Notes under the pieces: generated by a model
Seen by the model: only the letters and a program-made list of their open reading frames with translations
What the model was told of the DNA's origin: nothing
The model's database searches: none
Made by a program: the position numbers and the translations under genes
Assembly: GCA_023053545.1 (NCBI GenBank)
Contig: JAKZAN010000004.1
Span: forward strand, 2,604,001-2,668,000
Reading direction: 5' to 3'
Length of the DNA: 64,000 nt
Source: Lepidurus packardi
Lineage: Eukaryota; Arthropoda; Branchiopoda; Notostraca; Triopsidae
Part shown: positions 1 to 64,000 of the stretch, one piece after another
Position numbering within the stretch: position 1 is the stretch's first letter
How the letters are laid out: each line of letters opens with the position of its first letter

Positions 1-42
1 GGGCTTTTTTTTTAATGACCAAAATTCACCTCAACGTTTTAG

Positions 43-3000
43 ACCATTGTGCTGAGCTTGGAAGAACGTGATGCGGACGAATTGGTTCTAGTCCTTCGCG
101 GATATTACAAACTCCTCACCGACCGAGTCCTCTTAGTTCACCGCGAGAAAAATCGTTGGACAGACGACGCAGGTATGAATGAAGCCCGAGTAGAAGTTTA
201 ACTTACATTTTTTATGTACATTTATTTTTATTTTTTGTTATTTCTTGTATAGCTCCACCTTATCCAACGCGACATTGCGTGGAGTCGGCTCAGTGGAGCT
301 TCCTGGATCACATAGGGAGTCACAGCATCCCAAGCAGCAGTGCAGAATCACCTAAGCCACTCCGCTTTGTCGATTTGTCCACTCCTCCGCCCTATCATCC
401 ACCACCAGAAGGATTTCAGGTAAGAAAAACAGCCTTTCCTAAAGCCTGTCCATGATTTACGCTTGAATTCGTGAATTGGTACTGAAATGAGAAATGAGAT
501 TCCTCAAAAAAACGTATTTCTATTATTGTTTACTATGTTTGGCATAGAAAGAGAGCTTCGTGATTTTTTTGCCATTTTTTAAGGCTTGTTGGTGTCAAAA
601 AAGTGAATATTGACTTTTCCAGAAGCTCTGTCCCCTCTTTCCATACCACTGTCCCAAAATGTCCAGTAACGAAAGCATTGGGGGCAAAAGGGGAGGAGCA
701 TATTTACGAGGCGTATAACTCAGCGTATGGTCTCTTGCCAAGGAGTAAAGGAGTTCTAAAAGGGATTTTAGGAGAGCAGTGAAAGTAAAAGGTTTTGTTT
801 TGGCTTGAGCACGCTGAATTACGAAAGCAGATGGCAAATCCGTAAACAATCTTTGAAGTACTTTCACGTGCCAGGATCCTACACTTACCGAAGACGCAAC
901 GAACCGTTCATAGTTATCAAAGATGACAGAGACTAACCTTGGACAGAGATGTATTGCTTATTTTCTTCGCGTTCGGGGAAAATGACAGAACAAGAGGAAC
1001 AGGAAACGAGACAAAAATAAAAAAGTCAAGACAAACTAGTTTGCAATCTTGAAATTTCGTGCTCCATAATTGACTCCATAACTGTGTCGTAAGGTTTTCC
1101 TGTGTCTAACGTAGCGAGCAGTGTCTAGTTAGGGATAGTATGATTGGATTGTTTGAAGTTCGTTTAAAGGTCAAATGTGGGTCAATGAATCATGAAGTTT
1201 GGCGTTACAAATGCATTTTTAATTATTTTAGATTCGTAGTGGCCTGATTAGAGTTTCACAAGACTTTGAAGACGACGAAATTGGCATGGATTTGTCTAGA
1301 GGTGTTCAGTTGGACCTGAGTCCTCAAGTGAACCGTGCTCGACTTGTTGATCGCAATATGAACAAAGCGTAAGTTCAGTTACTTACTTTATTAACTTAGT
1401 TTCAGCATACAAAATAAACTTTAGTTTATTAGTTTAAAATAGCTTCATTTTCCTTATTCACTTAATTATTACACTTTTTCTTGATTTGTTTTCTTGACAT
1501 TCGAGTCTAGTTTTGATTTGTAGACTTGAATTTTAAAGTTTCCTTTCTTTCTTTCCTATTACATTTTTACACATTTTTTTAGTAGGAGTTTTCGTTCAAC
1601 CTAGTTAGTCTAACCTAATTGAGGTTTATTTCTGTCTAGTTTGCCCAACAACAACACTGAAAGCAACACAACGAGCAGTCATGGTATTCCGAGCAATTCA
1701 GTTGTTAGTACCAGCCAAGAATTGGGTTTTGATGTACCTAGCGTCGTGTCTATGGAAATCCTCGAGTCTGAGCGCAACTGTTCCGAAGCTCGTAACGACG
1801 CGGTCATTCGACGCGTCTCGGACATGCGACGACTAGTCGAGGACGCGGAGCAATACCTTATCAGTGACAGCGAAGACATCAAACCCGCGTTGAGAGACGT
1901 GGATTCAGCCAGTTTGCTGTCGGATTTGTCTCGCACGGAATCGGACGTGTCCTCTGGACCTTACGGACGCCTTCGACATTCGGATTCCTTACTTCTTCTC
2001 ACCCAAGTATTAATAAACAAAAGAAACCAAAACCTTATTTTACACTCCTCGCAACTCGATTTACTAATGTGAAAAAATCGCCTTTTTAGGGACAGAAGCA
2101 ATTGCTTGACATTCCCACTGATGACTTGGCGGAATCACTACCTGTCGAGGCGGCTGATTCCGAAGGTCAAGATCCGTCTGGCAGTGACACCGATTCCCTT
2201 AATACACCTAATACCACACCTACTCGTAGCCCCTCCCAACGCCCTAAAGGTAAATCATTGAAAATGTTTTTGTAACATATTAAAAAATATCTTATTATCA
2301 TGAATTTCTATTAATTATATTATTAGTATTTGAATAGAGTGGCTATTAATTATTGCATGATTAGTAGTATTGTTTCGCGAATTATTATTAATTTTTTGCC
2401 TTTTTGTTTCAATTTAGTTGTGGATCGAAGCGTTCATCCCGTGTCGATGCTCAAACCCAGTGATTCGAGTTTTGGATTGCACAGTCCGGATGTTATACCA
2501 GCTTTACAAGGCGATGATTCTGAAATGCAGGTAAAATGCAACTTGTTAACAAAGAATTCTTTTTTCTTTTTGCGAGTTGGTTTAGCTTGTTAGTAACGGT
2601 GGTTTTCAATATTAGGATCTTTTGAAGCGGTTACAAGAGGACCATGCGTTACCTTACCCTTTCGCGGAAGGAACTTTGTACCTTGACCCTGATATCATTG
2701 ATTTGACAATGATTCCACCTCCGATTACGCCAGAAGAAGTAAGAACTTAAGATTTGTTTTTTATGATTTTGGAGGGGAATTATAACGTTGGATAAAAGGA
2801 AGGGTTGAAGATGATGCCAACGACGCTGAGTGCCCCGCCCACCCCGTTTGCGGATCGTTTGTCTCTAGAAATGGAGCTGCAAATGTCAGATATGATTGTG
2901 CGATTACCAGCCCTACCAGAAATGGGTGATTTGGGCGATCTGCGCGATCTGAATGACCTCTCACAGTGGAGCGAAATCCATTCGGATAACAGCAGTGTGA

Positions 3001-6000
3001 TTACTCGCAGTACGGGATCCACATCAGCTTTAAGTACGTAAACATATCTTATTATAAGAGTAAAATTTAGTTATTACTTTAATTTACGTTTATCTTAGTT
3101 ATTGCAATCATTTTAGTACTAATAACAAATTTATAATAACTGTAATTGACCTAGATTGATTGAATTTTGTGTATTCCTAGCATTCTAATATCATTGTCAG
3201 CATTACTGGAAATTTCTTCGAATTTTAATCTTTTAGATGTACTAAGTTTTTTAATCGGTCAACTAAGCATACTTTTAGGTAATACTGTGAATTGCTTTAG
3301 TATAAATTGGTGAAGGTAAGCTCTCATTAAATAAGTTCTCATAAAATAAAATAAGTATCATTACATATTACACCAAATGAAATTTTTGTTCAACTTTATT
3401 TGATTAATTACTACATTTAATTTGAATTAATTAACTCAGTTGAAGTTAGTTTTGTCATGGTTAACGTAGGAAGTTTTTCCTTTTTAAAAAATCATAATTA
3501 GCAATTAATAGAAAATGTTATAATGTGTAAGCAATGTTGAAATCATAAGAGACATTTTTGTATTTTGCTTCGTCACAGATACGAGCAGCGATGCGGACGA
3601 TACCTTATCCTTGAGTAGCTTTAGCACTTCGGCAACGTCAAGGGATTCTGTCTTTGCCAGTCCTTCGCCTAGTCTTTCGGCGAATTTCTCTGCCTCTCCA
3701 CGGAGACGGCTTCCAGATCCCTCCCAATGGTCTGTGGATGAGTCAGCCAATAGCGATTTGGATTCTTTCTTAGCTGCGGTGGCATTCCCACCTCCTCCTT
3801 CTTCTAATCGCCAGTCGATTCCTTCGAAAACGACCCCTAATCCTTTATTCAAGCTCGACTCTATGAGCTCGGATGATTTGTCAGCGTTTATCATCCCTCC
3901 TCCGCCCGAAAGTTCACAAGAAGATGGTGGAAAGAGCCTGGAAGCCTTACAGAAGCTTTACCAGGCCCGCGAAGGCATTTTGCAGGTCATGAGCAACGAT
4001 AGTGATGGTAACAACTCCGACATGGACTTTGGTGAGAAGGATCGCACGCTCTACGAGCTCAAATTGGGCAGCGATATGCGCCTGGGGTTCAACAAAGAGC
4101 TCAACAAGATTGCGCCCAAAATTGCACAGCTTCAGAAGCAATTCGCGTTGTCGACGCGAAAGGAATCAAGTGATGGATCATCCTCTGGTTACGGATCGGT
4201 CAAATCTGACCCAGAATTGTCCGATACACCTGATATCCCTGCGCGCATGCCCACATCGCCCAAGATGTCTCTTACTAACGCCTTAAAACAACCCACAACG
4301 ATTATTAAAGTTCCCAACAAGTCCAACCTGGGGACCGTGACACTCACGAATAAATTGAGTCAACAGCCAGCCTTCAATTTTAAACCCTCAACCTTGAGTA
4401 CCTTGCAGAAACAGCACAGCTTGCCTAGCAACCCGGTTTTCGATCACTTTCATTATCATGTCTGCGAAGACGACGACATTCCTCCTCCACCGCCTCCGCC
4501 GAGGAATCCTATTCCCCGACATGCGTACACCCTTCAGAAACCCTCGGCGTCTTCGTCGGTTACGAAAACACCTTCATTGGCAAGGTCCACATCTCAGACC
4601 GAACTATCCTCGCTAGAAACGGTAGACATGCCTCCGGCCTTGGCTCCGAAACAGTTTAGCAAGCTGGGAATCGTACCTGCGGTACACGGAAAGAGATCGG
4701 CGTCGTCAGACAGTATTCCGTCGCCCAGAGTGTCGCCTTCACCTTCCAAGTGGAGCATGACGTCCAGTAACGACTCATTAACGTCTAATGCGAGTGTGGC
4801 AACCATCAAAGCGGCGCCTTCGTCCAATGCTAATGAAGAAACTCCGCCTTTACCACCGCGAAGCACCTTGTCACGGACGAATACCAAACCTCCGTTACCT
4901 AACGTAAGTTTTTCGTTTATTGCTTTTCTTCTATTGGAAATGAAAGGAAAACAAATCATAAAAACTTGGAAATGTTAGGATACATAATATTATTATATAT
5001 TATTGTAATTTTCATGATTAATCAATCACAATTATTTAAAAACGAAATATAAGTTTGAAAGACGTAATCTAAAGCCTAACATCAATAATAATAACAAACA
5101 ACAAATAAATAATAGTGTATATATTAAGATTTATGTGATTGCTAGCTCTATTTTACAATCATAATTGTGATAGTTAGTGTTATAATTAGCCATTTAAGCA
5201 CAGGAATAGTAATATAAATCATTACTTGGATTTCGCATATTCTTCTAAGAGCCGAAGAATGAATTTTCACATGTTTTTAAAGAACATTTTACGAGTTATG
5301 GATTTTCAAAGTTTTTGGGCGCAATGTACCTCGTAATTATCATAATTAAAAAACGTTACGAAATAACGTAATTAAAACGGATCTTCGAAACTTTTGGTCG
5401 AAATGTCTTGGCGTGGCTTACCATCGCATTATTTATGAGTTACCATGGTTACCGAGTTTAAGCGCTTCCCCAGTGTGAGAAACGGTACCGGTAGGGAGGC
5501 AATGACACAACGTGTCATTTGACTTGACATTTGTGAAAATTCATTCCTTAATAGCTCAGTACTTAAAGAAACAAACAAGATATTAATAAGAGCTAGATTT
5601 TCATTTGATTTTTGAGACAAACTTATGCATTTTGTTGACAATTTTTGTACCGTTTATTTTATTTGTATTTAGGATTCTGGTAAGCCTATAGGGAAGAGTC
5701 TGCGTTCGCCCTCTCCCAATGAGAAAACAGATAATTCTCGCCCACCAGTTCTGCCTTCCCGACTGAAAAAGCCTGGTACCGCTAGCAGCCCAACCGTCAA
5801 CATTAGTACCAAGTTACCCATCAACAAACCTGCCCCTAAACTTACCCCAAACGGTTATGGAAAGCACGCAGCACCCTCACCCTTACCAAAGACTTCCACC
5901 GTACCGCTTTACGCCACGCCCCCTAATAACAGCGCCATCCCTCGGCCTGTCACCTCCGCCACTTCTTCGCCTGTAAAACGTTTAGTATCAACCGTCAACA

Positions 6001-7034
6001 ATAAAAACCAACCTGGATTACGGCCGATTCCAGTTACACATCAAAGTCCCTATAGAAAGCCAGTAATGTGGTTGGAAAGTGATACCGAAAGTCCTTTGAG
6101 CACCAGCAGCAAGAGACCTCCATTGGTTGAACCGGAAGACATGCAAATTACCTTAGAATCGCCCAGCTCCCCTCAGTCGAACACTTTAACCAATGGCGTA
6201 TTCAACAATGTGGGACATTCGCGGTTGCCCCGCGCTGCTCTAAATACCTCAAGCAGCCCTTTACATACCAGCAGTCCGAAACTCTCCCCTAAACCAATTC
6301 CCAATGGCGTAACGCATGCACACAAGACCGAAAAAGAGGACCCTAAGAGCTGGTACGTCAACAACACGTCAGAGGGCCAACACAGTCCCAGTAGCCGCGG
6401 CTTACTTGGCCATGACGATTGCAACTCGGTGGACTCGGGCAGTTTTGAAAACGACTCTTTGGACAATAGTGCCGAGTTGGATTTGAAACTGCAATGTTTG
6501 CAGGCAGAGAGCGTGGTCAGTCGTATTTTGTCCCGGTTAAGCCTTCCCAGTACCACGGCCTCAGATGATGACGTCATGAAAACGGAAGTCATGTTGGCCA
6601 CTAAAGACCGACTGGCTCAAGAATCGCGCCAGTTTGTCACGGCCTCTAAAATGTTCGTCAAAAGTACGACAGAATCACCCCAAACCATGGCCACGTGCTT
6701 GATGCAATGCGTAGCATTGGTAGAGCGCATGGCGGAAGCTGCATTTCAGATGCCGAATACGATCCAAGGCCAGGATTTGAATGCAAAGGTAATACTTGAA
6801 ATTTATATTTAAAATTTTTTTTAAAGAATTCACATTATTTTTTTTTATTTTAATACTTTTTTGGGGGGTCAGGTAAAAGATGTAGCTCGAGCGTTTCAAC
6901 ATACCGTCAAAGCTGCTTCCGAAGCTGCTGGCCATGGAGTCAATGAGCCAGCCATGGGACGTCTAATGGGCAAAGCTACTACCTTAGCGAGCGTTTTAAC
7001 CGTATTAATGCGATCTCTTCGTCCTGGCGCATAA
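43..7034 (+). CDS. FERM-domain scaffold protein, 5'-truncated (FRMPD-like)
   Basis: Partial gene whose 5' end lies outside the window. Eleven exons are readable: 43-172, 253-419, 1232-1368, 1640-2006, 2090-2249, 2418-2530, 2616-2738, 2799-3033, 3579-4903, 5673-6788, 6873-7034; they join without a frame break into about 1344 residues. The first exon (SLEERDADELVLVLRGYYKL) resembles the end of a FERM F3 lobe, where FERM-PDZ proteins have an 'ADE..L..GYY+LL' motif. A long Ser/Pro-rich disordered middle follows, with PPPITPEE and poly-Pro stretches (PPPPPPP near 4485), likely SH3 or EVH1 ligands. The last 150 residues (about 6480-7034) are predicted helical and resemble a four-helix FAT/talin-like bundle. 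Family placement near FRMPD rests on the F3 remnant and is inference. The acceptor before 2799 (GATAAAAG) is weak. A cortical membrane scaffold is likely. Polyadenylation signal AATAAA near 7493. Confidence 0.6.
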
Positions 7035-8173
7035 CACGCCTGTATTGCTAATTTCCTGGTAACATCGAACAAGCTAGTCTGCCTCGCTTAATTGAAGTGA
7101 TGTCTGAGAAAGACCGAATATATATGATTGATTGAGATCACCCCTTATGTATCTGTCGAAAATCCCAAATTGAAAGTGTTTTGCTAATTGGATGAGGAAA
7201 AAAAAACATTATACATATATATATAACACGAGTTGAATCAATATGAAGGGAAGTTGAGAAATAATAGGGATGAGCGGTGGACTTTGGGTTTGAATACGTT
7301 GAAATAGAATATTCTGTCAAGTGGTATGTATTTTTAGTCCCGCCGTTCCGTTTAACAAAGTAGCCTAAATTCCATATCATATTTAAAAGCTGTTAATATG
7401 CGCTATGCCTATAAAAAGCTTGAGAAGAGGTGGCATTACTTTGGGTACTATTGGCTTAAAACTAATGCTAAATACGAAATACTGTAAAATTGTAATAAAC
7501 TGTACTATAGGAGTCTTAACACAAAACCAAACTATCATACAGCGAAACACATTTTTTAGTTCTACTTGAACTTGTGTTTAACTAATTACAGGTATAACAT
7601 GACTACAAGCTTCGAAGCGTGTCTCCAGCTGAAATCAAACCGGAATTTGGGCTTTCGGACATCTTCGAATGGATTGGTTAAGGCTCCCGTATACCTTTGC
7701 TCGGTATTAACATGACATCTGTGACTGTTTCACATCGATAAGCTTTGGTATATGGGAGCCTTAAAGCCCAGAAGGTGTCTTCTGCTCTAAGAAATTAACA
7801 TATTAAGTTTTTTTTCTTCACAGAATTACTTCCGATACGTTACTGACACCATATTATAAAGCAACTAGCAGTATAGCGTTGTATTTTTACGACTGACCTC
7901 ATGCAAATAATGCAAAAAACACAGTTGTAAACGCTTCATGGAAAAACTGCACACATACACCACTTGTAAGCGGTGATGACAAATTAGTTCGCTGTAAGAA
8001 AAAAAAACTTTCGCACCAGAGCACGGTACACGACAATACCTTGAACTCTTCGTGTTACGATGCAGGTCGACACGGGTCTACTGGGGTAGCGTTAAGAAGC
8101 GTTGCAACAAAGGACGAAAGTGAGGGTCCGAATTAGGAATTACAAAACAAAACGCACAAATTTCTCCCTGAGC
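7035..8173. other. 3' UTRs between convergent genes, with hairpin
   Basis: Space between the stop of the FERM-type gene and the stop of CCT8, which converge. It holds a probable AATAAA for the upstream gene near 7493 and a long-stem inverted repeat at 7678-7764, listed separately. I see no coding gene here. Confidence 0.7.
7678..7764. repeat. 87-nt imperfect hairpin (pre-miRNA-like foldback)
   Basis: Left arm 7678-7695 (TTAAGGCTCCCGTATACC) pairs with right arm 7747-7764 (GGTATATGGGAGCCTTAA) over 18 bp. The only non-Watson-Crick pair is a G-T at 7689/7753, which is a wobble in RNA. A 3x3 T-T internal loop follows, then GCT/AGC (7699-7701 with 7741-7743), leaving a terminal loop of about 39 nt that contains its own GTGA/TCAC mini-stem. 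Size and shape match an animal miRNA precursor, but a decayed foldback transposon would look similar. Confidence 0.55.
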
Positions 8174-10550
8174 TTAATCATCATCCTGGTCAGTAGGACC
8201 AGCTGCGCGAGGTTTAGGTCCGCCAGCTCGCTTAGCCATGATAATTTGATCAACACGTAGTACAGTGCAAGCTGCACTAGTTGCGTACTTAAGGGCCCAA
8301 AACTTGCAAGAAAACAAGTCGAAAATACCGCTTTGAGTGACGTCAATCAGTCCCCCTTCTCCCTATCAATGAAAAATTTGAATTAAATCCCAACATTTAT
8401 AAAATAAAATATAAAATAGATTTTTTATAATCATAAAAAATATTTTGCAAAACTGTTTAGTACCTCAATATCGAAACCCATGTTTTTGCCTCCCTCTTGG
8501 TGAGCAGCGTACAATTTGGATAGGATCTCGTTGGATCGCTGTCCTCCGTTCTCAGCCAAAATGCGGGGGAACGTTTCCAACGCTGCTGCGAAACGCTGGA
8601 TCGCGTACTGTTCCAATCCGGGGCAGGTATCAGCGTAGGATGCAATCTGACGAGCTAGTTCGACTTCAGTGGCTCCAGCTCCGGGCAAGAAACGGTTATC
8701 CTACAAAATACGAGTTTAAAAACATCAAAAGAATGTTTTTTTTAATGAGAAGTGAAGATCTTTACCCTTGTGAGGCCTTTAAAGTTGTTGGTACCATCAT
8801 CAACAGCTCGCTCGATGTCGTCCATCATGTTATCAGTCGCTCCACGCAGGATTACGGTAGCCAAACGAGAATCCTTGCCTTCTAGCTTAAATACAACGAC
8901 GTCAGTGTCGCCTACTTCATCAACGTAGACAATATCTGCGTAACCAAGCTCTTCTGCCGTAGGAGTGGTCTAAAAGATATCAGGAAGCTTACTAATCAGT
9001 GATTCTAGAGATTAATTTACTTAGAATTCGTTTCATAACTGTTATTTATACACTATAGTAAAGATTAGTCAACGTACCAGTCGTGGTAAGGCAGTGGCTC
9101 CCACTGTTTTAGATAATCGTCGGATATCAAACTTGGAGTTGAGGCGGACTGCCATAATGTTGTACTTGTTCAAGTAATGCAGAGCCATATCCCCAATTTT
9201 GCCACCCGATACCACAACATTGGTGCCGGTAGCCGCCAAAGCTGCCACTTCCTTCTCCAAAACGCTTTCTTCCCCTTTACTAAAGTCCATCAGCTCTTTG
9301 GCGCTAGTTATGAGCACGGTTCCCTGAAAAAAAACATTAGTTACCCGAATACGTGATCGTTAACAATTTACCTTTGTTTCGGTCTGGAGGGTGTCAAATG
9401 GACAAGTAAAGACCGCCACTTTGGCGCGTTCAACGCGAGTGACAACTCCTTCAATTTGACGCTTAAATACCATGCCTTGCAATACTGTTGACTGTAAAAC
9501 TCCACCACCCTAAGGAAAATGTTAAATTAGGATTTTTGTGAAGTTTTCTCGAGTTGAATTTACCGAAATTTTGCAGACTCGGATGTTGTCTACATTGAAA
9601 GTGGTTTGTTCAGGCAAAATCGAAACTACAAAGCAGAACGTTAGCTACTTGTGAAAGGTAACACTAGATGACAACTTACCACAAGCTTTTGACACTAACT
9701 TGGCCAGAAAGTCTTCCTGTCCGTACTGTTTGCTCATAAGGGCTGCTTTGAGTACTGCGGCTACTTCAGCTTCATCTCTAGGGTCTTTAATTTCGCGACA
9801 AACCAATGTTGGCAATAGTTCTAAGGTTTTCTTCAATGCACGTTCATATCCTTCAGCAATTTCAGTTGGAGTCAAACCCTGAGAAGATACCAATATTTAA
9901 ATAAAAGCTTGGGAAATTAAAACGTTTCTACCATGCGGATTAAGTGCTCTGCTTGTTCTAGCAAGGCTCCAGCCAAAATGATGACGAAGTTGGTGCCATC
10001 TCCAATCTCTTGCTCTTGCATCTGAGATGCTAAGATCATAATCTTGGCAGCTGGGTGTTCAACCTAACAAGTTTCGCTTGTTACAAGATAGTTGTCCCTT
10101 TCTAGAAGATTATTACGTACTTCGAGTTCTCGAATAATCGTTGCAGCATCATTTGTTACGAATAGCTTCTCCAAGTGATTAATAACCATCTTGTTCATGC
10201 CATTGGGACCGAATGCTGTTCTCACAGTTTCAGAAAACGCCTTGCAAGCTTGGATATTTCGTACTACTGCTTCTTCGACGCCTGAGAAGAACTACAGAAA
10301 AATTCCAAGTCAGTATAACAAATAATTTTTCTCTTTTTAAAGCAAAAAAATTCAAGGGCGGGCAAGCTAAAATCCCAAGTTGTATAAGAAAATTGCCGGC
10401 TGGTGCTGAATGACAATCAATTTCAATGGCTTTTTTACTTGTTATTATATACTTTATGTGTAAAGCTCCGATTTGAAGAATTGTACTTACTCGAGATCCT
10501 TCTTTCAGCATTTGGGAGAACCCAGGGGCTCTGGGCACGTGCAACGCCAT
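8174..10550 (-). CDS. CCT8: T-complex protein 1 subunit theta
   Basis: Subunit of the cytosolic TRiC/CCT chaperonin, which folds actin, tubulin and other proteins with ATP. Ten exons (10550-10491, 10291-10121, 10063-9932, 9878-9680, 9625-9564, 9509-9372, 9323-9078, 8969-8766, 8700-8464, 8362-8174) join to 545 residues, the usual length. The start MALHVPRAPGFSQMLKEG is nearly the same as vertebrate CCT8. Recognised motifs: TAFGPNGMNKM near residue 45, the group II ATPase motif GDGTNFV near residue 100, apical-domain GGKIGDMALHY, and LPGAGATEVELA near residue 400 in the C-terminal equatorial part. The C-terminus ends in an acidic DQDDD tail as in orthologues. The gene is divergent to TAK1 with about 740 bp between the starts. 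Identity is secure. Confidence 0.97.
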
Positions 10551-11287
10551 GGTGACTGATTAACGGTAAGATTACGGTAATTGCTTAAACAAAACTGTTA
10601 GGGGGGGTTGAATTTTGTTTATTTCAATAACACGAATGCACTATGTTATGAAAAAGTACAGTATTTCACTATTTTTGTGAATGCAATAAGCCACAACTGT
10701 ATAACTCGAATCAATCTAGACCATTCGGCATGCTTTGTGCTTGGTGTAAATGGTATATAGAAATGAGAAATAGAAACAACAAAGGATGAATGCAAAGTTG
10801 TCATAGAAACGACCGTAGCGCCACTTATCGACTTCTTAAAAGCAATTCGGGAGGACGTGCATTTTCTTCGTAATACAATTTTGGATTTTTGGCTTATTTC
10901 TTTAAAATCATAAATCGTCAATAAAGATCACGTATTCTTATATTTGTAACAAAGATGATAAATAAGACACATACTTTTATCCATTCGATGATAATTTAAT
11001 AAACGGAATGTTTACTTATGTTTACTAGAAATATTTTCTAACTCAATCTAATCAACGGCAATCTGCTGCTAGTCAACAGAATACCTACAAAGTGATAAAC
11101 CTCAAAGTATCAATATAGCAATACTTCTTTCAATTACAATATACTTCAATATACTTCTTTATCAATATACTTCTTCATATGCAAATAAGATGGCGTTGGC
11201 GAGTTTAGGAATGCTTTGATACTTTCTAAAGTCGTCAGAGCCTTCCGGCTTCCTCTTCCCGTTGCTTATTTTCGTCAACAACTTGAC
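10551..11287. promoter_or_regulatory. shared intergenic region between CCT8 and TAK1
   Basis: Head-to-head spacing of 737 bp between two start codons. I see no clear TATA box at either end, as is usual for housekeeping promoters. Around 11100-11180 lies a short irregular array of ATACTTC-containing units (about five copies). Bidirectional promoter function is inference from gene orientation. Confidence 0.45.
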
Positions 11288-14200
11288 ATGGCGGCTTTAG
11301 AATCCGATGTTATTATTGTTCCGCCTATGCAACACATATTCGTAGAGGAAATCGATTTCCGCGAAATTGAAAGGATAGAGGTATTCCATGACTTAGCTTG
11401 ATCCCTGTTGTCTTAGTTAGCTGAAGACCCAACGACCCGCCTCCCTAGAATAATCTTTATGCTTACAAAATATCTATGTTCAGGTGGTTGGAAAAGGATC
11501 TTTTGGAATAGTCTACAAGGGTTACTGGAAAGGAAAGCTCATTGCTGTAAAATACATTAACAGCGAAGCAGAGCGTAAAGCCTTCCTTGTTGAAGTCCGA
11601 CAGCTTTCACGTATCTCACACCCGAACATCATTAAACTCTACGGTGCCTGCACCAAAGACCCAGTATGTCTCGTCATGGAATACGCCGAAGCCGGCTCTC
11701 TTTACAATGGTAAAAATATGGAAAAGAAAACTTCAATTCCACCCTAATTTTGCCTTTCTATCTCACTCTACTGTTTATCTAGTTTTACATGGCCAACCTC
11801 ACGCTATATACACCGCCAGACATGCATTGAGCTGGGCTCTGCAATGCGCTCGTGGTGTCGCTTACCTTCATGGAATGAAACCCAAAGCCTTAGTACACAG
11901 GTAAGGGTTGTCTTAGTGAATTAGGTTACCATCTTACCAATTGGAGCCACTTAAACCGCCCTTTTCGTAACAGGGATCTGAAACCGCCTAACCTACTCCT
12001 CGTCTGCGGAGGTCAAGTATTGAAAATCTGTGATTTTGGTACCGCTTGCGATATTCATACTCACATGACAAATAACAAAGGCAGCGCTGCATGGATGGCG
12101 CCTGAGGTGTTTGAAGGTAAAACCTTAAAGGAAAAAAAAACGCTTCCTTGACGCTGAAAGCATACCCTTGAAACAGGTTCACACTATACAGAAAAATGCG
12201 ACATTTTTAGTTGGGGCATAATCTTGTGGGAAGTGTTAACGAGACAAAAGCCTTTCGAAGAAGTTGGCGGACCTGCTTTTCGCATCATGTGGGCAGTCCA
12301 CCAAGGGCAACGACCACCATTGATCAGAGGTTGCCCTAAACCACTAGAACAGCTCATGACTAGGTAACCTGCTTCATAAAATACGAGTAAAAACGAAAAC
12401 TACTTTATAAAGAGCTGAAGTTTCGTTTTTACGAATTTTTTAAGTTTTGGTGCTTCGTTTATCATTTTTGTTTTCTTTATTCTTAAGTTGCTGGGACCGA
12501 GAGCCCGTCAAACGCCCGGCAATGGAAGAAGTTGTGCGGATCATGTCTTATTTATTCCAATTCTTCCCAGGTGCTGACAAACCGATCAAATATGTACAAA
12601 GCTCAGAAAGTGACGTATCGCGTAAGCTAGTTTCCAAATTACTTGTAAATTATTCGTTAGTTTTGTAAACTAATTGTGGCTCGTTTTAGGAAGTAGTCAG
12701 TGCGGAGCTACGTCGGACGAAATGGATTCGTTGACATCTTGCACTTCGTTACGCGGGACGGTTTACACACGCAATGTGGAACCCGCGTCTCATAAAGATT
12801 CGGAGAATTCGGGTGCTTTCTCGGGGTACGAAGCGAGTAATCAACTAGTTGACGAAGCTCGTTTGCGTATGAATCAGATCATCCTGGATTCCGCCCAAGA
12901 TTTCAACTTCATGAAGCCTCTTCACCTTCCCATCATGGAGGTAAAGTTGTGCAAAGCGCCAAAGAAAGTTGCTTCCTTTCTAAAGTTCCTCATGATCTCA
13001 TAAAAACCGCAGGAAAAAGTTACGGGAAAAGACGAAATAGAAAGCTTTGATTTTCGTCCTCTGTCGGATGACTTGCTGGTATTACCATATCTGAAAAGCA
13101 CCCATCCCTTGGTGAATGGCACGGTGGCGTGGGGCCAGAGCAATGATCTTGGTCCTTCAAGTCACCTTTCTATGCCATGGTCTTCGGCCAAGCAATGGCA
13201 ATCTGAATACTCGAATTCGTTTTCCGATCACAGTGAGCCAAAACGCTCACAAATGTTCGATCAGCACGGTGCCATGAACAAAGTCCAAATCAGGTACCCT
13301 GCCAAAAGACATTCAGCCGATGTCCAAGAGCTAATAGCGAAGGCAGAATCGTCCTTGGCATCTAGCGGCGAATCGTCGGTGCATAATGTCACTCGGCCCA
13401 AATTAGGTAAAGCCTTCCAAACTTAACTCGCGAGTACGGTGGGATATATGTCTTCATAAATGCATAATTATAGGTCACCGCCGGTCTTCCTCGTATGGTA
13501 ACTCTCACCAAATAGAGAAAGCCACACCTTCTATCACGTACCCGAGAGCTTCAGGCTTTAGCAGCAGTTGTTCTTCACTAGCTAATCCAGCTGTCCCAAG
13601 TAACGTAACCCATAACTTAGAAGGAAGGCCTATTTCGCTGCTATAACCGTTTGCTTTTCGTATTAGCATGCGTCTTGTGCTTGTTTTGCTTTCTCTTAAA
13701 AGAGTTTCAAGTTGTAAGTCACAAATCGAAGTTTATACGTTTTATTTTTTTGCATTTTTTCGCGTTATTTGGTGTCCTATCATGGAATTTTTCATTAGTT
13801 CCGCTTAACGAACTACTCAAGATATGTTTTTCCCCTTTACTCTTTTTTTTTTCTTCTAATTTTGCTCCCGGAACGTGAGAATGAAGACAAGAATGTTCTT
13901 GTGGAGTAGGGAGTTTGAACGAGACATTACTTGACAGTTTCTAAACAGTCGTGTGCTTTTTATAGCTCAATTGTTGAGATCTGGGGTTATTTTCGTACAT
14001 TTCTTGTACAGGGACTTGTACTTCTTACAGTAGTTTAGTTGTAGAACCAAGGTAGGAAAAAAAGAAAAGAAGAAAAAAAAGTTAGAGCACAAGTCGGGAA
14101 GAGTCTTGTTGATAAGCAAATGATACGTTTAAGAAAGCATGCGTTTTGTCCGGACGCTAGGATTATAATTAGCTTGGTGACTCATAAGGCGAAGAAGACG

Positions 14201-15270
14201 AGACTCGCATAAAGCGTGGGTCTTGCCAGAGGATGACTAACATTGTGAGTTCAGTTGTAACCTCGCCCTTGTGCTAGTGTTTTGGTCGCATTCGAGTCTT
14301 TGAAGAACTTCGTCGCGTTTTAATTTTCTCTCTCAAAAAACAAAAGAAGAGCAAGATAGTTAGACTAAAAGTTTGGAGATCATGAGGAGGGAAACTTTAG
14401 CAATTAGGAACCAGTATTGTTGCTGGAAGTACACTTCGTACCGAATTCTTGTCTTAATTCGTAAGTCTTAAACGTTACTACCTTTGAATTAATTCATTTG
14501 CTTGCTCACTTAACTACTGTACTTAGTTTGTTTACCTTCGTTTTTCCTGCTAGGATTGTATTGCTTTTATTGAATATTGCATTTAGGATTTACTCGTATA
14601 TATGCACTACGCCATTTATTTGTTATTGGTATTATTTTATTGCTAAGTTATTAAGTTTCGATACTTTTAATTGTTTGCCTTTACTGGTGTTGTTTTATGG
14701 ATATAATGTTTTTAAATTAATAATTTCGGATATTTCCGTAGCTGGTGATGTAAACGCGTCTTCGTATTCGGGAGTGAATTGGAGTAATGGAACGTTTTTG
14801 GATTTGGATCCGTCTTTACAACCGTTACCTCCTCAGTTAAATGATCCTGATTCTGTACGGATTTATAATGAGCATAAAACTGTAAGATCATTTTTTAGCG
14901 TTAAAGTTGAATTGAGTTAATTCTAACTGTGTTGTTTCTTAATTAGCTAGCTGAAGAGTATCTGAAAGTTCAAAGCGAGGCGACGAGTTTGAATCAAATT
15001 CGGGCAGCTTTGGTGGAAAACGTCGAGGCAGTGAGGAGAGGTACTGATGGCGTCATCTCCGAGTCCTTTCCTGATAAGGTAGTGGATCGCCATTCCTCTA
15101 TGAAACGTTACGTGGAAGAAGTGGTCCAATTGCAAAGCGAAAGGGAAAGTCTGATTCAGTTGCATCGCAATTTGAAACGTCAGTTGGAACTCTTGGGTGC
15201 AGAAAGTGGCCAAGCTAATAACGCTTGTCAGAATTCGGAAAGTGGATGGGTAGTCCTCTCGCGTTCATGA
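11288..15270 (+). CDS. TAK1: TGF-beta-activated kinase 1 (MAP3K7)
   Basis: Ser/Thr MAP3K acting downstream of IMD/Toll-type and TGF-beta receptors to activate IKK and JNK/p38. Eleven exons (11288-11380, 11484-11709, 11783-11900, 11974-12116, 12177-12363, 12488-12621, 12690-12940, 13013-13406, 13474-13497, 14742-14881, 14947-15270) give 677 residues. The kinase domain shows the glycine loop [12 protein letters not shown], lysine in [24 protein letters not shown] and the activation loop [13 protein letters not shown], all very close to mammalian TAK1. The C-terminus carries the conserved TAB2/3-binding coiled coil ([15 protein letters not shown]...). The ATG at 11288 precedes the conserved [15 protein letters not shown]. 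The intron between exons 9 and 10 is unusually long (1244 bp) and may hide an alternative end. The start is set by homology, because the frame is open further upstream. Confidence 0.95.
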
Positions 15271-16877
15271 TATATACCTTGTAATCGTTTTGCAAATAAT
15301 GGCTATCTTATGGAAGAGAGAGAGAGAGAAACTTTTTAACCGCCTGTATGTCTTAATGACTGTACTTTTTTTAATCTTTTGTTGTACTGACATCTTTTTA
15401 TGTATATTTTGACTTGCAAAATCTGTATATTACAGTCGTAATAAGGCAGTATGGACGTATAGTGGAGTCCCTTGTTAATTAAAAGTTGGTTGTGCAAAAG
15501 AGTATGTTTGTTTACGTGTGTGTATTCGCGAGCCTTTGAGTTACTTGACTATTTGCTAACGCATAATCATTGTAGTAAGGCTTTTAGCAACTTAGGAAGT
15601 GGCGAAAGTAGCTGTAGTACAGTTTTCTCATGGTTTTCACCAAGGTTTTTCTTACCGCAAGAGCATAGGTCAACAAGAAAGTTACTCAGCGTAACGAGCA
15701 TTTGGGCAATTTGGCACGATGGTGTGAAGAACATTGCAAAATCCCTTCGCTTTATTTAAAAGTTGAGTGGGTTGAATGATCCATCTTTGGAATTCCGTAG
15801 CAAACTTGCCAATGTATTCTATTCTCTATCTTCTTGATCTCAACTCAAGGTGAGTTTAAGTTAAAGGTTGGTTGCCACTTAGAAGGAAAGAAATGTGCCG
15901 TTTGTAGAGTAGGAGATTAGAAGATAAACTACAGTTGGCAAGGTCGCTGGAATTAAATAAAGGTGCCCAAATACTTGCGGGTGAAAGGAAGACTATTTGT
16001 GTCGTCCCTGAACGGCATAGCTTCAAATCCCACCTAGAAGGAAAGGTTGATGGTATTAAAAAGCGTCCTGGCGGTTTGTATCCACTCCTGCCCTAGTTCT
16101 TACGTCAAGGTGATCTCCTTTCTAGATACTGGTTCGTTGTTGTTTTTCCAAACCAGGCGTGGCCCATCGGAAGACTTCTCTTTCATTCCAGCGAGCATCC
16201 ACAGGAAGGAAAACGAAAGGGAAGCTTAGAAAGGTTTAGTTTTTACTGGATCTGGAAAAGACTGAACCGCATTCCGGTAAGGTACATAAAAATAAGAAGG
16301 AATTTAACGTCTCAAACAGATGTAACTGTTATGCTGAATACAGGTTTATATGTATTCAACTTACGGGGTTCTTGAGGGGATCAAATTGCGAAAGTATTAA
16401 GTCACGTTCGAGGAACCCATTAGTGTAGTTGATTACCTTAGCACCTGACTACAATCCTTGACAATTATGTTGTATATCTAGAAAGCAATTTGTTACAGAT
16501 TGGGATAACGAACAAGAGAGCAAATCATTCAGTCCAGAATTGGTCAACTAGACCAAATACCTGAAAGTTGCTCTTGTTGTTCATGTCTTTACCGTGAATA
16601 GAGGCGAAAAAAGGCGAAAGCTATGTCGGACTTGTGCTCTTGCAAATTGGCCAGAAAACTTGACAACAGGACTTGACAGGTTTGCCTCTCAATTTAATGT
16701 GTCTGAGATTCCAGACGAGTGTTATCCTCAGTAGAAGAATGCTATACCAAATGGTACTGGAGCCGTTTGCGGATCAATCAATGAATAAATGAGGGTCAAC
16801 AAAGATTTCTTTTGCAAGTCTACGTCTTTCTTAATAAATGTCGGTTCCCTTTATACAAGGAATTATATCTCTCTCAT
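15271..16877. other. TAK1 downstream region, no gene seen
   Basis: Probably includes the TAK1 3' UTR. An (AG)n run lies at about 15315-15329. Open frames here are short and show no recognisable domain. I see nothing else. Confidence 0.6.
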
Positions 16878-16912
16878 TTAATAATGAGCAGGTGCGGGGT
16901 AGGCAGTGGGGG
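16878..16912 (-). pseudogene. RR-1 cuticle gene relic R1 (last codons only)
   Basis: Read on the minus strand, this scrap encodes PTAYPAPAHY followed by a stop, the same ending as the intact cuticle genes nearby. Nothing upstream of it in that orientation resembles the chitin-binding domain. It lies 134 bp from the 3' end of CPR-1, in the same orientation. It is likely a remnant of an older duplicate. Confidence 0.55.
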
Positions 16913-17045
16913 ACTGCATTTTCAATACTATGACAATAGAAGTCGACGAAATAACTTTCAAAGCAACCTGAACCACACATAAGAAAAAGCGTTGACTTAA
17001 GATTCGCTTGAGATATTTATTCATAAATACATTTGGCTAAATAAT

Positions 17046-17583
17046 TTAATAACGGGCGGGTGCAGGGTATGCAGCGGGTCTGGGGTAAGCAGCGGGTGCG
17101 GGGTAGGCAGCGGGAGCAGAGTAAGTTGGGGTACGGACGGTGGCCCATACGGCGGCAACTTCAGGGGTGTTTTGGGGGGCAACGGGCAAGTGGTCACCCT
17201 TGGGTTGGAATCCGTTCTCATCGGCGACCCAGGTCAAAGTGAAACGTTGGCCATCGGGGGCGATCCAGTAAGAAGATCCGCGGTTGGTGTTGCCAGATTC
17301 GTAACCGATCTGCTTCTGGACTTGAGATTCTTCGCGGGTCGTACCATCAGATCCGGCGTAGCTACAAGATAAAGACATTTAAGTCCAAATCATCTTGAAA
17401 AATTACTATAGAAAAGTTGTTTTACCTCCATTGGCTGCTGCCGTCTAGGTTGCGGACATCGCTTTGGCTCACGATGGTGATCTCGGGCTGCTTGGCATAG
17501 CCGGTAGAGTAAGCCTGGGGTTGGTAAGGCACGCTCACTGCGGAGGCAACGGCCAAGAAAGCGGCGATGATGAAGAACTTCAT
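17046..17583 (-). CDS. RR-1 cuticle protein CPR-1
   Basis: Secreted structural protein of the exoskeleton, predicted to bind chitin. Exons 17583-17426 and 17361-17046 give 157 residues. Residues 1-16 are a signal peptide (MKFFIIAAFLAVASA). The RR-1 domain starts at the exon junction with YAGSDGTTRE and ends in WVADENGFQPKGDHLP, the RR-1 hallmark. The tail is a run of AAYPAP-type repeats that may be cross-linked through tyrosine. Exon 2 encodes the same 105 residues as CPR-2, which lies divergently 1.3 kb away. Its signal region differs from CPR-2 (AVASAVSVPY against AAASAASLPY). The 3' flank instead matches CPR-3 and CPR-5, so the locus looks like a conversion chimera. Confidence 0.92.
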
Positions 17584-17594
17584 TGTTGATTGGA

Positions 17595-17748
17595 GTTAGA
17601 GTACTGGACTGATTTCCAACTGGATCAGCAAGTGCTTTTATACTAGATCCAACAACAACGATTGCGCCTTGAAATCTTAACTAGACCATTGCCATGCAAT
17701 ATATTGACGATATAGGTTATGATCTCGAGTTTTCACTTTCACTCTCTT
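17595..17748 (-). promoter_or_regulatory. CPR-1 promoter
   Basis: TATA box (TATAAAA, complement of 17637-17643). The start-site block near 17597-17613 reads AATCAGTCCAGTAC, a weaker form of the shared ATCAGTTCAGTCTC. A GAAAGTGAAA box lies at 17731-17748, the counterpart of the upstream element of the other cuticle genes. Confidence 0.6.
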
Positions 17749-18749
17749 TGCACTCCTCTCATGACCCATAGGTAGAGAGAGGAACACACCCTTTGGCCGA
17801 ATGTGGGATCCACATAAGGGGCTCAAACAAGTCTACGCATTGAAAGTGGTGCAACGGAGGCTGCGCTTTGGACTTTGGACTTTTGGACGCTTTGGGATCT
17901 GAAGCGGTGTGTAGACTCCTAGTAGCTGATGCAATGAATAGAAAAGTCTCTGGATTATTTTTGATATTTTATTATGGATTTATTCTGGTTCACTTATTAT
18001 AGATTTTGTGCTATTATGTTTCATACCCGTTGAAAATGAGTCAGTTGAAAATGAAAGCCAGTTGAAGATGAAAAGCGAGGTAAAACAAAATATGATTGCA
18101 TGGAAGCTGCGGGATTAGGATTGGGATCGCACATCATTTGTTGATACCAGTAAGTTTATGTAGCGAAATCGTTGGCACATAGGAGTAAATAAAAGGTTAA
18201 ATGGAAGTCCCAAGGTAAGTTTTGGCAACAGATGTTCAACAGAAAAGCGTTAACTGTGGATTACATTAGAGAGTATCTCCTGAAGCATTCTCGCTGATTT
18301 GGTTCCGCTCTTTGTGTTCAAAACTCCAAAAGAATCATGTTCGGAAAGACTTAAGGGTTATTTAAAAGATATATAAACCAGAGCGGTTTACGAGCAAGAG
18401 GCGTTTAAATTATAGTCCCACAGCTAATGTCATTCATGTAGACGAGCGTGAAGGATGACTAGTTCCGCATATTCAAAAGCATTGTGATGATCACAAAGAT
18501 AGAGCATGTTTATGGCGGGAAGTACTTGAAGAGCTTCTTGAGGCCATACATACCAGTACTGTATATACTGCGACCTTAACCGTCGAACATGCGTGTGAAA
18601 AGCTCATGGCCGTGGAAGTACTCGAGGAAGACCTTCACCTAAATACATCGCCGGAACTCTTCGCTTTGTTATATCTAAGGGATGCACCTTATATTGAACT
18701 CCCTTATAGTGTCAGGACTGGTTATACTTTGCGTCTTAATGATAGCAGT
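17749..18749. other. intergenic between divergent CPR-1 and CPR-2
   Basis: About 1 kb with no gene. A GACCTTCACCT motif at 18629-18639 recurs upstream of other cuticle genes. An open frame at 18606-18869 overlaps the CPR-2 promoter and is not credible as a gene. Confidence 0.6.
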
Positions 18750-18891
18750 GAAAGTAAAAGTGAAGCTGTGAGAGATGGCATCGCCTTTCCTTTGGGCAAG
18801 TTCGGTAAACTAAGGCAATGCAAACGGTGTGCCGTATATTGCTTGAGGTATAAAAGCGCTGGTCTATGATCCGTTAAATCAGTTCAGTCTC
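18750..18891 (+). promoter_or_regulatory. CPR-2 promoter module
   Basis: From upstream to downstream: box A GAAAGTAAAAGTGAAGC (18750-18766), box B ATCGCCTTTCC (18780-18790), TATAAAA (18849-18855) and the start block ATCAGTTCAGTCTC (18878-18891). TATA to TCAGT spacing is about 30 bp. The same order occurs at CPR-3, CPR-4 and CPR-6. Confidence 0.75.
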
Positions 18892-18917
18892 ATTCTCTGA
18901 AACCCACACATCCCAAG

Positions 18918-19455
18918 ATGAAATTCTTCCTCATCGCCGCTTTCTTGGCCGCTGCCTCCGCAGCTAGCTTGCCTTACCAACCCCAGGCTTACTCTACCGG
19001 CTATGCCAAGCAGCCTGAGATCACCATCGTGAGCCAAAGCGATGTCCGCAACCCAGACGGCAGCAGCCAATGGAGGTAAAACAACTCTTCTATAATAATG
19101 TTTCAAGATGATTTGAACTTAAATGTCTGTATCTTGTAGTTACGCCGGATCTGATGGTACGACCCGCGAAGAATCTCAAGTCCAGAAGCAGATCGGTTAC
19201 GAATCTGGCAACACCAACCGCGGATCTTCTTATTGGATCGCCCCCGATGGCCAACGTTTCACTTTGACCTGGGTCGCTGATGAGAACGGATTCCAGCCCA
19301 AGGGTGACCACTTGCCCGTTGCTCCCCAAAACACCCCTGAAGTTGCCGCCGTATGGGCCACCGTCCGTACCCCAACTTACTCTGCCCCCGCTGCCTACCC
19401 CGCACCCGCTGCTTACCCCAGACCCGCTGCCTACCCTGCCCCTGCTCGTTATTAA
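18918..19455 (+). CDS. RR-1 cuticle protein CPR-2
   Basis: Exons 18918-19075 and 19140-19455 give 157 residues: signal peptide MKFFLIAAFLAAASA, short linker, RR-1 domain (YAGSDGTTRE to WVADENGFQPKGDHLP) and an AAYPAPAAYPRP tail ending ARY. The intron sits in phase 2 after the Trp codon, as in every member here. Its exon 2 protein matches CPR-1 exactly, suggesting recent duplication or gene conversion. The start is the first ATG after the initiator, 27 bp downstream. AATAAA lies at 19496-19501. The role is exoskeletal matrix, inferred from the family. Confidence 0.93.
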
Positions 19456-19501
19456 ATTATAACAAATGTTCCTTGTATATAAGGGATTTATTTATAATAA
19501 A

Positions 19502-20393
19502 TGTCTGTCTGCAAAAATCGCTCGTAAAACCTTAACGTTCACATTACTTCATCCGAATTTTAATGGAAATCACGTTCGGTAGAGTTACCATCAACAATAC
19601 TTTAACAAGACAGATATAGATAATGTCAGGAATTAATTATCGAACAGAATTACTGAAATTAGGACCGGTTGGAATAAAGTGGAAGACCCGTTCTGCATAA
19701 CTTAGCTCGCCTGGCATTGTCCTAGATTATCTACTTGTTGTGACAGGTTTTACAGAAAACCTTCACCAATAACACGTAGAACTGGGAAAAGCGTGTAGAA
19801 AGCTGCTTTGTAACTTTTTTTAAAAACAGAAATGCACAATTACTGTTGTCTAGCCTAGAACCTATATGGCTCTATTATAATCGATGATGTGTATGATTCT
19901 TTTTGGACGGATGAAGACATACACAATTCCACCAAATTAGCCATACAATATGCAGGTCATTCAACGTTTGAAAGTTCAATTTAACGTATAAGGAAGGAAG
20001 GGCGTTAACCTTCTGCCTAGAGAACTCCCGTAGACTTGGACGTATTCTCGGAATGACTGCAACCATTAGCTCGCTATCAGAATGAATTATGAGTAAAGTC
20101 TGTAACTATTGTGAAACCATTGAGCAAATGTACCCAGCACTTGGAAGCAAAGGGACACTCATGCTTTAGATTTGTCAGGTTTCACTAGTTTTTGAACATT
20201 CCGTAAATAGTCGTTTCTCCCAGTGAATTAAATAAATTTTTATGAAATTATAGAACGACAATAAAAATTCAATTATTTGATTATGGACAAATTGTATTTA
20301 CGAATTGTCTTCACAGATCAATAAATTTCCTTACTATGAGTACCAGGTGAATTCTGTCGGAACCGAATACCTTTTTGTGGAACGTTTTCTAGC
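19502..20393. other. intergenic CPR-2 to CPR-3, no gene seen
   Basis: About 890 bp with no gene, RNA or repeat that I can support. Confidence 0.6.
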
Positions 20394-20522
20394 GAAAGTA
20401 GAAGTGAAGCAAGACACATGATCGCCTTTCCTCAACGCACGCCGTAAGACCAGCGCTGTTTGCTCTACTTACGAAGCGGTATATAAGCCATCCGCTTACT
20501 ACCGTTACATCAGTTCAGTCTC
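20394..20522 (+). promoter_or_regulatory. CPR-3 promoter module
   Basis: Box A GAAAGTAGAAGTGAAGC (20394-20410), box B GATCGCCTTTCCTCAA (20420-20435), TATATAAG (20480-20487) and start block ATCAGTTCAGTCTC (20509-20522). Order and spacing match CPR-2. Confidence 0.75.
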
Positions 20523-20550
20523 ATTCTCTGATACTTACAAACAACCAACA

Positions 20551-21102
20551 ATGAAATTCTTCATCATCGCCGCTTTCTTGGCCGCTGCCTCCGCAGCTAG
20601 CTTGCCTTACCAACCCCAGGCTTACTCTGCCGGCTATGCCAAGCACCCCGAGATCACCATCGTGAGCCAAAGCGATGTCCGCAACCCAGACGGAAGCAGC
20701 CAATGGAGGTAAGCCTTTATATCTATTCCTTGTTATTGTTCCTCATTTAATCAAAATTTCGTTTACAGCTACGCCGGATCTGATGGTACGACCCGTGATG
20801 AAGCCCAAGTCCAAAAGCAGATCGGTTACGAATCTGGCAACACCAACCGCGGTAACTCTTACTGGGTTGCCCCTAATGGCGAACGTTTGACTTTGAGCTG
20901 GGTTGCTGATGAGAACGGATTCCAGCCCAAGGGTGACCACTTGCCCGTTGCCCCCCAACTCACCCCTGAAGTCGCTGCCGTATGGGCCACCGTCCGTACC
21001 CCAACCTACTCTGCCCCCGCTGCGTACCCCGCACCCGCTGCATACCCCGCACCCGCTGCATACCCCAAACCCGCTGCATACCCTGCACCCGCCCGTTATT
21101 AA
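20551..21102 (+). CDS. RR-1 cuticle protein CPR-3
   Basis: Exons 20551-20708 and 20769-21102 give 163 residues. Signal peptide MKFFIIAAFLAAASA, RR-1 domain with YAGSDGTTRDEAQVQ and WVADENGFQPKGDHLP, then four AAYP.P repeats ending PARY. The extra repeat makes it 6 residues longer than CPR-1 and CPR-2. The 60-bp intron is identical to those of CPR-4 and CPR-5. The gene and its 3' flank form one arm of a large inverted repeat with CPR-5. AATAAA at 21127-21132. Confidence 0.93.
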
Positions 21103-21607
21103 ATTATTTAGCCAAATGTATTTATGAATAAATATCTTAAGCGAAACCTTTGAATCAACAATTTTTCTTATGTATGGTTCAAATTGAGTTGAAAGTTATT
21201 TCGTCGACTTCTTTCGTCATCGTATCAAAAAGGCAGTTTTGTTTTTTAGGATTTGAACGTAGCTCTTAAATGAATAGGTAATCGAATATTTGTAAGAAAT
21301 TGATCTAATTGCACGATATCTTTTCTCACAGTACAGGTTTCCAAATCTTGCTTATCTGAAGCTTCATAGAGCACTTTTTTCGAAGCTAAAAGGCTTGCTA
21401 AGATTATACTGTGCAATGTTAAAAACGACATGGAAAATTTACTTTATTTACTTAATTTACTTAATTTAACAGTGAATTGTTTTAAAACAATGTGTAATTA
21501 ATCAAAGCTACTTAAAAATGTGTGGAACAGTACACATTTGCTGTCAACAACTTATATAACTATATGTACTTGAGGAATAGTTTGGAAACTTAAAACCTTG
21601 TATTATA

Positions 21608-21806
21608 GTATCCAAAAAAACGGGTAGGAAACCTCAGTGGTCTAATTTAAAATTTTAAAAGTTTGGATTTGATTTTAAAGAGGTTCGAAATGAAAATTTT
21701 AAGGAATTCCAAAAATACAAAACGGTTCGACATGATCATCCTTTAATTAATCCACTGGTACGGATTATACCACTGAGGTTTCCCTATATTCACTTTTTTT
21801 AGACAC
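21608..21806. mobile_element. MITE M1 copy a (about 200 bp, terminal inverted repeats)
   Basis: Begins with GTATCCAAAAAAACGGG and AGGAAACCTCAGTGGTCTAAT, and ends with ATTATACCACTGAGGTTTCC followed by a short T-rich segment and AGACAC. The ends are inverted repeats of each other and match the longer copy at 62080-62845. No coding capacity. The target dinucleotide TA is clear on the left and eroded on the right. A non-autonomous DNA transposon, probably of the TA-targeting Tc1/mariner type. Confidence 0.75.
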
Positions 21807-22128
21807 TGCTGTTTTGTACATTGGATTTAACATTTTCTTTGTTCTGATAGGGAATATTTCCATTATTTAACTAACTATTTTGTCTGATTTGCAAAAAAGT
21901 TAGTAACAAAATTTTCACCTGTAAATAAGAATTGTTTCGGATTACCAACGCCCAGTTCCTTCAACGAGACTGAGAATATCATAGCATCTAACTTAATGAA
22001 ATGATAAACGAATGCTGACTGCAATATCGAAATCCGGACAAATAAATAGAATACAGTTTGTTTTTGCGGTCGAGATATTTATTAATAAATAATTTCCCTA
22101 TATATTTAGGAAATTTCTTATGACATTT

Positions 22129-22680
22129 CTAATAACGGGCGGGGGCAGGGTAGGTAGCGGGAGCGGGGTACGCAGCGGGTCTGGGGTACGCAGCGGGTGC
22201 GGGGTACGCAGCGGGGGCAGAGTAGGTTGGGGTACGGACGGTGGCCCATACGGCAGCGACTTCAGGGGTGAGTTGGGGGGCAACGGGCAAGTGGTCACCC
22301 TTGGGCTGGAATCCGTTCTCATCGGCAACCCAGCTCAAAGTCAAACGCTCGCCATTAGGGGCAACCCAGTAAGAGTTACCGCGGTTGGTGTTGCCAGATT
22401 CGTAACCGATCTGCTTTTGGACTTGGGCTTCATCACGGGTCGTACCATCAGATCCGGCGTAGCTGTAAACGAAATTTTGATTAAATGAGGAACAATAACA
22501 AGGAATAGATATAAAGGCTTACCTCCATTGGCTGCTTCCGTCTGGGTTGCGGACATCGCTTTGGCTCACGATGGTGATCTCGGGGTGCTTGGCATAGCCG
22601 GCAGAGTAAGCCTGGGGTTGGTAAGGCAAGCTAGCTGCGGAGGCAGCGGCCAAGAAAGCGGCGATGATGAAGAATTTCAT
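22129..22680 (-). CDS. RR-1 cuticle protein CPR-4
   Basis: Exons 22680-22523 and 22462-22129 give 163 residues. The protein is almost the same as CPR-3, with a rearranged tail (AAYPRPAAYPAPATYPAPARY). Signal peptide, RR-1 core YAGSDGTTRDEAQVQ and WVADENGFQPKGDHLP are all present. The intron is identical base for base to CPR-3 and CPR-5. It faces CPR-3 tail to tail. The tail change shows that the Pro/Ala repeat is the fast-evolving part. Confidence 0.93.
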
Positions 22681-22704
22681 GTTGGTTGGTAGGTATCAGA
22701 GAAT

Positions 22705-22839
22705 GAGACTGAACTGATTTTACGGAACCAAGACCAGTGCTTTTATACCTATATCGAACTGGAGCACGCAGAACGGTCTGCGTTTAGGGTTCCCCCTTGG
22801 GGAAGGGCGATCTTTATGTTAGGCTTCACTTTTACTTTT
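22705..22839 (-). promoter_or_regulatory. CPR-4 promoter module
   Basis: On the minus strand: box A AAAAGTAAAAGTGAAGC (22839-22823), box B GATCGCCCTTCCCCAAGG (22812-22795), TATAAAA (22747-22741) and start block ATCAGTTCAGTCTC (22718-22705). Same order and similar spacing as CPR-2 and CPR-3. Further upstream a GGTGAAGGTCACCC motif lies near 22942-22955. Confidence 0.72.
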
Positions 22840-22955
22840 GCCTATCCCAACCCACGATATAAGAAAAGCATGAGAGCATCTGTTCTTTTCCGTATAGAAG
22901 GGAGCAGGTAAGGGATCCGTTTGTCCCAACGCCCCAAATTTGGGTGAAGGTCACC

Positions 22956-23740
22956 CGGAATGGTTAAGGGTCTATCCAGAAAAGATTAAATTACTTCAAT
23001 CTGGTTGTTTCTATTTTTAGGAAACTTGTGTATACATGTATTTTTTTATTTTATTTTTTCCACATTCAACAAGAAACTGTTAGAAAAGAAATCACTATTC
23101 TATGAGCTTCATAAATACAGCATAAACAAAAAATCCTTTGATCCGAAAAATTGGATCCGAAAAGAAAACAGAGCATTCTTTTCAGATCCAATTATAAAGA
23201 CTCATGAGTTCACTAATACATTGACTATGAACTTGAACGCATAAAACTTGAGTCGTCTTCTAGACTTCCGAGAATATAATTTTGACCTTCATTCAAAGAC
23301 TTATTCGCAGGTCTAATCTAACGTGACCTGAGCGGTCTTTTATTGTTCAAGATAAAATATGCCCCAGTCATTTGTTAACAAGGATAAATACATTGTAAAG
23401 TACGGTTAATTTTAAGAAACCGAACACCGACAATTGCCAACTACTGTCACTTGTTCTTCCAGACTTGCGAATGCTGAACACTAATGGCCTTCGTCTATGA
23501 ATTAAACGGGTTTTAATTAGGTTGTAAGGACTGGTTTTTAATAGAGCAGTAGGTGTCTATGAATTTAACTGGTCTACATGAAGGACTACAAAGTATTTGA
23601 TTCACGTGCGATCTTTTGTATCCAAACACCTTGAGACATAAACACGAACACCATAATTTTGCTTAAAGAGCAAAACAACGTTGTTATAAAAAGTACGTAA
23701 TTTGGAAATGTTTAATTTTTAAAAAACAAGAATTATTTAA
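22956..23740. other. intergenic, no gene seen
   Basis: AT-rich unique sequence between the CPR-4 upstream region and a transposon at 23743. Open frames are short and without recognisable domains. Confidence 0.6.
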
Positions 23741-23742
23741 TA

Positions 23743-24294
23743 CAGTGAAAACCGTTAACAAGAAATGGAAGGGACCGGAATAATTTTTCGTACTAAAAGG
23801 AATTCGTGCTAACAGATATTTGCAAAAAACTTAGTTAATAAAAAAATCTGTCCTGATAACAGAGTTTATATTTAAGTTTGTATTCGTACATTGACAGTCT
23901 ATACATTTTAAAGCACAAATAATAATTTTAAAGCTTTTTAACAAAGTGCAAATAAAAATAACATGTTTTGACTGCCCACAGACTGTTGGGGCGAGGAAAA
24001 CAAAAATTGAAATTAAGTCAGGGATGTTGCTAAGGCTCTACAACCCTTCCCATTGTTATAGGGAGACGGTTTGTTAGAAGACAAAAGTATTTTGTCGTCC
24101 AAAAATATTTTGCCGCAACAAAACTATCTTGTCGTTCCTCCGAGACGCGAAATTTTTTCGTTCTTAGCGGTTTTTGTTTTGTGATAAAGTAAACAAATAT
24201 ATGGAATTTCATAGCGTTTTGTCCGGACTGAAATACCATTTTGTGTTAAGACGTTTTTCGTTCTCAGGAGTTTCGTGTTAACCGGGTTTCACTG
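23743..24294. mobile_element. pogo/Tigger-like non-autonomous DNA transposon
   Basis: A 552-bp element flanked by TA on both sides (23741-23742 and 24295-24296). The left end CAGTGAAAACCGTTAACAAG and the complement of the right end CAGTGAAACCCGGTTAACAC are inverted repeats of about 20 bp. TA duplication with CAGTG-type ends is typical of the Tc1/mariner/pogo superfamily, and the GTTAAC motif recalls Tigger ends. No transposase frame remains. Family assignment is inferred from the ends alone. Confidence 0.75.
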
Positions 24295-24639
24295 TAGTAA
24301 ATTTACTATTAAAAATATTATTAAAATAAATCAAAGTATATACGTATCACTGTGCAATATTAGCAAGCCTTTTTGTTTAGAATGAAACGGGCTTTATGAA
24401 ACTTCAGTTTAGCAAGATGTAATGTTAAGCAAATGACGGAGCTATACCGCTGGTGCCAGCCTGTCTACACAAATGTAGAATTCACCCATCCTAGATGCGC
24501 ATAGCTACAAGATTTTAGAATAGATATAATACACAAAATAGATTTATAGTAATGGGTTTGTAAACTTATACTGTTATACAAGAAGATATCTTGCAATAAG
24601 AGCATTTCCTTGCAAATATTCGATTACCGAAATAATCGT

Positions 24640-24789
24640 TTAAATACATTTGGCTAAATAATTTAATAACGGGCGGGTGCAGGGTATGCAGCGATTCTGG
24701 GGTAAGCAGCCTGTGCAGGGTACACAGCGGAGGCAGAGTAGGTCGGGGTACGGACGGTGGCCTATACGGCAGCGACTTCAGGGGTCAGT
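24640..24789 (-). pseudogene. RR-1 cuticle gene relic R2 (3' end only)
   Basis: Read on the minus strand it encodes TPEVAAV, then a TAG where intact genes have the Trp codon TGG, then ATVRTPTYSASAVYPAQAAYP and so on to a normal ARY stop near 24663. The 3' flank (ATTTGGCTAAATAATTTAATAACGG) matches CPR-1, CPR-3 and CPR-5. The fragment stops at 24789, exactly where the right arm of the inverted duplication begins, so it marks a rearrangement junction. Confidence 0.75.
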
Positions 24790-24905
24790 TGACGATATTG
24801 CAGTCAATATTCGTTCATCAATTCATTAAGGTAGATGCTATGATCTTCTCAGTCTCGTTGAAGGAACTGGGCATTGTTAATCTGAAAAATTCTTATTTAC
24901 AGGTG

Positions 24906-25569
24906 AAAATTTCGTGTTTTTTTTTTTTTTTTTTAGTCGGCGTAGGAAATATCCTCTTGCCAATCTATATATTAGTCGCTTGATGTACAGAACTTAACAA
25001 TATTGAGCTGAATTACAGGGGGGAGGGGAAGGAAGAAGGTAGGGAAAGGGAGGGTATGTTGAAGGAAATTTACTGTGGAGAAAATTTCAGTGTTGCAGAG
25101 GCCCGCTTGAATGCTATCATAAGTTCACGAACTGCTGAAAAAAGCTTGGGATTCGTCAGGCAGTTGGCTGAGTTGAAATGAAGGCCCATCTGGCAGTGTT
25201 GCCTGATTAGTTGGGCTCTTTCTTTATTAAACAGGTGGCAATGTATCAGAATGTAATGCAGGTCTTCAATTGGGTTATCTGGGCATGGGCAATGTTTAGA
25301 GGTCGTTTTCTTCATCCTATACAAGTAACTAAGGGTGGGGAAATGTGTGGATCGGACTTGTATTATGCAGCTTATTACGCTTTTCGGGAGCTTCTAATTA
25401 CGGATGGGTTTTCCGTCAGGTACTATTCCTAGATGTAGTAGGTGATGGGCTGAGGAGGAGTCTTTCCAATCTTTGTTCCACTCTTCATATAAAGTTTTCC
25501 CAATAAGGAGTTTTGCCTGTCTTGGTGGTGGCGATGGTTCGCCCAGTTTGTCTTTTACTAAAATTTCGT
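24906..25569 (-). mobile_element. 5'-truncated LINE (Jockey/I-type 3' end) with TSD
   Basis: A LINE tail on the minus strand. The 3' end is an 18-T run (24917-24934, the poly-A tail in its own orientation). The coding remnant (25324-25070) ends with C-x-C...H-x(4)-C (CPCPDNPIEDLHYILIHC), the zinc-knuckle-like motif at the end of many non-LTR ORF2 proteins, and then a stop. Direct repeats AAAATTTCGT at 24906-24915 and 25560-25569 are the target-site duplication. It interrupts the right arm of the CPR inverted duplication, so it postdates it. Confidence 0.85.
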
Positions 25570-25735
25570 TACTACAATAAAAAAAAAACTAACTAAAATT
25601 AAACTAACTAAAACTAAACTAAAACTAAAATTTCGTTACTAAATTCTTTGTAAATCAGTCAAAATAGTTAGTTAAATAATGAAAATATTCCCTATTAAAA
25701 CAAACAAAATGTTAAATCCAATGGACAGTACAACA

Positions 25736-25892
25736 ATATCTAAAAAGTGGATATAGGGAAACCTCAGTGGTATAATCCGTACCAGTGGATTAATTAAAGG
25801 CTGATCATGTCGAACCCTTTGTATTTTTGGAATTCATTAAATCTATCATTTCGAACCTCTTTAAAATCAAACCCAAATTTTTAAAATTTGGT
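25736..25892. mobile_element. MITE M1 copy b (truncated)
   Basis: Contains TATAGGGAAACCTCAGTGG and the inner sequence of copy a in inverse orientation, lying inside the duplicated right arm. The far end is missing, cut at the boundary of the roughly 390-bp segment absent from this arm. Its presence in both arms dates its insertion before the duplication. Confidence 0.7.
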
Positions 25893-26041
25893 TCCTAAAA
25901 ACCAAAACTGCCTTTTTGATACGATGACGAAAGAAGTCGACGAAATAACTTTCAACTCAATTTGAACCATACATAAGAAAAATTGTTGATTCAAAGGTTT
26001 CGCTTAAGATATTTATTCATAAATACATTTGGCTAAATAAT

Positions 26042-26593
26042 TTAATAACGGGCGGGTGCAGGGTATGCAGCGGGTTTGGGGTATGCAGCGGGTGCGGGGT
26101 ATGCAGCGGGTGCGGGGTACGCAGCGGGGGCAGAGTAGGTTGGGGTACGGACGGTGGCCCATACGGCAGCGACTTCAGGGGTGAGTTGGGGGGCAACGGG
26201 CAAGTGTTCACCCTTGGGCTGGAATCCGTTCTCATCAGCAACCCAGCTCAAAGTCAAACGTTCGCCATTAGGGGCAACCCAGTAAGAGTTACCGCGGTTG
26301 GTGTTGCCAGATTCGTAACCGATCTGCTTTTGGACTTGAGCTTCATCACGGGTCGTACCATCAGATCCGGCGTAGCTGTAAACGAAATTTTGATTAAATG
26401 AGGAACAATAACAAGGAATAGATATAAAGGCTTACCTCCATTGGCTGCTTCCGTCTGGGTTGCGGACATCGCTTTGGCTCACGATGGTGATCTCGGGGTG
26501 CTTGGCATAGCCGGCAGAGTAAGCCTGGGGTTGGTAAGGCAAGCTAGCTGCGGAGGCAGCGGCCAAGAAAGCGGCGATGATGAAGAATTTCAT
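26042..26593 (-). CDS. RR-1 cuticle protein CPR-5
   Basis: Exons 26593-26436 and 26375-26042 give 163 residues. The protein differs from CPR-3 by very few residues (for example GEHLP for GDHLP). Signal peptide, RR-1 domain and the four-unit AAYP.P tail are the same. The intron and 3' flank are near-identical to CPR-3, and the gene is the inverted-duplicate partner. The 5' flank is less similar, so it has its own promoter sequence. Confidence 0.93.
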
Positions 26594-26618
26594 TGTAGGA
26601 GGTAGGTATCAGAGAACA

Positions 26619-26773
26619 GAGACTGAACTGATGAATTGAAACGGTGGGAAAATTGCTTTTATATGCTCTAACTTGCGTTCGAATTGGGACACGTGAGGCA
26701 TTTCTCTTAGGTGCAATTCGCCTTGAGGGAGGGCGCGATACTATCTCCAGACCAACTCTACTTTTACTTTCGC
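26619..26773 (-). promoter_or_regulatory. CPR-5 promoter module
   Basis: On the minus strand: box A GCGAAAGTAAAAGTAGAG (26773-26756), a box-B-like CGCCCTCCCTCAAGGCG region (near 26735-26719), a TATATAAAA-type box (26663-26657) and start block ATCAGTTCAGTCTC (26632-26619). The elements are recognisable but more diverged than at CPR-2, CPR-3 and CPR-4. Confidence 0.6.
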
Positions 26774-27604
26774 TCCGTTGAGAGCGTTCAGTCGCAGAAA
26801 GCCGTTACTTGATGAAGGCTTCAAAGGACGTCCAATCGTAGCCGACCCATTGAAGACTTTGTGCCGATGAAGGTCGTTTAGATTCGCGAGCGTCCTTCCG
26901 GTCAAACGGAAATAAACTAGTTCTCAATTGATTTTTTCTTAATGATATCTTGTTGAATGCTTGAAGCATTTGTGTTCTTATTTCACACTTTCTTGCAGCT
27001 GATATCCTATTCATTTTTTACGCAATTAGAAAATTAGCCTCTATGTATTTCTGTAGAATTTCTTTCATTATACGCATGACGCTATTATTACATAATACAA
27101 ATGCGTAACAAGCTTGACATAATTTTATTATATACTAATAACAATACGAATATAACCGTATACGAAAGAATGAAGACTTAAAAAAATTTCACTTTAATCC
27201 ACTGAAGAATGGTGATCCTGCTTACAATTTCGCTTTTTTTTGCTAAATCATAGCTAAATGCAACTCTCCTTATCGCTTCACCATCTTCCTTCATTTCAAG
27301 CTATTGTTTCGAAAGTGTTCCTATAATGCGAAACGCGAATACGCCGCATACATCTGCTTTCCCATTTTTTCCCCTAAAAATGTGAAACGGCAACCTTAGA
27401 TTCAAAAATCAGTATCGTTCGAATTTAGAAGTTTCGTAGTTCGCGTTTTCTATTACAGGAACACCCGTTGTGTTTTGATTTTTGCTTGTTTAGCCGTTTA
27501 TACATACCGCACGTGCATTTTCAAGATGGCAATGACTTTTTCAAGATAACAATTTCGTATGGAAAAACGATTTGTTATAAACTTGATCATAAAACCTTCT
27601 AAAA
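26774..27604. other. intergenic between CPR-5 and NPAT
   Basis: About 830 bp that must include the NPAT promoter. I see no TATA box or other supported feature. The short open frames have no recognisable domain. Confidence 0.55.
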
Positions 27605-30600
27605 ATGGATTTCCTACCATCGGATATTGCTCGTCTTATATTAGGTTAGTTGTGTTTTTTTTTATAACAATAAATGTAAATATGGTTTATCTACGTAAGT
27701 AACGTCAAACGAGACCTTTCGTTGTTTAGGGTACCTGGAAAAGGAGAATTACGTGAAAACGTTTTCCCAGTTTCTTGAAGAATGTACAGATCTGACAGAA
27801 TTTCGCAATGTCCTTTTAAAATACCCTGGACGCAAGATTTCTGCTGGTGTTATGGGTCTTTCGTTGCTAGACATACTGAAAGAATACAGTCAATGCAAAA
27901 CATTAGGTAACATTAATTTCCCTTACGAAGATTTCCTGTTAATTATCAGTGTCTTTTAGTACAATCCCACTTGTTGGAAAATGAGATGGACTTGAGACCT
28001 ACAGACAGCCTCGTTTCACAAATTCAACAAGTGTTATCGTCCCGAAGTAAAAATGTTGGAGATGCTTTCGCCGAAGCTGTTCAACAAGCTATTTCAGACC
28101 AAAGTCCAGAACGTCAAGTCTCAAACGCCCATATTCCTTACTCCAAAGCCAAGATTCGTAAATCCATAACCCCGATACTTTAACTTGCGTCTAAAAGGGC
28201 TTATCTTCCTTATTTTAGGGCACTCTAAAGTACTTCCAGTCACTAGAGCAGGTTCCTCTAGGCGTATGAGTCCCAGAGAGATTCGAAGCCTAATAAACGA
28301 GCAGAAGTTAAAGTAAAGTCGATAACTCTCCATTTCTAAACGTCAACATCTGTTTAAATGTTTTTACTTTATTTTTAGGAGCCTCGGGACTAGGAACATT
28401 CGGAAACCGAGGGTTAAGCCTCCTCCTCATGTTGATATCGCCGTAAATTTTGAATAATATAATACAAGTATGTACTTATGGTCTGTATTTGCAGGTGTTT
28501 TATGATCAGCTGCTGAATAACAGGATGTTACACGAAAAGATAGCGGATAACATTAACAAAGCTATGCAAGTCGACGTCCCGAACGTGGCCAATGAAGCAG
28601 GCATTACGGACGTGATTCAAACGGCAATCCAGCAAACGGAATCCGATCCTGCCTTTGGCGATTTTCTCGCAGACTTACTGGACGGTTTGGATACGTCAGT
28701 TAGTTCGGAAATTTCCAGTTTTGACGCTCCGGATCGAAGCGCTGTTAAGCCAAATGAAACCGGAAATGTTCCCAACGGTGTAATTAACCCTCTTAGCGAG
28801 AAAATCCCAGTTCCTGAACAAGCCGAAAGGTAAATTATTTCGTTTTTCTTAATGCAAGGATGATTATACATGTTTTGCGCTCTCCAACATCTGTTAAGTG
28901 TCAACATTAGCCTGACAGCGGAACATTATGCCACGCCAAATATCATGTATTCAGCTGAGAGCGTTCCGGTTCCCTCGAATGAGCAAAGAGTTGCAGAAAA
29001 TCCACCTCAACAACCACAAATTCAGCCTAACCAGCCTTCTCAAGAGCTACCCAATGTCATTCATCCCGAATACCAGCCATTAGTGGTCTTTTGTCCTGAA
29101 TCCTTACCCGGAATGGAACCAACACCCCCTCAACAACCTATTTTATCTTTTCATGAGCCATCTGTTGCACCAGTTAGGACCAAAGCGGATATTTCTTTAA
29201 TTAACGCTGAAAGTGGGATAAATTTGAACAAAAAACGTACCAAATCCTCAAGTAAGGGTCGTTACCAATCAATTCTTGAACGAAAATACTTAAAAATTTA
29301 AGAAATGAACTCGAATGCTTTGACTTTTGCAGAGAATGCCCAAACTGCCGTGCGGAAATACGTTCCTATTGCCCCTAAAGTGACCAGCAACTCGGTAGGG
29401 ATGATGTTAGCTCAAGACGATGACTTGCTACCAGCCTCAGCTATTGCAACCGCATTCCACTCCAACGTTTGGATAGTGGGTTCCGCAGCACAGCTTTGCT
29501 TTGACCCCAGCTACCTCGTTCCTTCTCCTTTGCCTTCAGACACGAATCCTGAAGTACAGCCAGTCCATACTGTGGCTACCGAGACACCGGAAGCGTCAGT
29601 TTCTATGCCCTTGCTGGAAGCTAGTCCCAACATGAAGCGTTTGATCGAACTAAGCACCGCTGCTGCAGCCAATCTTCCAAATGTTAATGATACGCCCCAA
29701 ACAGTCGCAGAGCAGCCTAATCCCACTAACCCGACATCTTTAACTAAAACCCCTCGAAGTCATGTCCGCGTTCTGGCTTTTTCCCCCGAAAAGACCATAA
29801 ACCTGGAAGATATTAAGGAAAGCGAGCCTGGAAGTCAGGTGAGCAAAGAGAAAGGCATCAAAACGCGTTTCACGTCGAGGAAAGCGAAAGTTGACAGTAC
29901 ACCTTGGGATTCGCAGCTGCGGAGCAGTGTTCTGTTTCCAATCCCTCCATCTTCCCAACTTTTAAACAAAGAAAGCCACGAAGAAAAATCGGTACCTGAG
30001 CCTAATCCCGTATGTAAGAAACCACATCCCAAGAAACCCATAGCAAATACAAAGACAACCAAAGCCACGCCAATAATAAATTATCACAACCCTTCAATGA
30101 AGGACTACCCCATTTCAGCTCCAACTACGCCTGTAGTAACGCACGAAATCGCCATTTCCGCTTCAACCAATCCAGAAATCTCCACTGAAACTCATTTACC
30201 TGCAGAAATTACCGTCACGGTTTCATCTCCGGTTGCCACAATTGGTATGGCGATTCCAACCGTGGATACGAGAAGTTGTGATGCTCGTTTTATTGTTGCG
30301 ACCCCGGTGAAAGCGTTTGACAACACCAGTAATTCCACTTGGATGATCCCGCGAACGCCTGAGATTCACGTCAACGCGTCCAATTCCACGTCGCCATCGC
30401 TCGTATCGCTAACCAAAGGCTTTCAGTTTCTACATCCGACCGTCTCACCTGATCGCATTGCCACACCTGATATTCTAGGAATGGGAGCGACGCCCAGTAC
30501 GCCCAACACCCCTACTTTTCCGCGTGAATCGCCTCACTTTCGCACTCCTAGAGTGACAACCATCCAACAGGAAGAAACTTCGCAGCTCGGTACATGTGAT

Positions 30601-31758
30601 ATAAGTCCCACCCAGGTGATTTTCCGATCCAGCGATTACTTCGTGCCCAGTAGTGGTAGCGAGAAGAAAAAGCGTAGCGCAAGAAATATTCATGCGAAAC
30701 CCTGGACGCCGGAACAAATTAACTCGAACTTGGGGATTTACCGAGAAATGGCAGACCAGCGGCGTAGCGTTGATAAGTTGGTTACTGTAGCGACAGTAAT
30801 AGATAAAGCGAGGAATGCGATGAGTACTGTCAGAAAGTTGTACGACGACAATACTGCCAAAGGCAATGAAGAGCTAATTACTGCAGCTCAGGAAGAGACA
30901 CAAGTACCCACTCCGCAACCGGAATTACAGTTGGGATATTCACCTATGTCTTCTGAAAACCAAGAAGAAGAGCTTGAGATAAAAATGGATGCTACTGTTG
31001 AAGTTGTAGAGAAGGGAAACTTGTTAGAAAAATTTGCAGAGAATGTAGCTGAGGTAGAAGAGGCGGAAACGTTGGTACAGGAAAGGGACGTTCATTCCGT
31101 ATTAAGTAAATCGTCGGGAATAAGACCGTCGTTCGTGATGTTGCGTGCAATTCCAGACATGTGGAAATGCGAGATTCGGAAGAGAGGCTATGTTGATTTG
31201 TATCTCAGAGATATGTCTGCAAGCTCGAGGACTAGTGGCAGGGAGAATGTCTGCAGCCTTATTGAGGCGCGCGACTCTGGTGATCAGAACATAGGAACTT
31301 CACAAGCAAAGTGCAGAATGCGTCGCAGCAGAGAATTAACTAGAAGCAAAGACTCGCAGACTTCAGCAGTAAAGACACTTAGTGTTAAATCGCATAAATC
31401 GGGTGAAGAACAAGTTTCGTCTTCAAGGAAATCGAGAACTCGCGTTGCAAAGAGTAAGGGTAATTTGAAGCGGTCTTCGCCAGAAGGAAATTTGGAGAAT
31501 GTTATTCAACAGCACTTGGAGCGGGTCAGATCTCAGATTGGTTTACGGAAAGACGCAGAAGATTCATGTAAGGAATGCGAGGATGTTTGCGTGGGTAATG
31601 CCGAAGGTGACATGGCCAGAAGTATTATTACTACTGGTAGTTCGTCAAGTGAAAGACAGCCGTTGGAGAGTCTTGCCCAAGCCAGTTTTATTTCTTCCGT
31701 TCAAAGTAGATTGTCTGGAAAAACTGCAATGTTACTGACACTTAATATTTCTGCCTAA
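27605..31758 (+). CDS. NPAT: NPAT / Mxc-like histone-locus protein
   Basis: Coactivator of replication-dependent histone genes and scaffold of the histone locus body, activated by cyclin E/CDK2 in known homologues. Eight exons (27605-27644, 27730-27906, 27960-28157, 28219-28312, 28379-28442, 28495-28829, 28911-29251, 29333-31758) give 1224 residues. The N-terminal LisH-type module (MDFLPSDIARLILGYLEKEN, then FSQFLEECTDL) matches the NPAT start MLLPSDVARLVLGYLQQEN. SPREIRSLI and VFYDQLLNNRMLHEKIADNI are further conserved-looking blocks. The rest is long, Ser/Pro/Thr-rich and disordered, with many TP and SP sites suited to CDK phosphorylation. No histone gene lies in the window. Identity rests on the N-terminal 140 residues; the tail is poorly conserved, as is usual for this family. 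Confidence 0.82.
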
Positions 31759-32136
31759 TAGACATGTTCTTTACAACGATTTTAATACATTAGCGATCAA
31801 GACCTTTGTAATAATTCTGGTCCTTCATTCTTATAGAAGCAATAATTTCGCTGGCTGATGATAACAAAAATCGACTCTTGATTATACATAATTTTACTAT
31901 ATAGTACTACATCGGAGAAGTGTTTTCATTAACTGCGAATGGTGGCAAAATCGATGGATTTCTGCGATTTGTATAAATAATGTCTGAATATCGCAATATG
32001 GAGCTCGGTTCTTAAAAACTCAGTAGATGGCGTGCCTAACACTTTGGAAACAACTAAAAACGACTTTAAACTGGTTTTTAAGTCCTCCTTGACAAATTAT
32101 CGTCCTTGATTGAATGCGTGGACGTTGATTAACAAC
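31759..32136. other. NPAT 3' UTR and Tim8 promoter
   Basis: A 378-bp gap between genes on the same strand. No clear TATA box or further gene. Confidence 0.55.
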
Positions 32137-32631
32137 ATGGATATTGTTAATAACAGCCAGACTAAAGCTGATCGCCATCTCCAGCAATTTATTGAGTCTG
32201 AAACCCAAAAGCAACGTTTTCAGGTAAACAGGTTGCGTCTAATTCTGGTGACTTGTAGTTATTCCTTTATGAATTCTTACACGTGGTTTGACATGGCTAA
32301 ATCTGAATGAATGAATTAAGCAACGCTGACTGTTGATTATTAAAGAAAATCTACCAAGATAAGAAGCTTATTAAGTTGTTATGCTGTTTTAATAACGAAT
32401 TTTATACTTATTTTTAACAACTAATTTGTGGTTCGTCCTTGTTAGGTTTTAGTCCACGGACTAACTGAACAGTGCTGGGACATTTGTATGGATAAACCAA
32501 GTTCCAAGCTTGATAATCGCACCCAAACTTGCTTTATGAATTGCGTAGAGCGTTTCTTGGATACTACCAACTTCGTCATCAATACTTTGGAGAAGACCCA
32601 ACGTTATACCACTCCGTCAGAACTGGAATAA
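32137..32631 (+). CDS. Tim8: mitochondrial import chaperone Tim8
   Basis: Small TIM chaperone of the intermembrane space that partners Tim13 to guide hydrophobic precursors to TIM22/TIM23. Exons 32137-32223 and 32446-32631 give 90 residues, the normal size. The twin CX3C motif (CWDIC ... CFMNC, separated by 15 residues) forms the two disulfides of the family, and [15 protein letters not shown] is the typical N-terminal helix. The stop lies only 36 bp before the PEX3 start. The human homologue is TIMM8A/DDP1. Confidence 0.95.
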
Positions 32632-32667
32632 GCTTGTTATCACTTGTAGTACATCTGTAGGAGCAAA

Positions 32668-33720
32668 ATGAGTTCTTTCGTTACGAATTTTTGGAAGCGT
32701 TATCGTCGAAGGATCTTTGTTTTAGGAACTGTAGTGGGCGGGGCATACTTGCTAAAACGGTATGCGACTCGTAAATTTTTAGAATGGCAAGAACGTGAAG
32801 CCAACGAACTCTTCAAAAGAACCACGAAATTGCAGCTGTTCGAAAGCACCGAAAAAACCGCCAACACGACTGTGTTGAACCTTTTGAGCGATCTTTACAG
32901 TCAAATATCCAAAACCCTGGATATCGATTCATTGACGCTGCTTCTGAAGAGTGGAGCTCCTAATAAGCTAGAATTGTGGGAGGATTTGAAAATATTGGCG
33001 TTTAGCCGCGCTGTAGCTTACATTTATGGTACAGCATTACTTGTGGGAATGCTGCGCATTAAGATGAACATCCTTGGAGCTTACTTGTACCTAGATAGCA
33101 GCTCTGACGCCCTCAAGTTGTCCCCTGAGTTGCAAAACTCGTATTTGTCGTCCTGCAACTACCTGTTGAACACGGGAATCGAAAAGCTTTGCAACATCGC
33201 ACGGGTCAATGCGAAAACGTGTGTTCAGAATATGAGCCTGACCAGCATTGTTGGATTGCTCGATATGGAGCGCGTTTTGACAGAAATTTGTGTAGCGGTA
33301 GAAACAGAGGTACATGGCAGTGGATCCTGGGCCCAATTCTGGGAATCAACTAAAGGTACAGACTCAAACAACGATACCATGAACCGCATGTTGGCAGACA
33401 CCAAAGAGCTGATGGAAGCGGGCGAATTCCAGGTGCTGATATCTTCTTGCGGCGTAATTGGCCGCAGCGATATACTGGACCGCTTAGCGGAAGAAATGCC
33501 TAGTAATCTGGTGACTCGTACGAACAACGATAACCTGAGCAATCCCAACAACTTTACGAATCCTAATGTTAAGATAGCGTTAGCGAAATTGATTCCGCTG
33601 TTGAATAAAGCGTCTTGTGCGAACACGAGGAGGGACAGCTTGGCAATGAAACTGGTAAGGTGCGAAAAAGTGCGTATTTTTAGCGCGAATATTTATGAAG
33701 CGTATACGTTCGAGCCTTAA
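32668..33720 (+). CDS. PEX3: peroxisomal biogenesis factor 3
   Basis: Peroxisomal membrane receptor that docks PEX19 for insertion of membrane proteins. Single exon, 350 residues, close to the usual 370. The N-terminus MSSFVTNFWKRYRRR is basic and followed by a hydrophobic segment FVLGTVVGGAYLLKRY (residues 17-32), the peroxisomal targeting anchor. The body shows the helical PEX3 fold, with TTVLNLLSDLY near residue 71 and LKIL AFSRAVAYIYG near 110. Lack of introns contrasts with its neighbours. The 5' gap to Tim8 is 36 bp, so the promoter probably overlaps the Tim8 3' end or the two share a transcript. Confidence 0.92.
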   Translation: MSSFVTNFWKRYRRRIFVLGTVVGGAYLLKRYATRKFLEWQEREANELFKRTTKLQLFESTEKTANTTVLNLLSDLYSQISKTLDIDSLTLLLKSGAPNKLELWEDLKILAFSRAVAYIYGTALLVGMLRIKMNILGAYLYLDSSSDALKLSPELQNSYLSSCNYLLNTGIEKLCNIARVNAKTCVQNMSLTSIVGLLDMERVLTEICVAVETEVHGSGSWAQFWESTKGTDSNNDTMNRMLADTKELMEAGEFQVLISSCGVIGRSDILDRLAEEMPSNLVTRTNNDNLSNPNNFTNPNVKIALAKLIPLLNKASCANTRRDSLAMKLVRCEKVRIFSANIYEAYTFEP

Positions 33721-35139
33721 GTTCCAATCTAAGTTAACAAGTCAATGAATCAACATCATCAATTGGGATTAAACTGTTTTTTTTAGTTCAGATACTTGTA
33801 CTGCACTCCACAATTCAAGATAATCTCTTGTTTAAATACAATTTGGGATGGTTAATTTCTTGTCATGATTATTTACCCTTGCTCAGGGTTAAAATGGAAG
33901 TTGGAACTGTGCTCGTTCCCCCTCTCCATAGAAGCGAGATTGGTATGCTAATTACTGTATTTCTGCCTAACTTGGATAAAAATATCGGGGAAGAAGAACA
34001 AGTGTCACTATATAGTTGTTCCCTTTCACAGAAAGAAGGCTCGTGGAGGGATACTGATTCTTCAGGCAGTAACCTTACCTATTAATCAGTTGCTCAGGTA
34101 TATTACTGGAGCAATTAAGATACGCTTACCGTATTAAAACGGATATATACAGTATCCCCATTACAGCGGACTCGTGGTAAACTTGACGAACTGTGAGTGC
34201 GTTTGTGGGGTGTGGTTGAGCAACTGTCGTAATAGAGCAGCTTCTCTACTCGATATGATGTAGGCCATTGAAATGCGGAAAAGGAGAGAATAGTTTGGTC
34301 CGTAGCACAACAACCTGCAGCGTTTAAGATGAGGAACATATGGGCTCATGTAATTCGCTTTTAAATAGGTCATGCGACAGAAGGCTGACCGAGCGGAACG
34401 AGGTGATGAAGTGAAGATGCAAGAAGAACAGGCTTACCTGCAGGAACCCTCATGGCTTCGGGATTAGAAATTAGGATTGGCATGAAGAGATGTAGGATGC
34501 ATTGCGAGAGAAAGTTCTCTAGCAAAGAATGACATTTGGAACACATTTACCCTCCAAAAGTCTTCCAGGATTTACCAAAACTTGTCCTCCATGTTATCTA
34601 GCACAACGTTTTGTTTCATTTTGTCCCTGTCGACAAACCTCGAGGGAAACATTCGCAAAACTAAGATACCAAATTACAGCTCAATCCTTATTGTGAAGGT
34701 ACCAGCAGTAGAAGTTACTTAAAAGTAGGAAGGATGTAAGTCTTAGTTTGGAAACTAGAAGCATGATGTTTGTCTTTTTGTTGAATAGTCATTATACCAT
34801 AATGTTCAAGCTCTGAGTTGGCAGGAAAATTCCCACCTACAAAGCACAAAGCCTGCTGCTAGCATGGCTAGGAAATTACTATCATTAGACAAAGCGTTTT
34901 CTTGTGCAGTATGGGTGTCAAATGTATACAATAACATATGCAGAAGGAAAGTGTGTGCTGACACACACATCCATGTGCTAAACTCGCGACAGTTCGATGC
35001 ATTCTTGCACAATGGACCATAAGTACTATACCACTACTCTGTGTAGTAACCCGCTTTCGTTTCTACGGTACTTACAGGGGCAGCGAGGCTTGTTTATACC
35101 TCCATATGCTACGTAAGCCAAGGTTTGCTGACCCTGGAC
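33721..35139. other. intergenic, no gene seen
   Basis: About 1.4 kb between PEX3 and the repeat-protein gene. Several open frames under 90 codons show no signal peptide or domain. No repeat or RNA could be supported. Confidence 0.6.
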
Positions 35140-35147
35140 TATAAATG
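35140..35147 (+). promoter_or_regulatory. TATA box of the PKYE-repeat protein gene
   Basis: TATAAATG at 35140-35147, about 110 bp before the ATG at 35255. TTGACTCATTTCC at 35167-35179 lies at the expected start-site distance. A strong TATA box fits a secreted structural protein made in bursts. Confidence 0.6.
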
Positions 35148-35254
35148 CAGACCCCTTCTTGAATCTTGACTCATTTCCAAGACCGATCGCAAAGAAAGAG
35201 ATCGTCTTGCATTCTCTGTGAAGTTTGAAGTTCTTCGCTTTTATTGGACTTACA

Positions 35255-37915
35255 ATGGGAGCACGCTTTATAAATAAGGTAAGCTTAAATTATTATGCCC
35301 AATTATGGAAACCAAAAAATTAGACAGTGCAACTTACGAAACCAAGAGACTACCGCTAACTTTAACCGCGGAGACTGTGATTGTGGCTTTATTGAAGAAT
35401 GCATATCAATCAAGTTGGATAAATCGTGTTCATGTTGTGTAATTAACTAAGTGTACTACTTTAATCCAATCTCATGAATTACAGAATTGCTAGTTTACTA
35501 ATCGACTACTCATATGATTAATTCATTAATTACTGGTAGTATTATGCGGTTACAGTTCCTGTATTTGCGATTATTGTCAACTTAAAAATAAAATAATTAA
35601 AAAAATAAAATTAATAATTAATAAAATAAAAAATAAAATAAAGTCATTATCGAAATGTAAATGTCAATATTTGTAGTATTAATCGTTTAATTGCGGATCA
35701 TATTACGCGGTTAAGGTCTTGTATTCACAATTAACTGTCAACTTAAAAATAGAAAGAAGTAAACACCGATATGATGAGTAAAAATCGATACTCATAGTAT
35801 TAATCGTTTAATTGCTGATCTATTACGCGGTTAGAGTTCCTGTACTTACGACAATCGTTGACTTAAAAAAATCAACGATATAATGGATAATTGTAAGTTG
35901 ATTTCAAATATTTCAAGAGGTAATCCATTACAATTAGAAGTAATCCAGAGAGTTAATACTTAAGTCACAATGTATGGTAACAATATAATTATATAGTTAT
36001 ATAATTTGTTAAATATGTTGCGAGCCTAAAGCCTTCCTTATTGGGGTTAAACCACTTCAACCAAATTCAACTTGATCCTGGAGTGCGAAAGAATAGATAA
36101 TGAAAACCTTGATGTAACTAATAACGTGGGTGGGGAACTAGTTGTTACTCATGGGTAATCTTGTGTTTATGGTAAAGCAAAAATTATGTTTCGCAGTGCT
36201 GCCTGGGTTTGGCATTGGTGATTGCCCTTTCCATGCCAATGTCATCCGGAGGGATTCAAGTCCAACCTCAAGTTTTGGAAGACCGGGATGGTGGTGGTCA
36301 AGGTCATGGGCATGGCCATGGTCGACCATCTAATGGTTACGGAGCACCACGACCGAGCTATGGAGCGCCTCGACCGAGTTACGGAGCACCGAAACCTAGC
36401 TACGGCGCCCCTAGACCAAGCTACGGTGCTCCAAAGCCTAGCTATGGTGCCCCTCGGCCAAGTTACGGCGCCCCGCGTCCAAGCTACGGTGCTCCACAAC
36501 AACACAAGAGTAAACACCCTAAATCAGGTTACGGTGCTCCTAGACCATCGTACGGAGCACCGAAACCTTCTTATGGTGCACCTAAGCCGTCCTATGGCGC
36601 ACCACAACAATCCTATGGGCACAAGCCTTCCTACGAACCTTCCTATGCACCTGCATATGAAGCCCCTAAGGCGCCAGCCTATGAAGAATATAAGACTCCT
36701 ACCCACTCGTCCTCCTACAAGGAAGAAGAAAAACCCTACGAAAAACCCTATGAGAAACCCAAATACGAAGAACCCAAGTACGAGAAGCCCAAGTACGAAG
36801 AACCCACGTACCAAGCCCCTAAATACGAAACACCAAAGTACGAGGAACCTAAATATGAACAGCCTAAGTACGAAGCACCAAAGTATGAAGCTCCGAAGTA
36901 CGAAGCTCCTAAATACGAGCAACCTAAATACGAGCAACCTAAGTACGAAGAACCTAAGTATGAAGCTCCTAAATACGAGCAACCTAAATATGAACAACCT
37001 AAGTATGAACAACCTAAGTATGAAGCTCCTAAATACGAGCAACCTAAATATGAACAACCTAAGTATGAAGCTCCTAAGTACGAGGCACCAAAGTACGAAG
37101 CTCCTAAATACGAACAACCGAAGTACGAAGCTCCTAAGTACGAGGCACCAAAGTACGAAGCTCCTAAATACGAACAACCGAAGTACGAAGCTCCTAAGTA
37201 CGAGGCACCAAAATACGAAGCTCCTAAGTATGAGACACCTAAGTACGAATCTCCTAAGTACGAAGAACCTAAGTACGAGGTACCCAAGTACGAAGCTCCT
37301 AAGTACGAGGCACCTAAGTACGAAGCTCCTAAGTATGAGACACCTAAGTACGAAGAACCTAAGTACGAGGTACCCAAGTACGAAGCTCCTAAGTACGAAC
37401 AACCTAAGTACGAGGCACCCAAGTATGAAGCCCCTAAGTACGAAGCCCCAAAGTACGAAACTCCTAAATATGAAGAGCCAAAATACGAAGCACCTAAATA
37501 TGAAGCGCCGAAGTACGAGGAACCCAAGCACGAAGCACCCAAGTACGAGGCGCCTAAGTACGAACAACCTAAGTATGAGTCTGACTATGCCTCAAGTTAC
37601 AGCACTTCCTACCAAGAGCAGTCTGACCAAAAACCCAGTCATGTACCCAGCTACGAACCCGCCCCTGCTACCTACGATGCACCCAAATCAAACTATGAGG
37701 ACACGCCTGTCTACAAACCAGAAACCTACACATCTGCGCCATATCAACCTAACTACGCCGATGTGGGCCAAACAGGCTATAGTACCAAGCGAGTAGCTTC
37801 TTCGTGGAAGCCCTCTACTGGACCCAATCACCGTAGCAATTATGACTTGGAAGCTGCACATGATGAAGGCTTCCTGCACGATTTCCCATCATTTGAAGAC
37901 TTGTTCAAAAATTAA
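35255..37915 (+). CDS. secreted Tyr/Pro repeat protein (YGAP and PKYE repeats)
   Basis: Unnamed structural protein of 580 residues. Exon 1 (35255-35278) codes for 8 residues and exon 2 (36197-37915) for the rest; together the N-terminus MGARFINKCCLGLALVIALS forms a signal peptide. A His/Gly-rich segment (GHGHGHG) is followed by about 11 PSYGAP units with K/R/P spacers, the YGAP motif seen in resilin-like cuticle proteins. Next come about 55 five-residue units PKYEX (X = A, Q, E, T, V, S) at 36751-37580. The C-terminus is non-repetitive and ends EDLFKN. Composition (Tyr, Pro, Lys, Glu) suggests an extracellular protein cross-linked through dityrosine or quinones, such as cuticle, egg shell or adhesive. 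Function is inference. Confidence 0.85.
35540..35868. repeat. degenerate tandem repeat in intron 1
   Basis: Three related units, recognisable by TATTAYGCGGTTA followed by a TCCTGTATT-like block and GTCAACTTAAAAATA. They lie at 35540-35590, 35701-35752 and 35821-35868. The first and second are separated further by an AT-rich expansion (35585-35642). The two later units have a period of about 120 bp. Confidence 0.6.
36751..37580. repeat. coding minisatellite, 15-bp unit with 60-bp higher-order period
   Basis: About 55 tandem copies of a unit like CCTAAGTACGAAGCT. The blocks 37081-37140 and 37141-37200 are identical over 60 bp (four units, X pattern A-A-Q-A), and the next block is nearly so. 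This shows recent expansion by 60-bp steps on top of the older 15-bp array. Confidence 0.9.
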
Positions 37916-38813
37916 AACTGGTTAAAGATTTTTGTTAGTTCATCGCAATGGCACGATAATAGTTTAATATAGTTCGTTGTAAACTGCACCGCACGCTGGC
38001 GTGCTTTAATTATATATTCTACTGTAAATACACAGTTATGAGTTGCGATTAATTTCATGTTTTCTATCAACGAAAGCAACTAAGGTAGCATTTTTAATTA
38101 AAAAAGACTTTAATTTTCAGAAAACCATGGAAACGATACTTGAAAAATCAAGTTCGTTTACCAGGAACGAGAACACGCTAAACTTGCCAAACCCGCAAAT
38201 CGATTATTTCATTATTGAGCGGTTCGGTTGCGGGTTGTTTATTGAGCCAAAGGCATGAAATGGAAAAATCTTCCCATGACGTCCAAAAAATCAATTGTTA
38301 ATCCACACAGCAGACTCCTGGAACAAAATAACTAAGTAATCGCAAAAGATATATCGCTAATTCTCTTTATCCCCATTCCTGGTGTTATCAAATGTTTTAC
38401 GTCGCCGCTGACAAGCTGGTCTAGACGGTTCGGATTGATCACTTACGGGTTTGGCTTGTATGCCGCATACCTGAAATATCTCTTGCTTAGTAATACCTCT
38501 CGCTATTGTCTGCGCCACTCAGTAACAATTTTCGCACCCAAGTTGCCTGACTACTTTGTGCTCGACAAAGAAGTCAAAGTCCTAGTTTTTAGATACCTGT
38601 CTTTTACCGTTACTAAATTACATAACACTAGCGGACATCTTTCTTTATCGTGATATTAGTCGTGAACATAAACTAGTCGTGATACACCCTATAGTACAAA
38701 TTCACCACTAAAAGCCACGTAAGACAAATTAAACATAAAAGCAATAATTTGGCGCAAGAACAGACTTTCTAGAAGCACTTCTTTTTTACTTTCTTTTTGT
38801 GATTTTGTCTAGA
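37916..38813. other. intergenic to DHFR, no gene seen
   Basis: About 900 bp containing the 3' UTR of the repeat protein and the DHFR promoter. No feature could be supported beyond short open frames. Confidence 0.6.
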
Positions 38814-39407
38814 ATGGTTTCAGATCCGAAACTTGAACTGATGGTAGCTGTGGATGCGGGCTTTGGTATGGGCTTGAACGGCCAATTGCCCTGGAATCTA
38901 CCAACAGAGAGTCAATACTTTATACGATTGACAACTACCAAGCCTGAAGATCCCAACCGCAAAACTGTGGCTGTATTCGGTAGCCGCACTTGGGACTCCT
39001 TGAAAACCTATAGCTTAGTCACTTGGCCAAACTGCATTTGTTTTGTGGTTAGTCGTACTATGCAGCAAGCTGACGTGGCACACTTAGAGGATGTTTACGT
39101 TTGCAAAGATATTGACCAAGTTGTAGCCATGCTGAAATCTTCCCCACTCCAAGAACGTGCAGGCCGAGTTTGGGTGCATGGAGGCGTTCCTATTTATCGA
39201 ATGGCTATGGAATCACCCCATTTTTATCGCTTGTACATAACCAAAATCCAAGCTACCTATTCCGCGGATACTTTTTTCCCGGCAATTGACGAAAGCAAAC
39301 TGAAGCGAGTGCAAGACTTGGACGTTCCTCAGGGCATTGTGTGCGACACTGGGGTAAACTACGAAGTGTTTGTACTCGAAACTACTGGTGTCAAGCCTTT
39401 AATGTAG
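38814..39407 (+). CDS. DHFR: dihydrofolate reductase
   Basis: Reduces dihydrofolate to tetrahydrofolate with NADPH, for thymidylate and purine synthesis. Single exon, 197 residues. Motifs in order: MVAVDAGFGMGLNGQLPW (N-terminal substrate loop), the catalytic acid in NLPTESQYF (counterpart of human Glu30), KTVAVFGSRTWDSL (counterpart of LVIMGKKTW), VVSRTM, VWVHGGVPIYRMAM (NADPH-binding Gly-Gly), and SADTFFPAID near the C-terminus. Start ATG at 38814 follows AGA and an in-frame TCT. The protein is rather diverged (FGSRTW for MGKKTW, VHGG for VGG) but keeps the catalytic set. AATAAA at 39456-39461. Confidence 0.95.
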   Translation: MVSDPKLELMVAVDAGFGMGLNGQLPWNLPTESQYFIRLTTTKPEDPNRKTVAVFGSRTWDSLKTYSLVTWPNCICFVVSRTMQQADVAHLEDVYVCKDIDQVVAMLKSSPLQERAGRVWVHGGVPIYRMAMESPHFYRLYITKIQATYSADTFFPAIDESKLKRVQDLDVPQGIVCDTGVNYEVFVLETTGVKPLM

Positions 39408-39461
39408 CATGAGTTTAACTTCAGGAAAATAATCTGTATTGTATTAACTTACGTAAATAAA

Positions 39462-40233
39462 CGGAATAGATACTTTTAATGCAAACTGAGATTTAAAACC
39501 CCACTGCTTGAGAATTAGGGCTACAAGCGGAAATACTTAGTTGTTTATGCTTCATGTTTACCTTTTCACAAGTTGGGGTGAATGACCCCAATGTCTACGC
39601 AGGAGGCTTACAATGATTCCTTGGCCTTGTACCCTAAATTCAAATTGCATCGTCTCGGACTATATAAACCCATTACGAAACAATTATAATCTTTGAAATG
39701 CACCGCACGTACAAACCATTTTCCAGGATTTGAATCCTCAATATAACATTTGAACATTATAGAATATACCAAGTTTAATTCATTTTCGGAAGGGCAAATT
39801 ATCTGAAAATGTATTACTGAACAACGGAACCTTGCTTATAGACTATAACAAACGTGTATTGAGTATGACTAAGTTAATATTTACGTCATTCAGACAGAAA
39901 AGAACACAGAAGTCTGACCTTACATATTTAAACACGACAAAGAGGCACAGCTTTGAATTAAAATTAGTAATTAGCCAGTGCGTGAATGCCCAACCTCCAG
40001 TAAAACTTAAGTGTAAAACCAAACAATTACAGAGCCATTTAAAAAAAAAATATAAAACAAGAATAAATAAGAATTTGAAATAAAGAATAAGGAAAAAATC
40101 AAGATTTCTGATAAATGAATATAAACGGAAAAGGCGACAATTCTGCAAAGAAAATTAAACCCGAAAGGCTTATGATTCTAAATATGTATTAATAAATATG
40201 TCGGTTGTTATACATAAATTTTCTTGAATAGAT
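39462..40233. other. intergenic, no gene seen
   Basis: About 770 bp between DHFR and the 3' end of CPR-6. AT-rich, with overlapping short open frames of no recognisable content. Confidence 0.6.
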
Positions 40234-40696
40234 TTAATAGTGGGCAGGGGCAGCGTAGGATGTGGGGGTACGGACGGTGGCCCAAACGGCAGCGACTTCA
40301 GGGGTATGGTGGGGGGGTACGGGCAAATGGTCACCATGGGGTTGGAATCCGTTCTCGTCAGCAACCCAGCTCAAAGTTAAACGTTCGCCACCGGGAGCGA
40401 CCCAGTAGGAGTTTCCGCGGTTGGTATTGCCTTGGTCATAACCGATTTGCTTCTGCACTTGCGATTCGTCACGGGTCGTACCATCAGATCCGGCGTAGCT
40501 AGAATATAATTTTAAGTCAAAATATGATAAAATATGACCACTAAGCTTACTTCCAGTGGCTGCTTCCGTCAGTTTTGCGAATATCGCTCTGGCTCACAAT
40601 GGAGATATCATGCTTGGCATAGCCGGATTGGCCTTGATAAGGCAAGCTTGCAGCGGAGGCAGCAGCCAAGAAAGAGACGATCAGGAAGAATTTCAT
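40234..40696 (-). CDS. RR-1 cuticle protein CPR-6 (short tail)
   Basis: Exons 40696-40551 and 40498-40234 give 136 residues. Signal peptide MKFFLIVSFLAAASA, then an RR-1 domain (YAGSDGTTRDESQVQ, WVADENGFQPHGDHLP). It lacks the AAYP.P repeats and ends TSYAAPAHY, so it is the shortest member of the left-hand set. The exon junction follows Trp as elsewhere, though the preceding residue is His (SHW) rather than Gln. It stands apart from the duplicated group, with a diverged signal-to-domain linker. Confidence 0.92.
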
Positions 40697-40724
40697 TTTC
40701 GGTTGTTTGTAAGTATCAGAGAAT

Positions 40725-40861
40725 GAGACTGAACTGATTGATTGGTACCAAAAGTGATCGCTTATATACTATTCAGTAAGTAGAGCAAACACTGTCTTGG
40801 CTTAAGTTTACCGTTCGCCTCGAGGAAAGGCGAACCTGTATGAAGCTTCACTTTTACTTTC
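40725..40861 (-). promoter_or_regulatory. CPR-6 promoter module
   Basis: On the minus strand: box A GAAAGTAAAAGTGAAGC (40861-40845), box B TTCGCCTTTCCTCG (40834-40821), TATATAAG (near 40770-40761) and start block ATCAGTTCAGTCTC (40738-40725). Box A is identical to that of CPR-2, although the genes are 22 kb apart. Confidence 0.75.
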
Positions 40862-42525
40862 GTAAGAACGTTTCATTTTATGTGAAAAACTTATTCGCTC
40901 AGCCATAGTTAAACTGATGCTGACATCAGGGAACTTACGATTCGCAAGACGGGTATTGAAAGGTTCTACTTGTAATGAAATGCAATGATAATTACTTCGA
41001 CAAATTAGTTTGCTTTAAGAATGATGGCTGAATACCGAACTATTCCAATTGGAGTGAAAGTTTGACTTTATCTGGAGATATTTTTTCATGAAATATGTTC
41101 AACCATAAATGTCAGTAATTCTAAGTAATACCCATAATTATAACATATGCAAGTAACTTCTTGTAAATTAATTAGTTAATCCTATTTATTGTTAATTTTC
41201 TTAAAAAGATTTATTAGTTACTGCTATTTCATTTTGAGCAATTGTGCCGATAAAAGTTTCTCCAAATTATGTAGTTACTCTTACATTCTAAGTTTATTTT
41301 TGGGGCGGAAAAGATACTATTATCAAATTATTCCAACAAGTTTGCTGTGTCTGTACATTCAGTTGTATTTTTTCATATATTTAGTAAATGTACGATATTT
41401 AGTGTTAATGCATATTATATCCAGTAATAATTGACATAATTACGAGAGTGTGAATAATTATGAGTTTCACTGACAAAAGGTTGCCGCCCATACTTCCTTA
41501 TGTGTCAAAAAGAACTTTCAAACATCGCATGGCTCGCATACTGCATACCAAATTAACCGGACAAACTGTCAATAAAAAATGTAGCAAACGCAACCGCGTG
41601 TCTACCCTGTTTTCACTCGGCCGGAATAAAACAGCCCTTAAAAAATTAAGTTTATAGCTGCATTTTTAGTCCAGTGGATATGCATTATTTTTTTTATATA
41701 AAAAGACTACTTTCTAACAATTTTTCCATTCTCCTATAACTTTCCCAGTAACCTTTTAATAAGTACTGTTACAACCACTTAATATAGAGCAATGCCAAGC
41801 GAATTGTAATGCAGAACGTGTTTAGCAAATTTCACCCACCCACGTCGGAGTTTTGCCCTCTAAACCTGTCGAATGTTCTTGTACCTAATCTAATTCTTTC
41901 AAATCATTAAACTCCATTATATTGCCATTAAAGGCGTTGGTAAACAAGAAATTTCACAGAATTTTATCTGTTGCATGAGAAAGTTTACAAATACAAGTTT
42001 TTGCCTTCCGAATGGCTTAGGTTGTTGCACCCAACCTATCGCGAGGGGCGCGTAATGCTTTGCGTGGTTGTGCAGTATATAAACGCGCGTTGCTCCTGCA
42101 CATAATCCGGCAAACACCATAACCCTAGAATCACGTACTCAATTTGCATATAAACTTTTCTTAACGCCACACTAAAATAGTGTCCAGGAAAAAAACAGTT
42201 TCCCAATTCCTTATTTTTTTCGCACAGGTGAAAGATTCTCACTTTTTTCAAATTAGTGAAGGCAAAATTTAAAAAAAGGAAAACTCTTGCTTTGTTTATT
42301 AGCATTATCTACATTACTGTCAAGAAGTTTTGTGAAGATTTCTTGGAGTTTTATGTAAGATTGTTACCGAGTTCCCCACGTGACATAGAAAGCTAAGCTG
42401 TACGGAAGTTTTGCGAATAAATAATTTGTTTAGTACAAAGAATAGTAGTTCGTCCGTCAGACATTTGTACGTAACACATTTATTATATATAAATCCCATA
42501 TAATCAAAGATATTTCTGTCGCAAT
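40862..42525. other. intergenic, no supported gene
   Basis: About 1.7 kb, AT-rich. A 65-codon ATG-initiated frame at 41460-41657 is basic (Lys/Arg/Leu) but has no recognisable domain or promoter; I do not call it a gene. Nothing else is supported. Confidence 0.55.
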
Positions 42526-43029
42526 TTAATAACGAGCAGCAGCAGGGTAGCCAGCGGGGGCAGAATAGGTTGGAGGACGGACGGTGGCCCAGACGGCAGC
42601 GACTTCTGGGGTGAGTTGAGGGGCAACAGGCAAGTGTTCACCCTTGGGTTGAAATCCGTTTTCATCAGCAGCCCAGGCCAAGTTGATACGTTCGCCACTG
42701 GGAGCAACATAGTAAGTAGATCCACGGTTGGTATTGCCATGTTCGTAACCGATCTGCTTCTGAACTTGAGCTTCTTCACGGGTCGTACCATCAGATCCAG
42801 CGTAGCTATAATAGGACGAAATTAAGTTTAATTTTAAATGCACAGAATTATGATAGCAAAGGTTTCCTTACCTCCATTGGCTGCTCCCATCTGGGTTACG
42901 AATATCGCTCTGGCTCACAATGGTGATTTCAGGCTGTTTGGCATAGCCGGTAGAGTAAGCTTGGGATTGGTAAGGCAAGCTAGCTGCGGAGGCAGCGGCC
43001 AAGAAACCGGCGATCAGTAAGAACTTCAT
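42526..43029 (-). CDS. RR-1 cuticle protein CPR-7
   Basis: Exons 43029-42872 and 42805-42526 give 145 residues. Signal peptide MKFLLIAGFLAAASA, linker with SLPYQSQAYSTGYAKQPEI, RR-1 domain YAGSDGTTREEAQVQ to WAADENGFQPKGEHLP. The usual WVADENG has become WAADENG. The tail is a single PTYSAPAGYPAAARY. The intron is in the conserved position. It is oriented like CPR-6 and about 1.8 kb upstream of it. Confidence 0.92.
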
Positions 43030-43058
43030 GTTGAGGATGTGTGTTAGTATCTGAGAAT

Positions 43059-43150
43059 GAGACTGGACTGATTTAGCAGATAAAAGAGCAGCTCTTTTAT
43101 ACCTCAAAGCTCATCGAGGTAGCTCAGGAGCTTGACTCTTACTTTCACTG
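43059..43150 (-). promoter_or_regulatory. CPR-7 promoter
   Basis: TATAAAA (complement of 43095-43101), start block ATCAGTCCAGTCTC (43072-43059), and a box-A-like GTGAAAGTAAGAGTC at 43148-43134. Box A sits closer to the TATA box than in the other genes and box B is not clear. Confidence 0.6.
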
Positions 43151-45019
43151 CCATCATTTTCTTGCTTAGGTAAAGCGTATCTACGACTAAAGAAAGCTAC
43201 TTATGCGGTGTCTTTTAAAGATATCAATGTAAAGACTTCCGGTGGTACATTTAGGTGAAGGTTGTTATCATTCTAGAAGATTTCCATGTTCATTCCATGG
43301 TCTTATGCATTGTGATGAGCAATTCTCAAGCAAAGTTAGACGATTAAGGTCGTAATTTACCATAAAGTGTTTAACATGGATGGTCTTAAGACTAACGCTC
43401 GGAGTTAATTTCCTTTAGAAACATGAGAAGGTATACCTTTGGTTCCGAACGACTTGGGAATCACCTTTATTGCTGGTCTCATGACATCATAAATACTTAA
43501 ACTCAGAAAAGATTGTGGAATGCCTTTTGGTCATAAACCGCTGTTTTGGGAAACTTTAAGAGAACCCTGGATTGTTGCTAGCAGTGATTCTTCTTGAGTT
43601 TGTCACAAAAAGAGCAGGCCAAATCAAACAAATGCGAAGAGTATAATGTGAAACTGCTATTATGTAACCCGTAGATTTTAGTTTTGCATCGAACATCTGT
43701 TACTTGTCAAAAATTATCCCGCAACTTTTGTAGTTGCTAACTAAAATTCCAGAAGTTGGCTTTACGAGCCCTTAAGGGTATGAGCCAGAAATACTACACT
43801 TTCATCTAAAGCTCCTAAACATTTTTCGTTACTTTCACTGGCAACTTTCAGTTCCTGAAAACTTACCTAAAACCATCCATAATTGTCGGGAGAACCTGCT
43901 AAGGCACCGTAAGAGATACCTGCTACTAAACAGATTAAAATCTACAGAGATCAAAGGATGAACCTTTCTGACACTTTGGTTTGCTAGGATTCTAAGGAAT
44001 AATACATAATTGTCCACATTGACTCATGAAGGAAGAGTGTGTGTATAAGAATTAAGCAATAATTAATGACTATTTGTCAGCGGGTTTTGGTCATTTGTGT
44101 ATATTAGCCCTTCGAAACCGATCTCTAAACTTTTACAAATATTCCTTTCGGTCTTCCTACTTATGCGGAATTGTGTAATTCGAATGGAAACTAGCACAGA
44201 TGTTTTATCGATGTCAAAGCCCATGCTGTCCTATGTTAAGCAAAATACTAAATATAAAAATTAAATTAAAAGTCTAGGAAAGATTCCTACATCTAGAACT
44301 TATTCCCACGCTTCGTTACATAATTCGCCAATTCTTTAAATGACTTGCCTAACTGAATTGTTTCTCTTCCTTTTCTAGTACTTAATTCTTCTTTATATCC
44401 CATACGCGGTAATTACCTTATTTGTCATACTTTTCTTTTCCTTTATCCAACATGTGGTTTGGTTGGCGTTATTATCGCCTGTTTTCTCCTTTCTCTCTAT
44501 TGTTATTCCATCGTATGTCCTTTTGTTATGTTTGCACATGTTCTGTCTTCCATATTTTTGCATCGCCTCAAGGAATGTCTCGTTTGTTGAAAAATGTTAT
44601 GTGACTCGTAAGGGTAGAATGTTGCAGATGCCTGCCCGTTTTCTATAGTTTTCCCGGAATTGAATGTTTGAACCTTTCACCTTGTTGCAACACCTGTTAC
44701 TCCTTCACTAACATTTCGTCAGTCCGTAGTTTCCTGACCTTTAAAAAGGTGTTCAGAGTCGCGTGGTCAAGCGAGTAACACGAAGCGTGAATGAGCAATA
44801 GTGAACAAGTTATAGTGAACAGTACCTCATTTACCTTTTTTATTCTGTGAACCAATCGATGTATCTTAAGTTTAGCAAAGAGAGTCTGTTTAGCCAGTAT
44901 CCGAAAAACCCTGTGCCTTATTTCCATACACATTTCCCAAAAGGTGTGATTTCTGGGAGACTAATAAAACCCTAATTAATATCGCAATTTCTCATATGGC
45001 AATTTTTGATGCGTCCACC
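43151..45019. other. intergenic, no gene seen
   Basis: About 1.9 kb. A GGTGAAGGTT motif near 43253 resembles the GGTGAAGGTC sites upstream of other cuticle genes. No coding gene or RNA could be supported. Confidence 0.55.
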
Positions 45020-45330
45020 TAACATCATGGTACGTCCCTGAACGATTGCCTTCTTCAAGGAACCGACCTAATAATCAGTCTCGTGGGAATTTTGATCCGC
45101 GAGAATCCAGTTGCCGTTTCATCGGACATTGAGAAAATGTTCCACCAAGTTCTTGTACGTCCGGATGATCGACCAGCGTTTCTGTTCTTGTGGAGAACAC
45201 CGAATAGTAACGAAGCTCCGTCTACCAACTCACGCACTCTTACAGCTCCGCGAAAGTCGCTAAGCCGTAATTGGATTCCGAATAACTCCACTTTGTTCCG
45301 TGAGAAATCGATTTTCGCGGATGCATGACG
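45020..45330 (+). mobile_element. fossil fragment of a BEL/Pao-like LTR retrotransposon
   Basis: A short piece that reads like the reverse-transcriptase region of BEL/Pao elements (for example [19 protein letters not shown] and FLFLWR). It is a broken fragment: no LTRs, no other domain and no flanking repeats are visible. Age cannot be judged from one copy. It abuts a LINE fragment in the opposite orientation. Confidence 0.6.
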
Positions 45331-45600
45331 GAGGAAGTCCATACCTTTACTTTAACTTTTGTTTCTGTCTTTCTTTTCTTTGTTTTGACTAGGCATTTCG
45401 TTTTTTCGGCTGCTATTTCAAAACCGTTCATATCACACCATATTTCTGCCTCTTTCACTGAGTTAGATATTCTTCTCATAGCATTATCTAAAGTTTTGTC
45501 CCTTGTCCAGATGGCAAAATCATCTACATAGATCGAGGTGTTCATTCTATACAAATCTGTCGGGAAATCACTAATCATAATATTCAAGAACCTATTACTC
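45331..45600 (-). mobile_element. LINE reverse-transcriptase fragment
   Basis: A minus-strand frame (45587-45340) encodes SIYVDDFAIWTRDKTLD followed by EIWCDMNGFEIAAEKTKCLV. The YVDD is the catalytic palm motif, and the downstream 'W...NGF.....KT+C+' is the usual continuation in Jockey/I-type non-LTR retrotransposons. Only about 80 residues remain, and no tail or target duplication is seen. It borders the BEL/Pao-like fragment, so one element may have inserted in or rearranged with the other. Confidence 0.7.
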
Positions 45601-45854
45601 TGAAGGTTCTTTCAAGTTTTGGAAATAATTTCTTAACTGAAGACTAGGTGGTAGCAGTTGTAATTCATTTCGTTTCGCGCTTTTTGGGCAACGTCCTCCT
45701 GGTGATTTGCCTTCCTCATTGCGTTAGAAGAAGAAACGTGATTTGTGTTGACATGTTTTACTTGTAGCCCATTCCTGCAGGTTATGTTTGTGAAAATCTA
45801 AATTTGAAAGCCCAGCAAAGTTAGTCTCTTGTAACACATTTAGTTGTATTCGAA

Positions 45855-48800
45855 ATGGGAAGCAAAGGAAAACAAACACAGAGAACTAAAGGAAACGTCA
45901 GGGTATGATTACCGATTTTATATGATTTAAAATAATGACTTGTGCTTTAATATCGCTTTTCTTATTATAGCCGTCTAGCAGTGGTCGAACAGCAGAGTTA
46001 CTGGAAAATGTGGGAGGATTTGTGGGTTTTAGTGGCATATCTGAGCCTACTTTCGTCCCCTTATTTAATACCAGCACAAGCGATGAAGCGGATTTAACTA
46101 TCCAGCCAGATTTCCGCTTAACTATGCGAAAGATGAACAAAAAGGATGTCGTCACCAAAGTCAAAGCTTTACAAGAATTTGCCTCGCTTTGTGCGTCCCA
46201 TTCTCTTGAGGATGTCCAAAGTGCCCTGCCCTTCTGGCCTCGCTTGTATAACAAACTCGCTATCGAAAGCGACCGTCGTGTTCGAGAAACAACTCAAAAA
46301 GCACACCAAGCGCTCGTTTCTTTACTTGGGCGCAAAGTAGCGCCTCATCTAAAAACCTTGATTGGCGTCTGGTTCACTTCCCAAGATGATAATTACGCCC
46401 CAGCAGCCACAGCCGCCCTTCATTCTTTCGAAGTAATGAAGAAATTAACTAAAGCATCATACGTAAGCTTTCTTAACCTATCGATTTTCGAATTTTAGAC
46501 AACTTTTCCCAGTAAGAAACAAGTAGAAGCGGTTTCTTTATACCAGTCAGATATACTTTCCTACATCGAAGACTCAATCATCAATCTCACACTACAAACC
46601 GTTGGAGACGCAAAGTAACAAACATTTCCGTACATTATATCCTTTTCAATGTAAATATTGTTAGGATTTCGCCTGTGGAAGAGCTGGAGACAAAATTTGA
46701 GCGCGTTATGTGTGGCGCTTTAGCTGGGTACGTCCGATTGCTGCAATTGCTGCCCAGAGAAGAGTTAGCTAAATGCGAAGCCATCCACAAACGCATTACT
46801 AGTTCGCCCAAATTCTGGAATTTGGTTGGGCGATCGCCGAACGCACCCTGTAAAACTGCTTTACTCAGACAAGCCTACTTCTCGTTACTGTCTGCGTTGC
46901 TGGCTCGTTTTTCGGTTGTTTTAGAGGACCCGAGCCAGAAAGCTAAGATATGTCCCCTCGTTTTTGGATTTATGGACGAAACGGATTCAGTCGTACTTCC
47001 TGTCGTTTGGGACGCAGTTTTGCAAACTTTGGCTAATATGCCTGATTGTTGGGAGTACGTTAACGCTAACAAAGTTGTATTCCCCAAATTGTTCTCTGTT
47101 CTCAAAGCTGGTGGGCACGGAAACGCTGTTCAATTCTTTCACTGTTTCTTACCGTTCCTAAGCCACCTACCGGACCAAGTCCGAGGCGATGACCTTAAAT
47201 TCTACACAACAATTTTTGAAAGTTTCCGGATAGGGTAAGCTTTGTCTTTTTTTCTCCTTTTCAACTAAACTTTTTAATCTAGGTTATCATTACCAGCAAT
47301 GAAGAAGAGTAGCAGTGAAGCTGCAGCGGTAATGACTTCCTTCGTTGAATGTCTTCGTTACGTCATCAAGACGAAGCCTGAATTGCGCGACATGTGTTTA
47401 AAAGAGCAAGTATGAAAAACCTTATAAGTTCCTTGTTAAAGCATTATTTTTATTTTCTAAATTGAACTGTTGTATCGTTCCAGGTGTTTCCAGTGTTAAA
47501 ACTCATGTTTGCTGACGCCGACTATCGTTTCCCATCTTCGCTATTCCAATCGTTGAGCCAAGCATTCCAAAGCTGGACTAAAGATGACGTCACTACTAGG
47601 GAAACTTTCTTAAACGATCTGCATGGGTTCGTAATGCGTATCGTGGATGAGCTTATCGAAGAATCAAGCTCTGTAAAGCTTGATTCAGCGAAAATTTCCC
47701 ATCAAACCGAACTACTTGCTTCTTTATTCCACAACTTGGCCGCCACCAAGGAGAGAACTTCGTCAAAGGCCATCATTGGCTTTCTGAAAGTACGTTTTGC
47801 TGATGGACCACCGTCATTCCAACCTGAAGGTGCAACTGCAAAGCCCTATGATGCTGGATTGGCCAAATTGGCCTTAGAAGTAGTTCAAAAGCTTTTGCCT
47901 AGCATCGACAACCACTCGGCACCCAACGGCGTCTCTCTGGTTGCGGATTTACTGACGAACGTCGGTTTTACTACGTCACTGCAGCTGATCTACCCGGCAG
48001 TTGGGTTTGGCGAAAGTGCGGAGCTGTTTTTGCGAAATTACTGCTTAAGTTGGCTCGCTAAGCCAAAGTTGCACTGTGATGCGATGTTCAACTTAACTGT
48101 GGCCTTAATCCGAAGTTTGAGTCGCGATAAGAAAATTGTTATGCTAAACGAATTCCTTCAGGTAATTTCTCGTTCATTTCTTATTATTTTCGCAGTCATT
48201 CAACTAATTTTTGATTTCTTGTTATACGCTTGAAATAATCTAAAAACATAAGTTTGTACTAACTTTGGTTATCTTTGTATGATCTCATGTTTTTAGAGCT
48301 TAGAGCCGGATGTTACTTGCCAGTTCTTGACAGTCGCGTATCCAGCATTGGTTAAAGATAGTGGATTCCAAGTGTGGATTCGTGATTCCCTTACAAAAGC
48401 GTACCTTATGCGTATTCCAAATACCTTAGCCTGTCAAGACAACCCAAATGATGGACTGTACTGGAAATTAGTCTGCGTTTTGCTTAAAGATGGTAATACT
48501 CCTTTTCTATTCATGTTTTTGTGGTTTTGGCTAATTTACAGGATAATATGTATCTATTTTTATTGATGTTTTTCCCTTTCAGGAGTGGGAATTTCGTCTG
48601 ATATTGCTGGCGAGCTATTGGGAGAATTTGAGAAAACCTTGTGTGATTTACAAGAAACGGAAAAAGCACTTAAAAGGACTGAAAAATTTGTCACAGCCCT
48701 GAATGGCGTCCTTAATAGCGACGCTGGTCATGTTTGGATGAATTCCAGGGAAGGCAGACGTATTGCCAACGTCTTTTTCACCTTAGCAATAAACCAGTCA

Positions 48801-49545
48801 CTTTCATTACCTGAGGACGTCAAAAGAGAACTTCTTGAAACCTGGCGACAATGCGTAAACTGCGGTTTAGCTGTATCGGGGGAGTCTGAGATGCTTTCTT
48901 TGGTGAAGCAACGCTTCGAAGCTTGTAAAAGCGACGAAACTGGCGCGCTGACTGACATCATCCTAAACGTGTTCGAGGTTCTGGCGTCTGAAGTTGTAGA
49001 TGACGAGGAAAACACGTCGGAAGAAGGCAACGACTTACTCCAGCGAGTTTTCAAGGAATTAATGCCCACTGCTGCGGAGTGGCAAGAGTGGAGAAACAGG
49101 AAGGAAGTCTTGGGGTTCCTGTTAATGTTGGAAGAAAAGATTACCACGCCCGTAACGACCGATTGCGTTAAATGGAGCAAAGAGAATGAAACATATTTGC
49201 TTAAACGTTTGCGCTTTGCCGATTTGGCACAGACGTTATTTGTGCGTTTCCCGGTTTTGGCTCAACGGGAAGAGAACGTAACGCTCTGCACCGAAATTTT
49301 GTACACCTATGCGTTCTATGATGTCATTTCAAAAACGGCTGGTAATCTCATCAAGGTAAGAGTAACAATAATAATAATAATATAAAAATAATAATAATAG
49401 TAATTAAAATCTAAAATTGCAATGAACAGTTCATGGATATTCATTACTTTACTTAGGATGCCGAAAGCGCTGGTTCGTTTGCCCTTGAGCATTCTTTATG
49501 GGTATCGACAAGTTCTCAAGTATCAAAAGCCGTTTTTGATAAGCA

Positions 49546-49591
<46 letters not shown>

Positions 49592-52500
49592 GAAAGTCTA
49601 ATTCATATTCTATTTTTTTCTCAGGGCAAGCGCAGAAGGATTTGGGTGGGCGTGGTCACTCCATTTACTCTTGGCCAAGGATATTGTGGATACGAAAGTC
49701 CTAGAAATTAGCACTAGTGATAATATGACCATGGGACAGTTGCATACATTACAGGTATGTAAGTGATTAATTTAATTTAATTGCTTTAATAAAATGAACC
49801 AGCTATAAATATAAAGAGCTGAGGTAAATAATCTTTAAAGCGAAACAATTAAGCGAATCTAACTAATTAAATAAATTAAGATGATTTAATAAATAAAAAT
49901 AATTAGATTAGTTAAAAATTTTTAAAGTAAATTATTTAAGATTTTAATGTATTTAAATAGGTTAAATAAGTAAATAAATAAAAATAATTAAATACAGTAA
50001 AATAATAAAATGTGTTCAAATAATGAAAGATTCAGCAAGTAACAAAATAATTCATGAATTAATTACTAAATTTTAATTAGGTTATCGTGAACGACCGTTC
50101 GGATGGGAGGTTAAACATCATAGGCGAAGAAGCTCCACGTCTTTTGGCCTTTTCCAAACCCGAAATGCCGTTTGATGCTCCAGAATGGGTGCAAATTCAA
50201 GCACATTTAGCGTTATTCAACTCGTCGATGCAGCTGACAACGCCCCCAGAGCCAGATTCGCTTAAAAACCTATGGAATCATTACGTATCCATTATTGCTG
50301 ATACGCTCATGCACTGGCAGCAGGTTAAAGGCGACGGAATGTTGTTTTCTGGGTAAATATATCATCATACGTAATTGCCCACTTCAGTTTATTTTTTTCT
50401 TCAGGATTGCATCCCTGAAAGATTGTGAAGCTGTTGGAATCGTAATCGAAATAACAAGGTTTATGCGAATTTCGATTAAGTTCTTCTCTCAGCATTTACT
50501 TCCTCCGCATTGGGACTGGATCCTTTGCTCCTTAGCGTCTTGGTCTTTATCTATTGAAGAATCCTGGCAATTAGCTTTTAAATGCTATGGGTAAAACGAT
50601 TTTTTGGGGGGAGCAGGTGTTGTATATCCTTAATTTAACGTGTTTTGAATTATTCTCTAGTGAAAAGAAAGACTTTGAGTACTTGCCTTGGTTACTCCTG
50701 TATAGCACATCTGCTTGTAGCTTAGCTAAAACTATAATTGATTTGGTGGATTCGCCAGTTTCGAGCCATGGAAAGGAATTGCCAGAAAGTTTGAGCACGG
50801 AATGGAATGACGTCTTTTCCGAATCGGTTTATAACACTGTAGCCTCTGTTTTCGTGCCACTTTCAGGTATGTTATCTACAATTTTTCATAAATTCATTCG
50901 TTCCATCATTTCCTTTTGTTTTTAAGGCTTATGGGAGCATTTAGAAAAGATTCCCGGGGCAGCAAGCATGATTTACAGCCTCTCAGTTGTATTCGCTGGT
51001 ATTCCGAAAGACAGTTTGCTGAAATTATTCGAAACGCGAGGCAAAGGGAAATCTTGTGAACTCATAACCAAAGTACTGTGTCCGTTGTTGCTTTCGCAGC
51101 AAACAGCTATGCAAGCAGCCGCTTTCGAAGCCTTGCAGAAGTAGAATGATTTTGTGATTCTGTTGTGAATACTATCTAAATATAATTTTCTTGGACATTT
51201 TTAGAATTATCCAGGATTTAGATGTGGAAGGACCTTGCGATAGTGACGAAAAGGACGATAATGTGGGCGATGCTCCACCTTCAGATTTACTCGAGGTTCT
51301 CACCCAAGTTGACGCTGTTATGGAAACCATAACTGAACATGCTGAGTAAGTCCTTTTCTTTATCATACTGTACTTCACTCTCAATTTGTCAACGTAGTGA
51401 ATTTTAGTTATCTGAAATTATCTGGAATAATCATTATTAATGATTCTGATTTAGATCATGATTTTAATTTTTGGTAGTTATGGGAGCAACGGTAGAATGA
51501 TTATGGATAAGACCATAGTACCTGCAGTGGTGTCGTATATCTACGTTTGGAGGACGGTTTTAAGTCTCTGCCAAGGAAGTTCGGCTGAAAAACGGTCTCG
51601 ATATGTTACCTACTTATGGTAAATTCCCGAGAAATAAACTTATAAAACGCAGAAATAATGTTTTTTTCCAATAGGGAGAAGAACTATCTCCGACGATTAT
51701 TTGAGACGCTTTTCAAGTTAATGCCTTCTAATCCGTTGGTTGTTGAGGAGAAATCTACAACGGTTGCTGTGTACTTCACAAAGGAACTTTCCTTGCTCCG
51801 CAAAGGTAGTTGGGTGATTTTATAAGTTTATTTGAACGCACTAATGTCGTTATTTGTTACAGAATTAGCTACAGTGGAAGACGTACGTCACCTGAGTTGT
51901 CAGTTATACTTGCGATTGCTGCAAAGATTACCTGCAGCAGCTCGACGATGGTGGGGCGAGCTTGAAAAGCGTTTTTCTATGGATGTAGATGCCTATACAA
52001 GCAAATATGTTAGTCCTGTGCTGTGCAATGCAGAGTTGAAGAACGTGGAAACTGACGAGAGGCGCTTTAATAACATGAAAGTCAAAGTGCGGCTCTCCAC
52101 CCGCGAAATTATGGCCACATACCTCTTAGACGAGTCCTCACTGGAAGTTTCTGTCCAGTTGCCAGTCAATTATCCTTTGGGCCCCGTAAACGTCGAAGGA
52201 GGGAAACGAGTTGGAGTGAAAAATAGCCAATGGCGAAATTGGATGCTGCAGCTGACAACTTTCCTGCTAAATCAAGTAAAAACCAGCTCAATATTCCATA
52301 TTATCGTTTAATCTAGAAACGATTGTTATACAAAAATTTTGCATTTCGTTTTTTAGGATGGGTCAATTTGTGATGGTTTAGAGCTTTGGAAAAGGAACGT
52401 GGATAAGAGGTTTGAAGGTGTGGAAGAATGCTACATTTGCTATTACGTACTGCATGGCTTCAATTATCAGCTGCCTCGCTTGTCATGCCGGACATGCAAG

Positions 52501-52648
52501 AAGAAATTTCATTCGGCCTGCTTGGTAAGTTTCATATAATTGACTCCTAACTGATATACAAGTTCAACTCTATTTTGGTTTGTTTTAGTACAAATGGTTT
52601 AACACGAGTAATAACTCCACCTGTCCGTTATGTCGAAATCTGTTTTAG
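45855..52648 (+). CDS. LTN1: E3 ubiquitin ligase Listerin (ribosome quality control)
   Basis: Ligase that binds 60S subunits with stalled nascent chains and ubiquitinates them in the RQC complex. Twenty exons, with first exon 45855-45902 and last 52589-52648, add up to 5148 nt (1715 residues). The N-terminus [16 protein letters not shown], then [10 protein letters not shown] and [23 protein letters not shown], matches human LTN1. The middle is a HEAT/ARM helical solenoid. The C-terminus has an RWD-like region (about 51863-52275) and a RING (CYIC...[12 protein letters not shown]...CPLC) ending RNLF. The intron after 49542 has a GC donor (GCAAGT); using it keeps frame into ASAEGFGW. The gene converges with APEX1, 176 bp apart. 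Identity is secure; a few small exons depend on hand-chosen junctions. Confidence 0.94.
49543..49624 (+). other. GC-AG intron with a 40-T run
   Basis: The donor is GCAAGT at 49543-49548, the known strong GC-type consensus after AA. A GT donor 4 nt downstream would break the reading frame. A run of 40 T occupies 49548-49587, directly after the donor, and the acceptor is TTCTCAG at 49618-49624. Confidence 0.75.
49765..50070. repeat. AT-rich low-complexity stretch in LTN1 intron 10
   Basis: Irregular AATAA/TAAAT-rich sequence of about 300 bp, unlike the other short introns of this gene. No element ends are visible. Confidence 0.55.
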
Positions 52649-52824
52649 AAGTTTGGGAAACTTTCGAAAAGTTAGAAGTGTTGGGAAATTTGTGTGTAAC
52701 TCGGTGACAGCAATTGTAATTTGAAGTGAAGTGAATAAGGCAGACAAAATATGATGCAAATCTGGTGTATTGAGAATCTTTTCAAGGCAACTCCCAAGTC
52801 ACTTTCCCCCTCTTTTTGTCCCTT

Positions 52825-54314
52825 TTACACGTGGAAAAAGCAAACTAAGGGACAATGATCGCTTCCAAACACTTCGCTGCGCATAATACTGTCGCAGACG
52901 TGATTAATGAACCTTCTGGATACCAAAAAGTAATCCAAACGCCTGTTCTCGAGCGAGTTCTCGTTAGTTACTTTTAAATTAAAATTTAAGAAATTTTGTA
53001 GGAAATTTATTTTTAAAATCTCGTTACCATCCAATATTGCGTTGTCTGGCGTTCATTTTGTAAGTCCAGAAAGTGTAAGCTCCCGGCTTCTCGGGGTAAA
53101 AATGACGGAATGTGTCAACCATATCGCACTGTTTAAGCAAAACTGAGAAACTATCGCGCTCTTCTTGGGTGAAACCAGCGTTACGACGGTTTGTCTTAGG
53201 ATTAGCGATATCTACAAGCAAAATAGTCCCAAGTTGTCTCGCCACAAACTGAATACAGTTTACGTTAAAACTCACCTATTTCCTGATGAGAAACGTTCAT
53301 ATCGCCACAAACAATTACTGGTTTGCGAGCGTCAAGTGTTTTAATATGCTCTCGGAACAATGGATCCCATCGCATACGCTTAGGCAAGGTTACTAATCCT
53401 CTCCCAGAATTAGGAACATCTACGAAGCAAATGTATAAGCATACGATCGGTTACATGACTGTACAGAAATTCCAAGATTAGTTCTTATAAACATAATTAC
53501 AAGCATTGACCACGTAGAATTTCTCAAACTCTGCAGTTACGAGCCGACTGCCAAATTCGTCATCTTCATCCTCTTCCGATTTAGTATGAGCAAATCCTTT
53601 TACGACAGACATTGGTTTCGTTTTGGAGAAAAGAGCCACGCCACCATGACCAACTCCATTCTCTAAAGAATTTTTAACAGTTACAAAGTCTATAATTTAG
53701 TTGAATTACTCGAGGAGCAGAAAGTGTGGAAAATGTATCCTTCTTCTTTAACATGTGGGATTGTAGCTTCAGCGCATTTGGTCTCTTGTAAGCAGAAAAT
53801 GTCCGGCTTCTCGTGTAAAATATAGTCAGCTCCTCCTTTCTAAACGAAGATTTATGTTATTAAGACGTTTAAAAGTGATACGAAATGAAACACTACCTTT
53901 ATCCATGCTTTTAGACCAGCTACATTAAATGAAGAGATCTTTAGATTCCAGGTTTGGCCTTCCTGTGTGGCTGACTGGCTGCTGAAAACCTGATTGTGAA
54001 ATTCTGTCGCCGTTTTATTCACTAGCGTCTTAGGAACGGCTTGTTCTGAGTCACTTTTAGAACCCGACGCGGATCCTGCTTTTCCCTTTGCTTTTGGCTG
54101 AGGTGTCGACGCTTTTACTGCCTTTTTCTGTTTGGCATCTCCTTTGCCCGCTTTAGCTTCTTTTGCCTTCTTGGATCTCGGTTTTGGAGTTTCGACTTCG
54201 TCTGATTCTGAGGAAGAACTACTAGCTTCTACCTAATATGGGCAACAATTGAAACATTTTAATTTGTATTTTTTTATTAGTATAATGTGACATTACCTTG
54301 CGTTTACGAGGCAT
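52825..54314 (-). CDS. APEX1: AP endonuclease 1 (exonuclease III family)
   Basis: Cleaves DNA 5' to abasic sites in base-excision repair. Seven exons (54314-54297, 54232-53897, 53839-53710, 53662-53501, 53419-53276, 53211-53028, 52942-52825) give 363 residues. The first 100 or so form a basic, Ser/Lys-rich tail with MPRKRK and RSKKAKEAK nuclear-localisation patches, longer than in mammals, as in other arthropods (Rrp1-like). Catalytic motifs: LKISSFNVAGLKAW (Asn), PDIFCLQETKC (metal-binding Glu), VNAYVPNSGRGL, VIVCGDMNVSH (Asp/Asn), and GSDHCPLV with the active-site Asp-His at the C-terminus. All key residues are present. The 3' end converges on LTN1. The 18-nt first exon is supported by frame and ATG. 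Confidence 0.94.
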
Positions 54315-54465
54315 ATTTAGAGATTAAAGGAGTGGACCCTTCTGTAGGGAAGAAACGGTCGCCAGCTTTCCCGCGAACGTTCAAGCAGCGTAGTATGAAA
54401 ACCAAAACAAGCGAAGTCGATAGTGACATCTATCGGAATAGGTTTTATTTTTAGCTTACATGAGC

Positions 54466-54987
54466 TTCTTTTTCTAATTGCTGAAATATGTAATATTTAC
54501 AGATTCAAAGGCGGCAGTTTTGGCAATAAAAAATTATGATAACAAGAAATACAGTCGAGTCATTCAGGAAATTCAAAGGTCAATTATGGCGTTAAAAACT
54601 CAAGGGAAAGACGTAGCTATACAATGGGTGCCAGGACACGAGGGTTTTAAGGGCAATGAAAAGGCAGATTTAGCAGCAAAGCTGGGGAAAGGATCAGAAA
54701 ATTTTATTAATGGAGGACTAACAACGGAAGAAATAATGTCACTTTATAAATAAAAGAACGAAAAGAGAATTTTAAGAACGCTAAAACTTCAAACTGAACA
54801 AGAATTGGTACAAGCGGCCAGGTCTCTGAAACCGCAACCATGGCTAGAACACCCGAATAGAAGAGTAGCCGTAGCGCTCTTAAGAATAAGAAGCAAACAT
54901 GCAAAGGTGGGTTGGTGGATGAAGAGATTTAAGCTTAAAGACATAGATATCTGTGAAAACTGTAGGGAACAAACAGACACAGTGGAC
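54466..54987 (+). mobile_element. LINE ORF2 fragment, RNase H domain and 3' part
   Basis: Encodes a non-LTR-type RNase H segment: FTDSKAAVLAI (catalytic Asp), then AIQWVPGHEGFKGNEKADLA with the HEG...NE.AD motif. One in-frame TAA (54751-54753) follows MSLYK. The same frame then continues with PWLEHPNRRVAVALLRIRSK and ends in CENCREQ, the start of the terminal zinc-knuckle. The 5' end lies just upstream of the APEX1 promoter. There is no poly-A tail; instead the frame runs straight into a cuticle-gene tail at about 54988. Confidence 0.8.
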
Positions 54988-55194
54988 ACACAGGTTGCTG
55001 TATTATCCAAGTTAACCACTTGCTCGTTGCCCCCAAATACACCCCGGAAGTTTGCCGCCGTGTGGGCAAACACCGTCCGTCCCCCAAACTACTTTGCCTC
55101 GCCTTATGCTGCCCCCACCGTCTACCGTGCACCCTATGTTGCTCCCGTCGCTTACTGTGCACCCGCTGTCGTCCCTGCTCCTACCCGTTATTAA
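54988..55194 (+). pseudogene. RR-1 cuticle gene relic R3 (tail), fused to LINE
   Basis: Encodes SLPPNTPRKFAAVWANTVRP, recognisable as the APQNTPEVAAVWATVRTP of intact genes, then a Tyr/Pro/Ala tail (YAAPTVYRAPYVAPVAYCAP) ending PTRY and a stop. There is no RR-1 domain or signal peptide. It shares an uninterrupted frame of 130 codons (54805-55194) with the LINE segment just upstream. The tail has diverged in composition (Val, Cys, Arg) but stays open. Confidence 0.72.
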
Positions 55195-56269
55195 ATTGCT
55201 AAACAAATCGCCCCTAGATGTGATCATATCAGGTTTATTTATTAATACATATTATAACGCAAAACAATTGTTACATTTATGAACGCATAAGCAAACGAAA
55301 TTCCTGAACCAAGCTACTCAATTAAGTAATTAACATTGGAATTTGAGAGCGAGATTTAAACTCTTGTAGTTTTAATCTTTTTTATCAGTCACAGTATATA
55401 GGTGATTTGTATATAATGTACTGTGGTCATAGATACGAGTTTAGGATGATATTATAGCTAGGGCTTTCTTGAAACGAGCATTAGGCAGCAAGTAACGCTC
55501 CTTCTGTTTTCTAGAATAATAGAAACTCTGTTTAGAGAAGTTAGTTTTTAGTTTTTGAGTTACATTTCAACTAAAATCAGCTTGAACTAAACTCTTTTAA
55601 ATTTAAGTTTTAAGTCTCGTGTCAAAACCCTGGAACGAATAATCTTTATAGCGTCTGATAAAGCTCACCGACAAGATTTCTTCTTCAGAATATTGCAACT
55701 TTATTGCAGAAAAATATCTTACAAAACATTATGTGGTCAAATATGCAGTATAAAGTTTGAATTCCCTTAAAGTCTACCTCAAACAAATTACAAAGGATTG
55801 AATTATTCTTATAACCTCCATCAAATTTTAAAGGAAATACAGTTACATTTAGGAAATAATGTTCCTATTCGGATTTTTTTAGGAATCAGGACGAAAGGTA
55901 ATTCGTAGCTTTACTATACAACCAGAAAAAATGTTTTGATCTAATTTCCAAAAGACAGTTGACATTTTGTCAAAGAGTTAGGATATTTTTGGTCAACATT
56001 CTAAACTACAGGATAAAAGTCTGCACGACAACACTGTCAATATTATCCTTGGAAGCGATGAAGGATGCACGTTTTTGAAGTTCAAGGTTATTCGCCGCTC
56101 ATTCATGATTCGTTAACATACGTTGTGTAACACGAAAAGCGGAAATTCTGAAGTTCCTTAAAGGTTCAAGGAGAAACGTGACGAAGTCAATCTTTGTACA
56201 ATGTTTTCGCTTCGTGTTTAAGATCACGTACGAACTATAGCGCGTGCATCTTACTGACACAGTCATCGA
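55195..56269. other. intergenic, no gene seen
   Basis: About 1.1 kb, AT-rich, without a supported gene, RNA or repeat. Confidence 0.6.
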
Positions 56270-56890
56270 ACTTGATGGGAAAATGTTTGCAAGGACGTTT
56301 ACAGTTCCAAACGACCTTCACCCAAAAGGTTTGACATACAGTAAACCCTCCATTTACGCGGTCCCCGTTTACACGGTTTCACTATTATGCGACTGAAGAA
56401 TTTGTCAAAATGTAAGTAATTATATCGACGACAGATGTCACTAGTATGTAATTCTTACGTAAGGTTTTCTACTGATGCGTAGCAACAAACTGCATGTACA
56501 GAATAATGTAAGTGTTGCTGACGAGTGTTTCTACTCGTAACGCGTAACGAATTATGGAATCATTAAGGGGTATTACGAATAAAGTCAATAAGAAAGACAA
56601 GAACCCAGATAAGTTTAGCAGTCAAATTAGAAATTCTCAGAGCGTTAGAAAACTGCGAACAAATGAGCAATGTTGCTCGATTGCACGACCTCAACATTTC
56701 AACACAAGGGATTCCAAAACAAGGGTGACCACTTGCCCGTTGTCCCCAACTCACCCCAGAAGTTGCCGCCGTCTGGGCCACCGTCCGTACCCCAAGCTAA
56801 TATGCCCCAGCTTATGCTGCACCCGCTGCCTACGCTGCACCCACCACCTACCGTGTCCCCGCTGTCTACCCTGCCCCAGCCTGTTATTAA
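56270..56890 (+). pseudogene. decayed RR-1 cuticle gene relic R4
   Basis: The 3' end (56700-56890) has PKQG then DHLPV-like sequence, a frame change, EVAAVWATVRTPS, a TAA in place of a Thr/Tyr codon, and an AAPAAYAAPTTY-type tail with a stop. The upstream block 56281-56323 (CGTTTACAGTTCC and GACCTTCACCC) resembles the CPR-9 upstream region at 60080-60112. Gene body and core promoter are missing, replaced by sequence that starts with a transposon-like end at 56339. Confidence 0.65.
56339..56690 (+). mobile_element. possible pogo/Tigger-like DNA transposon, 5' part
   Basis: Preceded by TA (56337-56338) and beginning CAGTAAACCCTCCATTTACG, a typical Tigger-style end, with a second similar block (CCCCGTTTACACGGTTTC) just inside. 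A short frame from 56554 (MESLRGITNKVNKKDKN) follows but has no domain I recognise. The other end is not found; it may be lost at the junction with the cuticle relic. Family call is from the terminal sequence only. Confidence 0.45.
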
Positions 56891-58400
56891 AGATTCATAA
56901 GATTCTTGTACATATAGGGGATTTACTTATTAAATAAATGTCTGAAATGCAAAACTCTTTGTGGCGTATCTTCCTCCTTCGAAATGCAGATTCTGTCTTT
57001 ATTAAAATTTATTTACTAAAACTAAATGGATATGAACTTTCTTTAACCTTTTGAGAACTTTCGACTGTCTTGAAAAAAGAACGGAAAATACGGAATCATG
57101 TTGGAAAACTCCCTAGCGATAAAACCTAGACTTTAGCTGGTCGATAGTTACTTAAACTCTTCATTTTTTCTTAATTAATCTTCATTCACTCTTAAAACGT
57201 TAGAATACATTATTTTTCATTACTTCGCTTTAACACTCTTATCTACATTTATTTTACGCTATGTCACTGACATACATGTCAATGCCATATCACAATTTCC
57301 AGGATATATGCTACCTCCACTAAACAGTCAGTTCAAGAACTGGTTCACGCAATTCTCTTCTTCTGAGGAAAGACCTTCTACAAAGTGTTCCTCCACTTTT
57401 TGTTCTATAACGAAAAAATTCAACACAACAAATTATGACATGTATTTTTTTCGTAAAGTAGTAATACAAGTGCTGACTGCGTCCATGGTCACAAAATCCA
57501 TGGTCTCAATTTCCTTTCTTTCTTCTTTTTTTTTGTTTTACAAAATATAAGGAAAAGAAGCTTCGAACTTATTGCAAGACTTTATATACATCAGATCAAG
57601 AATTATACTTTTTTCAAATCGTCTTAGCATTTTTCGAATAGAAAACTTGAAATTCACTGCACCGTCATAAGAAACATTAAATAAGAAAATTTCTAGTTAA
57701 TCAATTAACTATTAAGAGGTAAACGAAATAGGAGTTATGTTTAATAAAAAGATAAATGAAAATGAAAAGTGAAAACCGAGTTGCCACAACATTTTACTGA
57801 GATAAATTCCACAAAAAGGAACAAACCAAAACGAGTGATTTTTTCTCTAAGCATCACAACGATTACCCACGTTTATAGTAAGGGAACAGTGGAACACTTT
57901 GATCTCTAATGACTCTTAATCCGAGAACCGTCCAGTAAGACAACATGCTGAGCAAGTGCAAATAAAAGAAACGATGAAAATCACTAAACAAACCAAGTTT
58001 CGAGTTAACTATTGGTGATCTTAAACAGCAGGGTCTCGTTCAAACAATTTTCAAGCCATTAAAACGGGCAAAAAAGTGAACATGTAAAGTCCTTAACAAA
58101 AAAAAAAATAACAAAACCTGACTGCTTTGGAAACGTTAAAAAGGACGTCTACCTTTCCAAGGCGACCTTAACCTATTTACGAATGGAAGAAACTTTACAT
58201 ATATACGTAGTTTTGTCTGCAAGGGAAGTAAAGAAAGCTTTTCCCAAATGCTCCTTTTCCTGAGGACTGTTACCTCAAGGCGCTAAGATGTTAGAATGGA
58301 CGTTAGAACGGAAGCGTATGATGCAAAACCGCCTTATCCCAAGGCAGACTAGAAAAACTCTATAAGCAAATGGTTCAACCTTCTCCAGTCTCCATTCAGC
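56891..58400. other. intergenic, no gene seen
   Basis: About 1.5 kb. AATAAA-like signals for relic R4 lie near 56932. The rest is AT-rich with short open frames and no recognisable domain. The proximal part holds CCTTTCCAAGGCGACC near 58154, resembling box B of other cuticle promoters. Confidence 0.5.
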
Positions 58401-58443
58401 TATAAAAGGTTCCTTTCGTTTCCAGTTTAATCAGTTCAGTTTC
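58401..58443 (+). promoter_or_regulatory. CPR-8 core promoter
   Basis: TATAAAAG (58401-58408) and start block ATCAGTTCAGTTTC (58430-58443). Box A is not recognisable here; a box-B-like CCGCCTTATCCCAAGGC lies at 58329-58345. Confidence 0.65.
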
Positions 58444-58467
58444 ATCCTCTGATCTTAGCAACCAACA

Positions 58468-58964
58468 ATGAAATTCTTCTTGATCACCGCTTTCTTGGCC
58501 GCTGCCTCCGCAGCTAGCCTATCTTACCCTCAAGCTCCCCAAACTTACGCCAGGCAGCCTGAGATCACCATTGTGAGCCAAAGCGATGTTCGTAACCCAG
58601 ACGGAAGCAGCCAATGGAGGTAAAAAATCTTTACAATACACCTTTTGGAGTCTTTTTAACTTAATATATGTTATATTATAGCTACGCCGGATCTGACGGT
58701 ACGACCCGCGAAGAAGCTCAAGTTCAGAAGCTGATCGGCAAGGATCTCGGCAACACGAACCGCGGATCTTCTTATTTCATCACCCCCGAAGGTCAGCGCA
58801 TCACTTTGACCTGGGTTGCTGATGAAAACGGATTCCAACCCAAGGGTGACCACTTGCCCACCCCCGTCCCCGTTCCCCAAGCCATTCTTGACGTCTGGGC
58901 CACCGTTCGTCCCCCTACCTACAAGGCTGCTCCCGCTGCCTACCCTGCCCCTGCCCGTTATTAA
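58468..58964 (+). CDS. RR-1 cuticle protein CPR-8
   Basis: Exons 58468-58619 and 58682-58964 give 144 residues. Signal peptide MKFFLITAFLAAASA, then the linker SLSYPQAPQTYARQPEI, shorter than in CPR-1 to CPR-5. The RR-1 domain has YAGSDGTTREEAQVQ, LIGKDLGNTNRGSSYFITPE and WVADENGFQPKGDHLP. The segment TPVPVPQAILDVWATVRPP replaces the usual VAPQLTPEVAAVWATVR. The tail is AAPAAYPAPARY. With CPR-10 it forms a subgroup that has GK.(I/L)GNTNRGSSYFITPE. Confidence 0.93.
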
Positions 58965-60224
58965 ATGATATATAAATTTCCTGTACAAATGGGATATTAT
59001 TAATAAATTATTAATAAACACCTGAATCGTAACTCCTTATGTAAATTGAATTTTTAACTTTCTTCTACAATATTCATATAGATAACAAAGATAATAGAAA
59101 AGATAGTATAAAAGAATGTAATCTTTGACATGCTAAATATTCTAAGCTTTTTTAGTTTCAGCATCCCAACTAGTCTCACAAAAGACAAAAAGTATTTAAA
59201 ATAAAAGTGCACGAGAAAAAAATAAATTCGTAGACAACTACGACAATCCAAGTCAACTAAACAATACAATTAAAGATTTATTGACGCTTTAATTACAGCT
59301 CTTATTGATGATATTGACGCCCCCAATATGGAACAACTCAAATAGGGGTTAACATACTGCCATAATCATGTACAACTGGCACGTACTGCAAAGTCATTAT
59401 CAGCTAGAGCTATCGCGGCGGTCTCGGTTTCAAATGCCCCTTTCTCTGCTATGGATTCACTACTTATGTGATCTTTCGTAAAGCGTAGGCATAATCAACA
59501 ACGAAAATAAAAACGGAGCCAAAAAGATATGGCAAATATAACAAGAAAGAAAATCACACATAAAACTGGTACACATGCCAACTCGCATACTTTGAAAGAA
59601 TTCACCTTTCCAGTGCTTATCAGCCAGTCACCTTACACCTCCGCAAAGAATCCAGCTGGTGAAACTAGAACACGTGGTCACACCATTCTATAGCCGCACA
59701 GTCACACCCATCTCTTTACCGTACGAAAAAAAGATTTCACGCGTAGCATGGCTACTTTCATGCCAATAAAGGTTTCCCGTACTCTTCATGGCAAATTATT
59801 TCTTTTTAATTTTACTATTAAGTGTCGTGGTATCTCTTATGCCAATAAAATATTTGGAAAATATTTTTACTGAACAATATAATTACAGAATATTAGAGGC
59901 AACTTCACTGCCACAGTGGCTTAATAATAAAATTATAATGCAAATAAAAGAAAATTTGCAATGGAATAAAGAACGATTGGGATGACTACATTCCCATCTT
60001 ATAAGAATCCTTCTTTCTAAAGGGGGCTGTGTAGGTTCCCGTTCCAAAGAAGTCAACCAGATCATCTACACTTTCTCGCAAAGACGTTCACATTCCCAGA
60101 CGACCTTCACCCACATGATTCGGACGAACTGTAGTCTCTTTCGCATCTCTAAAACACACAGGATGAACCTTCTCTCCCTGACTTTTATGGACAAGTTTTG
60201 GATTTCTTATCTTTCGTCACAGTC
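58965..60224. other. intergenic CPR-8 to CPR-9
   Basis: AATAAA-type signals follow CPR-8 near 59001 and 59013. A GACCTTCACCC motif lies at about 60102-60112. No other gene is supported; an open frame at 59788-59985 has no recognisable domain. Confidence 0.55.
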
Positions 60225-60354
60225 GAAAGTAGAAGTGATTCCTAAATTAGAAGACCTCCCTTTCTCCTCCCTCTATACGCGAATTTGAAGACATTCACAT
60301 CTGCAGGTAATATAAAAGGGGTCTTCCAAAGTGCAAAAATATCAGTTCAGTCTC
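60225..60354 (+). promoter_or_regulatory. CPR-9 promoter module
   Basis: Box A GAAAGTAGAAGTGA (60225-60238), TATAAAAG (60311-60318) and start block ATCAGTTCAGTCTC (60341-60354). Box B is not clear. The distance from box A to TATA is about 73 bp, close to that in CPR-3. Confidence 0.7.
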
Positions 60355-60378
60355 GTCCTCTGACTTTAGCATCCAACA

Positions 60379-60887
60379 ATGAAATTCTTTTTGATCGCCG
60401 CTTTCTTGGCCGCTGCCTCCGCAGCTAGCTTGCCTTATAATCAAGCCCCTGCCTCCTATGGCAAGCAGTCTGAAGTCACCATTGTGAGCCAAAGTGATGT
60501 ACGTAACCTCGACGGAAGCAGCCAATGGAGGTAAGCGTCAGAATCATCGTTTTTTAATATTTGTAAAATCACTCTTTTCGACTTAACTTACTCTTGCCTA
60601 CTTATAGCTACGCCTTATCTGATGGTACGACCCGTGAAGAAGCCCAAGTCCAGAAGCAAATTGACAAGGAAATCGGAAACACCAACCGTGGATCTTCTTA
60701 CTGGATTGCTGCCGATGGCCAACGTATCACTCTGACCTGGGTTGCTGACGAGAACGGATTCCAGCCCAAGGGTGACCATTTGCCTGTTGCCCCTCAACTC
60801 ACCCCTGAAGTCGCCGCCGTCTGGGCCACCGTCCGTACGCCGACCAATCCTGCCCCAGCTGCCTACGCTGCCCCTTCCCGTTATTAG
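60379..60887 (+). CDS. RR-1 cuticle protein CPR-9
   Basis: Exons 60379-60530 and 60608-60887 give 143 residues. Signal peptide MKFFLIAAFLAAASA, linker SLPYNQAPASYGKQSEV, RR-1 domain from YALSDGTTREEAQVQ to WVADENGFQPKGDHLP. The first motif reads YALSDG where all other members have YAGSDG, an unusual change at a conserved glycine. The tail is short (NPAPAAYAAPSRY). It ends in TAG rather than TAA. It lies 0.3 kb upstream of the nearest transposon insertion. Confidence 0.92.
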
Positions 60888-60963
60888 AGAATGACAGACT
60901 ATCCTGTATATATCGAAAGGATGAAATTATTATGAATACATCTATGCATCCACAAATCCTCTG

Positions 60964-61628
60964 AATTATTAGTTAGAACCAAATCTCAAGTTACCTTTTT
61001 AACATTTGGTGCGAAAACTGGAAAAAAACTCAATGTGTAATAAAAGATCTAGATGCCTCACCAGAAAAAAAACCAATCATTGCCTCAGGGATTCCCCGCC
61101 ATATTTTATCAACAATCATTCAAATCAGAACAACCCATTTCGCCTGCAAAGCTTACCTTAAACGCATTAAAAGGATTGACAGCGACTCTTGTATCTGCCG
61201 ATCTCAAGCTAAACAAGACGTACCACATCTCCTGATTCACTGTAGCAGACTCAATCAAGATCGTGCGAAACTTCTGCGGGGATTATCCATTTTAAAAATT
61301 CATTTCAACCCCAAAACTATCCTTTCGGATCCAAGAACATTCGGATTATTATCAACCTTTGCGCACCAAATGAAAGAACTAGCAAAACCCTAAGTTTACT
61401 CGCAGCCCTCCCTCCCTATCCTTACCCTCCTCTCCTTTTCCCATCAGTTTTAACCCTGTATGGACCAAGATGAGGTATAATACCTTCCCTTGTCCACTAA
61501 CCTGTTTTACTTGTTCGCCAATTTTAACAATATATTGTAATCACCGCAACTGAGAATAAAGAACCATCAACAGGCGGAAGCCTACGATGGATTTAGATTT
61601 AAAAAAAAAAAAAAAAAAATTATTAGTT
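60964..61628 (+). mobile_element. 5'-truncated LINE with poly-A tail and 11-bp TSD
   Basis: Flanked by direct repeats AATTATTAGTT (60964-60974 and 61618-61628). The element ends in a 19-A tail (61601-61619). The coding remnant around 61130-61390 includes YLKRIKRIDSDSCICRSQ and DVPHLLIHCSRLNQDRAKLL, the C-terminal zinc-knuckle region of a Jockey/I-type ORF2, ending in a stop after ELAKP. The C/T-rich 3' UTR (about 61410-61450) resembles that of the LINE at 24906 but the families differ. The clean duplication and intact tail suggest a recent insertion. Confidence 0.88.
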
Positions 61629-62079
61629 TATCCTAGCTCTCTGAGTAAAAAAAATCGCATAAAATTGATCTTAATTATATTAATTGATATTTAATCAATA
61701 TTAATTTATACTTACTTTATTTGTGACCGAAAATTACTAATAAATTAGTTGAACGCCTGATTTTTTTTCCTTACTTATCGTTTTTTATGCCGAAGAAATA
61801 GGTGTGAAGTAGCAAGTACAATACGAACATAAATGGAATAAAAGAACTGCTTAGATTGAAAATAATTGGCAATACTATTTTTCTACATATTAAAGAACTA
61901 GGCCTCGAGACTGAGCTTTGTGGAATTTACGGTCACTAGCAAATTTAAGCAATTTAGTCTACAAGTAATAGTAGGTGCCGCTTATTGTGATCATCATTCT
62001 TAGAATCAACCGCTTAATAAAATCAATAGTAACTTGACAAATGTGTTCGCAATAACTGTACTATTCCTATTGTACTATA
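61629..62079. other. AT-rich intergenic, no gene seen
   Basis: Sequence between the LINE and the MITE, with no supported feature. Confidence 0.6.
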
Positions 62080-62845
62080 CTGTCAGAAAAAAACGGGTTT
62101 ATGAAAACCTCAGTGGTCTAATCCACAGTATAAAGGTTTACACACTAGGATAACAGGGGTATTTCCAATGTTAAGGTTTTCCGACGACTGTCTCGGTCCC
62201 CAGAGTACTTTCTGGTAAAAAGGCCATAATATCAAAGGGTATATTCACAAACCTCCCAGCGTAGTTCAAAAAAGGTCACGATGGTTTTACAAAGCGCAAT
62301 GGCCTTATGGCAGTCCAAAACTCGCAAGAGTACCCGAGAGAAAGGTCACCAGAGAAGAATAAATGGTTCTTATATCAGTAAACTCGTACAATGAACGTCC
62401 GAAATGATGGGAAGTTCTTGAGAAGTAAATTGAGATCGGATCAGGTCAAAAGTTCTGAGAAATCAATGGAAATGAGAGCGAGTCAGGTAGATCAAAAAGT
62501 CATGTTAGAGAGACGAGAGGTCATAGGGTGAAATTTCAGAAAACACAACACCTACTGTGTAAACATTTATACTATGGTATAATCCTTAAAACGTGGGGTT
62601 AAGTAAAGGCTGCTCATTTCGAACCGTTGTAGGCCTCCTGTCTAAAACCAAACCCAAAACTTTTCCAAAGCGAAGTCCGTTTCTTATGTTGAGCTGGAGG
62701 ACACAGAAAAGAGTAAAGACGGATTCTACTTTTCTTAGTTTCGGTTCAGTTTTAGAGAGGAGCAGGTTTGAAATAAGCAGGCCTTAATTAATCCAACAGG
62801 TAAGCATTAGACCAACGAGGTTTCCCTATACCCTTTTTTCGACAG
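62080..62845. mobile_element. MITE M1 copy c (long form, 766 bp)
   Basis: Flanked by TA (62078-62079 and 62846-62847). The left end CTGTCAGAAAAAAACGGG with AAAACCTCAGTGGTCTAATC and the complement of the right end CTGTCGAAAAAAGGGTATAG with GGAAACCTCGTTGGTCTAAT are inverted repeats of about 42 bp. This is the most complete copy and defines the ends of copies a and b. There is no transposase. The interior is unrelated to the short copies except near the ends. Confidence 0.82.
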
Positions 62846-63341
62846 TACTACATGTCCAAATAATAAGAATCTGTCACTTTGTGAAAAGCTCAAAATTAAA
62901 TAGAAAGAAAACCGAGTCATGGTTACATTGATGATTGCAGCTTGAGCACGCTTCTTTGCCGGCAAAAAGAGTAAATTTGAAGAAATTTTAATGCTAAATA
63001 ATTATTCAACCGCTTCTTTACTTAATAGCTATAGAAAAGCTAAACTAGTAATAGCACTTTTTAACCTAGCGAGATAACCAAAATTGCTGTAAACATGTTA
63101 CGTTAATGATACAATACAGTACTGCCAGCAAGAGACCTTCGCACATATAAGGCATTAACATTCTAATATCTATCCTCTACGAAGGAAAGAAGAGCGTTCT
63201 TTCACAGCACTCTCTTATCAATTGTGGCGTACACTATCATTGTGAATACACTCCCGCGGTGAAAGGAAGAAAAAAACGAGAACGCGCTTTCCCAAGGCAA
63301 ACTAGAAAATAAATGTTCCGCTTGCTATAGTTTAATTCAGG
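62846..63341. other. CPR-10 upstream region
   Basis: About 500 bp between the MITE and the CPR-10 TATA box. A GCGCTTTCCCAAGGC sequence (63284-63298) resembles box B. Box A is not clear, with only GGTGAAAGGAAG near 63258. Confidence 0.5.
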
Positions 63342-63386
63342 TATAAAAGGATCCCTTTATTCTACCCATTGAATCAGTTCAGTCTC
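63342..63386 (+). promoter_or_regulatory. CPR-10 core promoter
   Basis: TATAAAAGG (63342-63350) and start block ATCAGTTCAGTCTC (63373-63386), spaced like the other cuticle genes. Confidence 0.7.
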
Positions 63387-63412
63387 ATCCTCTGATCCTA
63401 AGACATCCAACA

Positions 63413-63898
63413 ATGAAATTCTTCTTGATCGCCGCTTTCTTGGCCGCTGCTTCCGCAGCTAGCTTGCCTTACCCTCAAGCGCCCCAAACTTACGCCAAGC
63501 GGCCTGAAATCACAATAGTGAGCCAAAGTGATGTTCGTAACCTCGATGGAAGCAGCCAATGGAGGTAAAAACCCTCTTACAGTTATTTGTGTGAATTTTT
63601 GAAACCAACTCTGTTAACTTTATATAGCTACGCCGGATCTGATGGTACGACCCGTGAGGAAGCCCAAGTCCAGAAGCAAGTCGGCAAGGAAATCGGCAAC
63701 ACCAACCGTGGATCTTCGTATTTCATCACTCCCGAAGGCAAACGTATCACTTTGACCTGGGTTGCTGACGAGAACGGATTCCAGCCCAAGGGCGACCATT
63801 TGCCAGTTGCCCCCCAACTCACTCCTGAAGTCGCCGCCGTCTGGGCCACCGTTCGTACCCCGACCAACCCTGCTCCAGCTGCCCCTTCTCGATATTAA
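63413..63898 (+). CDS. RR-1 cuticle protein CPR-10
   Basis: Exons 63413-63564 and 63628-63898 give 140 residues. Signal peptide MKFFLIAAFLAAASA, linker SLPYPQAPQTYAKRPEI like CPR-8, RR-1 domain YAGSDGTTREEAQVQ, GKEIGNTNRGSSYFITPE and WVADENGFQPKGDHLP. The C-terminal half (APQLTPEVAAVWATVRTP) is like CPR-9. The tail is very short (TNPAPAAPSRY), the smallest Pro/Ala segment with CPR-6. AATAAA near 63947. Confidence 0.93.
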
Positions 63899-64000
63899 GC
63901 AACGACAAAAAGGCCAACTGCTCTGTACATACGTGGTTTAAATTATTAATAAACGCCCTGCATCGAAAACGCTACTGTATTTTGTTTTTTAGTTTTCGTG

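Follow-up and report, generated by a model that had tools for sequence, protein, structure and literature searches.

How cuticle genes are switched on together by the dozen at every moult has been worked out for few of them, mostly in insects. The stretch analysed here (the window, 64 kb of Lepidurus packardi DNA) carries ten cuticle genes, and it raises the question of whether the short blocks that recur upstream of these genes control them. From the sequence, the blocks are probably a proximal promoter or activation module of one RR-1 cuticle gene clade, whose members would be co-regulated.

Cuticle genes and core promoters

The ten genes, CPR1 to CPR10 (Table 1), had been described as intact, and all ten indeed hold two-exon frames under predicted splice sites. 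The TATA box reads TATAAAAG in eight genes and TATATAAG in CPR3 and CPR6. The start block ATCAGTTCAGTCTC is exact in seven genes (CPR2, 3, 4, 5, 6, 9 and 10) and carries one mismatch in CPR7 and CPR8, and CPR1 reads ATCAGTCCAGTACT. All ten genes match TATAWAAG-N20..24-ATCAGTY, the arthropod layout with a putative initiator (Inr) about 30 bp downstream of the TATA box. The Anopheles gambiae CPR genes have the same layout of TATA box and TCAGT-type Inr: TATAAA is found in 126 of 153 genes, and all 145 TATA-containing genes have a putative Inr, commonly TCAGT, ACAGT, GCAGT or TCATT (PMC2259329). By its letters, the start block is the ordinary arthropod TATA/TCAGT core already known for cuticle genes. 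Two differences from Anopheles are evident. All 34 genome matches of the exact 14-base block fall within C3 0.42-2.67 Mb, and the window genes have upstream boxes, whereas the available text of the Anopheles account reports none (PMC2259329). In the literature, neither the 17-base box A nor the 14-base start block was found among the matches listed.

Table 1. Positions in the window of exon 2 frames, core promoters and upstream boxes of the ten cuticle genes.
Feature	Position	Strand	Remark
Frame with CPR1 exon 2	17046..17378	-	RR-1
Frame with CPR2 exon 2	19123..19455	+	RR-1; Chitin_bind_4, 54.8 bits
Frame with CPR3 exon 2	20713..21102	+	
Frame with CPR4 exon 2	22129..22518	-	
Frame with CPR5 exon 2	26042..26431	-	
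Frame with CPR6 exon 2	40234..40593	-	
Frame with CPR7 exon 2	42526..42867	-	
Frame with CPR8 exon 2	58665..58964	+	
Frame with CPR9 exon 2	60567..60887	+	
Frame with CPR10 exon 2	63569..63898	+	
CPR1 TATA + Inr core promoter	17600..17642	-	
CPR2 TATA + start block	18849..18891	+	
CPR3 TATA + start block	20480..20522	+	TATA TATATAAG
CPR4 TATA + start block	22705..22747	-	
CPR5 TATA + start block	26619..26663	-	
CPR6 TATA + start block	40725..40768	-	TATA TATATAAG
CPR7 TATA + start block	43059..43101	-	
CPR8 TATA + start block	58401..58443	+	
CPR9 TATA + start block	60311..60354	+	
CPR10 TATA + start block	63342..63386	+	
CPR2 box A	18750..18766	+	GAAAGTAAAAGTGAAGC
CPR3 box A	20394..20410	+	
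CPR4 box A	22823..22839	-	1 mismatch
CPR5 box A	26755..26771	-	3' half degenerate; score 16.0, below shuffled maximum 16.7
CPR6 box A	40845..40861	-	identical to CPR2
CPR7 box A	43130..43146	-	nearer TATA (-45)
CPR9 box A	60225..60241	+	GTGATTC end
CPR1 box A-like	17730..17746	-	GAGAGTGAAAGTGAAAA; -104 from TATA; nearest to Blimp-1/PRDI site
CPR2 box B	18781..18802	+	held-out matrix
CPR3 box B	20422..20443	+	held-out matrix
CPR4 box B	22789..22810	-	held-out matrix
CPR5 box B	26715..26736	-	held-out matrix
CPR6 box B	40812..40833	-	held-out matrix
CPR8 box B	58329..58350	+	held-out matrix
CPR10 box B	63282..63303	+	held-out matrix
CPR2 box C	18628..18643	+	GACCTTCACC
CPR4 box C	22939..22954	-	
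CPR5 box C	26862..26877	-	weak
CPR7 box C	43250..43265	-	
CPR8 box C	58162..58177	+	
CPR9 box C	60100..60115	+	
CPR10 box C	63132..63147	+	weak

Upstream boxes in the window

The 64 kb of the window were scanned with held-out matrices, whose training set was limited to genes lying elsewhere. Box A was found in CPR2, 3, 4, 6, 7 and 9, as well as in CPR5 at a score under the best of the shuffled windows, and box B in CPR2, 3, 4, 5, 6, 8 and 10. The six best box A matches and the seven best box B matches of the window all precede CPR genes in gene orientation. The earlier note held that most of the genes share the ordered blocks and that CPR8 and CPR10 have the core alone. All four blocks are present in the stated order in five of the ten genes (CPR2 to CPR6), which is half rather than most, and nine have box A or box B; CPR8 and CPR10 both have box B in addition to the core. 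CPR1 lacks strict forms of both boxes, and GAGAGTGAAAGTGAAAA sits at its box A position. Five of the ten genes lack a good copy of one or both of these boxes, and their frames are intact nonetheless, a point against the module. Box C is a third block, overlooked in the first reading.

The reported identity of box A in CPR2 and CPR6, genes in opposite orientation, extends over 17/17 bases, and the flanks differ as described, with 13/40 identical bases on the left and 9/40 on the right. The exact 17-base word has three sites in the 108.6-Mb genome, at 18750 (+), 20394 (+) and 40861-40845 (-) of the window, and no other.

The core of box A is AAAGTARAAG, box B is CGCCYTTCCYCRAGGCRAACT and box C is GACGACCTTCACCCA. 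Their order and orientation are fixed: box B lies about 65-70 bp and box A about 100 bp upstream of the TATA box, the starts of A and B are 30-37 bp apart, and box C is found about 100 bp upstream of box A in about half of the promoters. Earlier base counts had used copies with at most one (A) or two (B and C) mismatches to the pattern, which inflated constancy, and the counts for A and C were redone with each position left open. Counted in this way, the T of AAAGTARAAG does not vary among 40 distinct copies, and the base after GAAAGT is A in 39, G in two and T in one of 42 distinct copies. The word stops abruptly past position 10.

Genome-wide distribution

RR clusters occupy C3 0.42-3.26 Mb. 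The box A core together with a TATA box has 52 genome matches (eight in the reversed control), 47 of them in this range; box B with a TATA box has 33 (control 7), of which 30 lie there; and box C (GACCTTCACC) paired with box A has 16 (control 1), all in the same range. Box A alone, with up to three mismatches, is unspecific (1673 genome matches, control 1419). Among the matches listed (100 of 108), the A core stands at 40 of the 58 places with TATA and Inr in C3 0.42-3.26 Mb, and at matching spacing at 0 of the 42 elsewhere in the genome. The expected enrichment over other TATA genes is thus borne out, and the boxes are not as frequent upstream of unrelated genes, as A or B with a TATA box occurs elsewhere at the chance level of the controls.

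Promoters were also collected through the Chitin_bind_4 domain. Among 266 first-look candidates, 150 were scored and 109 promoters used; the 41 left out comprise 31 that gave no TATA+Inr match (for 14 of these the DNA was not included) and ten whose match is more than 480 nt away, so the set is one selected for having TATA and Inr. Outside the window, C3 has about 57-59 promoters of the same type as those in it, the number varying slightly between analyses. Box A is present in 47/57 and box B in 45/57 of them, counts that are not independent because many of these promoters are recent copies of each other, and each of the two boxes is found in 0/12 of the RR promoters outside C3. Box A occurs in 53/67 promoters (about 50 in total). 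Of the 43 promoters with both boxes, 35 have A between -100 and -97 and 24 have B at -65. It is evident that the boxes with TATA are largely confined to one RR-1 clade. The proposal of a shared, ordered proximal element of RR-1 genes therefore stands, but its unit is a clade whose genes are scattered along about 2.8 Mb of C3, and not one cluster. The genome supplies a footprint of some 50 box A promoters and an exact word list.

Conservation of boxes and flanks

In the window the boxes are kept while the flanks drift, even where the gene bodies are near-identical. In a 15-mer match profile of the ten promoters, box A reaches 8.6-9.0 and box B 8.5-8.8, whereas the distal flank gives 7.4-8.25, the stretch from B to TATA 7.8-8.1 and shuffles 7.67 (SD 0.15). 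The alternative named in the earlier note, that the boxes are no more conserved than the surrounding duplicated sequence, thus fails, as A and B exceed flanks that are near the shuffled level. Among 10-mers found de novo, the best scores belong to box A (101) and box C (75), and the maximum of 100 shuffles is 56; box B is weak by this measure, as 87 10-mers exceed the shuffled maximum and just 6 of them belong to the -70 and -60 bins. Global alignment identity of the box-holding stretch as a whole (0.49, shuffled 0.44) is much like that of the flank (0.48, shuffled 0.45). The conservation signal resides in short words and not in the whole stretch.

The bodies of CPR3, CPR4 and CPR5 are 99-100% identical starting at the ATG, and their promoters are 49-53% identical. 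Recent copying therefore fails to explain the boxes. These three genes form a natural set of near-same bodies with different promoters, on which the promoter code is directly testable by reporters. A bolder reading is tentative and sooner doubted than believed: a hitherto undescribed cuticle promoter code of two or three parts (C-A-B) with its own factor would define the RR-1 clade over about 2.8 Mb, and selection would keep this code while gene conversion rewrites the bodies, with the boundary at the ATG. If so, each gene's regulatory DNA would follow evolutionary rules different from those of its coding sequence.

Alternative explanations

Could the boxes be functionless remnants that duplication or gene conversion left behind? 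The genes are paralogs that form a cluster, and other C3 clusters do hold near-identical copies of whole promoters. Such leftovers are nevertheless a most improbable explanation, as the window flanks are near shuffled identity, the CPR2 and CPR6 flanks match at just 13/40 and 9/40 bases beside a 17/17 box, and the homogenised gene bodies start at the ATG, with the boxes outside. A structural role, in which purine-rich A and C-rich B set a nucleosome edge or open the promoter without a sequence-specific factor, would agree with the almost entirely purine box A, the C-rich box B and the narrow positions relative to TATA (A in 35/43, B in 24/43). It is improbable too: the constant T (40/40) and the abrupt end past position 10 fit a bound word better than they fit composition, and the orientation of the boxes is constant.

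The third alternative names a factor. The earlier note could match box A to none, and a candidate does exist in Blimp-1 (PRDM1), although the match is imperfect at one near-constant base. Box A would be a site of the PRDI/IRF-E kind, at which Blimp-1 from an ecdysone pulse would hold the promoters shut until its fall fires the battery. The Blimp1 motif overlaps the IRF-E words GAAAGT/C and GAAAGTGAAA (PMC4497732), and box A shares the GAAAGT core, present in six of seven window copies (CPR4 has AAAAGT). In the Drosophila wing, regions that become accessible once Blimp-1 falls contain high-scoring Blimp-1 sites of Cpr50Ca, Cpr47Ec, TwdlT and Cda5; the authors leave two readings open for these sites (PMC6743789). 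Blimp-1 mutant fly embryos have pale cuticle (PMC4764556), and Blimp-1 in moulting is treated in PMC13195034 and PMC7337397. What the two cases have in common is that GAAAGT-type words occur close to cuticle genes; in the fly these sites are in accessible regions, and the available parts of that study do not describe an ordered promoter module (PMC6743789).

Further points from this genome favour Blimp-1. CPR1, without a strict box A, carries GAGAGTGAAAGTGAAAA at the matching place. RAAAGTRAAAG (at most one mismatch, -130 to -45) is enriched in two other C3 RR-1 groups (47% of 15, shuffles 1%; 38% of 13, shuffles 6%), and four of the nine genome matches of AGYGAAAGY with TATA belong to C3 RR genes, with CPR1, CPR2 and CPR3 accounting for three. 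Those nine matches, however, equal the nine of the control, so the canonical word is at chance genome-wide as a general TATA partner. When the box A word AAAGTAAAAG is set against GAAAGTGAAA, the G required by GTGAAAG is the mismatch, box A having A in 39/42 distinct copies; the CPR1 variant has this G after GAAAGT. The RAAAGTRAAAG-type word is found in 0/11 RR promoters on C2, and simple GA-rich words fit several factors. IRF was considered as the box A factor as well; a search for its domain (PF00605) gave no match and, run without a positive control, shows little. On balance we regard the Blimp-1 reading as unlikely, if less so than the leftover and structural ones.

Proposed mechanism

In the promoter module that we favour, the TATA box and TCAGT initiator would form the core promoter, and A and B would jointly recruit either activators or one activator plus a repressor for timing. 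The factor on box A may be of the Blimp-1/PRDI type, which reads GAAA repeats, or another one with similar preferences. Box C would be a nuclear-receptor half-site, which is what we take its AAGGTC to be. The genes of the clade would then become active together in the epidermis, in one phase of the moult.

Relation to FTZ-F1 sites and silkworm clusters

In the silkworm, chromatin open late in the moult has beta-FTZ-F1 and C/EBP sites, and cuticle genes are among the targets (PMC12380352). Box C similarly holds AAGGTC, on the other strand. The FTZ-F1 consensus YCAAGGTCR, quoted in PMC3766229 and not enriched at the honeybee cuticle genes treated there, differs from box C at one of its nine bases (gene strand CGACCTTCA) and from box B at more. 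With the position left open, the off-consensus base of box C is C in 23, T in four and A in two of 29 distinct copies, and never the required G. Box B was rejected as an FTZ-F1 site, since its CAAGG part varies (CRAGG, judged by eye).

For RR clusters, upstream elements common to several genes are already known from the silkworm. On its chromosome 22, 26 co-expressed RR genes have three shared upstream elements and were proposed to be co-regulated (PMC2848646). In both systems the genes have upstream elements in common that are not part of the core promoter: several short ones in one chromosome region, with no single known factor covering all. The silkworm elements were found via co-expression, lie within 2 kb and are 41, 34 and 21 nt long, whereas the words here are 10-20 bp long, lie at most about 270 bp from the start and were found from sequence; the two were compared by description and not by letters (PMC2848646).

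Box B was also considered as an inverted repeat (TTCGCC...GGCGAA). The mean arm match of 39 distinct copies is 4.64, barely above that of shuffles (3.99, SD 1.1), so an inverted repeat is not claimed. The CPR6 copy, with arms matching at 8/8 bases, is striking singly.

Promoter blocks of the window genes

The window (C3:2604001-2668000 of the 108.6-Mb genome, C3 being the contig that carries it) contains ten genes, CPR1 to CPR10, encoding short two-exon RR-1 cuticle proteins. An RR domain is listed in all ten, and when splice sites are predicted with a simple script, their introns are 52-77 nt long and their frames intact throughout. The blocks described in the earlier note (box A, box B, a TATA box and a start block) are found before these genes where it had placed them. 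Its statement that most of the ten genes share the ordered blocks holds for the blocks themselves, but all four occur together in only five genes (CPR2-CPR6), and box B is longer than described, about CGCCYTTCCYCRAGGCRAACT. Box A is indeed identical in CPR2 and CPR6 within unlike flanks (17 of 17 box bases match versus 13 of 40 and 9 of 40 flank bases).

We compared the ten promoters anchored at TATA. Median pairwise identity is 0.48 in the distal part (0.45 shuffled), 0.49 in the box-bearing stretch taken whole (0.44 shuffled) and 0.46 in the gap up to TATA (0.41 shuffled), so the promoter signal is not broad; it is 0.69 from TATA to start and 0.76 in the 5′ leader plus exon 1. In the 15-mer match profile, islands at box A (-105 to -85 from TATA, 8.6-9.0 matches) and box B (-75 to -60, 8.5-8.8) exceed the flanks, as expected if the boxes are more conserved than their surroundings: values are 7.8-8.1 between box B and TATA, 7.67 (SD 0.15) in shuffles, and 7.4-8.25 in the distal flank, the peak of which (-220 to -205) is a third block, box C. 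A search for shared 10-mers run without any words of the earlier note, against 100 shuffles (maximum 56), also put box A on top (score 101), followed by GACCTTCACC, which we named box C (score 75). Box B was weak in this search: 87 10-mers exceeded the shuffled maximum, and the -70 and -60 bins held 6 of them.

Among 40 distinct copies, chosen by likeness to the pattern, the box A core AAAGTARAAG stops abruptly after position 10 and is followed by subgroup-specific sequence (GTGAAGC, GCGAAAC, GGTATGC or GTGATTC). When each position was left open in turn, 39 or 40 of the 40-42 copies retained the base at each of the nine unambiguous core positions. The box C consensus is GACGACCTTCACCCA (25 copies). 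In the 43 promoters having both A and B, the two boxes start 30-37 bp apart, with box A at -100 to -97 in 35 and box B at -65 in 24 and at -70 in 9.

Matrices trained on 58 promoters outside the window (21 distinct segments for A, 28 for B and 12 for C) were scanned over both strands of the 64 kb, and all matches named here before CPR genes share the gene orientation. The top six box A matches are CPR6, 2, 4, 3, 9 and 7, followed by an unrelated match at 45361 (17.3, slightly over the shuffled maximum of 16.7) and by CPR5 (16.0, below it). For box B the top seven are CPR6, 4, 5, 2, 10, 8 and 3 (20.1-28.9; shuffled maximum 19.9), and the next match drops to 9.3. Six box C matches score above 19.2, the shuffled maximum: five precede CPR9, 7, 4, 2 and 8, and the sixth is at 56311. 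No CPR start is close to a match at 19756 (16.1), and CPR5 (11.2) and CPR10 (10.4) fall under the maximum.

Confinement to one RR-1 clade

Of 150 promoters, 109 were usable and 41 were left out. Under a rule stricter than the held-out scan, box A is present in 6 of 10 window genes and 47 of 57 same-type promoters elsewhere, box B in 6 and 45, and box C in 6 and 28, counts that are not independent events among the 57 because many are recent copies of each other. In two other C3 groups, box A occurs in 2 of 13 and 0 of 15 promoters, and boxes B and C in none; among other C3 promoters the counts are 0, 0 and 1 of 2 for A, B and C, and among those off C3 0 of 12 for each. Thus, the promoter module is a property of one RR-1 clade rather than of RR genes at large.

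Genome-wide, all 34 exact start block matches lie on C3 within 0.42-2.67 Mb. AAAGTARAAG followed by TATAWAAG 62-92 bases on has 52 matches (8 for the reversed control), and 33 matches combine the box B core with TATA (control 7); that these lie mostly on C3 at 0.42-3.26 Mb (47 of 52 and 30 of 33) speaks against the boxes being as common before unrelated genes. A listed RR domain lies directly behind 40 of the 47, compared by eye with a domain list that is a lower bound, and the other seven (451987, 512971, 571221, 585859, 982042, 1016020 and 1032335) also belong to these clusters, with no domain listed for them. Box C with the box A core has 16 matches (control 1), all in the same C3 range and one of them in the window, at CPR4. 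TATA plus ATCAGTY has 108 matches (control 7); among the 100 listed, 58 fall in the C3 RR range, 40 of them with the A core, which at that spacing is absent from the 42 listed outside it, including three RR genes on C2 (other contigs compared by eye). Box A alone with three mismatches is not specific in the genome; these genes are distinguished by box A in combination with TATA.

Gene bodies and promoters

Among CPR3, CPR4 and CPR5, identity is 1.00 in exon 1 and the intron and 0.99 in exon 2, versus 0.49-0.53 upstream. High identity starts sharply at the ATG, with promoters near background. In the pairs that include CPR4 it runs to about the stop codon, whereas CPR3 and CPR5 remain alike until ~740 bases after the start. 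The simplest reading suggested by these borders is gene conversion. The boxes fall outside the identity tracts and thus did not travel with recently copied sequence. The CPR1/CPR2 pair shows a similar split (exon 1 0.95, intron 0.92, exon 2 0.98, upstream 0.53).

Candidate factors and known systems

Their order, spacing and orientation favor reading boxes A and B as putative binding sites, most likely for factors that would act together near the core promoter. Box C contains AAGGTC on the opposite strand, which we take to be a nuclear-receptor half-site. It is one base off the consensus for FTZ-F1 quoted in the accessible part of PMC3766229. As for the core itself, Anopheles cuticle genes ordinarily have the same TATA plus TCAGT initiator, as described in the available portion of PMC2259329.

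For box A, Blimp-1 is a tentative and rather unlikely candidate. The box resembles two or three GAAAGT repeats, the sort of words that the Blimp-1 motif overlaps (PMC4497732, in part), cuticle gene timing in flies is tied to Blimp-1 (PMC6743789, in part), and four of the nine genome matches of the canonical Blimp-1 word with TATA are at C3 RR genes, including CPR1, 2 and 3. However, the base that is G in GAAAGTGAAA is A in 39 of 42 box A core copies, and across the genome the canonical word with TATA is no commoner than chance (9 versus 9 in the control), which is why we rate Blimp-1 low. In silkworm, the RR genes of a co-expressed cluster are reported to share upstream elements (PMC2848646, in the part available), so this kind of system is known; the likeness is by description, not by sequence words. 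The Lepidurus packardi case adds the scale, which spans a clade, and the contrast of unlike promoters with near-identical gene bodies.

Neighboring features

Features within and beside the cuticle gene cluster
Feature	Position	Strand	Remark
TCP-1/cpn60 chaperonin exon	9069-9359	-	between/beside cuticle genes
Kinase exon	11454-11747	+	between/beside cuticle genes
CPR3 body	20551-21250		near-identical, incl. 60-nt intron
CPR4 body	22130-22680		near-identical, incl. 60-nt intron
CPR5 body	25890-26593		near-identical, incl. 60-nt intron
Peroxin-3	32650-33720	+	between/beside cuticle genes
Long low-complexity protein	36176-37915	+	PSYGAP and KYEAP/KYEQP repeats; inside RR cluster
Dihydrofolate reductase	38748-39407	+	between/beside cuticle genes
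RNase H-like fragment	54478-55194	+	then degraded RR-1 tail in next frame (tail by eye)
Frame resembling RR-1 tail	56548-56937		out of frame (by eye)

The low-complexity protein has no Pfam match and looks like another structural cuticle protein; none of the 16 best box A/B matches in the window is near its start. The RNase H-like fragment appears as if a retroelement had cut into a cuticle gene. The box C match at 56311 (+, score 26.1) has no CPR start within 300 bp and, together with the frame behind it, is possibly the remnant of a dead CPR copy.

On C3, RR arrays form mirrored pairs, at ~1.952-1.956 Mb (-) with 2.027-2.036 Mb (+) and at 0.499-0.507 Mb (-) with 0.578-0.587 Mb (+). Box variants match between the oppositely oriented arrays, which look like large inverted duplications. 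Three RR matches with equal scores at C1:9307846, 9314012 and 9320178, spaced by exactly 6166 bases, resemble a fresh tandem triplication.
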